Assembly: GCF_003665155.1 (NCBI RefSeq)
Contig: NZ_RCFQ01000028.1
Span: 1-41,559, forward strand
Direction: 5' to 3'
DNA: 41,559 nt
Origin: Mariprofundus sp. EBB-1
GTDB taxonomy: Bacteria > Pseudomonadota > Zetaproteobacteria > Mariprofundales > Mariprofundaceae
Below the pieces are notes generated by a model that searched no databases, had not been told where the DNA came from, and saw nothing but the letters and a program-made list of their open reading frames with translations. The position numbers were made by a program, and so were the translations under genes. Shown piece after piece: positions 1-41,559 of this stretch. Positions within the stretch are counted from its first letter, which is position 1; each line of letters starts with the position of its first letter.

Positions 1-204
1 AACATTGGGATGATGAAGACCAGCCATAAGCTCGATCTCGGAGAGCAGTGCTTCCTTATAGTCATCATCGGTAATCTCTTTGATAGCAACGTGTTTTTGG
101 GAGAACTTCTCAAGAGCTTTGTAAACAACGCCAAAGCTACCGTGACCGAGCTTTGACTCAATCGTATATTTGCCGTTTAAAAAACTACTGCCGAGCTTTA
201 ACAT
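1..204 (-). CDS. Serine/threonine protein kinase, N-terminal fragment cut by window edge
   Basis: Reading leftwards from ATG at 204, 68 residues are visible before the window ends. They show the start of a Hanks-type kinase N-lobe: the glycine-rich nucleotide loop GHGSFGVVYKA (residues 20-30) and the ATP-anchoring lysine in VAIKEI (K42), followed by the alphaC region ending AGLHHPNV. There is no signal peptide, so the kinase domain is cytoplasmic. A strong Shine-Dalgarno (GGAAGGGG) sits 5 bases before the ATG. It lies 31 bases downstream of the small membrane protein gene and closes the minus-strand envelope cluster within this window, so it may phosphorylate or be regulated by products of the neighbouring genes (inference). 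The catalytic loop and any C-terminal sensor lie outside the window. Confidence 0.9.
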   Translation of the reverse strand, partial: MLKLGSSFLNGKYTIESKLGHGSFGVVYKALEKFSQKHVAIKEITDDDYKEALLSEIELMAGLHHPNV

Positions 205-235
205 TTAATCCCCTTCCATTTAAACATCTGTGCAA

Positions 236-862
236 TTACAACAAACCGCCCAGACTCAGGCAACCTGTTGCCACAACCAGCAGCCCAGCTACGGCGCGAA
301 AACCGAAATCATAAATCATACCTGACTGTCTGCCGAAGAAGAGTAGCAATAGAGCTACAAAAACAAATAACCCCACCCGCAGAGCAATAGTTTCAACCGA
401 CGAGTCTTTGACTAAAACCGGACCTTTTTCAAAATTATGTTCGGCGTCCAGTGTCACCGCAACATGGATGCTCCCCATAATACGATTAGTATGAAAGAAC
501 ATGGTATTATCAGGCACTTTCTCGATATATCTAACGGTTAAATCACCCGTCCGGTCATTTTCCTTTTGAAAATACCCCTGTCTGGTCAATGCAGTCAGCA
601 CCACCTCTTCAATACGTTTGGCAATCGAAGGATCAGTAGATGTCCGACCATTGATTTGCACCTTCACTTCAGACATTGCAAAGAAAGGGCGTTGTCCCGT
701 TTTTATATCACCTTCAATTGCTTCAACTACCTGACTGGTCAAAACCCCCTGAGGGCCAAGCAGCTGCATTCGCAGATCATGCACACTCTTTGCTGAAGCA
801 TCTGTAACAGCTACAGATAAGAGAAGAAACAGAAAGGCAATTCGAAGTAAGCTTACTGACAA
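236..862 (-). CDS. Exported protein with two C-terminal membrane helices, unknown function
   Basis: A 208-residue protein with an N-terminal signal-like hydrophobic stretch (about residues 5-23, ending near DASAKS), a periplasmic alpha/beta-looking middle (about 25-150) and two hydrophobic C-terminal segments (about 162-176 and 188-207). I do not recognise the family. The middle part, with a helix like IAKRIEEVVLTAL followed by GYF, is reminiscent of CsgG/LpoB-like envelope folds, but this is only a resemblance. The start is a TTG at 862 that overlaps the last 10 bases of the upstream gene, which suggests translational coupling; no ATG lies nearby in frame. It sits between the carboxypeptidase-regulatory-domain protein and the kinase. 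Confidence 0.75.
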   Translation of the reverse strand: MSVSLLRIAFLFLLLSVAVTDASAKSVHDLRMQLLGPQGVLTSQVVEAIEGDIKTGQRPFFAMSEVKVQINGRTSTDPSIAKRIEEVVLTALTRQGYFQKENDRTGDLTVRYIEKVPDNTMFFHTNRIMGSIHVAVTLDAEHNFEKGPVLVKDSSVETIALRVGLFVFVALLLLFFGRQSGMIYDFGFRAVAGLLVVATGCLSLGGLL

Positions 863-1686
863 CTTACATCACCACGATTGATTCTCCCCGTTTCAGAGAA
901 CCCAGGCAGTGAAATGTTTTTTGAGACATCGAAACCAGTCATGAATGCGTCATATGCACTTTTTGTTTCCTCAAACTTACCATATACCACCACATTGGCT
1001 CCGTATTTCTTACCCAACCGAACCAGTGTACGTTTATCAAAATCTGAATGGTTTTTTCGCTGAGTCTTGATCTCACTGTTGATCGCTTCAGAAATTTTTT
1101 CATCCCTGTTAACCATGCGAATATCTGTAGCGACAGTCATTTTCTGATTCATGTAAGTCATAAATTTAGTCACCACAAATGGCATAGCACAATTGGAAGT
1201 TTCATCCCAGAACACAAACATCATTTTACTGTTTTTATAGCCCTGCTCTTTAACCAGCTTCAGCAAATGGTCGGTCGCTTCTTGTGACCATTTCTTAAGA
1301 CTTACCACTCTTCCACCTTCACGATTTTCCATGCCTACATCAACTTGCTTGGTACCCGAATCAGGTATATTCAATTCCAACTGGTTTTTCAGATAACCTT
1401 TTGCTTTAACGGTCAGTGTTGCCTTGCCAGATCTGATATTTTTAATGGTGTAATCACCATACTCATCCGTTCGAACAACATGCTCCTGATTATCAGCATC
1501 AAGCAACTCAACCTTCGCACCTTCGAGTTGAATCGTATTGTCTTCCCGGTCATGCACTGTGCCGCGTACATTGGAAAAACAATCTTTAAAATATCCACAC
1601 GTCTGGCCCGCCATGGGCATTGCCGTTACCAACAGAGATAATGCCATCGCATATTGTGATATTTTCCTTATCCCGATTTTCATCAT
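853..1686 (-). CDS. Exported carboxypeptidase-regulatory-like domain protein with CsgG/LpoB-like C-terminus
   Basis: A 277-residue exported protein. Residues 1-28 are a signal peptide (cleavage likely after PMAGQ or just before). Residues 38-120 form a carboxypeptidase regulatory-like beta-sandwich: RGTVHDREDN, then GAKVELLDADNQ, TDEYGDYTIKNI and TLTVKAKGYLK follow the family pattern. The C-terminal half (about 130-250) contains a helix and the segment LGKKYGANVVVYGKF, which resembles CsgG/LpoB/FlgO-like domains (inference). Two adjacent ATGs exist (1686 and 1683); GGGAG lies about 7 bases before the first. A 288-base gap separates it from the AsmA/YdbH-like gene, so it may start its own transcript with the 208-residue gene and the kinase. 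Confidence 0.8.
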   Translation of the reverse strand: MMKIGIRKISQYAMALSLLVTAMPMAGQTCGYFKDCFSNVRGTVHDREDNTIQLEGAKVELLDADNQEHVVRTDEYGDYTIKNIRSGKATLTVKAKGYLKNQLELNIPDSGTKQVDVGMENREGGRVVSLKKWSQEATDHLLKLVKEQGYKNSKMMFVFWDETSNCAMPFVVTKFMTYMNQKMTVATDIRMVNRDEKISEAINSEIKTQRKNHSDFDKRTLVRLGKKYGANVVVYGKFEETKSAYDAFMTGFDVSKNISLPGFSETGRINRGDVSCQ

Positions 1687-1919
1687 GACTTACTCCCGAA
1701 ACTTTATTGTTATCCAACACACAGATCGCTACACAGAAAAAGTAACTATTAACACCTTTCCCTGATCATACTCCAAACATATATCATGTATCATTGCTGA
1801 GATAAAACGCGCCTGAACCCCTGCCCTAAGTGATTACATATCGATTTATAGACCAATATCGACATGATAACCACTCTTTTCTCAACAGATTGGAGTGATA
1901 AAAAAGCATAGAGAGCAGC

Positions 1920-1942
1920 ATACCTTAAAACTGGACAAAAAT
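1920..1942 (-). promoter_or_regulatory. Copy 1 of a 23-base extragenic element ending in GGACAAAAAT
   Basis: On the plus strand, positions 1920-1942 read ATACCT, seven variable bases, then GGACAAAAAT. The same arrangement with the same spacing recurs at 6972-6994 (19 of 23 bases identical), and the core recurs as an inverted repeat at 21588-21635. Here it lies about 33 bases beyond the stop of the AsmA/YdbH-like gene and about 230 bases upstream of the next minus-strand gene. It could be an operator or a 3'-end element. The rest of the gap (1687-1919) shows no convincing promoter or RNA gene. Confidence 0.4.
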
Positions 1943-1974
1943 GGTTCTGGCTTCACCGACCGTTCAATATACCA

Positions 1975-4314
1975 CTATTGCCCAATCAAATGGCCTACGG
2001 ATAGATTGTGAATCGGGATATGCATTTTACTGCCACCACTTGATTTTAGCACCACATCAACATCGGCATATTGATTTTGCAGCCTTGCATCGGTTGAGGA
2101 AGGCGCATAATGATATTTTTCCATCATCTGCTTTATATTTTGCAATGATGCTTTAGTTGCATCCGGGTCAAGCCAATCAATCAAATGATCCAAACTCTGA
2201 CGCTGAATATCAGGTACACTCAAGCGACCCGAGAGATCCCTGCCATCACTTTTTATGGTCGCATAGATATTTAATCGACTTGCTTCAGCCTGCCAATCGG
2301 GGTTGAGCCGAGCGCTATCAGCATGCAGCAACGAGAAACGTGCAAAAGCTTTGGGAAAAGACATCTCTTTGTCTGGTATGGAGAGCTGAAAATAACCGGA
2401 CACATTACCATCTAAAAATTTTCCCTGCTCCACTTTACCCAACAGTAGACCATCATCGAATTGCATCGCTAACTGTGAATCCGTCAGCTCAAAACCTTCC
2501 ATGGCCAGTAATTTAAAACTTAACGAACCGGGCAGCGATTTAGTTGAAACACGGCTCAGATCTGCACCATTCATCATGCGCCCCCTCTTCAAACTAAAGT
2601 CTGATAAATTCAACTGCTGTCTGAACGGCAAATCAAGCTCTCCACCCTGTAGATTCAAACCGTTAAGGTTCAAATTAAATTTTGAGACATTCATCTTACT
2701 CTGCAAATATACCTTGTCTGAACCACGCCCCTCAGACTTCCACTTCACTCTCCCTTCCCCCTCCATATCGGGCAGAAAATCACTCCAATACTTCAGCGCT
2801 GCCAGACTGCCCACTGACAGAGAGCCTTGCATCCGGCTTGAGCGATGGGCCAAACCACTATCATGCAGTGTGCCCTGAATTGTAGCATTCACTTCGCCCT
2901 CTATTAGCGTTAGATTCAGAGTAGTGAACTCGGTTCGATCAGACTGACGTATCCCTGTTGAGTCCAGGTGTCCAACCAATGCGGGCATACCCTGAATCGC
3001 AACATCAACATCGGCCGAAGTTTGCCAGTCAAGCTTTTTCAGATCGCTTAAATCCAATGTAGTCCGGGATAGTGTCAAAAGGTATTTCCCTGCTCTAAGC
3101 TGCTCTCCTGCTATGCTCGTCGACTCATCACCTATCAGCTTGATATCTGCCTTGCCCAGTATCACGCGGTCATTATCAATCTTTAGCGAATCAGCCATAA
3201 AATCAGCCAGCCACCGTTTCTCACCTAGCTTTATCAAACTGTTCATATCAAAATTATTAAGGGCCATTCCCCCACTCTCTGCAACACTCAGACCACCACG
3301 TAAATGACCAGTGAACTGAATTTCTTCAGGTATTGTGATTCCCCAAGTTTGTGGATCGGGTATCGAAAGTTTGAGTGCGAGATCATCACTCTCCAGCAGG
3401 GATATCTTATTCTGCATGCGCCATTTCACCGGACCGGTAAGCTCAGCAACACCATCATTTGCCGTTTTCAGCAGGAGCAGTTTTAAGAGCAAAGTAGCCT
3501 CATTAATACCATACCTGAAATCATCGGCATCTAGCTCAACATGCTGGAAACGGGAGAGCTGGGGAGCTAATTCTGCTAACAGATGTATATAGGGATCGAC
3601 ATCACTCTTTACTAAAATATGAGTAATCGACACATCAGGTTGAGAGAAAATCGCTTCTATCTGTAAACCTGTAACCATGAGCTCCGTCGCCTCATTTTTT
3701 ATAGCCAGTTCGGGCATATCTAAACGCCCTTGTGACAAGGCAAGACTGAATACAGTTTGCACAGAGCCGGTTAAAGGTTCCTGTTGTTCATCCTCTTGCC
3801 ACTGCCCTTGCCCCTGCAGTGAAACGTTAATCATTTCCTGTTTAGCATGAACAACCAGTTCAACAGAGCCCTTATAACTGCCCCGACCTGCCTCAATGTG
3901 CATCATATCAATATGTGAACGTTCGGGAATCAGGGCAAGTAAGCTCGGATCAATGGACATTGTATCTATTGATGCGTCCTTATTGGCATCAAACATTGAG
4001 GCATCAACAGAAAACATGGCTTCTGCCACATGCAGATCACCCACAAGCAGGTAAGATATATCTGTTAAATCAACGCCAGCACCATTTTTCTCCAGATGCA
4101 TATAATCAACCGCAATACCATCCCACCAACTGAATGCAGTCACTTCCCCATAAGAGAGAACTAGACCTTGCTGTTGTGCATAAGAGAGGATTTCTTGGCG
4201 AACGCGTTCATTGTTTAAACATGTTTTGGTAAACAGCAATGGAACAAGGAAGAGAAATAACAGTGGCAAAAACCACCACCATTTTTTTAATCGAACTGTT
4301 TTTTTCTCAACCAA
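1975..4314 (-). CDS. AsmA/YdbH-like large envelope protein
   Basis: A 779-residue protein with one N-terminal membrane helix (about residues 11-30, rich in F, L and P, after KKWWW) followed by about 740 residues of alternating beta-strand-like sequence with no enzymatic motif. The size, single anchor and many repeats of short strands resemble AsmA-like proteins such as YdbH, which bridge inner and outer membranes and are implicated in phospholipid transport. The assignment to YdbH specifically is inference. It reads from TTG at 4314; an in-frame stop lies five codons upstream and there is no clear Shine-Dalgarno, so the start rests only on the anchor beginning directly after it. It follows the FecR gene by 38 bases and is probably in the same transcript. 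Confidence 0.65.
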   Translation of the reverse strand: MVEKKTVRLKKWWWFLPLLFLFLVPLLFTKTCLNNERVRQEILSYAQQQGLVLSYGEVTAFSWWDGIAVDYMHLEKNGAGVDLTDISYLLVGDLHVAEAMFSVDASMFDANKDASIDTMSIDPSLLALIPERSHIDMMHIEAGRGSYKGSVELVVHAKQEMINVSLQGQGQWQEDEQQEPLTGSVQTVFSLALSQGRLDMPELAIKNEATELMVTGLQIEAIFSQPDVSITHILVKSDVDPYIHLLAELAPQLSRFQHVELDADDFRYGINEATLLLKLLLLKTANDGVAELTGPVKWRMQNKISLLESDDLALKLSIPDPQTWGITIPEEIQFTGHLRGGLSVAESGGMALNNFDMNSLIKLGEKRWLADFMADSLKIDNDRVILGKADIKLIGDESTSIAGEQLRAGKYLLTLSRTTLDLSDLKKLDWQTSADVDVAIQGMPALVGHLDSTGIRQSDRTEFTTLNLTLIEGEVNATIQGTLHDSGLAHRSSRMQGSLSVGSLAALKYWSDFLPDMEGEGRVKWKSEGRGSDKVYLQSKMNVSKFNLNLNGLNLQGGELDLPFRQQLNLSDFSLKRGRMMNGADLSRVSTKSLPGSLSFKLLAMEGFELTDSQLAMQFDDGLLLGKVEQGKFLDGNVSGYFQLSIPDKEMSFPKAFARFSLLHADSARLNPDWQAEASRLNIYATIKSDGRDLSGRLSVPDIQRQSLDHLIDWLDPDATKASLQNIKQMMEKYHYAPSSTDARLQNQYADVDVVLKSSGGSKMHIPIHNLSVGHLIGQ

Positions 4315-4352
4315 GAGAAACGCTTTTCAAAAACGCATCGTAAATAATCACA

Positions 4353-5105
4353 TCAATGCCGCTGTATTGCCTGGCTCCACTCATCCCAGTGAACCTGTTG
4401 ACGCTCGCTTTTATCAATGTCATGCACCTGCCATGAACCATCTTTAGATATAACAATCTGCTGCATCGCTTTAATAATCTGCATCCACTCTTTCAGTGTA
4501 ACCTCTTTCGGCCCTTGTACCTCATGTGGCCCTGCTATTTCTACAGGTTCATTCACATGTCGTGTGTTCATCTCCTGCTGCAATGAAGGCCGCACGGTTG
4601 TTTGTAATTGTTGTTCACCACTAACTTCTACAGCTCCCCGGTAAACATTCAGGGTCGCACTGTTTTTATCTGCATGCAGACTGAATATTGTGCCACGTAC
4701 CGTGGCATGAGCCAGTTTATTGCTCACCTCAAAAGAGGAGTCTTCATCCAGCTTCTCGATCTCAGCCCAGAGGTCACCTTCCATCAGATCAAGCTCGCTT
4801 ACCTTTTTTTCACCCTCTTCAAATACCCGCTGAAAATCAACGGTAGTTTCAGGCCCCAGTCGAATTTTCTGCGTTTCATGGATGACGATCTCTGCCAGAG
4901 ATTTCTCAAAAGTACGTACCCGCTCACCGGTAATCACCTTTTCCTGCTCTTTTAACCCTTTCCAATGCCCAGCAACAGAACGTTTATTTGCTTCACCCTT
5001 AATAATGGTAACCAGGCCATTGTTATCTTCAGCAATGGCAAGCCCTGAAAAACCGATTAACAGTGACATCAGTGCAATAACTATAAATTTGCTACGACAT
5101 TGCAT
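4353..5105 (-). CDS. Periplasmic FecR-domain protein
   Basis: A 250-residue protein with a signal peptide (about residues 1-25, ending SGLAIA). The FecR core is clear: GERVRTFEKSLAEIVI, then IRLGPETTVDF, LMEGDLWAEI, a VSNKLAHATVRGTIFSL segment, and NVYRGAVEVS (about residues 58-165). Classical FecR is an inner-membrane anti-sigma protein with a cytoplasmic N-terminus. This one lacks that N-terminal region and is simply exported, as in the FecR-domain proteins that accompany TPR and caspase-like proteins. The C-terminus has a helix (KEWMQIIKAMQQIV) of unknown role. GGAG lies 9 bases before the ATG. It follows the TPR gene by 18 bases in an apparent four-gene operon (LPP20 protein, TPR, FecR, AsmA/YdbH-like). 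No sigma factor gene is near. Confidence 0.88.
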   Translation of the reverse strand: MQCRSKFIVIALMSLLIGFSGLAIAEDNNGLVTIIKGEANKRSVAGHWKGLKEQEKVITGERVRTFEKSLAEIVIHETQKIRLGPETTVDFQRVFEEGEKKVSELDLMEGDLWAEIEKLDEDSSFEVSNKLAHATVRGTIFSLHADKNSATLNVYRGAVEVSGEQQLQTTVRPSLQQEMNTRHVNEPVEIAGPHEVQGPKEVTLKEWMQIIKAMQQIVISKDGSWQVHDIDKSERQQVHWDEWSQAIQRH

Positions 5106-5123
5106 TATTCAAATCTCCGGTAA

Positions 5124-5858
5124 TCAGGTTTGTTTTGTCTCAAGCAGTTCCAGGCTACGTAGCAACACCTTCAAATCCTCTTCCCGCACTACAAATTCTG
5201 TCAATACTTTACCTACTGTATCTACGTCGTGATTCTTTGATAGCATAAACTGTAAACATTTATTGATCGACTCCTGTTCCATCTCGATCACATGAGACTC
5301 CAGGATACGTACCACATCATCATAATCCTGTTGCACATAACTGCGTTTCGCCTGATGCCAGCGCCACTTCCTCAGAAAATAACGCCAGATAGAATTAAAC
5401 GAGGTGCCCAACCAGATGCTCAGTACAAACACGATCAAATCACCTATTTTATCTTTCATAATACTATCCCACTCTTGAGCCTCCTCGCTCTCAGTGAGTG
5501 TTCTTACCCGTCGAATATGTTCTATAAAGCTTTGTGCCATCCTATTTTCAGGATTAAAGGAAAGAGCATCCATCAAATATGTTTCAGAAAGATCTTTGTT
5601 GCCTGTGAAATAGAGTGATTTTCCATATAGTGCTGCAAGCATCGAATTCTCAGGGAAAAGAATAATCGCTCGAGACAACAACTGATTGGCGTGATCATAC
5701 TCTCCATAATCGATAAACTTCCCTCCTCCCACGACAGCTCTATTCTCATTTTTCAAATACTTTTCTAAATCCCCCTCAGACAATACCTCAGCATGCGCAA
5801 TTGAGCTGAGGCATAACAAAACAAACAGCCCCACAAAATAGATTAACCTATTCACCAT
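5124..5858 (-). CDS. TPR-like membrane protein
   Basis: About 244 residues. An N-terminal signal sequence ends near SSIAHA. Residues about 45-115 contain TPR-like helices (YGEYDHANQLLSRAIILFPEN, then LYFTGNKDLSETYLMDALSFNPEN). A central membrane helix (about IGDLIVFVLSIWLGTSF) is followed by a basic cytoplasmic-looking stretch (RYFLRKWRWHQAKRSY) and a helical tail. I chose the ATG at 5858; a TTG two codons upstream is also in frame. The start lies three bases beyond the stop of the LPP20 gene, so translation is probably coupled. It likely acts as a periplasmic scaffold joined to a small cytoplasmic domain, next to the FecR protein. Confidence 0.75.
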   Translation of the reverse strand: MVNRLIYFVGLFVLLCLSSIAHAEVLSEGDLEKYLKNENRAVVGGGKFIDYGEYDHANQLLSRAIILFPENSMLAALYGKSLYFTGNKDLSETYLMDALSFNPENRMAQSFIEHIRRVRTLTESEEAQEWDSIMKDKIGDLIVFVLSIWLGTSFNSIWRYFLRKWRWHQAKRSYVQQDYDDVVRILESHVIEMEQESINKCLQFMLSKNHDVDTVGKVLTEFVVREEDLKVLLRSLELLETKQT

Positions 5859-5860
5859 GA

Positions 5861-6871
5861 TCAATCAGCCAACACAATCATAATCTTGGCCTTTTTATCC
5901 AAACCACCTTGTTGAATCACTGCGACGAATCGTTTTACGCCAGCCTCATCAAGCACCAAATCAGAGCGTTTAGATTTGTACGTCGAAGTGGCTTTAATCA
6001 CCAAAGGTTTATTGGCAACCCGGTCGCTCGTCATTGCATCGTTCACATTCATTTCGTAGGAGAATGGCATTCGATTTCGAACCACCTCATATGTAGTATT
6101 TTTGTTAGGATATAATTTTCTACCTTCATGATCCCGTATCAAAGGCAACATCGCTGCACTAAAAGTTGGTAGGTGAGATGCATCAATTACAATTCCGGTA
6201 AAGCCACTGACCTCTTCGTATGCCCTGATTGCGCTTTGCATTAACGTAGAAGCGAGCTGATCTCCTTTTTCAGAAAAAGTTTCCATCAATTGTTTAGCCA
6301 GCTTCAACTGCGAATCATCTTCAATCTTTATCTCCGGCACAATTCCAGCATGAGCCTCTCCAACTAAACCATACTCAGCCAAATAGCTAGCCAGCTCTTG
6401 CATTCGTTCAGAGAAATCAACCTTGCTAGACCTATTATCTCCCACTCTTTTATAATATTCTTCTTCAGAGATTAATGCTGAAAACATTTGGCCCGCAACA
6501 GGCATCACAAGTCTCACTTCGCATGATCCATCAGACATCAAACTGCGGTTTTCTTCACGGGCTCCTTTCACCAATCCCTTTACAGCCGACCGAATAAGAT
6601 CACTCTCTACCATCGCATCTTTGACCAACGTAACACTATCGACCCGAACCCCTTGGGAGGTCTCCAGCAGATTGCGCAATGCATCTAGTTTAGCGGCTCT
6701 ACAAGCCAGAGCATTTCCCTGGGCCTTGCTGATAGCACGCTCAGGAGGCACACCAATACCAATTGCTGATATTTCGCCACGCTTCCAGTCCATGCCCGTC
6801 ATTTGTTCTGCAGAGCTTATCGATGAACCCATCATCATTAATAAAAATAACGCCAAAATACTTTTCATCAT
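5861..6871 (-). CDS. LPP20-domain exported protein with C-terminal GIVIDA domain (paralogue B)
   Basis: A 336-residue exported protein with a signal peptide ending near ISSAEQ. Residues 28-130 match the LPP20 type: DWKRGEISAIGIGVPPER, ACRAAKLDALRNLLETSQG, then VTLVKDAMVESDLI and DGSCEVRL. After a helical linker, a C-terminal domain of about 105 residues (TGIVIDAS to KIMIVLAD) matches the C-termini of the paralogues at 18613, 21741 and 11770. LPP20-like domains occur in outer-membrane-associated proteins and flagellar FlgT; no enzymatic role is evident. Start codons at 6871 and 6868 are both possible; GGGAG suits the second slightly better. A promoter candidate lies just upstream. It is the first gene of an LPP20-TPR-FecR-AsmA operon. 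Confidence 0.8.
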   Translation of the reverse strand: MMKSILALFLLMMMGSSISSAEQMTGMDWKRGEISAIGIGVPPERAISKAQGNALACRAAKLDALRNLLETSQGVRVDSVTLVKDAMVESDLIRSAVKGLVKGAREENRSLMSDGSCEVRLVMPVAGQMFSALISEEEYYKRVGDNRSSKVDFSERMQELASYLAEYGLVGEAHAGIVPEIKIEDDSQLKLAKQLMETFSEKGDQLASTLMQSAIRAYEEVSGFTGIVIDASHLPTFSAAMLPLIRDHEGRKLYPNKNTTYEVVRNRMPFSYEMNVNDAMTSDRVANKPLVIKATSTYKSKRSDLVLDEAGVKRFVAVIQQGGLDKKAKIMIVLAD

Positions 6872-6894
6872 TTCACTCCCATCGAAGGACCTTT

Positions 6895-6922
6895 AATATA
6901 GACAATATCTTTTAAACATCAA
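6895..6922 (-). promoter_or_regulatory. Sigma70-like promoter candidate for the LPP20-TPR-FecR operon
   Basis: On the minus strand, TTGATG (6922-6917) and TATATT (6900-6895) are separated by 16 bases, about 24 bases before the first start codon. Spacing is one short of ideal and the -35 box matches 4 of 6 consensus bases. Confidence 0.45.
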
Positions 6923-6971
6923 TTCAAGCTAAAAATCAGAAACTTAGACAACAGGCTCAACATGGCAAAAG

Positions 6972-6994
6972 ATACCTGCTAACAGGACAAAAAT
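6972..6994 (-). promoter_or_regulatory. Copy 2 of the 23-base extragenic element
   Basis: Positions 6972-6994 read ATACCT, seven variable bases, GGACAAAAAT on the plus strand, 19 of 23 identical to 1920-1942 with no gaps. It lies 22 bases past the stop of the small lipoprotein gene and about 50 bases upstream of the -35 box of the LPP20 operon promoter. That placement suits an upstream activator site or a 3'-end element. Confidence 0.4.
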
Positions 6995-7016
6995 AGAAAA
7001 CTTTATTTCAGCAGCA

Positions 7017-7514
7017 CTATCCGCTCGGTTGCTCAACGGTATCACATGCAAACATGTAGCCGGGGAGTTGCTCAGCCAACATGTCAGCTGAAATAGTATA
7101 GCTCTGCAGGCTCATCTGCTCATCAACCAAACGTGCTTTACCATCACGTACCGTAGCCTGACAGATTGAAGTGATTTGAACTGGAGGGGAAAAATCACTA
7201 TTTTTCGTTCGAAATTCATACAAATCACTCACACCCGACTTCGCTCCCAGTCTCACATGCTCCAAAGCACCGGCACATATATCCTGAGCATCTGCGTGGC
7301 TGACTCGTGACGCCATCACCGCCCAGCGCTGAGCCGATATATTCGCCGGTTTTATCGCCTTGCCTGTAAGATGCAACACCCCATCAGCACAAGAGATAAA
7401 TGCCTTATCATAAGATGGAATTAGATCATCATGAACTATTTCTCCCTGTTGATCGGAGCAAGCAATTAACGGTAGCGTCAGTAGCAATGAGAAAAGTGTT
7501 TTCATCTTATTCAT
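7017..7514 (-). CDS. Small lipoprotein, unknown function
   Basis: A 165-residue protein with a lipoprotein signal: LTLPLIAC places the lipid-modified cysteine at residue 19, followed by SDQQ, so Lol sorting to the outer membrane is expected (no Asp at +2). The mature part has several cysteines (near residues 42, 80, 116 and 157) that could form disulfides in the periplasm. I do not recognise a family. Its ATG shares one base with the stop of hepT (TAATG), so it is translated from the same message as the caspase-mntA-hepT genes. Why a lipoprotein follows a toxin-antitoxin pair is unclear; it may belong with the caspase upstream. Confidence 0.75.
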   Translation of the reverse strand: MNKMKTLFSLLLTLPLIACSDQQGEIVHDDLIPSYDKAFISCADGVLHLTGKAIKPANISAQRWAVMASRVSHADAQDICAGALEHVRLGAKSGVSDLYEFRTKNSDFSPPVQITSICQATVRDGKARLVDEQMSLQSYTISADMLAEQLPGYMFACDTVEQPSG

Positions 7515-7930
7515 TAAGCTGCAACTGCATCCATCATGATCCGACTAAAGCCTAAAAGGTCATCAAGGTGGTTTTCAATCACCCTTTTCATCAGCTCAAT
7601 ATCCAATGTCTGGTATTGATGAACCAGTGTATTTCGGAATCCCACCATACCCGTTAATTTTGCTGCCAGTTCTTCTGAAATCAGCTGCTCACGTGCTAAT
7701 ACCTCAAAACTTTCTCGGCTAGCTTTAACCAAACCCAATTTTTTTACTCTGATAACATGATTGGCCATATCAATACACTGCTCGCATGCACGCTGTAAAT
7801 TCACGGCAATAGCATCTTGTTTCATATAGTCTTTTTCAAACACAATATCCGATGGTGCCGCGTAATAGTTGCGAATCTGTGCAATACATCGCTCAAGGCT
7901 CTCTTTCTTATTGAATACAACATCATTCAT
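7514..7930 (-). CDS. hepT: HepT-like HEPN ribonuclease toxin
   Basis: A 138-residue all-helical protein of the HepT (DUF86) HEPN family. The RNase motif RX4HXY is intact: R99-NTLV-H104-Q-Y106. In studied MntA/HepT systems this toxin cleaves RNA and is silenced when its partner AMPylates the tyrosine of this motif. Length is typical. Its ATG overlaps the mntA stop by 4 bases (ATGA). The pair sits inside a run of envelope genes rather than alone, which is unusual. It could have inserted passively or act as a downstream output of the caspase locus. Confidence 0.93.
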   Translation of the reverse strand: MNDVVFNKKESLERCIAQIRNYYAAPSDIVFEKDYMKQDAIAVNLQRACEQCIDMANHVIRVKKLGLVKASRESFEVLAREQLISEELAAKLTGMVGFRNTLVHQYQTLDIELMKRVIENHLDDLLGFSRIMMDAVAA

Positions 7931-8358
7931 TGCTGGTAAAATACTCCCGTTCTTTGTGCATCAATCAGAATGGATGCCCTCTCTTCATTAAGTTTTTGAT
8001 AATAGGATGCCGTCATCATTTCAAATTCAGCAGCGGCATTTTCATCTCTGCAATCCATTCTGCGCTCTGCCAAAATAATCTCTTTCTGCAATACCGTGGA
8101 AACTTGTCGAAGATTGATCAGATCCACATTTCGTTTGAACAGTTTCTCCAGTTCAAACTGCAACGGACTCATCTGCAGCGACTTCGACTCTTTGGCCTTT
8201 TTATGAGGGAGTAACAGTGCGATATCCACATCACTCTCCTCTCGCATATATTCAGTACCCCATGAACCAAAGAGATATATTGCCTGCACATCAGGAAAAT
8301 GGCTAGTTACAGCCTCAATAAGTTTATCTTCCACGTGATTATCCAACACCTTTATCAT
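7927..8358 (-). CDS. mntA: MntA-like nucleotidyltransferase antitoxin
   Basis: A 143-residue protein with the minimal nucleotidyltransferase signature GSX10DXD: G31-S32, then D43-V-D45 in GSWGTEYMREESDVDIALLL. MntA proteins transfer AMP to the active-site tyrosine of HepT and so neutralise it. The start ATG overlaps the stop of the caspase gene by 4 bases (ATGA at 8355-8358), so antitoxin translation is expected to depend on ribosomes finishing the caspase gene. This is an order and coupling that ties the toxin-antitoxin balance to caspase expression (inference). hepT follows, also by a 4-base overlap. Confidence 0.93.
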   Translation of the reverse strand: MIKVLDNHVEDKLIEAVTSHFPDVQAIYLFGSWGTEYMREESDVDIALLLPHKKAKESKSLQMSPLQFELEKLFKRNVDLINLRQVSTVLQKEIILAERRMDCRDENAAAEFEMMTASYYQKLNEERASILIDAQRTGVFYQQ

Positions 8359-11300
8359 TGCACCACTCCAACAGGGAATTCCCGTCCATGCAGATTCACC
8401 TGCGGCACCTGCTCATAGCCCCATTTTTTGTAGGTCAAATCCGGTACGGTACTGTTGATGAATGAGGCAATCTCAGCAGTTGATGTAACACCATCTTTGT
8501 TGCCGTTCTGTTTATCTGCATTCTTTAACGATTGCAGCAATGCCCAGGTGAATACGCCATGCCCCTTATATCCTTCCAATGCCACCTGCGTATCCGATGA
8601 GGCGGAAATCACCGCGCGACCCGTGGCACGAATCAGTTTGGTGATGGCGGTTTTCTCAGCCAGACCACGCGTCACCACCTGTGCATCCACGAATGAGCCG
8701 GAATTGCAGGTATCGAGCAACACAAGATTTTTCATGGCTGGAATATCGGCCATCCAGCGTTGCAGATCTCCCTGATTAATTGAAGCAGTGCGTACTGAAT
8801 CCTCATTTACATAGCGGAAATCCACCGGCAGGAAATGATATCGGCCATCCATAGTGATGCCGTGACCAGCCAGGTAGAGGACAAATACATCATTGCTCTT
8901 AGCCGTATCGGCCACTTTCTTAAAGGCAGCTTCGATTCCTGATTTCGTCGCATCGGCATCATAAATCCGTGTAATATCCACATGGGTGAAAATCGACGTC
9001 CCCGATGCCTTCATCGAATCCGCCAATGATTTGGCATCCGGCACCGAATAATTCAGCCAGAGGGTTTTATCCCGATACTTGTTCACGCCCACAGCAAGCA
9101 CATGCAAAGCTGGCTTCTCGGAAATCGCGTCTTTTAGATTCAACGAAAGCGTTGCAGGGTTGGAAGCGATGCCCATCTTACTGTAGGCCACCACTTCGAT
9201 AGTATTATCTCCCGGTGCAAGTGTAAGCGTCCGCGATAATCGAATGCCCTCTTTAACAGGCGCAGTACCTTTAATCGTAATCCCGCGCCCAGGCTCCATC
9301 ACGCCTACTGTCAAACCATTCAGCTTCCACTCAACTCTGCCGATGCCACCGTCCTGCTCAATCAATGATGCAACCACTTCAACATCACGCACGGAGGATT
9401 TATCTGATGATGGTGAGACAAATGTAACTCTTGGTGGTGCACCTGCTGCTACCACCTGATGAAGATCAACCTTTTTTACAACGAGTTTTACTTGGCCACT
9501 CTTTTCACCTGTCAGTTCCATTGCGACCAAATCAGGCCTATAAAAACGATCATAAAACTGATCAACTCCATAGACTTCATTACCGATACGAACATTTAAA
9601 TTTTGCGATGCTTTGGGCGACGAAGCGTTGAAAAAACCTTCTGGAGTAATAGAGATCCATTCTCCATAATTCAGGTTAATCATGCTTAAAATTTCCGCAC
9701 CATTCTCAACATTCCAAATTCGAATTAATGATCTGGCATCTACCGTTATTACTTGTTTTCCATCCCGGCTAAATAGTGCCGAACTCACATTGCTTAAATC
9801 GCCTTCAAAAAAAGGCAATTTCTTTCCATTAGAAACATTCATAACCTGTAAATGTTTTAAACTTCCTGACCCTCTAATATCTTCCTGTAAAAGCACCAGG
9901 TCACGCATTGGGTTATATGCAATAAAATCAATATTTTCGTATGAATGTATTTCACGTCCAGTTTCCAGATCCCATTGCATTAACATTTTTAGAGCGGAAC
10001 CTAATACTTTTTTTCCATCTTCACTGAATGAGACGTTATTTATCCTCCAGGGTAGACCTTTAAAATCTCGAACTATTTCTCCAGTAGATACGTCCCATAA
10101 TTTAATTGTGTGATCATCACTTCCAGAGGCCACATATCTTCCATCAGGACTAAAAACTAGCTCCGTCACGCGCTCTGAATGACCTTCACCCAAGCCAAAG
10201 TAACTGGCCCCAAATGTTTGAACTTTATTGCCAGACCTCAAATTCCACACTTTTACACTAAAGTCTTCAAGTGTGGAATATACAACATTTTCACCATCAG
10301 CACTAACGGATAGTGCTGAAAAGTAGTCTTTAACTTTAAATAACTTTTCTTGCTTATTAGTAGCTATATTTGTATACCAGAGTTCATTATAGTTTCTAAT
10401 TTGATATATTAAATTTCCATTTTGACTTAAGGTCGCAGAACCCTTTGAAAAAGAACCTCGGTAATCAGCCAGCTCGCCAGTAGATAGATCCCAGGATCCT
10501 AGATCTGAACCTTGAAGAAACCTCAGGGTCCTTTCATCTGAGTTAAAACCAAGAAGTTCAACATTGGTATCGGAATAATTTTTCTTAGATGAGACACCCG
10601 ATAGTATTTTTTCACTTTGCTTAACGCCCAGGCCACTAAGATGTATAATACCATTTGCCGTTCCTATCGCAATACTTTTGCCATCACGGCTAAAAGTTGC
10701 AGATGCAATAAAATCATTTCCAGCGAAAAAATGCTTTACAACATTCCCTGAATCAACATCCCAAACCGACAACTCTTTATCATTGAATCCTAATACCTTT
10801 TTTCCATCTAAAGCGTATTCGACCCCTTCAACTGCAACCTCACCACGCTGCCTATCATACGGTATCTTAAGAATACGAATAGACTCCCCGGTAATTACAT
10901 CCCAAATCCTTAACTCGCCAGCCTGATTCCCATATACTCCATAGGCACCATCAGGGCTGATCGCCACATCATTTACTGTATCATTATTTATTCCAAAAAA
11001 TAAGCCTGTCGATAAACTGCCAATTTCTTCCCCGGAAGGAACTTTCCAAACCTTGATGTTTTGATCCTTATCAGCAGAAACAATGGTTTTTCCATCCGCA
11101 CTAAAACGTGCGGAGGTTATTTCAGCAGCATGCCCGATAAACCCCTTAATTTTCGTGTTAGACGCAATATTCCAGAGCTCCAGAATTGCACCTTTTTCAG
11201 CTTCGTGGGGGGCGTTCCCTTCTGTTAAAGCCCACTTTCCATCCAAGCTCATTGCCAATGGAAAGCCTATTTTATCGGCGATCATTTTATTTTCAGTAGC

Positions 11301-11609
11301 AATATCTAGCGTTGAAGTTTTAGAATTCCCTACTACAAATTTTCTCAGACTACTAGTAAAGCTAATATCTTTCACAGGCGAGTCCAAGTGAAAGGTACGT
11401 AGAACTCTGCCAGAGTCGATATGCCATAATTTTACTGTTTTATCCCAACTTCCAGAGAGTATAAATTGACCATCTGAACTGTAATCGAGCGCCGACACAC
11501 TATCGGTATGCCCCTGCTGCATAAATATCTCAAGCTTTTCATCCGCTATCGCCATTGGCGGCATAAGGCCTATTAATCCAAACATCAGTCCAACTAAAAT
11601 TGTTTTCAC
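8355..11609 (-). CDS. Secreted WD40-repeat caspase-like protease (peptidase C14)
   Basis: About 1084 residues. A signal peptide ends near PPMAIA|DEKL. WD40 repeats fill residues about 28-640 (for example GHTDSVSALDYSSDGQFILSG, GHSERVTELVFSPDGRYVASG). A conserved GEWISITPEGFF module follows and an Ig-like segment (APPRVTFVSP to ATLSLNLK) leads into the caspase domain (about 834-1055). Both catalytic residues are present: His916 in YLAGHG and Cys968 in LLDTCNSG. A calcium-loop-like NKDGVTSTAEI lies near the end. I chose GTG at 11609, with AAGGAAG upstream, rather than GTG at 11630. Export puts the protease in the periplasm or at the surface, which is unusual for this fold. The gene is coupled to mntA by ATGA. 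The WD40 half is visibly more A+T-rich than the protease half. Confidence 0.93.
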   Translation of the reverse strand: MKTILVGLMFGLIGLMPPMAIADEKLEIFMQQGHTDSVSALDYSSDGQFILSGSWDKTVKLWHIDSGRVLRTFHLDSPVKDISFTSSLRKFVVGNSKTSTLDIATENKMIADKIGFPLAMSLDGKWALTEGNAPHEAEKGAILELWNIASNTKIKGFIGHAAEITSARFSADGKTIVSADKDQNIKVWKVPSGEEIGSLSTGLFFGINNDTVNDVAISPDGAYGVYGNQAGELRIWDVITGESIRILKIPYDRQRGEVAVEGVEYALDGKKVLGFNDKELSVWDVDSGNVVKHFFAGNDFIASATFSRDGKSIAIGTANGIIHLSGLGVKQSEKILSGVSSKKNYSDTNVELLGFNSDERTLRFLQGSDLGSWDLSTGELADYRGSFSKGSATLSQNGNLIYQIRNYNELWYTNIATNKQEKLFKVKDYFSALSVSADGENVVYSTLEDFSVKVWNLRSGNKVQTFGASYFGLGEGHSERVTELVFSPDGRYVASGSDDHTIKLWDVSTGEIVRDFKGLPWRINNVSFSEDGKKVLGSALKMLMQWDLETGREIHSYENIDFIAYNPMRDLVLLQEDIRGSGSLKHLQVMNVSNGKKLPFFEGDLSNVSSALFSRDGKQVITVDARSLIRIWNVENGAEILSMINLNYGEWISITPEGFFNASSPKASQNLNVRIGNEVYGVDQFYDRFYRPDLVAMELTGEKSGQVKLVVKKVDLHQVVAAGAPPRVTFVSPSSDKSSVRDVEVVASLIEQDGGIGRVEWKLNGLTVGVMEPGRGITIKGTAPVKEGIRLSRTLTLAPGDNTIEVVAYSKMGIASNPATLSLNLKDAISEKPALHVLAVGVNKYRDKTLWLNYSVPDAKSLADSMKASGTSIFTHVDITRIYDADATKSGIEAAFKKVADTAKSNDVFVLYLAGHGITMDGRYHFLPVDFRYVNEDSVRTASINQGDLQRWMADIPAMKNLVLLDTCNSGSFVDAQVVTRGLAEKTAITKLIRATGRAVISASSDTQVALEGYKGHGVFTWALLQSLKNADKQNGNKDGVTSTAEIASFINSTVPDLTYKKWGYEQVPQVNLHGREFPVGVVQ

Positions 11610-11769
11610 GTATTCACTTCCTTGTTTCACTGCAATCGATACACAGGATTATCTTGCCCGTTGTGATAATCAACGGCTCCTGCTCATGCCCCAAAACCTT
11701 TGGCGATCTGTTTGGATTCTGTTTTGGAATAATTTCCCAGTTCAACCTGGCTTACCTTCATCACGCCGA

Positions 11770-13008
11770 CTAGCGAGTACGTGACTTAGGATCACCTAGT
11801 GCAAAAACTACACGGGCATGATGCAGGGCTTCCTTCATTCCACCTCTTTTGGCAATTTTGTTTGCATCGGCATGACTAATCACTACATCGGAATTCTCAT
11901 CACTCAATTTCATCACCTTGATAACCATAGGCTTAGTACCAACACGAGGCATCTCTTTTGCTTCAGAAATTGAAAGTGCATAACCATTAATACTGTTCCC
12001 TTTTTCTTTGACTACCATTGCACTGGAAAAAACCACATGACCATTTTCATCCAAGATTCGAGGATAAAGTGCTGTACGAAGCTCTGTACCTGTGGCATCA
12101 ATAATCAAGCCTGTGGCATCAGGACCTTGAACCGCCACCGCCACCGCACCTTTAGCAAGAGCGCCTTTCATACCAAGTAACGAAGCCAGTTTTTCTGCAT
12201 CTTTATTTCTGATGACCAGTTTGTTTCCGTTCACTACTCGAACTGCTTCTACAAGTGCAGCATTCCAGCCCGGATTATGTGCAGTCTCTTTATTGTCTAT
12301 CACTTCAAACTTTGAGTTTCCGGAAAGTGATTCTGAATAAAGAGAGACATCCCCCTGATACACTTTTTTACCGTGATCATCGACTATTTGAAACGCAGAC
12401 CCTGGTTTCAGTTTTAATTTTCGGGCATCCACAAACAACCCTGTTGGCATTGCTTTGAATGCAGTTGATTTGCAAAGTGTTGATTCAATTATCCCATCAT
12501 CTGAAATTGTGAAATCCACTTCACCGGTGAAACCCTCCAGCATATAACGGTAATGTTTACCGTTCACTTTATGCGCAGAAAAGTTTATTTTTTCTCCAGA
12601 CGGCGCAACTAATTCAGAATCTCTTACGACATAATTTTCCTTAGCTCCCCTAAGAGTCAACACAACCTTATCGTACAATATCACTGAATCTTCGTCCATT
12701 TGCGTAATAGAATATAACCTATGACCATTAGATTTTTGTAATGACCGCATCACCATATCATTATTAACAGTTAAGGTTTCAGGCTCAGAATCTAGACTAA
12801 CTTTCTTTGCTGGGTTCTCTATCTCTTGAATATTTCTCAATCCATCTATAATTGAAGCTACCATCGCTTTTTTCTGCTCGCCAATACTAATCCCTGTCGC
12901 ACAGATCTCACTTTTTCCATCTGTGGTACTAATACCCGCATACAGTGGGCCAGCCCACAACAACATCAACAACGAGCTAACGACCTTGAATCCCTTGTTA
13001 CTTTTCAT
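11770..13008 (-). CDS. Exported LPP20-related protein with tandem GLIIDA domains
   Basis: About 412 residues. The signal peptide ends near GPLYAG. The N-terminal part (ICATGISIGEQKKAMVAS and on) is a diverged LPP20-like region that lacks the TLVKD motif. Two tandem copies of a roughly 105-residue domain follow: copy 1 from TGLFVDAR, copy 2 from TGLIIDAT, each ending in a KLVIRNKDAEKLA or DVVISHADANKIA helix and an alanine/valine-rich strand. The same domain ends the paralogues at 5861, 18613 and 21741, each with one copy. ATG at 13008 has GGGAGTG at the right distance; the TTG at 13020 lies within that Shine-Dalgarno and is rejected. It precedes the secreted caspase gene by 160 bases. Confidence 0.8.
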   Translation of the reverse strand: MKSNKGFKVVSSLLMLLWAGPLYAGISTTDGKSEICATGISIGEQKKAMVASIIDGLRNIQEIENPAKKVSLDSEPETLTVNNDMVMRSLQKSNGHRLYSITQMDEDSVILYDKVVLTLRGAKENYVVRDSELVAPSGEKINFSAHKVNGKHYRYMLEGFTGEVDFTISDDGIIESTLCKSTAFKAMPTGLFVDARKLKLKPGSAFQIVDDHGKKVYQGDVSLYSESLSGNSKFEVIDNKETAHNPGWNAALVEAVRVVNGNKLVIRNKDAEKLASLLGMKGALAKGAVAVAVQGPDATGLIIDATGTELRTALYPRILDENGHVVFSSAMVVKEKGNSINGYALSISEAKEMPRVGTKPMVIKVMKLSDENSDVVISHADANKIAKRGGMKEALHHARVVFALGDPKSRTR

Positions 13009-13079
13009 AAACACTCCCAATTACTATCTTTTCGAACATCCAGCTTATCGCAACACGAAAACCACCCTATACGATTCAC
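13005..13079 (-). CDS. Possible 24-residue upstream reading frame
   Basis: A GTG at 13079 preceded by GGGAGG opens a 24-codon frame whose TGA overlaps the ATG of the 412-residue gene (ATGA). It could be a leader frame coupling translation, or coincidence. The predicted peptide (MNRIGWFSCCDKL and on) has no recognisable feature. Confidence 0.2.
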   Translation of the reverse strand: MNRIGWFSCCDKLDVRKDSNWECL

Positions 13080-13152
13080 CATATCCTCCCATGAGCCCCG
13101 CCAACAATCAGTTTAGCACCCCAAAGTGTCACATCTTACTTTTAATCTGTTA

Positions 13153-13170
13153 AATCGGCCTAAGCCGATT
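13153..13170 (-). terminator. Hairpin at the 3' end of the damaged LPP20 paralogue
   Basis: AATCGGC (13153-13159) and GCCGATT (13164-13170) form a perfect 7-bp stem with a 4-base loop that contains part of the TAG stop codon of the gene at 13160-13540. No clear U-tract follows on the minus strand (TAACAGATTAAAAG), so termination would be weak; it may instead stabilise the 3' end. Confidence 0.35.
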
Positions 13171-13540
13171 CATTTTCCATGAACCTGTCAAAACCTTTCA
13201 GCTTACCAATTATTTCGCCCAATCGCCGCAGAGGAAGACTCACTGACACCTCGCAGGAACCATCGGCATTAAAACGCTCACTCATTACATCTGCATGCTT
13301 CACTTCATCGGCAAGCTCTGCGCCTAAATGATCATCATCCAGAATCAAATCTCTTACCCGATGCTTTTCATCCACTTGCAATAGCAATACTGCTTCCCAC
13401 ATATTTCTTTTAGCATTGATTCTCGCACTTTTGCGTACGTGTAGTCTGAATGCATTTGGGTCCCTATAGCCATGGAACCTCTCTGGAACAAACCCGACAC
13501 CTTTCACCGCAATCTCGCCATGAACCCAGTCAACAGGCAA
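13160..13540 (-). CDS. LPP20-like paralogue lacking a proper signal peptide, possibly frameshifted
   Basis: The open frame encodes an LPP20-type domain: VDWVHGEIAVKGVGFVPER, RKSARINAKRNMWEAVLLLQ, then DADGSCEVSV-like FNADGSCEVSVSLPL. The usual TLVKD is replaced by DLILDDD and the C-terminal GLIIDA domain is absent. The only in-frame start is a TTG at 13540 directly before the domain. Upstream codons in frame read LFASSSFTLAGEE, which looks like the end of a signal peptide, but an in-frame TAA lies just before them. One base removed near 13585 would join this to an ATG with GAGAG upstream (13595 region). It is therefore either a recently frameshifted gene or a non-exported remnant. Confidence 0.55.
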   Translation of the reverse strand: MPVDWVHGEIAVKGVGFVPERFHGYRDPNAFRLHVRKSARINAKRNMWEAVLLLQVDEKHRVRDLILDDDHLGAELADEVKHADVMSERFNADGSCEVSVSLPLRRLGEIIGKLKGFDRFMENESA

Positions 13541-13605
13541 CGTTTCTTCACCAGCCAGTGTAAAAGAAGAGCTTGCAAACAGTTAACCATGCACATCACT
13601 CTCAA

Positions 13606-16600
13606 TTAGAAGCTCAATGCCACTGGGAAATCACGCAGATTACTCATCTCAGGACTCGTTGGGTGTTGTTGCCCATCAGTGATCGTTGGTACATAGCGTG
13701 AGACATAACTCTGCAACTCCAGCAGACTGACCGTGCCATCATTATTGCCTGATTTTCGGTCGGCTTCACCATCGAGAGCTTTCAACAAACCCGCGGTAAA
13801 GGCACCATGCCCTCCAGAAAAGTCACGCGACTCAAGTGATGATTCACGCCCTGTTGAAGATGCAAGCACACCGATGCCCGTTCCGTTCGCCAGTTCCTGC
13901 ATGACATCTGCAGATGAGAGTCTGCCCCGTGTTTTCCAATCCTTATTCCCCAAAGCTCCGGCATGACAGATATCAATCCAAAGTAACGCTTTCTGATTGC
14001 GCGGTCGATTGCGTAAAAAACGGTTAAATTCGGCAACATCAATACCTGAATATGGTACAGCATAATCCCCATCGCTGGGCATAAAGTAGAGTGACTGATC
14101 TGAATCCTGGACACCATGACCTGCCAGGAAAATCAGGATCACATCATTACTCGATGCTTGGCGCAGAAACTTGTTCATCTCCACTTTGATACTTCTTGCA
14201 TCCGCATCGCTATTCTTCAGTACCTTAACATGGACTTCACGAAAGAGCTTTCCTTGCTGTTTTTTCAGCGCTTCGCCAAGTGACTGAGCATCGGCATCAG
14301 CATAATCCAGATTCATCTCTGTTTTTGCATACTCAGAGACACCAACTCCGAAATACCATAGATGAACATCGCTACCAGCTGCAGAGTGTGAAGCAACAGG
14401 CTTGGCTACTTTCTCTATATATGCCTCAACGGGACTAACACGAAGCCCATCAATATCAACCCAGGCACGAAGTGCATTAGTCCCTTCTTCAAGCTTAAAC
14501 TCCTGTTCAAAAAGGTAACTATTTTCGGACTCTTTAATACTCTTGATCTTAATGCCTCGCAACGCAAAAGTCCTGCCGTTATGCATATAAGCAACCCTGG
14601 GTTTGTCAGCACCTTTATCCTTCAAACTCACCTTCACGCGCATGAGATAAGTCCCACTTGACGATTTTCCCCTGGCCAGAGACAACAGCTCCGTTTTATA
14701 GTGTGAAAGAAACATCTGTTTACTTTGCTGCGCTAATGTATGGTCATCTTCTCCAGTGCTCCCTGCTTCATCAGATGCTACAGAACGCAATTGATTGGCA
14801 ATCAATCCTGGTCGTTCCATATGGGCAGCAGCATCTCGAATGTTTAACTGTGTATCGCCAATACCCAGATAAACATTATCAGCCCCATATATCGAACTGG
14901 TGAAATACCCCTGACCATTATAGGCAAACCATTCGCCATCCCCTTCGAGTACAATGCTCAAAACTTTTTTCAGCTGTTTAAGGTCAAAATATTCAACATG
15001 ATTATCTTTATACAGAATGACCAATAGATTATTTTTTGGGAACATATGTGCTTTGGTAATAGTATAATCCACACTTAAGGTTCGCTTGGAGCTGCTACCT
15101 AGTTTTTTCAGCTCCAGATAGGATTTACCATAAACCAGTTGCATACCATCCACCTGCTCTCTGAGTTCCCATTTCGAATACTTTGCAGTACCTTTATATT
15201 CGCCCGCTCGAGTATATTGGTAGACTCTGCCATCATTCTGCCCATCGCTCGCCAACAAAATTGGCGCCTCAGGGTCATCTTTATTTATTTCAATATCACT
15301 AATACCATTATTCTTGAAGTGAACAACATCCCTTACATCTCCATTGGCCAGATTGAGAGAGCGCAAATACTTGGAACGGGTCCATCCATAACCTTTCTCA
15401 ACCCATTTAGTGGCAAAATAAATGATTGTACCATCAGGTGAGAACTCGACCCCAGTCAAACCATTATCAGATGTTGTCTTTCTGTAGCGTAAATGTGAGG
15501 TACGCAAAGGAACGGTATAACGATGCATTCGCTCACTATTTGACAATCGATAAACCTCGAAGATCATTTCATTAGATTCATTATTAACAGAGCCTGCCAC
15601 TACAAGCACTCCCTGATGGTAAGTGAAACTCTTCACATTAAACTCAGCATCAGCTACATGTGTTCGGGTATAATCAACTATATTGTAACGATAAAAACTC
15701 TTGCCTTCTAATGTCAAAAAGCCTTGTTCCAGCTGAGTAGAGAGAGAAACACCTTCACTCTTCCATAGATGAACTACGCGACCACTTGCTGTATCCAGCA
15801 CTTTGACACCTTTCATATCAAAAATAGCTAGAAGACCACGCTCCTTATAAGCATAGCTATTCCAGGCAGCAGAGGATTCAAATGTTTTCTGATCCTTGAT
15901 AGTCATACTCTCAGTATCCAACAACTTGATGGAGGCTGCCTTTTTATCAAAGAGGTATGCTCTGTTACCATGCGGGGCCTCCTTATAACTAATCCCCTTT
16001 TGCATATATTTACTAACCGGCGGATTCTGCTTGATTTCTCCTGTATCTGAGTTGTAATGGACATACGACTCATCTTTCATTTTCATCAGAAAAAGAGACG
16101 AATCAGCAATAGCTTCTGCATAACTCACCTGTTTAACTGCCTTCATCTCCTGCCATGTATCGATATCCCAAAAATGTTGCTGATCATAATTATCCTGATA
16201 TGTGAGTTTGCGACCATCCCCACTGATAGCAAGATTGAAAATCCACGTTCCAGGCACATCAATTTCTCGTTCAAGATCATAGGATTGAGCATTTAGAACA
16301 CTTATTTTTCCACTTATGCCAGCCACATTAAAGATATACCTACCCATTTTTCCCCAAACAGCCCTTCCTGCACCTTGGTTTGCCCATGCATTCACCCATC
16401 TGACAGGCCTCTTTTTCTCCATATCAAAAACCCACATCCCAGAGAGTCCAAAACCACCAAGGAGAAACTTACTACTGTCTGGGGCCCAGCTTATACCTGA
16501 CGTTCTCGAAGAAATGACGGGTTGCTGAATCAATGGAAGTCCAGATTTGGTATCGTAAACAATCACAGCCGAACTCACAGAAGCATCAGTGTTTGTGTAA

Positions 16601-18543
16601 CGACTTATAGTTGCAACGTACCTACCATTCGGAGAAAATGACTTGGACCCTGAACGCCCAAGAGAACGGACTGCGACATGTTTATCCATATCCCAAATCA
16701 ATGTCGGCATGGTACCAGAAGCTATATAACGGCCATCAGGAGAAATGCTCTTGTAACTAAAATCCATGAAAGTGCTATACGATATTGAAGGCTCTCCTAC
16801 CTTACCAATTGGCGACAATGCAACCCTCCGATTCTGCAAGCGGCCAGTTGCAGTCATATTATTGGCTACAGGAAAAGACTCACCATAACCATGCACCTGC
16901 AAGCGACCAGCTGAAATACCATGTTTGCTAATAAAATAATTCGCAACTGAATGTGCCCGGCGCAATGATAGCTTTTGATTTGTAGCAGAGGAGCCTTGTC
17001 CATCGGTATGTCCGTCTACTGCGAAAATATAATCCTGTGCCTGAGCATCTGTCAGCAATCTCGCCACTTGATCAAGACTGGAATAATCTGACTGAGGAAT
17101 GACGTCCGAACCTGAGCTAAAATGCACATTGATTTTAAGTGCCTGACCAAATTGTTTCTCCCATTTCTGCAGAAAGGGGTGAGTTTTAGTGTACGTATCC
17201 ACTTTCTTCTTATTAGCCATATATCGTAGAAGGTCGAGGCGCTCATATTTGTACAACCTGACTGTATCTCCCCCCTTCAATGAACAATGGCGATCCAAAT
17301 GAACAAGTGCCTGCTCAAAATCCTGAGCTGCCAGACGGTTCCTATACATCATAAAATGTAACTGATCATCATGTCCAAGCCCGATATATGACTGGAGTGT
17401 CTTGTACATCTCATCAAAATCGAGTGTAGCAATCGCCATATCAGCGCGACTATTGAGATGTTTAACCTTGTCCTTATTAATATAAGCATGTCTGATACTG
17501 CGTTGAAAATAATCCCTTGCCCTTTGCTCATGATTATCCAGATCACCATTTTCAAATAGAATCTTTGCAATAGCAGCTTCCATCTGATCCTGATTCGGGA
17601 ACATCTGCAATCCCCGCTCGAGAATTTCCAGTGCTTCCAGATGCTGATATCCAGAAGAAAAAGAGTTCTTTAATCGAGCCATTGCCAGATAAGTTTCAAC
17701 AGTCGGATGAAAATTCAATGATAACTTGTACAGGCTCAGAGCATCAGACTCTGCTTTAAATCTCTTCTCATAACGTTCAGCTAGCATTATCATCATTTCA
17801 CTAATTGATTCTCTGCCATACTTCGAACTCATTAAGTTTTGAATGATTCCCTGCAATGGTTCGGTAATTCGACCAGCTTTTTCCTGAGTAGATAGTGATG
17901 AACCCATCAAGTGATCCAATTGAATACCAACCCACTTTTCATATGAACTAGAAACAATAAAATGTTCATGGCTATTGCTGAATATTTTGTAGAATAATTC
18001 TGCTGATTCAACATACTTTTTGTCGGATCTCAACACGCTGGCACGAATATAATCAATCACATCTGCAGGCACTCGGGCCCTCCAGCGTTGTATATACTCA
18101 TCCTGCTGCGGCGCTTTAAATTCAAAAGCTGCATTGGTAAATAACCAATACCCATAAGCAGATGGATCATCCTGAAGAGATTGTTCAGCTAAAGATAAAT
18201 AATCTTCGTCAACATCAATATGGTAAAAAAGATTTGCTATACAGGCTTTTGCTTTATTCCCATAGCGGGAAACACAATTTTTCAATGCCTCCACCTGCCG
18301 CTGTTCATCCCCCTCATAACCGGCCACGGCAGCTTGCGAAAACATCCCCTCCGGAGAATTCGGTGACTTCTTTGCCACATAACTACGTAGCATCTTTTTT
18401 TCACTGAGACTAGGGGTATGAATTGATCGTTCGAAAAGCTCTGCTATTGTACTTTCTGAAAATTCATCTGGGTATTCAGACGCTTGTACAACTGGCGTCA
18501 TTGAAACAGTCAACAAAATAAGTATAGTTAATATTTTCAGCAT
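13606..18543 (-). CDS. Giant secreted TPR-OmpA-WD40-caspase protein
   Basis: About 1645 residues. A signal peptide ends near PVVQAS. Residues about 35-460 are TPR-like helical repeats. About 471-577 is an OmpA-type peptidoglycan-binding domain (VHFSSGSDVIPQSDY, VDGHTDGQGSS, LSLRRAHSVANYF, LQNRRVAL). A beta-propeller of WD40-like repeats follows (SPDGRYIASGTMPTLIWD, SFSPNGRYVATIS). The last about 250 residues are a caspase domain with His1476 (FLAGHG) and Cys1526 (WIDICHAG). Both catalytic residues are intact. I chose ATG at 18543 (AGGAGAG upstream) over the frame opening at 18567. The OmpA domain predicts anchoring to the cell wall from the periplasmic side. It lies downstream of the LPP20 gene at 18613 and upstream of the damaged paralogue. 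Confidence 0.93.
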   Translation of the reverse strand: MLKILTILILLTVSMTPVVQASEYPDEFSESTIAELFERSIHTPSLSEKKMLRSYVAKKSPNSPEGMFSQAAVAGYEGDEQRQVEALKNCVSRYGNKAKACIANLFYHIDVDEDYLSLAEQSLQDDPSAYGYWLFTNAAFEFKAPQQDEYIQRWRARVPADVIDYIRASVLRSDKKYVESAELFYKIFSNSHEHFIVSSSYEKWVGIQLDHLMGSSLSTQEKAGRITEPLQGIIQNLMSSKYGRESISEMMIMLAERYEKRFKAESDALSLYKLSLNFHPTVETYLAMARLKNSFSSGYQHLEALEILERGLQMFPNQDQMEAAIAKILFENGDLDNHEQRARDYFQRSIRHAYINKDKVKHLNSRADMAIATLDFDEMYKTLQSYIGLGHDDQLHFMMYRNRLAAQDFEQALVHLDRHCSLKGGDTVRLYKYERLDLLRYMANKKKVDTYTKTHPFLQKWEKQFGQALKINVHFSSGSDVIPQSDYSSLDQVARLLTDAQAQDYIFAVDGHTDGQGSSATNQKLSLRRAHSVANYFISKHGISAGRLQVHGYGESFPVANNMTATGRLQNRRVALSPIGKVGEPSISYSTFMDFSYKSISPDGRYIASGTMPTLIWDMDKHVAVRSLGRSGSKSFSPNGRYVATISRYTNTDASVSSAVIVYDTKSGLPLIQQPVISSRTSGISWAPDSSKFLLGGFGLSGMWVFDMEKKRPVRWVNAWANQGAGRAVWGKMGRYIFNVAGISGKISVLNAQSYDLEREIDVPGTWIFNLAISGDGRKLTYQDNYDQQHFWDIDTWQEMKAVKQVSYAEAIADSSLFLMKMKDESYVHYNSDTGEIKQNPPVSKYMQKGISYKEAPHGNRAYLFDKKAASIKLLDTESMTIKDQKTFESSAAWNSYAYKERGLLAIFDMKGVKVLDTASGRVVHLWKSEGVSLSTQLEQGFLTLEGKSFYRYNIVDYTRTHVADAEFNVKSFTYHQGVLVVAGSVNNESNEMIFEVYRLSNSERMHRYTVPLRTSHLRYRKTTSDNGLTGVEFSPDGTIIYFATKWVEKGYGWTRSKYLRSLNLANGDVRDVVHFKNNGISDIEINKDDPEAPILLASDGQNDGRVYQYTRAGEYKGTAKYSKWELREQVDGMQLVYGKSYLELKKLGSSSKRTLSVDYTITKAHMFPKNNLLVILYKDNHVEYFDLKQLKKVLSIVLEGDGEWFAYNGQGYFTSSIYGADNVYLGIGDTQLNIRDAAAHMERPGLIANQLRSVASDEAGSTGEDDHTLAQQSKQMFLSHYKTELLSLARGKSSSGTYLMRVKVSLKDKGADKPRVAYMHNGRTFALRGIKIKSIKESENSYLFEQEFKLEEGTNALRAWVDIDGLRVSPVEAYIEKVAKPVASHSAAGSDVHLWYFGVGVSEYAKTEMNLDYADADAQSLGEALKKQQGKLFREVHVKVLKNSDADARSIKVEMNKFLRQASSNDVILIFLAGHGVQDSDQSLYFMPSDGDYAVPYSGIDVAEFNRFLRNRPRNQKALLWIDICHAGALGNKDWKTRGRLSSADVMQELANGTGIGVLASSTGRESSLESRDFSGGHGAFTAGLLKALDGEADRKSGNNDGTVSLLELQSYVSRYVPTITDGQQHPTSPEMSNLRDFPVALSF

Positions 18544-18586
18544 AAACTCTCCTAATACATCTATCACAATACCCTGTCAATGACGA

Positions 18587-18604
18587 TGTAGTTTGTAAAC
18601 TACA
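18587..18604. repeat. Short perfect palindrome between two operon genes
   Basis: TGTAGTTT and AAACTACA form a perfect 8-bp inverted repeat with a 2-base centre, in the 69-base gap between the LPP20 stop (18613) and the giant caspase start (18543). The centre is too short for a stable RNA loop, so a protein-binding site is more likely than a terminator. Confidence 0.4.
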
Positions 18605-18612
18605 GCAACGAT

Positions 18613-19623
18613 CTAATCCAGTACCACAATCACACTGGCAGTTTCCAGAAAACCATCTTTGATCAACTTACTCAGCTTGTCGGAAGATGAATTACCCAAA
18701 ACCAGTTCTGTGCGCGTTTTACCCCAGGTGCGCAGAGCCTTGAGTACCAGCGGGCGCTCACCAACTCTGGGGTGGCCTTGTGCCAATAAAAGGTCATTCA
18801 TAAACAATGAAATAAGCTTACCACTCTCCTTCGCTTCGTTCTGATGTTTGTTACCCGGATACATCACCCCGCCACGAAGTCGCCGCACTTTAGGAGCTAG
18901 TGAAGGAATGAAATTGGAGCCTCGTGCATCAATGATCAGACCAGTTGGATCACCTTTAGCCACACCTGCCGCCACGCGTTCAGGATTCACTTTCATCAAT
19001 TTTTCCAAGGATTCCAGACGACGATTCATTTTACCAATCTCCACACGCCAATCCGCCTGGACAGGCACCGGCTCTGCCTGAACAGCAGGGATCAGATCAG
19101 GAAATTGACCCAGTAGAAGCCTTGCAAGCTTTATTGCGGCGCTATCAGCGGAGTCTGTTTTACCCCGATATGCACGCTTATAGAGACCAGAGGCCAAATC
19201 ACCGGAGAGAGAAAAACCAAGCATAACCCGACAGGAGCCATCAGCCTCAAAGCTTTTATCCAGCATCTGGGCACCCTTCACCACGCCCTCAACAGTCGTG
19301 CGAATCACATCACTCTCAACAACAAAGTCTTTCACCAGTGTTTTCGACTGCACCCGAACACCTTTTGTTGTCTCCAGCAGATTGCGTTGTGCATCAACCA
19401 CTGCAGCACGACAAGCCAGAGCATGTCTCTGAGCAGCGTATTTAGCACGATCAGGGGGGACGCCAATACCTTCGGCAAATACTTTACCAGAACTCCAGTT
19501 CACTCCGCCTGAACTACCACTCCATTCAATCACTTCACCGGGTTTCTCCGCCCAGGCTGCTGTACCCATAAATAAAATAACCGAAAAAAACGTCCCTAAT
19601 ATATAATATCTCCATTTATTCAT
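18613..19623 (-). CDS. LPP20-domain exported protein with C-terminal GLIIDA domain (paralogue A)
   Basis: A 336-residue exported protein with a signal peptide ending near GTAAWA|EKP. The LPP20-type domain (about 45-150) has the family pattern: VNWSSGKVFAEGIGVPPDR, ACRAAVVDAQRNLLETTKG, SKTLVKDFVVESDVI, EADGSCRVML. A helical linker follows and a C-terminal GLIIDARG domain ends in TASVIVVLD. It is the closest relative, by eye, of the paralogue at 5861. Its ATG overlaps the stop of the GNA1162-like lipoprotein gene by 4 bases (ATGA, 19620-19623), so the two proteins are made together, and the giant caspase gene follows. A structural or sorting role at the outer membrane is the most that can be inferred. 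Confidence 0.82.
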   Translation of the reverse strand: MNKWRYYILGTFFSVILFMGTAAWAEKPGEVIEWSGSSGGVNWSSGKVFAEGIGVPPDRAKYAAQRHALACRAAVVDAQRNLLETTKGVRVQSKTLVKDFVVESDVIRTTVEGVVKGAQMLDKSFEADGSCRVMLGFSLSGDLASGLYKRAYRGKTDSADSAAIKLARLLLGQFPDLIPAVQAEPVPVQADWRVEIGKMNRRLESLEKLMKVNPERVAAGVAKGDPTGLIIDARGSNFIPSLAPKVRRLRGGVMYPGNKHQNEAKESGKLISLFMNDLLLAQGHPRVGERPLVLKALRTWGKTRTELVLGNSSSDKLSKLIKDGFLETASVIVVLD

Positions 19624-21509
19624 CGAGTAGCTCCCGTTCCACCGAAATAATCTACATCTCCCATAATGGTTGAAGCAGATGGAGCCGGATACCAGCTATT
19701 ACCCCGCGCATCAATGCGATATGGTGACATACTTTGGATATGAAACGGTTTCATCTCTTTGAAGCTGGTCCTTTTAAAGCGAGGTTGCGCTTTGCCCATA
19801 ATCAGCACTCCGCCTGAGGTCGCACCTTCAAGTCTTGAGCCTGAAATAAGCGGACGACTGACACCGGATATTTCCATAGCGCTATAGCGATTATTCATCA
19901 AGGTAGAATCCATAATCTCAGGAGCTCCGGCAGTAACCGTAATAGCGATAGCTGCACCATCCACAATCACCCCCTGCAATTTCACAGGATGCTCACTGGA
20001 GAGCACCAAAGCCTGTTTACCACCATTGATGCGGATAGGATTCTCTTTACTGCCAAAGCTCTGCAGTTCACCAAATACTTTAAGGCTACCGCTGCTACCA
20101 GCATTGATAATGACTCCAGGTTCAATCAATAAAATAGAGGTAGCGGGTAAAGAACTGTCACCAGAGAGATTGTATTTTCGTCCAGATCGAAGTACTGCAA
20201 TGCCTTCTATGACGGCAGGTAGTGTTTCCGGCAATTCCATGGCTGAAGCCAGCCTTGCATCAGCCAGTACGCCACCTGAAACCGTGGATGATTCACCGCG
20301 ATTGCCTGCGTGATCAATAGCCACGATACGGTAATAGCGGTTGGCAAATGATTTGGCCGAACTGTCTGTATAATGATTATCTTTACTACCTGCCAGTTTA
20401 GCAAACGGGCCCTGAGCATGATCAGACACCATTACCTCATACGCGACTACATCCTGTTCCTCGGCAATATCCCAGTTCAGTTTCAGGCCATGCTGAACCG
20501 TCTGGCTGTGGATGCCAGATGGAGCTTCCGGTGCCTTATTATCAATGGCAAGCAGTCCGATCGGACAGATCCATTCATTTTGAATACCGGAATCATCACT
20601 TAGCACGCCCACGACAGCAGCCCCATCAATATTATCACCGGGAGCTATATTATATTTGGCGGTATAGAAACCGGGCTGCTCTTCCACCAGATCGATGGTT
20701 TTGAAACCATCAATACGGACAAAACCGCGCTTACCCGGCTCACCCTCCATGGCGACAGCCAGGGTATCACCGTAATGAAGTACCCGACCAATACCATCAT
20801 GCACCACCTGTTTAATCTGCGGTGGCAAGGCTCCTTTCAAACGAGCAGGTTCCGGAATATTCGGCATCATTTCCCGACCCAGCTCATCAGCGGCACGGAA
20901 CAGGTTGATATCACGGGTATGATACGCTGCAGAGATCACATTCATAATCAGACCAATCGGCGTGGTAGAGATACCACCGGCATGAGTACGGACAATATCT
21001 TCACCAGACCAGATCTCTTTACCGTTGCGATCGATCAAACGCAGACGCACACCCACCGCCACCTGACCATAAAGCACAAAGAAGTGTTTATCATAATGGG
21101 TAATCTCACCATAGAGCAGACCATCCACCCCCAGTGTTGATGCGAGATCCCCCACCTTGGCAGCATCGAGCTTATCTGTTGCATACAGGTCTGCTGCTTT
21201 CAGGCGCCTGTCCACATCTTTCCAGTGCAGGCTACGATAGTTTTTGGAGGCGAAGTGATTAAAGATAGTGCGGCGCACTACTTCGAACGCTGCATCTTCA
21301 TCGGTTCGGTTAATAAAAGGCAATACGGCAATCGAACGTGGCAATGAGCTGACATCTGTTTGTGCGCTTTTATCTTCATGTGTATTGATGGCAGGAATCG
21401 CAATTGCCATATTTTTTGTTGCTCCTCCACATGAAGCCAGTGACATCATCGTCAACAACACAACTAGATACTGCAAAGCCAAACTCCTCCATCGCAACGC
21501 TATCTGCAT
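19620..21509 (-). CDS. GNA1162-like lipoprotein fused to FnIII and beta-helix domains
   Basis: A 629-residue lipoprotein; LASC27 is the lipobox. Residues about 57-200 match the GNA1162/DUF799 family (SIAVLPFINRT, LGVDGLLYGEI, GQVAVGVRLRLIDRNGKEIW, HAGGISTTPIG). Residues about 324-412 form a fibronectin type III domain (KAPEAPSGI to VIAIDHAGNRG-like end). Residues about 470-600 look like a right-handed beta-helix (INAGSSGSLKVFGELQSFGS, then repeated short strands with IMDSTLMNNRYSAMEISG). GNA1162 proteins normally end after the first domain. ATG at 21509 with GGGAGGG upstream fits the lipoprotein signal; a longer frame to 21644 crosses the promoter and is rejected. It heads the minus-strand operon. 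Confidence 0.87.
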   Translation of the reverse strand: MQIALRWRSLALQYLVVLLTMMSLASCGGATKNMAIAIPAINTHEDKSAQTDVSSLPRSIAVLPFINRTDEDAAFEVVRRTIFNHFASKNYRSLHWKDVDRRLKAADLYATDKLDAAKVGDLASTLGVDGLLYGEITHYDKHFFVLYGQVAVGVRLRLIDRNGKEIWSGEDIVRTHAGGISTTPIGLIMNVISAAYHTRDINLFRAADELGREMMPNIPEPARLKGALPPQIKQVVHDGIGRVLHYGDTLAVAMEGEPGKRGFVRIDGFKTIDLVEEQPGFYTAKYNIAPGDNIDGAAVVGVLSDDSGIQNEWICPIGLLAIDNKAPEAPSGIHSQTVQHGLKLNWDIAEEQDVVAYEVMVSDHAQGPFAKLAGSKDNHYTDSSAKSFANRYYRIVAIDHAGNRGESSTVSGGVLADARLASAMELPETLPAVIEGIAVLRSGRKYNLSGDSSLPATSILLIEPGVIINAGSSGSLKVFGELQSFGSKENPIRINGGKQALVLSSEHPVKLQGVIVDGAAIAITVTAGAPEIMDSTLMNNRYSAMEISGVSRPLISGSRLEGATSGGVLIMGKAQPRFKRTSFKEMKPFHIQSMSPYRIDARGNSWYPAPSASTIMGDVDYFGGTGATR

Positions 21510-21539
21510 GAACCCTCCCTTTTTAATTGTATATCCAAC

Positions 21540-21568
21540 TTTATAGACGAAAACAGCACCTTTGCCAA
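21540..21568 (-). promoter_or_regulatory. Strong sigma70-like promoter for the caspase operon
   Basis: On the minus strand TTGGCA (21568-21563) and TATAAA (21545-21540) are separated by exactly 17 bases, with 30 bases from the -10 box to the ATG at 21509. Both boxes are near consensus. This is the best promoter in the window and probably drives the GNA1162-like, LPP20 and giant caspase genes. Confidence 0.65.
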
Positions 21569-21587
21569 CACTCTGCACATACAAAGA

Positions 21588-21635
21588 GACAAAAATGGTA
21601 TAAACAAGAAGCCTTTCGGTGATACCATTTTTGTC
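21588..21635. promoter_or_regulatory. Perfect 14-bp inverted repeat in the divergent control region
   Basis: GACAAAAATGGTAT (21588-21601) is repeated as its exact reverse complement at 21622-21635, with 20 bases between. The arm core is the GACAAAAAT of the elements at 1920 and 6972. It starts 19 bases upstream of the -35 box of the minus-strand promoter, in the gap shared with the plus-strand gene at 21741, so it is well placed for a regulator controlling both arms. It lacks a U-tract and neither flanking gene ends here, so it is not a terminator. Confidence 0.6.
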
Positions 21636-21740
21636 CGGTGTCACCCCATAATACAGCTATTCCGCACTTGAACTATTGCCAGTATTAAATTAGAAAGTCT
21701 TAGTCTATACTGAATAAAACCTTACAGGGAGAGGATTCAT

Positions 21741-22616
21741 ATGAAAATAAAACATCAATTTATTGCCAGCTTGGCATTATCCACAGCCTTATCGATATTC
21801 GCTGTGAATGCTACAGCAGAGCCATATATGGATAGCTTTCAGAACGCAGATCATAAAAACATTGGAAACTTAAACTGGGGCAGTGGTGAGATTAATGCCA
21901 TTGGGTACGGTGTAGTCCCACCACGATATGCCAATCAACCTGCTCGTGGCCGTGCTATGGCTATTCGCGCAGCAAAGGTTGATGCACAGCGTAATCTGTT
22001 AGAGATCGTTATGGGTACCAGCATCAAATCAAAAACATTAGTCAAAGATAATGTTACTGAAGGTGATGCTATTCACGGCCAGTTAAGAAGTTCAGTTCTA
22101 CGCAACGCATCGGTCGTTGGTAAACCCCATTATATGGATGATGGACTGGTAGAAGTAACCATGGCAATTAATTACCGTCAGGACATTGCCACCACCCTAC
22201 TGGAAAATTATGGCACCAAAGTAGATCGCAATAGAGTCACGTCGATGCCACAAGCAAAAACGTCGCATGCTGCACCATCAGAAAAAGCATCCCCTGTATC
22301 TGGTCTTATCATTGATGCCTCTGGCAAGGGGTTAAGGACCGCCCTGCATCCCCGTATTCTTGATGAGAAACATCACGTAATCTATTCAGGTTCGATGGTT
22401 AGCGCTGACAAGCAGAATAATATTGTTGCCTATGATAATTCTGCCTCCGATGCATCTAAATTACCTCGCCTTGGCCAACGTACGCTAACCATTAAAGCCT
22501 TGAAAATTCTGGATAAAACAGATGTTATCATCAGCAACGATGATGCAGCAAAAATCGGACAGGCCGCAGGTATGGCTGACACCTTGCATCAGGCTCGCGT
22601 CGCTTTTGTTTTATAA
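21741..22616 (+). CDS. LPP20-domain exported protein with C-terminal GLIIDA domain (paralogue D)
   Basis: A 291-residue exported protein with a signal peptide ending near VNATAE. The LPP20-type domain reads LNWGSGEINAIGYGVVPPR, RAAKVDAQRNLLEIVMG, SKTLVKDNVTEGDAI. A low-complexity linker (about 165-185) leads to a GLIIDASG domain that resembles the second copy in the 412-residue protein most closely (LRTALxPRILDE shared). AGGGAGAGG precedes the ATG. A -10-like TATACT lies at 21706-21711 with no good -35, which would suit activator control from the inverted repeat upstream. It is the first gene of the plus-strand arm. Confidence 0.8.
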   Translation: MKIKHQFIASLALSTALSIFAVNATAEPYMDSFQNADHKNIGNLNWGSGEINAIGYGVVPPRYANQPARGRAMAIRAAKVDAQRNLLEIVMGTSIKSKTLVKDNVTEGDAIHGQLRSSVLRNASVVGKPHYMDDGLVEVTMAINYRQDIATTLLENYGTKVDRNRVTSMPQAKTSHAAPSEKASPVSGLIIDASGKGLRTALHPRILDEKHHVIYSGSMVSADKQNNIVAYDNSASDASKLPRLGQRTLTIKALKILDKTDVIISNDDAAKIGQAAGMADTLHQARVAFVL

Positions 22617-22628
22617 CACTCTACTGAC

Positions 22629-22648
22629 CTGATATTGAGCAGTATCAG
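22629..22648 (+). terminator. Weak hairpin after the LPP20 paralogue D gene
   Basis: CTGATA and TATCAG form a 6-bp stem with an 8-base loop, 13 bases after the stop. No T-run follows, so it is at best a partial terminator or pause site. Confidence 0.2.
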
Positions 22649-22750
22649 AGTTACATCTGATATACCCACCGCGTCATTCCATTTCATGAGATTGCTAAAG
22701 TTGAATAAACATGACCTTGGCATCTTTTCAGATTCCCGTAAGGAGACCCT

Positions 22751-23824
22751 ATGAAAAAAATCATTCTCGCAACCAGCCTCTGCCTCATGATGACTGGCTT
22801 AGCACATGCCTCATCGCTTGATTCTTCAGCACATCACAATAAAGCAGCCGAACGATATGTTGCACAAAAGCAGTTTACCAAAGCACTGACAGAATATGAT
22901 ATAGCCATTAAGAAAGATAAAAAAAGTGCTCAGGCCTGGCTGGGAAAAGCTCAGATTCAATTGCAACTAAAGCAGTACTCTGCACTAAAGGGTACGCTTG
23001 AAGAACTGGATGATGTCAGCAATTCCAAAGCTGAGAAATTCGAGTTCCTGCTCGTTGAAGGACAATATTATCTTGCTGCCAAACCAAATCACTGGCTTAG
23101 TAAGCTAAAACAGAACTTCTTCAAGGCCAGAAACATGGATACTTCTCGCAGCGATCTCTACCTGTTGATGGCACGCGCTTCAGTCGCCGGTGGCAAAGAG
23201 AGATCTGCACGCCTGAACTACAATAAAGTTATTGAACGTGGCGGTCCACTTGCTGCCGTAGCCTCTCAGGAACTGGCCTCCATTTTCCGACAGGCTCAAG
23301 CCAGTGGTACAGGCAAGGGTTGGGTTGGCGATTTAGCGGACAGGGCAACGATTGACCGTGCCACACTCGCAGCGGTTTTGGTTGATGATATCGAAGTACA
23401 GCAACTGTTCGATAAACGAAGCCGCACTATTGCCCTGCCTTCAGACTGCAAAGGCAACACATATTCAGCCGCCATTGATACACTTCTGAATATTCAAATC
23501 ACCAGTGTCGCTCCCGACACAAAAGGTTTATTCAATCCGAATGCCAATGTCAGCCGATTTGAGCTAGCCAAATTGGTTGAAGAGATTCTGATTGCTTATA
23601 CCAAAAAAGAGGAGCTCTCGCATGCTTTTATGGGCACAAAGAGCCCGTTCCCGGATCTTAACGCCAACCACTACGCCTATAATGCCGCATTTCTATCAAT
23701 CTCACGTGGTTTGATGGCCACGGATGATCTGGTTGAAGGCAATTTCTCAGGCGATAAAGCAATCTCTGGTACTGATCTTCTCTTGGTACTACGTAAATTG
23801 GGAAGCCTGGAGCGCCAGCAGTGA
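22751..23824 (+). CDS. Exported TPR protein with SLH-like C-terminus
   Basis: A 357-residue exported protein with a signal peptide ending near LAHASS. Residues about 28-185 hold TPR repeats (YVAQKQFTKALTEYDIAIKK, AQAWLGKAQIQLQLKQY). The C-terminal half resembles S-layer homology repeats: NPNANVSRFELAKLVEEIL, then FPDLNANHYAYNAAFLSISRG and a final ISGTDLLLVLRKL. SLH domains bind cell-wall polymers; in Gram-negatives they occur in some periplasmic and outer-membrane proteins. AAGGAGA precedes the ATG. The stop overlaps the GTG of the transglycosylase gene (GTGA), so both may act on the same peptidoglycan region. Confidence 0.78.
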   Translation: MKKIILATSLCLMMTGLAHASSLDSSAHHNKAAERYVAQKQFTKALTEYDIAIKKDKKSAQAWLGKAQIQLQLKQYSALKGTLEELDDVSNSKAEKFEFLLVEGQYYLAAKPNHWLSKLKQNFFKARNMDTSRSDLYLLMARASVAGGKERSARLNYNKVIERGGPLAAVASQELASIFRQAQASGTGKGWVGDLADRATIDRATLAAVLVDDIEVQQLFDKRSRTIALPSDCKGNTYSAAIDTLLNIQITSVAPDTKGLFNPNANVSRFELAKLVEEILIAYTKKEELSHAFMGTKSPFPDLNANHYAYNAAFLSISRGLMATDDLVEGNFSGDKAISGTDLLLVLRKLGSLERQQ

Positions 23825-25041
23825 AACGGGCTATAGCGCTCATAATTCTAGGGCTTTCAATCGCCAGCCCTATGCCTCTAAGTCATGCTGATGATTTTGA
23901 TAACGCGAATCAATCCTCTGACGATGCCTTTGCTGAAATAGATAATATGTGGGATGATGCATCAAAGGATATAGATAATTCATGGCAAACATATAGCGAT
24001 GAAATAGATCAAGCATGGAATCGCTATGCTGCAGAAATAGATGCAGCCTGGGGTAAAGAGAATAGTAAAACCCCTTCAAAAAAAGAGTGGGTTGAATATT
24101 CCGAAAAACGCGATGCACGCAGCAGTATCGATTTTGAAAAAGGTGAACTGCAGGTAGATATCATACTTGAACCCGGTGAATTACCTGAATCCATGCAGGT
24201 AAAAGAACGCATTCAGAAACGCCTTGAACTGGTTATTACTGAACCGGCCAGGGAAGATCCCGCCTTGAAAGTGACTCCGCCTTTTGATCTTGATATCACG
24301 GATACAGCCACTGCGGATATCCATCCATTAAAAGGACAACTCAAACTCTCTAATGGGGAAACCGTCACACAAAAAAGTGCCTCAAAATTTGCCAAAGAGG
24401 TTATTAAATCACAACCAATTAAAAGCAAAATAATCCAGACCCCTAAAGGAAAGAAACAGGTAGTGTCTGTCTCTGTTGCATTGATTGCTGATCATGTCAA
24501 AAAGCGTGCAATGCCTTATCTAAAACGCGTAAAAGAGATGGCGCAACGCTATAACATCCCTCCTTCACTGATCTTCGGCATTATGCAAACCGAGAGCTAT
24601 TTCAATCCCATGTCCCGCTCGCATGTACCTGCCTATGGGCTGATGCAATTGGTACCCCGCTCCGGTGGCTTGGATGCTTATGAATATGTATTCAAAGAGA
24701 AGAAAATTCTATCGGCTGATTACCTCTACAATGCAGAAAACAATATTGAATTGGGCAGCGCCTATCTAAAGCTGTTGCAGGTGCGTGAAATGCGTCGCAT
24801 CAAGGATGCAAAAACCCGCATGCTATGTGCGATTGCAGCCTACAACACCGGCGGTGGCAATGTGGCCAAGGCATTTATTCCCGGCAGCCGCAGCATCAAA
24901 AAAGCCTCTGCCATTATCAACACGATGACCTATGAGCAGGTCTATGAACATCTGCGCGCCCATCTCCCCTATGAGGAGACCCAGCGTTATGTCATGAAAG
25001 TACGCAAACACATGAAAAACTTTGCCCGATTGGATTCATAA
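23821..25041 (+). CDS. MltC-like lytic murein transglycosylase
   Basis: A 406-residue exported protein starting at GTG 23821. The C-terminal SLT domain (about 232-400) has the catalytic glutamate E258 in FGIMQTESYFNP, the AYGLMQLVP motif and AAYNTGGGNVAKAF. The middle region (about 105-225) fits the MltC N-terminal domain (DUF3393 type). It would cleave the glycan strand to 1,6-anhydro products in the periplasm. MltC is a lipoprotein in enterobacteria; this protein has a signal peptide (to about HADDF) but no lipobox. Between signal and domain is a four-unit 11-residue repeat. The GTGA overlap couples it to the TPR-SLH gene. Confidence 0.88.
   Translation: MKRAIALIILGLSIASPMPLSHADDFDNANQSSDDAFAEIDNMWDDASKDIDNSWQTYSDEIDQAWNRYAAEIDAAWGKENSKTPSKKEWVEYSEKRDARSSIDFEKGELQVDIILEPGELPESMQVKERIQKRLELVITEPAREDPALKVTPPFDLDITDTATADIHPLKGQLKLSNGETVTQKSASKFAKEVIKSQPIKSKIIQTPKGKKQVVSVSVALIADHVKKRAMPYLKRVKEMAQRYNIPPSLIFGIMQTESYFNPMSRSHVPAYGLMQLVPRSGGLDAYEYVFKEKKILSADYLYNAENNIELGSAYLKLLQVREMRRIKDAKTRMLCAIAAYNTGGGNVAKAFIPGSRSIKKASAIINTMTYEQVYEHLRAHLPYEETQRYVMKVRKHMKNFARLDS
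23929..24060 (+). repeat. Four 33-base coding repeats: an 11-residue helix repeat with Trp at a fixed position
   Basis: Residues 37-80 of the transglycosylase divide into FAEIDNMWDDA, SKDIDNSWQTY, SDEIDQAWNRY and AAEIDAAWGKE. Isoleucine-aspartate and tryptophan recur exactly every 11 residues. An 11-residue period fits a long right-handed or straight amphipathic helix, so the Trp face could bind membrane or another helix. Confidence 0.8.
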
Positions 25042-25045
25042 ACAC

Positions 25046-25065
25046 ACAGAGAGTCTGCCCTCTGT
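25046..25065 (+). terminator. Weak hairpin after the transglycosylase gene
   Basis: ACAGAG and CTCTGT form a 6-bp stem with an 8-base loop just after the stop, followed by CTTTGG rather than a full T-run. Doubtful terminator. Confidence 0.2.
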
Positions 25066-25099
25066 CTTTGGCAACAAGATACTATAAAAGAGAGAAATT

Positions 25100-27373
25100 A
25101 TGAATAATCACTGGATTGCACTTGGACTAATCACTGTACTGCTTACAGGATGTATGAATACCGCTAAAAAAACCATCAGTGACTTGGGCGAACGATCCTA
25201 TTCCTCGCTAGGCGAATGGGATCATGCTCAGCTATGCCGCGCCTATAAGGAAGCCATGAAAGTAGATCAGTTCTACGAATGTGCCGATAACCTCATGAAT
25301 CGAGAGATAACTGGCGGACCTTACTGGGATGAGATCGGCATAAAATCTTATACTGCATATGCGATGGCTGAAATTGATCTGGCTAAAAACGATTACAAGG
25401 CGGTCATAAAACATGCCTCTACCGCGATATCTCTATATGAACAAGGTAAAGAAGAGTATGGAGAACAAGTAGATATAATGAAATTAATGGAAACAGACTC
25501 ATTTGTCATCAAAGCAAAAGCATACGTTCGATTGAACAACAAACAGCAAGCATTGAAAACTATGGACGAACTCGAATCAATTTTTCGGGAGAGTTACTAT
25601 GTTTTCACAAGGCGAGCAAAAGGTGAGATTTATCTAGAAATCGGAGATTATGAGAAAGCTGTTCACTATCTGGAATGGGCTGGTACAAGGATTCCAGATG
25701 CATTGATTGCAAATGCGGTTAACCCCTGGGCTTATGTATTTGAAGGTGTAGACGCAAACTACAACAAAAGAAACATTGCCAAAATAAAGGCCTCTTACCC
25801 TTTAGCAAAAGCCTATCTTGAATCAGGAAGAATTGAAAAAGCAAAGATAGCCTATGAAAAGCTGTTGGAATTATATTCGGGGTTAACAGATGTATCGGAA
25901 TCCTGGGAACTGCTGTTTGACTGGGCAAGAGTTTCAATTGCAAAGGGCGACCGCACGAGTGCATCTGAAACATTAAAAAAAGCTGTAACTGCAATTGAAA
26001 CGAATCGCGCCACCATGGCATCTGAAAAAAGCAAAATGAGTTTTATCGGCAGAAAACTGGATGCATATGCCCTTCTGGTCCAGCTGCTCATGGATCAAAA
26101 ACAATATGATGAGGCCTTTGCCTATGCCGAGCGGGGTAAAGCGCGCGCTTTGATCGATATCCTAGCTAGCAAGAAGCAGTTTGATGGTGGTGATGTAACC
26201 AGCGTATCGGAGCAGAATAAGCTGCTAGCTCAGCTAGATACTGCCGAGGCCAAAGCACATGTATTGAGTGGTAATAAAGATCAACAATCCAACAGCCGTA
26301 GCGTGGCGATCCATGCAAGAAATGCTTTAGTTCAACAGGCTCCTGAACTTTCATCCCTTGTGACAGTGAAAGCACCTGACGTAAAAGAGATTCAATCTCT
26401 CTTACCAGCTGGTGAAACCTTGATCGAATACTATGGGTCAGGAGATGATCTATTTGCCTTTATTGTAACCGCAGATGGCATTCGTGGTGTGAAACTGAAT
26501 GGTAAAGGGTTACAGACTGATGTAACTGCATTCAGGGCGGCTATTCTTGATACGAAGGGCAAGAGTTACCAGCAGAGCGGTAATCGTCTCTACAACCGTC
26601 TGATTGCGCCTGTGATATCAGGGATCAATACAGCGAACCTCACCATTGTTCCGCATGGTGCATTGCACTATCTCCCCTTCTCAGCTCTCACCAGTGCCAA
26701 AGGTTTTCTGATTGATCAGTACAACATTCGCATTTTACCTTCGGCATCTGTGATGAAATTCCTAAAACATAATAATAACAAGGCGGGCACACTACTGGCC
26801 TTCGGCAACCCTGACTTGGGTAATGCCAAATACGATCTACCATTTGCCCAGAAGGAAGCGGAGATGATTGCCGGTAAAACAGCAGGCGCGAAACTGTTGG
26901 TCAGAGGCCAGGCCACCGAAACAGCGGTGAAATCTTACGGTAACAGCTTCCGTTATCTCCACTTTGCCTCCCACGGTACATTTGATGCCGAGAAACCGTT
27001 GCAGTCCGGGCTGCTACTAGCAAAAGATGATCAAAACGATGGCATGCTTACTGTTGGCGAACTCTACGATCTCAACCTCAACGCTGATCTGGTTACGCTG
27101 TCCGCTTGTGAAACAGCACTCGGCAAGGTTGCCAACGGTGATGATGTGGTTGGATTCACAAGAGGCTTTCTCTACGCCGGAGCCAGTTCCATCGTTTCCA
27201 GCTTGTGGCAGGTGGATGACGCCGCCACCTCTGATCTTATGACCGGCTTCTATGCTAATCTGGGCAAGACAGATAAGCGTTCAGCTCTCAGAAATGCCCA
27301 GCTATCCACCAAAGCCAAGTACCATCATCCCTACTACTGGGCAGCATTTCAAATTACGGGGGCTCTGCAATAA
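25100..27373 (+). CDS. CHAT-domain protease lipoprotein with TPR repeats
   Basis: A 757-residue lipoprotein; LLTGC18 is the lipobox. Residues about 45-400 are TPR-like helices (YIAL-type repeats such as AKAYLESGRIEKAKIAYEKLL and AEIDLAKNDYKAVIKHA). Residues about 430-757 are a CHAT domain, a caspase-like cysteine protease: His625 in LHFASHGTF and Cys670 in VTLSACETALG, with the WQVDD and PYYWAAF family features at the C-terminus. Both catalytic residues are intact. CHAT-TPR proteins are usually cytoplasmic; the lipobox with +2 Met predicts outer-membrane anchoring, facing the periplasm. It follows the transglycosylase gene by 58 bases, with a GAGAG ribosome-binding site. Confidence 0.93.
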   Translation: MNNHWIALGLITVLLTGCMNTAKKTISDLGERSYSSLGEWDHAQLCRAYKEAMKVDQFYECADNLMNREITGGPYWDEIGIKSYTAYAMAEIDLAKNDYKAVIKHASTAISLYEQGKEEYGEQVDIMKLMETDSFVIKAKAYVRLNNKQQALKTMDELESIFRESYYVFTRRAKGEIYLEIGDYEKAVHYLEWAGTRIPDALIANAVNPWAYVFEGVDANYNKRNIAKIKASYPLAKAYLESGRIEKAKIAYEKLLELYSGLTDVSESWELLFDWARVSIAKGDRTSASETLKKAVTAIETNRATMASEKSKMSFIGRKLDAYALLVQLLMDQKQYDEAFAYAERGKARALIDILASKKQFDGGDVTSVSEQNKLLAQLDTAEAKAHVLSGNKDQQSNSRSVAIHARNALVQQAPELSSLVTVKAPDVKEIQSLLPAGETLIEYYGSGDDLFAFIVTADGIRGVKLNGKGLQTDVTAFRAAILDTKGKSYQQSGNRLYNRLIAPVISGINTANLTIVPHGALHYLPFSALTSAKGFLIDQYNIRILPSASVMKFLKHNNNKAGTLLAFGNPDLGNAKYDLPFAQKEAEMIAGKTAGAKLLVRGQATETAVKSYGNSFRYLHFASHGTFDAEKPLQSGLLLAKDDQNDGMLTVGELYDLNLNADLVTLSACETALGKVANGDDVVGFTRGFLYAGASSIVSSLWQVDDAATSDLMTGFYANLGKTDKRSALRNAQLSTKAKYHHPYYWAAFQITGALQ

Positions 27374-27459
27374 TAAGATTATCCAAAGTAAAAAATTGAC
27401 CAACAACAAAAAAGCACGCAGTTTTAGCTGAAAATAATGAATGTAAGCGGGAGATGTAT

Positions 27460-27696
27460 GTGCCCACAGTATTGAGAATAGGAGCATATCGTTTTTTCTT
27501 CTATAGCAATGAAACGGGTGAACCTCCGCATATACATATCCAGCGAGACCGTGCATTGGCAAAGTTTTGGTTGAATCAGATTTCATTAGCCAGCTCAACG
27601 AGTTTTCCTCCGAAAGAAATTCGTGAGCTGCAGAGACTTGTTGAACAGAATAAAGCTGAATTATTGGAGGCATGGAATGAACACTTTAGCAATTGA
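27460..27696 (+). CDS. DUF4160 protein, putative toxin-antitoxin partner
   Basis: A 78-residue protein that matches the DUF4160 pattern throughout: MPTVLRIGAYRFFFYSNE, PPHIHIQRD, AKFWLNQISLA, LLEAWNEHF. I chose the GTG at 27460 (GGGAG six bases upstream) because the family usually starts at MPTVLRIG; an ATG two codons earlier is too close to the Shine-Dalgarno. The next gene starts 20 bases before this one ends. DUF4160 and DUF2442 genes are often found as such overlapping pairs and are suspected toxin-antitoxin modules; the biochemical role is not established here. Confidence 0.85.
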   Translation: MPTVLRIGAYRFFFYSNETGEPPHIHIQRDRALAKFWLNQISLASSTSFPPKEIRELQRLVEQNKAELLEAWNEHFSN

Positions 27697-27922
27697 AGTA
27701 CATCCCGCAGCTGAGACAGTACATTTTTCCGAATCTGAGCTTATGGTAACTCTGGCAGATGGACGAACAATTTCAGTACCCATTGCATGGTTCTCAAGTT
27801 TGTCCAATGCGACAGAACAAGAACTTCATAACTATGAACTACTGGGTAATGGCGAGGGCATCCATTGGCCACAACTAGATGAAGATTTAAGCGTAAAAGG
27901 TTTATTGCTTGGTTTTCATTAA
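27677..27922 (+). CDS. DUF2442 protein, partner of DUF4160
   Basis: An 81-residue protein with the DUF2442 core: ADGRTISVPIAWFSSL, ATEQELHNYELLGNGEGIHW, LDEDLSVKGLLLG. ATG at 27677 has GGAGG at ideal spacing; the frame extends upstream inside the DUF4160 gene but that part is not family-like. The family is thought to include DNA-binding or antitoxin partners. The pair separates the CHAT gene from the next LPP20-DUF4384 gene, so it is a probable insertion into the operon. Confidence 0.85.
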   Translation: MNTLAIEVHPAAETVHFSESELMVTLADGRTISVPIAWFSSLSNATEQELHNYELLGNGEGIHWPQLDEDLSVKGLLLGFH

Positions 27923-27956
27923 CGGCTGAATTAACACTGCAATCTGAGAGGCAATC

Positions 27957-28838
27957 ATGAAGAGATTATCACTATTAATATTATTAACCTTCGGGTTTAT
28001 CCCCTTCTCCTACGCTACTGGTCAATCTACCATTGTAGAGGCTGAAGGCATTGCCTGCACCAGTCCAAATACCACTCGCATTCAGGCTGATGGGTTAGCC
28101 TTAACCAATGCCAAACGCGATGCGTCCGAAAAGGCTGGCACCCACCTCGAATCATCAACGCTTGTCAAAGATGCCGAGGTACAGGCTGATCTTATCAAAT
28201 CATTTTCCAATGCTCAGGTTAAATTGATCACACGACTTAGCGAAGAGTGGGAACAGTCCGGAAAAATGGATTATTGCCTGCAATTGCGAATCCGCGCTGA
28301 AGTTGTACCCGACCCGGTTATCATGAAAAAGGTAGAGGCAAAAATTGTTAATGATCCCACGGCACCGCTCAATGTGAAAATATGGGTAGACAAAAAGAAT
28401 AAGGTTTATAAGCAAGGCGAAGTGGTACACATTTATTTACAAGGCAACAAACCATTCTTTGGCAGACTTGTTTATGGAGATGCAGCCAAAAATAATATTC
28501 AGCTCCTGCCTAATCCTTACCGCAAAGACAACTATTTTAAAGGTGGAGTTATGTACGAAATTCCGGAGGGACATGATCGCTTTGAAATGGAGGTAACCCC
28601 ACCTTTTGGCAATGAGACAATCACTGTCTATGCCAGCACATCACCATCCGGTGATTTACATCTGAAAGATGCTGGTAGCGTTTACCTGGTAACCACGGCA
28701 CCAAAGGATATCAAAACTAAAACCCGCGGCATTAAGATTAATGAGGTAGGCTCCCCTACAGGATCATCTTCAAGACCATCTCACCAGCGTCCCACCGAAT
28801 TCGCTGAAACCTCAGTAGAGTTGCGCACAACAAATTAA
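27957..28838 (+). CDS. Exported LPP20-like protein with DUF4384 domain (paralogue E)
   Basis: A 293-residue exported protein with a signal peptide ending near FSYATG. The N-terminal region is LPP20-like (AEGIACTSPNTTRI, NAKRDASEKAGTHLESSTLVKD). Residues about 135-245 match DUF4384 (PLNVKIWVDKKNKVYKQGE, VHIYLQGNKPFFGRLVY, PEGHDRFEMEVTPPFG, ETITVYAST). DUF4384 commonly accompanies caspase-like, CHAT and kinase proteins at the envelope. GAGAGG precedes the ATG. It replaces the GLIIDA domain of its paralogues with DUF4384, so the LPP20 part appears to be the common module of this locus. It is the last gene of the plus-strand arm. Confidence 0.85.
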   Translation: MKRLSLLILLTFGFIPFSYATGQSTIVEAEGIACTSPNTTRIQADGLALTNAKRDASEKAGTHLESSTLVKDAEVQADLIKSFSNAQVKLITRLSEEWEQSGKMDYCLQLRIRAEVVPDPVIMKKVEAKIVNDPTAPLNVKIWVDKKNKVYKQGEVVHIYLQGNKPFFGRLVYGDAAKNNIQLLPNPYRKDNYFKGGVMYEIPEGHDRFEMEVTPPFGNETITVYASTSPSGDLHLKDAGSVYLVTTAPKDIKTKTRGIKINEVGSPTGSSSRPSHQRPTEFAETSVELRTTN

Positions 28839-28846
28839 ACATTGGC

Positions 28847-28875
28847 TATCACAGCCTATATAACTGTCTGTGATA
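28847..28875 (+). terminator. Inverted repeat at the end of the plus-strand arm
   Basis: TATCACAG (28847-28854) and CTGTGATA (28868-28875) form a perfect 8-bp stem with a 13-base loop, 8 bases after the last stop. It lacks a T-run, so it may be Rho-dependent or a protein site. The remaining gap to 29060 holds nothing I can identify. Confidence 0.4.
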
Positions 28876-29060
28876 TCCATTAACCTGCCAATTCAATCCC
28901 CTGCAAATAATTCACTACCATATCATGGGAATCGTCCATACCAGCAAGAGAGTTTATTTTTAAATTCGGTAATAGTCTTTTTAACTCACCGACCAGAAAA
29001 AATGAGGACCAAGAACTTTTCTCAAAATCTCCTTGAACAAATAACAGTCCTTCTCACTTA

Positions 29061-29480
29061 CTAAGAAAGCAGAGCTTCACCACCCTGACGGATTGCACCT
29101 TGAGCTTTTGAAATGCTCTCCACCAAGCTCGAAAAAACACTGAAAGTTACAGGTTTGGTTGCCAACACCGCATCGTAGTTGATCAAGCTATTCAGCAGAA
29201 AGTCATCTACGTAACCGGTAACAACCAGAATTGGTAGATCACTACTAAATTTTCTAATCTCCCCAATCATTGTAATACCATCCATTTCCGGCATCTGAAA
29301 ATCACTGACAACCATATCGACTTTTCCCTGGTTCTTTCTGAATTTGGCAAGCGCATCCAACCCATTGTTGGCGACGATCACTTTGTAATCCATTCGCTCT
29401 AGAAAACGTTTGTGAATAAAAAGAACATCCTTATCATCATCGACAAGCAATACCGTGGTGGTTGGTTGGTCCTTTATCAT
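29061..29480 (-). CDS. Single-domain response regulator (CheY-like)
   Basis: A 139-residue receiver domain with the acidic pocket VDDD (14-16), the phospho-acceptor D60 in VVSDFQMPEMDG, the switch threonine T88 in VVTGY and K109 in ATKPV. There is no output domain. ATG at 29480 has GGGAG seven bases upstream; the frame extending to 29543 is rejected for lack of a ribosome-binding site. No histidine kinase lies in the window. It is divergent from the 339-residue gene, with about 195 bases between starts. Confidence 0.93.
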   Translation of the reverse strand: MIKDQPTTTVLLVDDDKDVLFIHKRFLERMDYKVIVANNGLDALAKFRKNQGKVDMVVSDFQMPEMDGITMIGEIRKFSSDLPILVVTGYVDDFLLNSLINYDAVLATKPVTFSVFSSLVESISKAQGAIRQGGEALLS

Positions 29481-29675
29481 AGTCAGCTCCCGAATAAATA
29501 TTATGTCGAGCTTAGATAACGCATGGACAAAATCGATCATCATTCGAGTTCTTATGCTGGTTCTGCATTCATTGCGATGTCGCGGTTGAGTTATAGACTC
29601 TAACTATAGATACAATCATATTTGTCCATTAGCCTATTACACTATGCTGTAATCAAACCATATCGAGGAGACAGA

Positions 29676-30695
29676 ATGTTATTTTTTCAGCCAACTGCTG
29701 ATGATGATCACTATTCGAGTGGCTTTACCGACTCTCTTTGCAGCAAGAAAAAAGAGACCAATCATAACTTAAGACTGATTCTGCTAGCTATCCGACTACA
29801 ACGTCCAGTAAAAAACCTACCATCTCACCTTATCTCAGCTGAACGCATCACCCGAAAAAGTCTGGCTCAGGAGTATTATTCTGAAGGTAACTCCAGCAGC
29901 GAAGAAGCCGCCTATAAAATGGCAGGCAGACATTTAAGTTACATGGATGATATTTTCGGTCTGGAAGGTAATAAAAGTGGCTTTGTGATGGCACGACGAT
30001 TTGAAACATTTCGCAGCATGTTTGAGTTCTGGTTAGAAACAATAGGAGATCCCGGTCGCTCTGATAAACGTTTACATGTAATGCTTCAAGGCCTGCTACG
30101 GGCCATTGATAACGGTTTTAGACATGATCCTATCTGCGTGTCGAGCCTTGCCCGGCAATTGCAGAAGGAATACGGACACAAAAATATCAGGGACATCAAA
30201 GAACCACTCGAAGAGCTATTTAGTGAAGAGACACTATCCTCTTATCTGGTTCTATATGAAGATAATGATAACACCTTTAAAATCGGTAAAGAATATGATC
30301 CGCTTCTACTACGCTGGCGTGGACGAAATGAAGTAGGCGATAATCATGATATATCCATTAATCTGGCTATGGCCGGTCGTATCCATGCCCTCTTTGAAGA
30401 CCACACCAGACAGCTTGAAAGCAGTGCTAAATTAAGAGCTCGTATTATTGCTCAAGCAGTGCGTCAGTCTATGATTTGGCAATCTGAAGATGGTAATATG
30501 ATGATTCCCTATATCTTTTACAGAGAAGGTGAACAGGGGCCGTTACTCCTCACCCTTTTTAATATGGAACAAGGTGAATATATTGACATCCCTTTCGAAT
30601 CGATTCATTCGGTTCCTGATGCTCCCTGCCGTAGTTTCAGGCCCTATGAAATGCCCGAAGCCTTATGGATGCAGTTTCAACAGCTGGCTTCTTAA
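29676..30695 (+). CDS. Cytoplasmic protein of unknown function, 339 residues
   Basis: I do not recognise the family. There is no signal peptide. The N-terminal two thirds are helical (RITRKSLAQEYYSEGNSSSEEAAYKMAGRHLSYM, which could hold a winged-helix-like DNA-binding region). The C-terminal part (IPYIFYREGEQGPLLLTL, YIDIPFESIHSV) is beta-rich and loosely recalls WYL-type effector domains; this is a resemblance only. CGAGGAG precedes the ATG at 29676. The M48-like gene starts at or just after its stop, so the two are probably cotranscribed. It may be a transcription factor opposite the response regulator (inference). Confidence 0.7.
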   Translation: MLFFQPTADDDHYSSGFTDSLCSKKKETNHNLRLILLAIRLQRPVKNLPSHLISAERITRKSLAQEYYSEGNSSSEEAAYKMAGRHLSYMDDIFGLEGNKSGFVMARRFETFRSMFEFWLETIGDPGRSDKRLHVMLQGLLRAIDNGFRHDPICVSSLARQLQKEYGHKNIRDIKEPLEELFSEETLSSYLVLYEDNDNTFKIGKEYDPLLLRWRGRNEVGDNHDISINLAMAGRIHALFEDHTRQLESSAKLRARIIAQAVRQSMIWQSEDGNMMIPYIFYREGEQGPLLLTLFNMEQGEYIDIPFESIHSVPDAPCRSFRPYEMPEALWMQFQQLAS

Positions 30696-31216
30696 TTCCG
30701 ATGCAGCTACTTCTTACCATCTTCGCTATTACTATATTGATTATTGCAGTTAAAACAGCCTGGATAGTTTGGCACCTGGAACAACACCCGCACATGGAAC
30801 CACTGACTCTTGCCAGGCCAACTATCGCCCCTTTCATAGAAACAATGACTGAACAGATTAGCAAAATTGCTGAAATCACAGCACCTTCAATCTATATTTT
30901 ACGTTCACAACACCCAAATGCGTTTATTTTTTCTCCATTCAAAAGACGGCGCCTTATTCTCACCGACGAACTGCTTGAAGAGGCGGATCAACGATCAGAT
31001 GGCGTAGAGTTTCTCAAAAAAATCATCTGCCATGAAATCGCTCATATCGCACTAAAACATGGCCCACGCCTCTACATACTAAAGCTCATGGAAGATATGA
31101 TACCAGTTACCCGCTTCCACAATTTAACTAAAAATCGCCTGAATACGATTGAAACTGAAGCAGATCAACTGGCCGAGACTCTTTTCGAAAAGCTAAGTAC
31201 AACAAATCCAGAATAG
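30665..31216 (+). CDS. M48-like membrane metalloprotease
   Basis: About 183 residues. An N-terminal membrane helix (MQLLLTIFAITILIIAV) precedes a zinc metalloprotease core: NAFIFSP, LILTDELLEEA, and the HEXXH motif H123-E124-I-A-H127 in KIICHEIAHIALKHG, with a candidate third ligand region IETEADQLAETLF. This is the M48 pattern, though shorter than HtpX (about 290). Start is uncertain: the ATG at 30665 overlaps the previous gene by 31 bases and one at 30701 begins directly at the helix; neither has a good ribosome-binding site. Protease at the inner membrane is the likely role. Confidence 0.8.
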   Translation: MDAVSTAGFLIPMQLLLTIFAITILIIAVKTAWIVWHLEQHPHMEPLTLARPTIAPFIETMTEQISKIAEITAPSIYILRSQHPNAFIFSPFKRRRLILTDELLEEADQRSDGVEFLKKIICHEIAHIALKHGPRLYILKLMEDMIPVTRFHNLTKNRLNTIETEADQLAETLFEKLSTTNPE

Positions 31217-31232
31217 ATCAACTTGAAAAAGC

Positions 31233-31388
31233 TTAGGACGACTCTTCTTCATGATATTCAAGCAAATCACCTGGCTGGCATTCAAAGAACTTGCACAATG
31301 TATCAATTGTATCTGTGTTAGTGTTATAGCCAGGGATATTTGCAATTCTGGTAAGCGTTGCACGGGCAATCGCCATAACTTTACACAT
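31233..31388 (-). pseudogene. Truncated XRE-type helix-turn-helix regulator (51 residues)
   Basis: A short frame from ATG 31388 encodes MAIARATLTRIANIPGYN followed by TIDTLCKFFECQPGDLLEY, which is the C-terminal two thirds of a Cro/C1-type (HTH_26-like) domain. The first helices are missing, and an in-frame TGA lies six codons upstream within the end of the Fic gene. The gene has therefore lost its 5' part, or it is a shortened regulator that still could dimerise. It starts 7 bases after the Fic stop on the same strand and may be the remnant of the Fic gene's own regulator. Confidence 0.65.
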
Positions 31389-31395
31389 TGATGAA

Positions 31396-32544
31396 TTAAG
31401 TATTCAGGTGTTCAAGTCTGGGAGTGTCAAACTCTTCGCTGAGATTGAGCCAGTATCGAGTCCCTTTAAGTCGCCCCGTTTTAACCATTGCCCCCAACTC
31501 AACTAATGACTGCAAATCTCTCGTTGTCGTTGCAATCGGTGCGCCTGTAATCTGCATGTAGTTTTTTGCTGACATGCCGCCTTTAAAACCGTCCATTCCT
31601 TCTGCAAATATCCGGAGTAGAGCCTTCTTCTGTCGCTCATTAATCTGACCACGAACACGGTCAAACAGTTGGGCCTTCTCTACGATGAAGCGTACCAGCT
31701 TTTGTGAATGCGCTGTTGCATCAAGAGCGGCCCTGGCGAAATAGAACAACCAGTTGTCGACCGACAGCTGCTTTTGATTTATTTCCAGCTGCCTATAATA
31801 TTCAGGCCGCTCCTTCTCAATAACATGCGAGAGAGCAAAAAGCCCTGGTTTACCAATTGATTGTGCCAGAGCTTTTTCACTCAAAGCTCGGCCAATTCTG
31901 CCATTACCGTCATCAAAGGGGTGGATCGCTTCAAAGTAGACATGTGCAATACCAGCGCGAGTTAGAGCTGGCAATGGGTTATTGCCATCCGGTGCCGAAT
32001 TATTGAACCATTGGATATACGTATCCATTTCAGCAGGCACGCGATCCGCAGGTGGAGCTTCATAATGAACTTTCTCATTACCTTCGTATCCGGATACAAT
32101 CCGCATCGGCTCAGGGCTGGTTCGATAGATGCCGATATCCCTGACCAGCAGAGATCTTGTTACTATGCATGGATGCCACTCAAACAGACGCTCATGCGTT
32201 AACGGTTCATCATATGAGCGATAGTTATCCAGCATGACGGCCGCAACCCCTCGCTCCTTGTCATTTGCCTGACTCATCCTGTCATCCAGAGCAAACCCAA
32301 ACTGTCGCAGCAGAGATGATGCAACGCTATCCCGATTCAATATCTCGCCCTCAATACGGGAGCTCTTCAGCGCCTCTTCGCTCATGAGATCAATCGTAAA
32401 CCTCTGACGTTGTTCTTCTGCGACAATCTCAGATGCGCCAATAAGTTTTGCAGACTCCTTTATGAAAGAATCTTCAAGCGCCTGCAAAGCAGAAGTGTCA
32501 TATTCAAAGTGGGGCCAGTTTTTATGTTGCCAGTTCCATTTCAT
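31396..32544 (-). CDS. Fic-domain AMP-transferase, class II, with N-terminal DUF4172
   Basis: A 382-residue protein. The N-terminal region (WNWQHKNWPHFEYD) matches DUF4172. The inhibitory helix motif (S/T)xxxE(G/N) is present at S61-SRI-E65-G66, before the Fic core, so this is a class II, self-inhibited Fic. The active-site loop H208PFDDGNGRIGR219 is complete. A winged-helix C-terminus (MSAKNYMQITGAPIATTTRDLQ, GTRYWL) could bind DNA. Such proteins AMPylate target proteins; the target here is unknown. ATG at 32544 lacks a clear Shine-Dalgarno. An operator-like inverted repeat lies 17 bases upstream. Confidence 0.92.
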   Translation of the reverse strand: MKWNWQHKNWPHFEYDTSALQALEDSFIKESAKLIGASEIVAEEQRQRFTIDLMSEEALKSSRIEGEILNRDSVASSLLRQFGFALDDRMSQANDKERGVAAVMLDNYRSYDEPLTHERLFEWHPCIVTRSLLVRDIGIYRTSPEPMRIVSGYEGNEKVHYEAPPADRVPAEMDTYIQWFNNSAPDGNNPLPALTRAGIAHVYFEAIHPFDDGNGRIGRALSEKALAQSIGKPGLFALSHVIEKERPEYYRQLEINQKQLSVDNWLFYFARAALDATAHSQKLVRFIVEKAQLFDRVRGQINERQKKALLRIFAEGMDGFKGGMSAKNYMQITGAPIATTTRDLQSLVELGAMVKTGRLKGTRYWLNLSEEFDTPRLEHLNT

Positions 32545-32560
32545 GATGAATAAGGCTGGA

Positions 32561-32597
32561 TATATTAATCATATAAGTCAATAATATGATTAATATA
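32561..32597. promoter_or_regulatory. Fic operator candidate: perfect 14-bp inverted repeat
   Basis: TATATTAATCATAT (32561-32574) and ATATGATTAATATA (32584-32597) are exact reverse complements separated by 9 bases, 17 bases upstream of the Fic start. A third half-site TTATTAATCAT begins near 32606. Symmetry and placement suit autoregulation by the Fic protein's winged helix or by the truncated XRE regulator. Confidence 0.6.
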
Positions 32598-32703
32598 CAG
32601 AAGGGTTATTAATCATCTCAGCAAAAATGCAGCATCAGGTATATCAACTTGTAGCTTTTAGCTTCAAAAAGATCTCAAATTTACAACAACAATAGTCAGG
32701 TTT

Positions 32704-32723
32704 TTGTGCCCATCTTGCGCCCA
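32704..32723. repeat. Two TTGYGCCCA direct repeats, 11-base period
   Basis: TTGTGCCCA (32704-32712) and TTGCGCCCA (32715-32723) repeat with an 11-base period, on one face of the helix. Arm-type integrase sites near tRNA-borne island ends often look like this; the tRNA fragment lies 120 bases away. No integrase gene remains in the window. Confidence 0.35.
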
Positions 32724-32841
32724 AATAATCAATTTCATATGCCATTAATAGCATCGAATTACCAAATCACAAACACCATAATGTATTGTTTTTAAAGATA
32801 TTTATGTAGAATAGCGTGACATTATAGACATTACGTTTCAA

Positions 32842-32882
32842 GCTTCGGAGGCCGACGCTCTATCCAGCTGAGCTAAGGGTGC
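32842..32882 (-). pseudogene. 5' half of a tRNA-Arg(CCG) gene
   Basis: Read from 32882 leftwards, 41 bases give an acceptor 5' strand GCACCCT, a D-arm GCTC-AGCTGGATA-GAGC, the anticodon stem 5' strand TCGGC and the loop CTCCGAA (anticodon CCG). The first two bases of the 3' stem strand match, then the sequence diverges (TTGAAACG), so the 3' half is missing. This is typical debris of site-specific integration or a deletion at a tRNA gene, and marks a likely island boundary. Confidence 0.75.
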
Positions 32883-32971
32883 ATGTTAGAAATATTGAAT
32901 GTGCTCGCGAATGCTAATGGCCAATCATGAAAATGAAACAATACATATTCATTCAAGGAGCAAACATCGGC

Positions 32972-33850
32972 TTAACGCAGCAACTGACGGAATGTTAGCA
33001 CTATCGCTAAAAGGCTGAAACGTAGCCAAACAGCAACGATCACACTCCACATTAATGGCAGCGGGTACTGGTGTCGAAAAAACTTTTTATAAAAACGGAC
33101 CATACCTTTATGTTTGTGCCACTCGACACGAACTGCCCGCCCTTCACTGCATACGCCTTTGGCATGCGTCACTTCAACATCAGGTACAAACAAAATTTTC
33201 CAATGCTTTTGTCTAAAGCGCATGCACCAATCAAGATCTTCACAGTGCAGAAAGTACCCTTCATCCATAAGGCCAACGTCTTCCATAGCCTCACGCCGCA
33301 CCAACATAAAAGCACCGGAAATTGCTTCCTGCTCTTGCGAGTCAGCAGGTAATGGTTCCAGATGCAAAAGCATCCCTTTATCCCTCAAAAATGGAAATGG
33401 TATATCAAGATGCAAGACCCTGGTCAGCGTACGTGCCGGTGTTGGAACGCGACGCCGGCACCCGCATTGCTCAGAACCATCGGAGTTCAGTATCAAACAC
33501 CCGCCCATTCCAGCTTCAGGGTGTGTTTTCATTTCGGCTAGCATAGACTCAATCGTATCCGGTTTGATGATACAGTCGGGGTTAAGAAAGAGGATATAGT
33601 CACCTGCCGTCACTGGGAGAGGAATGTTTGATGCTTTTGCAAAACCAAGGTTTTCGTTATTAAGAATAATGTGCAGCCGATCATCTGAGACCTTATTTCT
33701 AAGATGCTCGATGCTACCATCAGCACTGCCATTATCAGATACAAATACTTCAACAGGAACAGTAGAAGACAACGCTGCATGAACGCACTGCGTAAGCAGT
33801 GATCCACAGTTATAGTTTACAATAATGACAGATATATAAGATTCACTCAT
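32972..33850 (-). CDS. Glycosyltransferase family 2 (WbbL-like)
   Basis: A 292-residue GT2 enzyme: ISVIIVNYNCG at the N-terminus, VFVSDNGSADGS, LNPDC as the metal-binding segment, GAFMLVRREAMEDVG and the acidic EDLDWCMRF near residue 205. A hydrophobic C-terminal segment (LMWSVIVAVWLRFSLLAIVL) anchors it to the inner membrane. Related enzymes add rhamnose to O-antigen or to lipid-linked precursors; the sugar used here cannot be told. It is the last gene of the polysaccharide cluster, 75 bases after the acyltransferase. Confidence 0.9.
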   Translation of the reverse strand: MSESYISVIIVNYNCGSLLTQCVHAALSSTVPVEVFVSDNGSADGSIEHLRNKVSDDRLHIILNNENLGFAKASNIPLPVTAGDYILFLNPDCIIKPDTIESMLAEMKTHPEAGMGGCLILNSDGSEQCGCRRRVPTPARTLTRVLHLDIPFPFLRDKGMLLHLEPLPADSQEQEAISGAFMLVRREAMEDVGLMDEGYFLHCEDLDWCMRFRQKHWKILFVPDVEVTHAKGVCSEGRAVRVEWHKHKGMVRFYKKFFRHQYPLPLMWSVIVAVWLRFSLLAIVLTFRQLLR

Positions 33851-33924
33851 AAGAGAGCCTTAAGCTACCGCAAGCCCATTGCAAACATCAACATTGGGTC
33901 AATGAGGCGCGGTGAAAAGAAAAT

Positions 33925-35001
33925 TCATATTTTTTCGGCTTGCCTATAATGGGACGCTCTATTAAGAAATGGCCGCTCGATAAAATGCCATGAGAGAAAT
34001 GCCATAGTAAACACCCCACCAAACAAAATTAATAATGTTAGGTATGGAGATGCGGCGACTATACCCGTAGCTATCAGTAACTGGATAAGAGGAAAGTGCC
34101 AGATATAGATACCGTATGAAAAGTCCCCCCAGCGCCCCCAATTTCCTAAATATTTTAGTGTCGTGGCAAAAGAAATAACGAGGATTGCCAGCATCATTGG
34201 ATAGATTGGATAAAGGAATTGCCATTCGCGGGCAGCTAAAAAACCACATGCAGCGATAAGCAGGAGTGGGAACCTGTAAGAGTAGAATCGATCAAAATAG
34301 AAAAATAGTAAAGACCCTGCCATGAAGAAAGCTAGTTGGCCGGGAAGTTGCCTCTCAAGTATAAGATAAAATGAACCGCCTTCATGTGAAGCCATCCACT
34401 GCATTCCTGCAGAATAAAGAATCGAACCTGCATAGACTGTAAGCATCACCTGCCAGTGACCTAATCTTCTCATCAGCAGAACCAACAATGGCAACAACAA
34501 GTAAAACATTACCTCAATTTTAATTGTCCATAGGGCACCATTAACCGCCTGTATCCGATTCTCATCGAAGAGACCTGGAAGCTCGGGTGACAGAAAATTC
34601 AAAAGAAAAAGATTGGAAACAATATACTTGACCCATTCTCCACCAAAGTACTCCCTTGCAGAAACCACAGAAAAAATCACAAGTAGTATTGCCGGCAAAA
34701 TAATCACAGTTAAATATGCAGGATAGATTCGACATACACGCTTCTCGAAATATTGTTTGATTGATCGTGACTTTTCGAAACTCATGGCGATAAGAAACCC
34801 ACTGACGACAAAAAAGCCATCCACCGCCAATTCAGCATTCAGAAATTTCGGCAGCATGGAAAATACGGTTTCACGAGTCAAAACCCAAAGGTGATATCCG
34901 ACCACTACCAGTGCCAGCAACAGGCGTAAAAGATCGAAGTTGTTAAGCACTGCAGGGAGCCGACAATCCAACTTAGGCATCACACTGACCCACCAAGCCA
35001 T
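33925..35001 (-). CDS. OafA-like membrane acyltransferase (acyltransferase 3)
   Basis: A 358-residue protein with about ten membrane helices. The N-terminal FDLLRLLLALVVVGYHLWVL carries the conserved histidine (YH) of acyltransferase-3 enzymes; VDGFFVVSGFLIAMSF follows. It would O-acylate surface sugars using a cytoplasmic acyl donor. Starts at 35001 and 34980 are both possible; the helix begins about 20 residues in, and neither has a strong ribosome-binding site. It follows the methyltransferase gene by 21 bases. Confidence 0.9.
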   Translation of the reverse strand: MAWWVSVMPKLDCRLPAVLNNFDLLRLLLALVVVGYHLWVLTRETVFSMLPKFLNAELAVDGFFVVSGFLIAMSFEKSRSIKQYFEKRVCRIYPAYLTVIILPAILLVIFSVVSAREYFGGEWVKYIVSNLFLLNFLSPELPGLFDENRIQAVNGALWTIKIEVMFYLLLPLLVLLMRRLGHWQVMLTVYAGSILYSAGMQWMASHEGGSFYLILERQLPGQLAFFMAGSLLFFYFDRFYSYRFPLLLIAACGFLAAREWQFLYPIYPMMLAILVISFATTLKYLGNWGRWGDFSYGIYIWHFPLIQLLIATGIVAASPYLTLLILFGGVFTMAFLSWHFIERPFLNRASHYRQAEKI

Positions 35002-35022
35002 TGAATTGATGACAACAAATCA

Positions 35023-35607
35023 TTAACCCTGACTTTTTTCAAACAGCACATAGATACAGTACTGTGACAATTTATTCTCAAGCCAGGGCATATGCAGTGG
35101 CATATGGAATGATCTACATTTAATGCAGCCATAATGCGCAAGTAGCGCGATCAGATCTTCTTCGGAATAAAAACACTTGTGATCTGGATCGGAAGCATAC
35201 CCTTTCATTCCCGGCACACCGACAAGCAATCTTCCTCCGGGACGTAGCACCCTCAAAACCTCGTGAATAACACCATTAACCTCTTGCTGAGGAATATGTT
35301 CCAACACATTATCCATCACGATGCTGTCAAAAGCGCAATCATCGAATGGGGTACGTCCGTTCTCGATCAACTCCGCCTGCAAGCCTAATCCACGGCAGTA
35401 CTCAACATTATGAAAATTGATGTCCGCTCCGACAGTACCTGAGAAGAATTTGAGGAAATCGCCAATTCCGCAACCAAAATCTAAAACTTCACCGGTAAGG
35501 CCTGATGAAATTTTAGGATACAGATAATAGTTTCGATAGAAGGCACCTAATCTAGAGCGCTCTTTTAGATAGGTGTAATAGCGATCATGTTCAACAGGAG
35601 TGTTCAT
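35023..35607 (-). CDS. SAM-dependent methyltransferase (Methyltransf_11 type)
   Basis: A 194-residue class I methyltransferase: VLDFGCGIGDFLKFF (SAM motif I), DSIVMDNVLEHI (motif II region) and VLRVLRPGGRLLVGVPG. It has no membrane segment. In this cluster it probably methylates a sugar of the surface glycan, or a precursor. The ATG lies 8 bases after the stop of the SGNH-like gene. Confidence 0.88.
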   Translation of the reverse strand: MNTPVEHDRYYTYLKERSRLGAFYRNYYLYPKISSGLTGEVLDFGCGIGDFLKFFSGTVGADINFHNVEYCRGLGLQAELIENGRTPFDDCAFDSIVMDNVLEHIPQQEVNGVIHEVLRVLRPGGRLLVGVPGMKGYASDPDHKCFYSEEDLIALLAHYGCIKCRSFHMPLHMPWLENKLSQYCIYVLFEKSQG

Positions 35608-35615
35608 TTATATAC

Positions 35616-37001
35616 TCACATGTGACGATCATAAAGTTTCTTCCAAGTAGTAAATGTTTCTTTAGTAATCCCATGCACCTCACAGAGCTTTTCCAATACC
35701 ATTCCTCGCTCATGGTCTCTCAATGCTTTAGAAATAGGAGTGCCTCTGGATGTTGCGCGAAACCATCTTGCCTTGCTTCTCTCCTCATCAAGCCTGATGA
35801 TAAGATCCTGCAGATCAAAACCATACTTTCCTGCCATCGATGCAATTTCCTCTGCACTGTCCGGATAATCAACATGATACTGTTTTTGTTCAGCACGAAT
35901 CACTCGTAGATTCTCTTCAATATTTTCAGGTGTTAATTCGCGCCCAAAATCAACTGGTACACTCTGATCGTTATTACTAAATATGCGCGACAAAATCATA
36001 TCGCCCAAGATTGGAAGATAGTGAGTCGAATCTCTGTAGTAATGTTCACCTTCAGATAAAATATCATCCGTAGTCATTGAATTATAGCCACTGAAATCCC
36101 ACAGCGGATTTTTATATTCTTCTTCCTTAAGTATCCGAACCAGCTCCCGCTTCCATTGCTCAAAGATAGGCCAAAGCCCCAAGACTCTGATGATCTCCTG
36201 ATGTCTTGCATGAGGTGGGGAAATAAACAATCGCAGATCAATGTTGTGCTCTCTACAATACACTACAATTTTACGAAACTCTTTCAGGCTCGATGCCCCT
36301 GTATCCGGCCTGTTAAATGCGTACTCTCTCTTTCTACCTGCAAGATACACATATTGAAAATAAATCTTTTCCATATTCATGAAACTTTGATGTTCTTTTC
36401 CTTTCCATATCGGCCCAACAAACATTCCCGTTTCACTGGTCATAATTGGATTTTTATTTTTGGAAGTAACTGTTTTATAAGAGGCCTGTAAAGCATCTAT
36501 TGACAGCAAAGAAGCCGCAATAATTTTCATATCAAAATGTCGATTTTGGCTACCGTCATCATTTACAGTTAAAAAATCGCCACGATAATCAGGTGCCTGT
36601 TGCCGGAAGACGTTAAATGCAAAAAAGTCCAAACCGAATACAACCTGTTTCAATGGATGTAATATCTGCGCATGTTCTAAAAAACGACGCGTAACAAATA
36701 TATTTGCCCCCGCAAGAGCAAGATTATAACGGGGCTGAACAGTGCCGGACCATGCATCGGAACTAGGGTCAATTCCAAAAGCTGCCCGAGATGTTCCTAA
36801 CACAACGGCTTCAGGTTTAACTTGAGCCACTTTGAATGATTTATGCATTTTCACACTGTTTACCATTTCAGGCTTTGGCCAACTAACCTCCTCCATCTTC
36901 ACCAGAGGAAACAGGCCATACGGATCAACAACCGCATTGAACAACACTAAAAAAAGAAGTGTAGAAAAAGCGCCTATATATACTTTAAGATATCTACTCA
37001 C
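35616..37001 (-). CDS. SGNH-like partner of MBOAT acyltransferase (AlgX/AlgJ/DltD type)
   Basis: A 461-residue protein with one N-terminal membrane helix (residues about 6-22, LKVYIGAFSTLLFLVLFNAVV). The SGNH-like active site appears as the nucleophile block VVLGTSRAAFGIDP and a C-terminal D-x-x-H in RDSTHYLPILGD. Such proteins finish the transfer of an acyl group delivered by the MBOAT partner. The last about 110 residues (after GRELTPENI) are an unusual extension with helices and a helix-turn-helix-like end (HGITKETFTTWKKLYDRHM). AGGTG precedes the ATG. The MBOAT gene ends 7 bases upstream. Confidence 0.8.
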   Translation of the reverse strand: MSRYLKVYIGAFSTLLFLVLFNAVVDPYGLFPLVKMEEVSWPKPEMVNSVKMHKSFKVAQVKPEAVVLGTSRAAFGIDPSSDAWSGTVQPRYNLALAGANIFVTRRFLEHAQILHPLKQVVFGLDFFAFNVFRQQAPDYRGDFLTVNDDGSQNRHFDMKIIAASLLSIDALQASYKTVTSKNKNPIMTSETGMFVGPIWKGKEHQSFMNMEKIYFQYVYLAGRKREYAFNRPDTGASSLKEFRKIVVYCREHNIDLRLFISPPHARHQEIIRVLGLWPIFEQWKRELVRILKEEEYKNPLWDFSGYNSMTTDDILSEGEHYYRDSTHYLPILGDMILSRIFSNNDQSVPVDFGRELTPENIEENLRVIRAEQKQYHVDYPDSAEEIASMAGKYGFDLQDLIIRLDEERSKARWFRATSRGTPISKALRDHERGMVLEKLCEVHGITKETFTTWKKLYDRHM

Positions 37002-37008
37002 ATTTCAC

Positions 37009-38505
37009 CTAAAACTGAAAATACAGGAATTCACTGATATGTGTAAGCTTTAAAATCGAAACGATCATCAATACCGAACCAAACAGTGCCCATAAGACTG
37101 TTCTCCGAAACTGAACCAAAGCCCGTAATTGATGTGGAATCCACTTACTATTCCATATCTCTTGTTCTTTAACATAACCAGTCCATTGAAGTACGTTAGG
37201 CATCAACCAGACAAGCACAGAAAGACCTGCGAACCAGACAAAGACCTGATACAACATCCTACCTGGGAATAATGTTGTTCCTAATATCGATACATGCTGC
37301 AGGCCAAACATGGTAGATAGAATAAGGTTAGCCGACTCAAAACTCTCTGCACGGAAATAAACCCAACCTATGACAATCGCCAGAAAAGTAATTCCTCTTG
37401 CTAGCACTCGCCCAAAAAAAGTACTTTTCTCCAAATCATGCCCCAACAATCTGCGCATATGGTGCCATGCATGATTAACAATAAGATAGCCACCATGTAA
37501 TAAGCCCCAAAATGCGAATGTCCAACCGGCTCCGTGCCACAAACCACCCAGCAGCATGGTTATTAGCAAGTTGGTGTAGCGGCGCACCTCTCCTTTGCGA
37601 TTACCACCAAGGGGGAAATAGAGATAGTCTCTCAAAAATCTGGAAAGAGTCATATGCCACCGGCGCCAGAAATCAATAATATTGACTGCCTTATAAGGTG
37701 ACATGAAATTTATCGGCAGACTAATTCCGAACATCAACGCTATTCCAATAGCCATATCGGAATAGGCTGAAAAATCAAAATATAGCTGAAAGGAATACCC
37801 CAGAGACCCTATCCACGCATCAATAACAGTAATACTCTCTTCTGCAGATGCAGCCTGAAATACCGGCGTTGAATAACGCGCAACTCCGTCCGCCAAGAAT
37901 ACTTTCTTAAAGAGTCCTAAACTAAAAATGGCAAGACCTAACTCCATTTTTCCAGCATTAAATCTAAATGTTTCAGGTTTTGAAAATTGCCGCATCATTT
38001 CGCCATGGTGAACAATTGGCCCTGCTATTAGTTGAGGAAAGAAAGTGACAAAAAGAGCATAGTGTAAAAAGCTATGTTCTTCTGTTTTTCTCTGATAGGC
38101 ATCTACCAGATAAGCAATCTGTTGAAAGGTGAAAAATGATATCGCAAGAGGAAGAATAATATTATCTAAATTAAATGATGCCCCAGTTACATCATTGACA
38201 GTATTCACAAAAAAATTCGCGTATTTATAATAGCCTAGCAACATAATATTAGCCACTACACCAATAGTCAGCAGCGTTCGTCTCACCCGTCTACCAGACA
38301 AAGCTAAACCCATACCGTAATTAAATAGCATAGATAGTAAAATCAACCATATATATAAAGGATTCCACCAAGCATAGAAAAAGAGCGAAGCCAGAACCAA
38401 CCACAGCATAGCAATTTCATGTCCGAAACGTTTACCAAGAATATAAAACGCGAACAATGCCACTGGAAGAAACAGAAATATAAATTCATGCGAATTAAAT
38501 AGCAC
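37009..38505 (-). CDS. MBOAT O-acyltransferase (AlgI/PatA-like)
   Basis: A 498-residue multi-helix membrane protein beginning MLFNSHEFIFLFLPVALFAF, as usual for the AlgI family. The conserved WHMTLSRFLRDYLYFPLGG and the catalytic histidine in LLGGLWHGAGWTFAFWG are present. It moves acyl groups across the inner membrane for O-acetylation of an exported polymer. Start is GTG at 38505 with GAGG upstream. It pairs with the SGNH-like gene directly downstream. Confidence 0.95.
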   Translation of the reverse strand: MLFNSHEFIFLFLPVALFAFYILGKRFGHEIAMLWLVLASLFFYAWWNPLYIWLILLSMLFNYGMGLALSGRRVRRTLLTIGVVANIMLLGYYKYANFFVNTVNDVTGASFNLDNIILPLAISFFTFQQIAYLVDAYQRKTEEHSFLHYALFVTFFPQLIAGPIVHHGEMMRQFSKPETFRFNAGKMELGLAIFSLGLFKKVFLADGVARYSTPVFQAASAEESITVIDAWIGSLGYSFQLYFDFSAYSDMAIGIALMFGISLPINFMSPYKAVNIIDFWRRWHMTLSRFLRDYLYFPLGGNRKGEVRRYTNLLITMLLGGLWHGAGWTFAFWGLLHGGYLIVNHAWHHMRRLLGHDLEKSTFFGRVLARGITFLAIVIGWVYFRAESFESANLILSTMFGLQHVSILGTTLFPGRMLYQVFVWFAGLSVLVWLMPNVLQWTGYVKEQEIWNSKWIPHQLRALVQFRRTVLWALFGSVLMIVSILKLTHISEFLYFQF

Positions 38506-38548
38506 GTCTGGCCTCTAACAACTTATGACTTTTTTCAGCTTTTTTCAT

Positions 38549-39277
38549 TTACGGCTTCCTGATCGACCATGCATAACTATATAATGTCTGATCTATTCTC
38601 GTCACTTCTTCCAAAAGTTCTACTGCCAAGCCTGACAAATCGTTAACCGAAGGGCGATATCCACTTGCATTCGTTATTTCATTAACTTCCGGAACAGGTA
38701 TACCAAGTTTGGTAAGGATAAAACTTCTATCATCCTCAAACGTTTCTGTAAATCCAACGTGAGAAAGCTTTTCTAGGTGTGCTACCGCCAAGTCTTGCAT
38801 CTCCGCTTCACCAAATGAATAATAATTCCGATCAGTCCCATGCCCATACCCATGAGCCAGTTGCCACGCCTGATTATTACACACCGCTGTTTTAAGCGTG
38901 TTAGGCTTTAATGCATACTCAAGAAAACCCTCAATACTCAGCTCTTGAGCCAAACGATAAGGCTCAAAATCATTAGGGTTTTGTTTTTTGCAATAGTGAT
39001 AAAATGAAAGGACCCTTTGAACAGGATCTCTCAGAAAAGTAAAAGAGAATCTACCGGGCATAAGATGGCGAGCAAATTCATAACCAAAATGACCGGAAAC
39101 AAAGTTGACCTTCTGAAAACATTCAGCTCTGATCCCACTATAATCACCATGACTGATGACACTATCACCATAGTATTTGCGCGCCAAATCCACAATTGAC
39201 GATCCGGCAGTTTTCTGGATGTGTAAAAACACAACTGGCAACAGTTTTTTATTTTTTTTAAAACAAAAGTTTACCAC
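38549..39277 (-). CDS. Sulfotransferase (Sulfotransfer_2-like)
   Basis: A 242-residue protein with the PAPS 5'-phosphosulfate-binding loop HIQKTAGSS (19-27) and the 3'-phosphate-binding motif FLRDPVQRVLSFYHY (81-95), including R83 and S91. These are the two defining motifs of Golgi-type sulfotransferases, found in bacteria that sulfate glycans. Start is GTG at 39277 with AAGGA upstream. No PAPS synthesis gene is in the window. Together with MBOAT it predicts a sulfated and acylated glycan. Confidence 0.88.
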   Translation of the reverse strand: MVNFCFKKNKKLLPVVFLHIQKTAGSSIVDLARKYYGDSVISHGDYSGIRAECFQKVNFVSGHFGYEFARHLMPGRFSFTFLRDPVQRVLSFYHYCKKQNPNDFEPYRLAQELSIEGFLEYALKPNTLKTAVCNNQAWQLAHGYGHGTDRNYYSFGEAEMQDLAVAHLEKLSHVGFTETFEDDRSFILTKLGIPVPEVNEITNASGYRPSVNDLSGLAVELLEEVTRIDQTLYSYAWSIRKP

Positions 39278-39310
39278 CTGACATCCTTATCCATACCGAA
39301 GACTTTCTTA

Positions 39311-39511
39311 TCACGCATCTAATGATTGATTTGATTTACCGATAATACCCCTCCCTCTTCTCCGTGCTTTGCTGTAATGCCCCTGATTCAGATCGGTCAG
39401 CCACCTTACATTCAAACAAGCTTCCAGCGAATTTTCATGAACAACATTTTTCAGCATACCTGAATTCGAAAGAGTAATATTCATTCTCATAACCGTCTGT
39501 AATTGCATCAT
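39311..39511 (-). CDS. Small doubtful reading frame, 66 residues
   Basis: An open frame from ATG at 39511, which overlaps the stop of the WbsX gene by 4 bases (ATGA). Its product (MNITLSNSGMLKN, then a basic KARRRGRG patch) matches nothing I recognise. The overlap is what a real coupled gene would show, but the composition is unremarkable and the frame may be the remnant of a neighbouring gene's 5' part. Confidence 0.35.
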   Translation of the reverse strand: MMQLQTVMRMNITLSNSGMLKNVVHENSLEACLNVRWLTDLNQGHYSKARRRGRGIIGKSNQSLDA

Positions 39512-40653
39512 AACTTCGAACCTGCCACATCACTTATTGCCTTAAGGTAAGAGAACTGGTTCTTTTCATCCGGTTCCAGATAAGTACTTTCAGCCCATTC
39601 ATTCCAAGCATTAATGAAAACAAACGGCTCAGGAATATCTCGTTCAGGCATAGTCTGCAACAGTTTATCTAACCAGAAGGTGAATTTTTCAGGAGATGCC
39701 CCCTTAAATATTGTTGCTTTATTCTTATAGCGCGCCGTATTATCCCAATCGACAAATGCCCCCGGATAAGTGGTCAAATCAGGTTCCCTACGAACCTTAA
39801 CAACCTCCGCCCATACACGGTCATAATCATAGAATGTCAGCTCGTTCACAAACTTTGATCGCAAGGCCCGTAGCAAGTCCTGAGCACCCTCGGGAAGCCT
39901 GCGAATCATTTTAAACCACGTACTATGACGTATAGATCCAGGGTCAAATTCCGGAGAATAAATGGCCTCAAAAGGCTGAAATTGGAAGGCTGCATCAAAC
40001 CCTTTCAGACACTCACGCTTAGGCATCTCATACTGTTTCTGAAAGATAAAATACAATCCTTTCAAACCATGTGCTACAGCTAACTCTTTCCAATAGTCGA
40101 GCATATTTTCAATTTCCGGAATATTTTGTGGTCTGTAGATAACAAAAACCGGTTTTCCATCCACACAGATTGCGCGTTCATCACTCCATGCCCGAATCAG
40201 ATAATCAAAATGTAGCTTCCAGCGTTCCTTACATGGAGGGTGAGTCTGCTTCATCAATATATGGTGATCACGGCCATCCCAGCGTTTTGACCAAGTTTCA
40301 TTTGCCCACGATAAACAAAAGGGCATGTTGATATCTTTGTTCCCTAACATCAAATCTGTAGGTGTTTCCAATAGCTGTTTACCATCAAACCAATAATGAT
40401 AATGGCAAAAACCATGAATCCCATGGGATTTAGCCAAGTCAGCCTGCCAGATAAGTGTATCCATATCGGACTGATCATAATGATTTTTATCCAGGGGGAT
40501 GCGTGGCTGGTTATGCCCTTCAAACAAAGGCTGTGCTGCCTTCACATTTACCCAATCAGTAAACCCTTCGCCCCACCATTCATCATTTTCAGGAATTGCA
40601 TGCAGCTGAGGAAAATACATTGCAATCAGCTTTGCGCGTTTGTCCATATCCAT
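39508..40653 (-). CDS. WbsX-family glycan-processing protein (GH99-like)
   Basis: About 381 residues, matching the WbsX family found in O-antigen clusters: LIAMYFPQLHAIPEND, WWGEGFTDWVNVKAA, ADLAKSHGIHGFCHYHYWF, WANETWSKRWDG, and a C-terminal NAWNEWAESTYLEPD. The fold is GH99-like, and members have been proposed to cut or transfer mannose-like sugars; the exact activity is unproven. I chose ATG at 40653 with GGTGG six bases upstream, over GTG at 40668. It has no signal peptide. Confidence 0.88.
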   Translation of the reverse strand: MDMDKRAKLIAMYFPQLHAIPENDEWWGEGFTDWVNVKAAQPLFEGHNQPRIPLDKNHYDQSDMDTLIWQADLAKSHGIHGFCHYHYWFDGKQLLETPTDLMLGNKDINMPFCLSWANETWSKRWDGRDHHILMKQTHPPCKERWKLHFDYLIRAWSDERAICVDGKPVFVIYRPQNIPEIENMLDYWKELAVAHGLKGLYFIFQKQYEMPKRECLKGFDAAFQFQPFEAIYSPEFDPGSIRHSTWFKMIRRLPEGAQDLLRALRSKFVNELTFYDYDRVWAEVVKVRREPDLTTYPGAFVDWDNTARYKNKATIFKGASPEKFTFWLDKLLQTMPERDIPEPFVFINAWNEWAESTYLEPDEKNQFSYLKAISDVAGSKL

Positions 40654-40698
40654 TCTAATCCACCACACCTTTCATATTATAAACCACAAGCAGAAGAA

Positions 40699-41559
40699 TC
40701 ACTTTCGACCAAGTATACTGCGAATACGCATTCTGGTTGCATCACTTAAATACTTTCTTGCAATCCGCCTGGCAAAATTCTCTACAGTTTGAGACGAGCA
40801 TAAATTGTCTGCGTTTTCAACGGGAACCGACATCAAATCAATAGCAGTGTCGGTACGCGAACTGGCAACAGCCCGAATCACAACCTGATAAACCTGCCCG
40901 TGCTTGTGCTTTTGCAAAGTCGACTTCACATCTCCCGCAAGAGCGGCCCATTTCCCGGCAAATTCACTATCTTTCGGTCGGGTAATAACAAACTGTGCAT
41001 CCACGATTTTCAACCCTGCATCTGCAAACAACTGCTGCATATTCTTCAAACCGAAAAAACGGATATGTGTCCGATCCAACAGTCCCCAGTCACCATATTG
41101 AAAATCTTCATCTAGAATACATGCGATTACAGCATTATGACCCACATGAGGCAGTGAGATCACAACCTCCCCATGCAAGCCTGCCAATCCGGCCATTGCA
41201 GATAATACTGCCAGGGGATCATAAACATGCTCCAACACATCTGCCGCTACGATAACATCAAAAGGTTTTTCACCTGACAGTTGCTCAGGCCATGCCTGAT
41301 CATTGAGATCAGTTTTATAAACCTTTTCGCAAAACTGCGTCAACTTCACAATAGCCGCGTCATCGATTTCAAGCCCAGTCACCTGACAATTGCCTGCGCC
41401 TTTCAACATTTTGGTTATTGAACCCGGACCCGCTCCGACTTCAAGTACCCGCTTATCATCTCCAACCATACGAACTACACGAGCAGGAGCCGTATCCCCA
41501 TTCAGGTCAACGTCATACTCATAATTATGCCGATCATTATTCTTCAACTGCGTTTCCAC
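40699..41559 (-). CDS. SAM-dependent methyltransferase, cut at or near its start by the window edge
   Basis: At least 286 residues. SAM motif I is VLEVGAGPGSITKML; FDVIVAADVLEHVYDP follows and VVISLPHVGHNAVIAC is motif III-like. The segment DFQYGDWGLLDRTHIRFF is typical of methyltransferases in glycan clusters. The first codon in the window is GTG (41559-41557), which could be the start or an internal valine. The C-terminal about 60 residues are a basic helical tail (RRIARKYLSDATRMRIRS). Confidence 0.88.
   Translation of the reverse strand: METQLKNNDRHNYEYDVDLNGDTAPARVVRMVGDDKRVLEVGAGPGSITKMLKGAGNCQVTGLEIDDAAIVKLTQFCEKVYKTDLNDQAWPEQLSGEKPFDVIVAADVLEHVYDPLAVLSAMAGLAGLHGEVVISLPHVGHNAVIACILDEDFQYGDWGLLDRTHIRFFGLKNMQQLFADAGLKIVDAQFVITRPKDSEFAGKWAALAGDVKSTLQKHKHGQVYQVVIRAVASSRTDTAIDLMSVPVENADNLCSSQTVENFARRIARKYLSDATRMRIRSILGRK

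Follow-up and report, generated by a model that had tools for sequence, protein, structure and literature searches.

Gene content of the locus

The window, that is, the whole 41,559-nt stretch of DNA analysed here, is the complete contig C21 (NZ_RCFQ01000028.1) of Mariprofundus sp. EBB-1, an iron-oxidiser-type zetaproteobacterium. It carries a cluster of genes for envelope proteins (Table 1), in which the FecR, TPR, TPR/SLH, lytic transglycosylase and GNA1162-like genes named in a first-pass annotation are all present, as judged from the sequence and Pfam. The same annotation described divergent arms around one control region; the arms do diverge (21644/21741), but promoter-like and terminator-like sites in the divergent region were no more frequent in a scan than expected by chance. 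The true start of the GNA1162-like gene, denoted GNA1162bh, is probably near M47 (~21506), which would leave an intergenic gap of ~230 bp between the arms. The kinase that had been assigned to the cluster is represented by its start, but by no more than this N-terminal part, because the window is the entire contig and ends inside the gene.

Table 1 Features of the envelope cluster in the window
Feature	Coordinates	Strand	Remarks
Ser/Thr kinase, first 68 codons only, glycine-rich loop	204..1	minus	
CarboxypepD_reg + LpoB-like exported protein	853..1686	minus	CarboxypepD_reg 1.9e-12
AsmA-like membrane-anchored protein	1975..4314	minus	labelled by eye
FecR-domain exported protein	4353..5105	minus	core in G038/G039, adjoining LPP20d
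TPR + membrane helix protein	5124..5864	minus	also in G005
LPP20a, FlgP-like N module + Tp0624-D2-like C module	5861..6871	minus	
Block with both C14 caspases (11.7 kb)	6872..18612	minus	missing between LPP20a and LPP20d in G005
HepT/MNT toxin-antitoxin pair	7514..8358	minus	
Exported WD40-C14 caspase	8355..11630	minus	Peptidase_C14 E 7e-22
LPP20b, recognised by its Tp0624-D2-like C module	11770..13020	minus	N part divergent
LPP20c, N module only	13160..13540	minus	
Exported TPR-OmpA-WD40-C14 caspase, 1653 residues	13606..18567	minus	OmpA 1e-20, C14 8e-15
LPP20d	18613..19623	minus	core, directly downstream of GNA1162bh
GNA1162bh, lipoprotein, GNA1162 domain + FnIII + beta-helix	19620..21644	minus	core
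LPP20e	21741..22616	plus	core
TPR/SLH exported protein	22751..23824	plus	core
MltC-like SLT lytic transglycosylase	23821..25041	plus	core in Zetaproteobacteria; SpoIID in equivalent place elsewhere
TPR-CHAT lipoprotein	25100..27373	plus	CHAT 2e-73
LPP20-DUF4384	27957..28838	plus	

The GNA1162 domain of GNA1162bh scores 51.2 bits against a Pfam cut-off of 25.9 and matches the solved GNA1162 structure (4hrv, 1.7e-11), and the lipobox cysteine C72 is invariant; the fold model (mean pLDDT 46) was too poor to search and therefore yields no fold evidence. Like the neisserial GNA1162/CsgG/LpoB group, GNA1162bh combines a GNA1162 domain with a lipobox, but it is fused to FnIII and beta-helix domains and resides in a different gene cluster. 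The SLT and Mltc_N domains that the transglycosylase shares with MltC are above the Pfam cut-offs, whereas the protein as a whole is below the NCBIfam MltC equivalog cut-off (198.7 vs 375 bits) and is dedicated to the cluster. The SLH domain of the TPR/SLH protein (18.4 bits, cut-off 20.8) and the LpoB match of the CarboxypepD_reg protein (22.2 bits, slightly below the Pfam cut-off) are subthreshold. The AsmA-like protein has no Pfam match of its own; its homologues occupy the same place in G038 and G039. Glycan genes lie close by in the window, at 33-41 kb.

LPP20-like proteins

Six LPP20 paralogues had been proposed. Four of these (LPP20a, LPP20d, LPP20e and LPP20-DUF4384) are complete, whereas LPP20c has only the N module and LPP20b is recognised only by its C module. 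A plausible signal peptide of LPP20c sits in another reading frame, and the gene is possibly a pseudogene or affected by a base error. None of the LPP20-like proteins of the window passes the Pfam LPP20 (PF02169) cut-off (best 18.9 vs 25.9 bits); their kinship is shown by profile and fold comparison. The profile of LPP20d matches FlgP (8z5n, 3.7e-7; 9hmf, 1.4e-14) and Tp0624 (5jir, 1.5e-10), and its model, of middling quality (mean pLDDT 61), matches the folds of Tp0624 (Z 12.7 with 185 residues aligned; Foldseek 2e-6, 318 columns), Lpp20 (5ok8, Z 7.4) and FlgT (Z 5.6). The N-terminal half of the LPP20 proteins resembles FlgP/Lpp20 and the C-terminal half resembles domain 2 (D2) of Tp0624.

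By profile and fold, the N module belongs to the SHS2-like family of FlgO/FlgP/FlgT and Lpp20, and here, too, the partners are outer-membrane or periplasmic proteins. In Campylobacter, the basal disk at the outer membrane is built from FlgP, and FlgT forms rings associated with the outer membrane (PMC12222027). Ring formation by FlgP requires a beta-hairpin insert, and the part of the LPP20d model that bears on such an insert (residues 88-114) has a confidence below 50, which tempers the case for rings of LPP20 proteins. In contrast to FlgP and Lpp20, the proteins of the window are unlipidated (the complete copies have no lipobox cysteine, and their signals are Sec type I-like), carry the additional C-terminal module and cluster without flagellar genes. 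A flagellar cluster was rejected on this last ground, with no flagellar gene in the window. LPP20d matches both D1 and D2 of Treponema pallidum Tp0624 (PDB 5JIR) but ends after D2, without the OmpA-like D3; the only OmpA domain among the proteins of the window belongs to a separate protein, the larger caspase, and the D1-D2 proteins are present as several paralogues. We know of no structural relative of Tp0624 D2 at the time of its description; the LPP20 proteins now place this domain in a family, and in a gene context beyond the spirochaetes. LPP20d was absent from plasmids in a plasmid search.

Caspase-fold proteases

The claim that two C14 proteases and one CHAT protease have intact His and Cys is borne out by Pfam and alignment. 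The C14 domains score 78.6 and 55.6 bits (cut-off 21.4), with a His/Cys pair that lines up with that of 41 of 48 C14 domains; the CHAT domain scores 247.7 bits (cut-off 24), and its His and Cys fall on their counterparts in an alignment with Csx29, the TPR-CHAT partner of Cas7-11 (7zoq/7y9x). The export signals noted earlier were likewise found, namely a predicted Sec signal peptide on each C14 protein and a lipobox, LLTGC, on the CHAT protein. From their sequences, all three proteases look exported and catalytically competent. Both C14 genes of the genome fall inside the window, and three more CHAT genes are located elsewhere. Contigs C27 and C41 encode close paralogues of the TPR-CHAT protein. 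A PDB search with the two C14 domains gave no match, and the OmpA-C14 protein matches plasmid genes over only part of its length.

The C14 p20 domain with its H/C pair is that of prokaryotic metacaspases and orthocaspases, among which both WD40 repeats and N-terminal export-like helices have been reported (Asplund-Samuelsson et al. 2012, PMC3501461). What sets the window apart is the TPR-OmpA-WD40-C14 arrangement in a single chain within an envelope cluster. The CHAT protein shares the TPR + CHAT layout with Csx29 of Craspase but has a lipoprotein or signal peptide, envelope neighbours and no CRISPR genes. Craspase was rejected: none of the Pfam-annotated ORFs in the window is a Cas7-11 gene, and the NCBIfam Csx29 score is 58.8 against 300 bits. 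The HepT/MNT pair abuts the WD40-C14 caspase, with the MNT start overlapping the caspase stop codon. Anti-phage defence was provisionally set aside as the main reading; a PADLOC scan that covered the caspase-fold proteases, HepT, MNT and the Fic protein yielded weak caspase and MotB-like matches, and candidate-type models for MNT and Fic.

Conservation of the module across genomes

Comparison with related and sampled genomes (G codes; G005 is a congener) upholds the idea that the LPP20 proteins mark one machine. GNA1162bh is directly followed by LPP20d in 10 of the 10 genomes where it was found (11 loci, several families), usually accompanied by a second LPP20, TPR/SLH, FecR and lytic transglycosylase genes. 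LPP20e and TPR/SLH are linked in the window and in G021, G038, G039, G138, G159, G162, G168 and G207; LPP20-DUF4384 adjoins the module in G159, G162 and G207. The transglycosylase is encoded in most of the sufficiently complete clusters (in G159, it is absent between LPP20e and GNA1162bh) and is of the SLT type in Zetaproteobacteria and of the unrelated SpoIID type in G138, G162, G204 and G207. That an enzyme with this activity but of unrelated origin has taken its place speaks for a need to cleave the wall. As many of the related genomes are in pieces, neighbours that seem to be missing may in some cases be located past contig ends (G005, G168, G204). The core of the module consists of the GNA1162bh lipoprotein, LPP20d, LPP20e, TPR/SLH, the FecR protein(s) and the dedicated lytic transglycosylase. 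A scan of genome contigs for GNA1162bh found one close locus only, in a Mariprofundales MAG; distant homologues (~30% identity) in G114, G120, G183, G186, G210 and G216 have no LPP20 neighbours and a different gene context.

The proposal that the three proteases belong to the same machine fails in large part, in this comparison, the test that the first-pass annotation itself had set. The C14 block is absent from G005, where (locus L100) LPP20a (1072-2100) and LPP20d (2164-3174) are 63 bp apart, from G038 and G039, and from all six clusters outside Zetaproteobacteria, which contain neither C14 nor CHAT. An LPP20-type neighbour was detected at only 1 of ~35 other C14 loci, and the association of a giant exported CHAT with the module is confined to Zetaproteobacteria. 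Judged from these neighbourhoods, the C14 caspases appear to be lineage-specific additions, not the heart of the module.

Interpretation of the cluster

A single periplasmic protease network, in which all three caspase-fold enzymes would work as one machine with the LPP20 and peptidoglycan proteins, for example, coupling envelope-stress sensing to proteolysis and wall lysis, would account for the co-location, co-orientation and export of these genes in EBB-1. It could also explain why, in G041, from an unrelated family, LPP20-DUF4384 immediately precedes a C14 gene (contig C48) and why a giant exported TPR-CHAT adjoins LPP20e in G039 and a CHAT/LPP20 gene pair on contig C27 of EBB-1 itself. 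Given the absence of C14, and outside Zetaproteobacteria also of CHAT, from the clusters listed above, and the rarity of LPP20 next to other C14 genes, we consider such a network quite unlikely. A merely accidental accumulation, in a region rich in repeats, of exported genes that duplicate fast (LPP20, CHAT and kinase copies) and share no function is very improbable for the locus overall. It is suggested by the near-identical kinase starts on C47 and C49, the CHAT paralogues on three contigs, the transposase-like ORFs at the contig ends and the apparently broken LPP20c, but is contradicted for the core by a gene order that is also kept in further orders and families within Pseudomonadota; for the C14 block, it is possible.

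An apparatus that exports or assembles a surface structure, with a CsgG-like pore and an accessory ring, the transglycosylase making room and the proteases trimming cargo, would be in line with the CsgG/LpoB-type proteins adjoining the module in G021 and G138, with the known structural relationship of GNA1162 and FlgT-like proteins to such rings, and with the nearby glycan genes. However, these glycan genes are not conserved in relatives, and no conserved cargo gene, outer-membrane beta-barrel or secretion ATPase was recognised in the module, so this apparatus, too, seems unlikely. We lean, with little more than even confidence, towards the window holding an enlarged version of a so far undescribed module of the cell envelope that forms a peptidoglycan-anchored outer-membrane scaffold or ring, with the proteases as accessories. 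A literature search on combinations of its gene families found no description of such a cluster. This reading sets a conserved, apparently undescribed module apart from the lineage-specific proteases attached to it.

The analysis shows gene linkage, domain content, export signals and fold kinship; ring assembly, wall anchoring and the purpose of this scaffold are inferred. The transglycosylase would open the cell wall, the TPR/SLH, FecR (and OmpA) parts would anchor the structure in it, and a ring or plug at the membrane would be formed by the LPP20 proteins, which are of the SHS2 type, together with the CsgG/LpoB-like GNA1162 protein, yielding a scaffold beneath the outer membrane. The module would have acquired CHAT in Zetaproteobacteria and, in the EBB-1 lineage, the two C14 genes. 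These proteases would probably serve in processing or quality control in the periplasm, their WD40/TPR platforms binding substrates or signals. As the linkage of CHAT with the module extends through the zetaproteobacterial order, CHAT may be integral there, not accessory. A bolder and decidedly doubtful extension is a protease-regulated wall machine in Zetaproteobacteria, a caspase-type circuit outside the cytoplasm in which the exported giant CHAT (with the two caspases in EBB-1) would sense the periplasmic state via its TPR/propeller platform and cleave LPP20 or transglycosylase partners, switching local peptidoglycan opening.

Export of caspase-fold proteases in Pseudomonadota

Caspase-fold proteases are commonly pictured as cytoplasmic death or defence enzymes, and their export at this locus had been taken as unusual. 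Contrary to this picture, most of those in the sampled Pseudomonadota seem to carry export signals: signal-peptide-like starts, called by a heuristic, were found in 40 of 46 C14 and 30 of 34 CHAT proteins, compared with 51 of 196 control ORFs. N-terminal helices, probably signal peptides, were already described in 2012 for some of the caspase homologues of prokaryotes (PMC3501461).

A fixed gene pair with an exchangeable wall-cleaving enzyme

The window spans the whole of contig C21, one of 63 in a 2.88 Mb genome (estimated completeness, 99.5%). The nearest named relative of its envelope cluster is a Mariprofundales MAG, on which basis the genome is assigned to the Zetaproteobacteria, with Mariprofundus as its probable genus. 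All the main genes listed in the first-pass annotation were found, with the domains claimed (sequence and Pfam). Within the class, searches covering first 61 and later 78 genomes detected a close GNA1162bh of full length in just four zetaproteobacterial genomes; a large share of all the relatives compared are fragmented MAGs. In G039, a single strand encodes lipoprotein - 2007-aa TPR/PD40-CHAT - LPP20e - TPR/SLH - SLT - 326-aa ORF - FecR - GNA1162bh - LPP20d - FecR - AsmA-like. The G038 genome has a single contig that retains the LPP20e-to-AsmA-like order, except that a 774-aa TPR protein stands where G039 has the 326-aa ORF; its giant CHAT and the accompanying lipoprotein are on a separate contig. 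In the window's genome, this gene pair is on contig C27, adjoining another LPP20 and CHAT gene. Shorter versions are TPR-TM - LPP20a - LPP20d - GNA1162bh - FlgT-like in the congener G005 and LPP20e - TPR/SLH - SLT - CsgG-like in G021.

Running an LPP20 profile against 398 evenly drawn Pseudomonadota revealed additional clusters in six genomes outside the class (G138, G159, G162, G168, G204, and G207), with the gene set (LPP20-DUF4384) - TPR/SLH - LPP20e - (SpoIID) - GNA1162bh - LPP20d - (FecR), where genes in parentheses are absent from some; the fetched flanks of these clusters contain no C14 or CHAT genes. A looser relative is present in G041 (TPR/SLH - LPP20 - FlgT-like - FecR - CHASE2-like protein, recognized by eye only - SpoIID). 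G048 has SLT - LPP20 - FlgT-like, with a kinase alongside. Comparison of the clusters within and outside the class thus identifies GNA1162bh-LPP20d, adjacent in 10 of 10 genomes (11 loci), as a fixed pair. The wall-cleaving enzyme is a recurrent yet exchangeable part of the module, and the proteases are lineage-specific. Distant GNA1162bh homologues in three fetched stretches (L280, L281, and L285) adjoin proteins that by eye resemble FHA-domain proteins; here, the same lipoprotein type has other kinds of neighbour.

Features of the window and of other fetched stretches (L-handles)
Feature	Location	Strand	Remark
Kinase start copies	window 1-204; L015 1-942; L016 1-204		~87% identity
LPP20a	5861-6871	-
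HepT/MNT pair	7514-8358		toxin-antitoxin, inside caspase operon
WD40-C14	8355-11630	-	stop codon overlaps MNT start codon
LPP20b	11770-13020	-	divergent, detected by C module only
LPP20c	13160-13540	-	lacks C module
LPP20c signal peptide	13481-13600		seemingly in another frame: broken gene or base error
TPR-OmpA-WD40-C14	13606-18567	-
LPP20d	18613-19623	-
GNA1162bh	19620-21644	-
LPP20e	21741-22616	+
TPR-CHAT lipoprotein	25100-27373	+
LPP20-DUF4384	27957-28838	+
M48-type peptidase	30665-31216		short, membrane-anchored; near Fic protein and response regulator
Glycan cluster	32972-41559		GT2, acyltransferase, MBOAT, sulfotransferase, WbsX
Second envelope locus (C27)	L017 1-10443		LPP20, TPR-CHAT lipoprotein, lipoprotein, 1959-aa TPR/PD40-CHAT
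Third short TPR-CHAT paralogue (C41)	L114 3-2384
Four tandem C14 genes (G041:C108)	L201 6293-13308		each with signal-peptide-like start

The shared module resembles Tp0624

A profile built from 11 LPP20 copies matches FlgP and 9hmf (C. jejuni motor scaffold) in its first half and Tp0624 in its second. The single usable model, that of LPP20d (pLDDT 61), aligns with both domains of Tp0624 at a Z score of 12.7, far above the following matches, H. pylori Lpp20 (7.4) and FlgT (5.6). Given these profile halves and this predicted fold, the proposed common LPP20 module is real but is a two-part Tp0624-like protein, not an LPP20 lipoprotein. Domain 2 of Tp0624 has been described as lacking a structural analogue (PMC5104382). 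The count of six LPP20 genes is reached only by including LPP20b and LPP20c; the signal peptide of the latter is probably frame-shifted.

Gene linkage, domain content, export signals, and kinship of fold are directly supported by the data. From the parts and their linkage, we infer that the module would assemble into a peptidoglycan-anchored outer-membrane scaffold or ring, which would require local opening of the wall by SLT or SpoIID. The proteases probably have a periplasmic processing role.

Export and linkage of the caspase-fold proteases

As claimed previously, all three proteases carry export signals and an intact His/Cys pair; judging by sequence, they are exported and plausibly catalytic. 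In the ORFs from the search of relatives, signal-peptide-like starts are present in 40 of the 46 complete C14 ORFs and 30 of the 34 CHAT ORFs, compared to 51 of 196 control ORFs with a length of 250 aa or more. The rule used is a crude heuristic that permits alternative starts, which makes the absolute counts rough, but the controls differ strongly. The CHAT protein of the window fails this rule (no basic residue) despite a clear lipobox. His and Cys are kept in 41 of 48 C14 domains. A 2012 survey had already noted that some prokaryotic caspase homologues carry N-terminal helices, possibly signal peptides (PMC3501461).

The distance between LPP20a and LPP20d is 63 bp in G005 vs 11.7 kb in the window, where the intervening block contains both C14 genes, LPP20b, LPP20c, the HepT/MNT pair, and a lipoprotein. 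Loss of this block in G005 is possible; because it is also missing from G038 and G039, the simplest explanation is that the window's lineage acquired it. C14 genes are present in 3 of 23 genomes of the genus, in the other two on contigs without module genes. Outside the window, 1 of ~35 C14 loci (G041:C48) has LPP20-DUF4384 directly upstream, and none of 20 control regions contains an LPP20-type gene. With this one clear case and the LPP20-DUF4384 gene beside CHAT in the window, a functional tie between the proteases and LPP20 is possible, but not general.

The CHAT domains of C21, C27, and C41 are near-identical by eye, with unlike N-terminal parts; C27 begins within a transposase-like ORF. 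The glycan cluster lies beside the module, an adjacency not conserved in relatives. The kinase assigned to the cluster is present as a start of just 68 codons at the contig edge. Contigs C47 and C49 each carry a copy of this start (87% identity), and two of the three sites are contig ends; the genome therefore has more than one copy of the kinase gene, several in all, and the assembly breaks at them. On C49, the gene row is kinase, LPP20/FlgT-like protein, PP2C-like phosphatase, and TPR protein.
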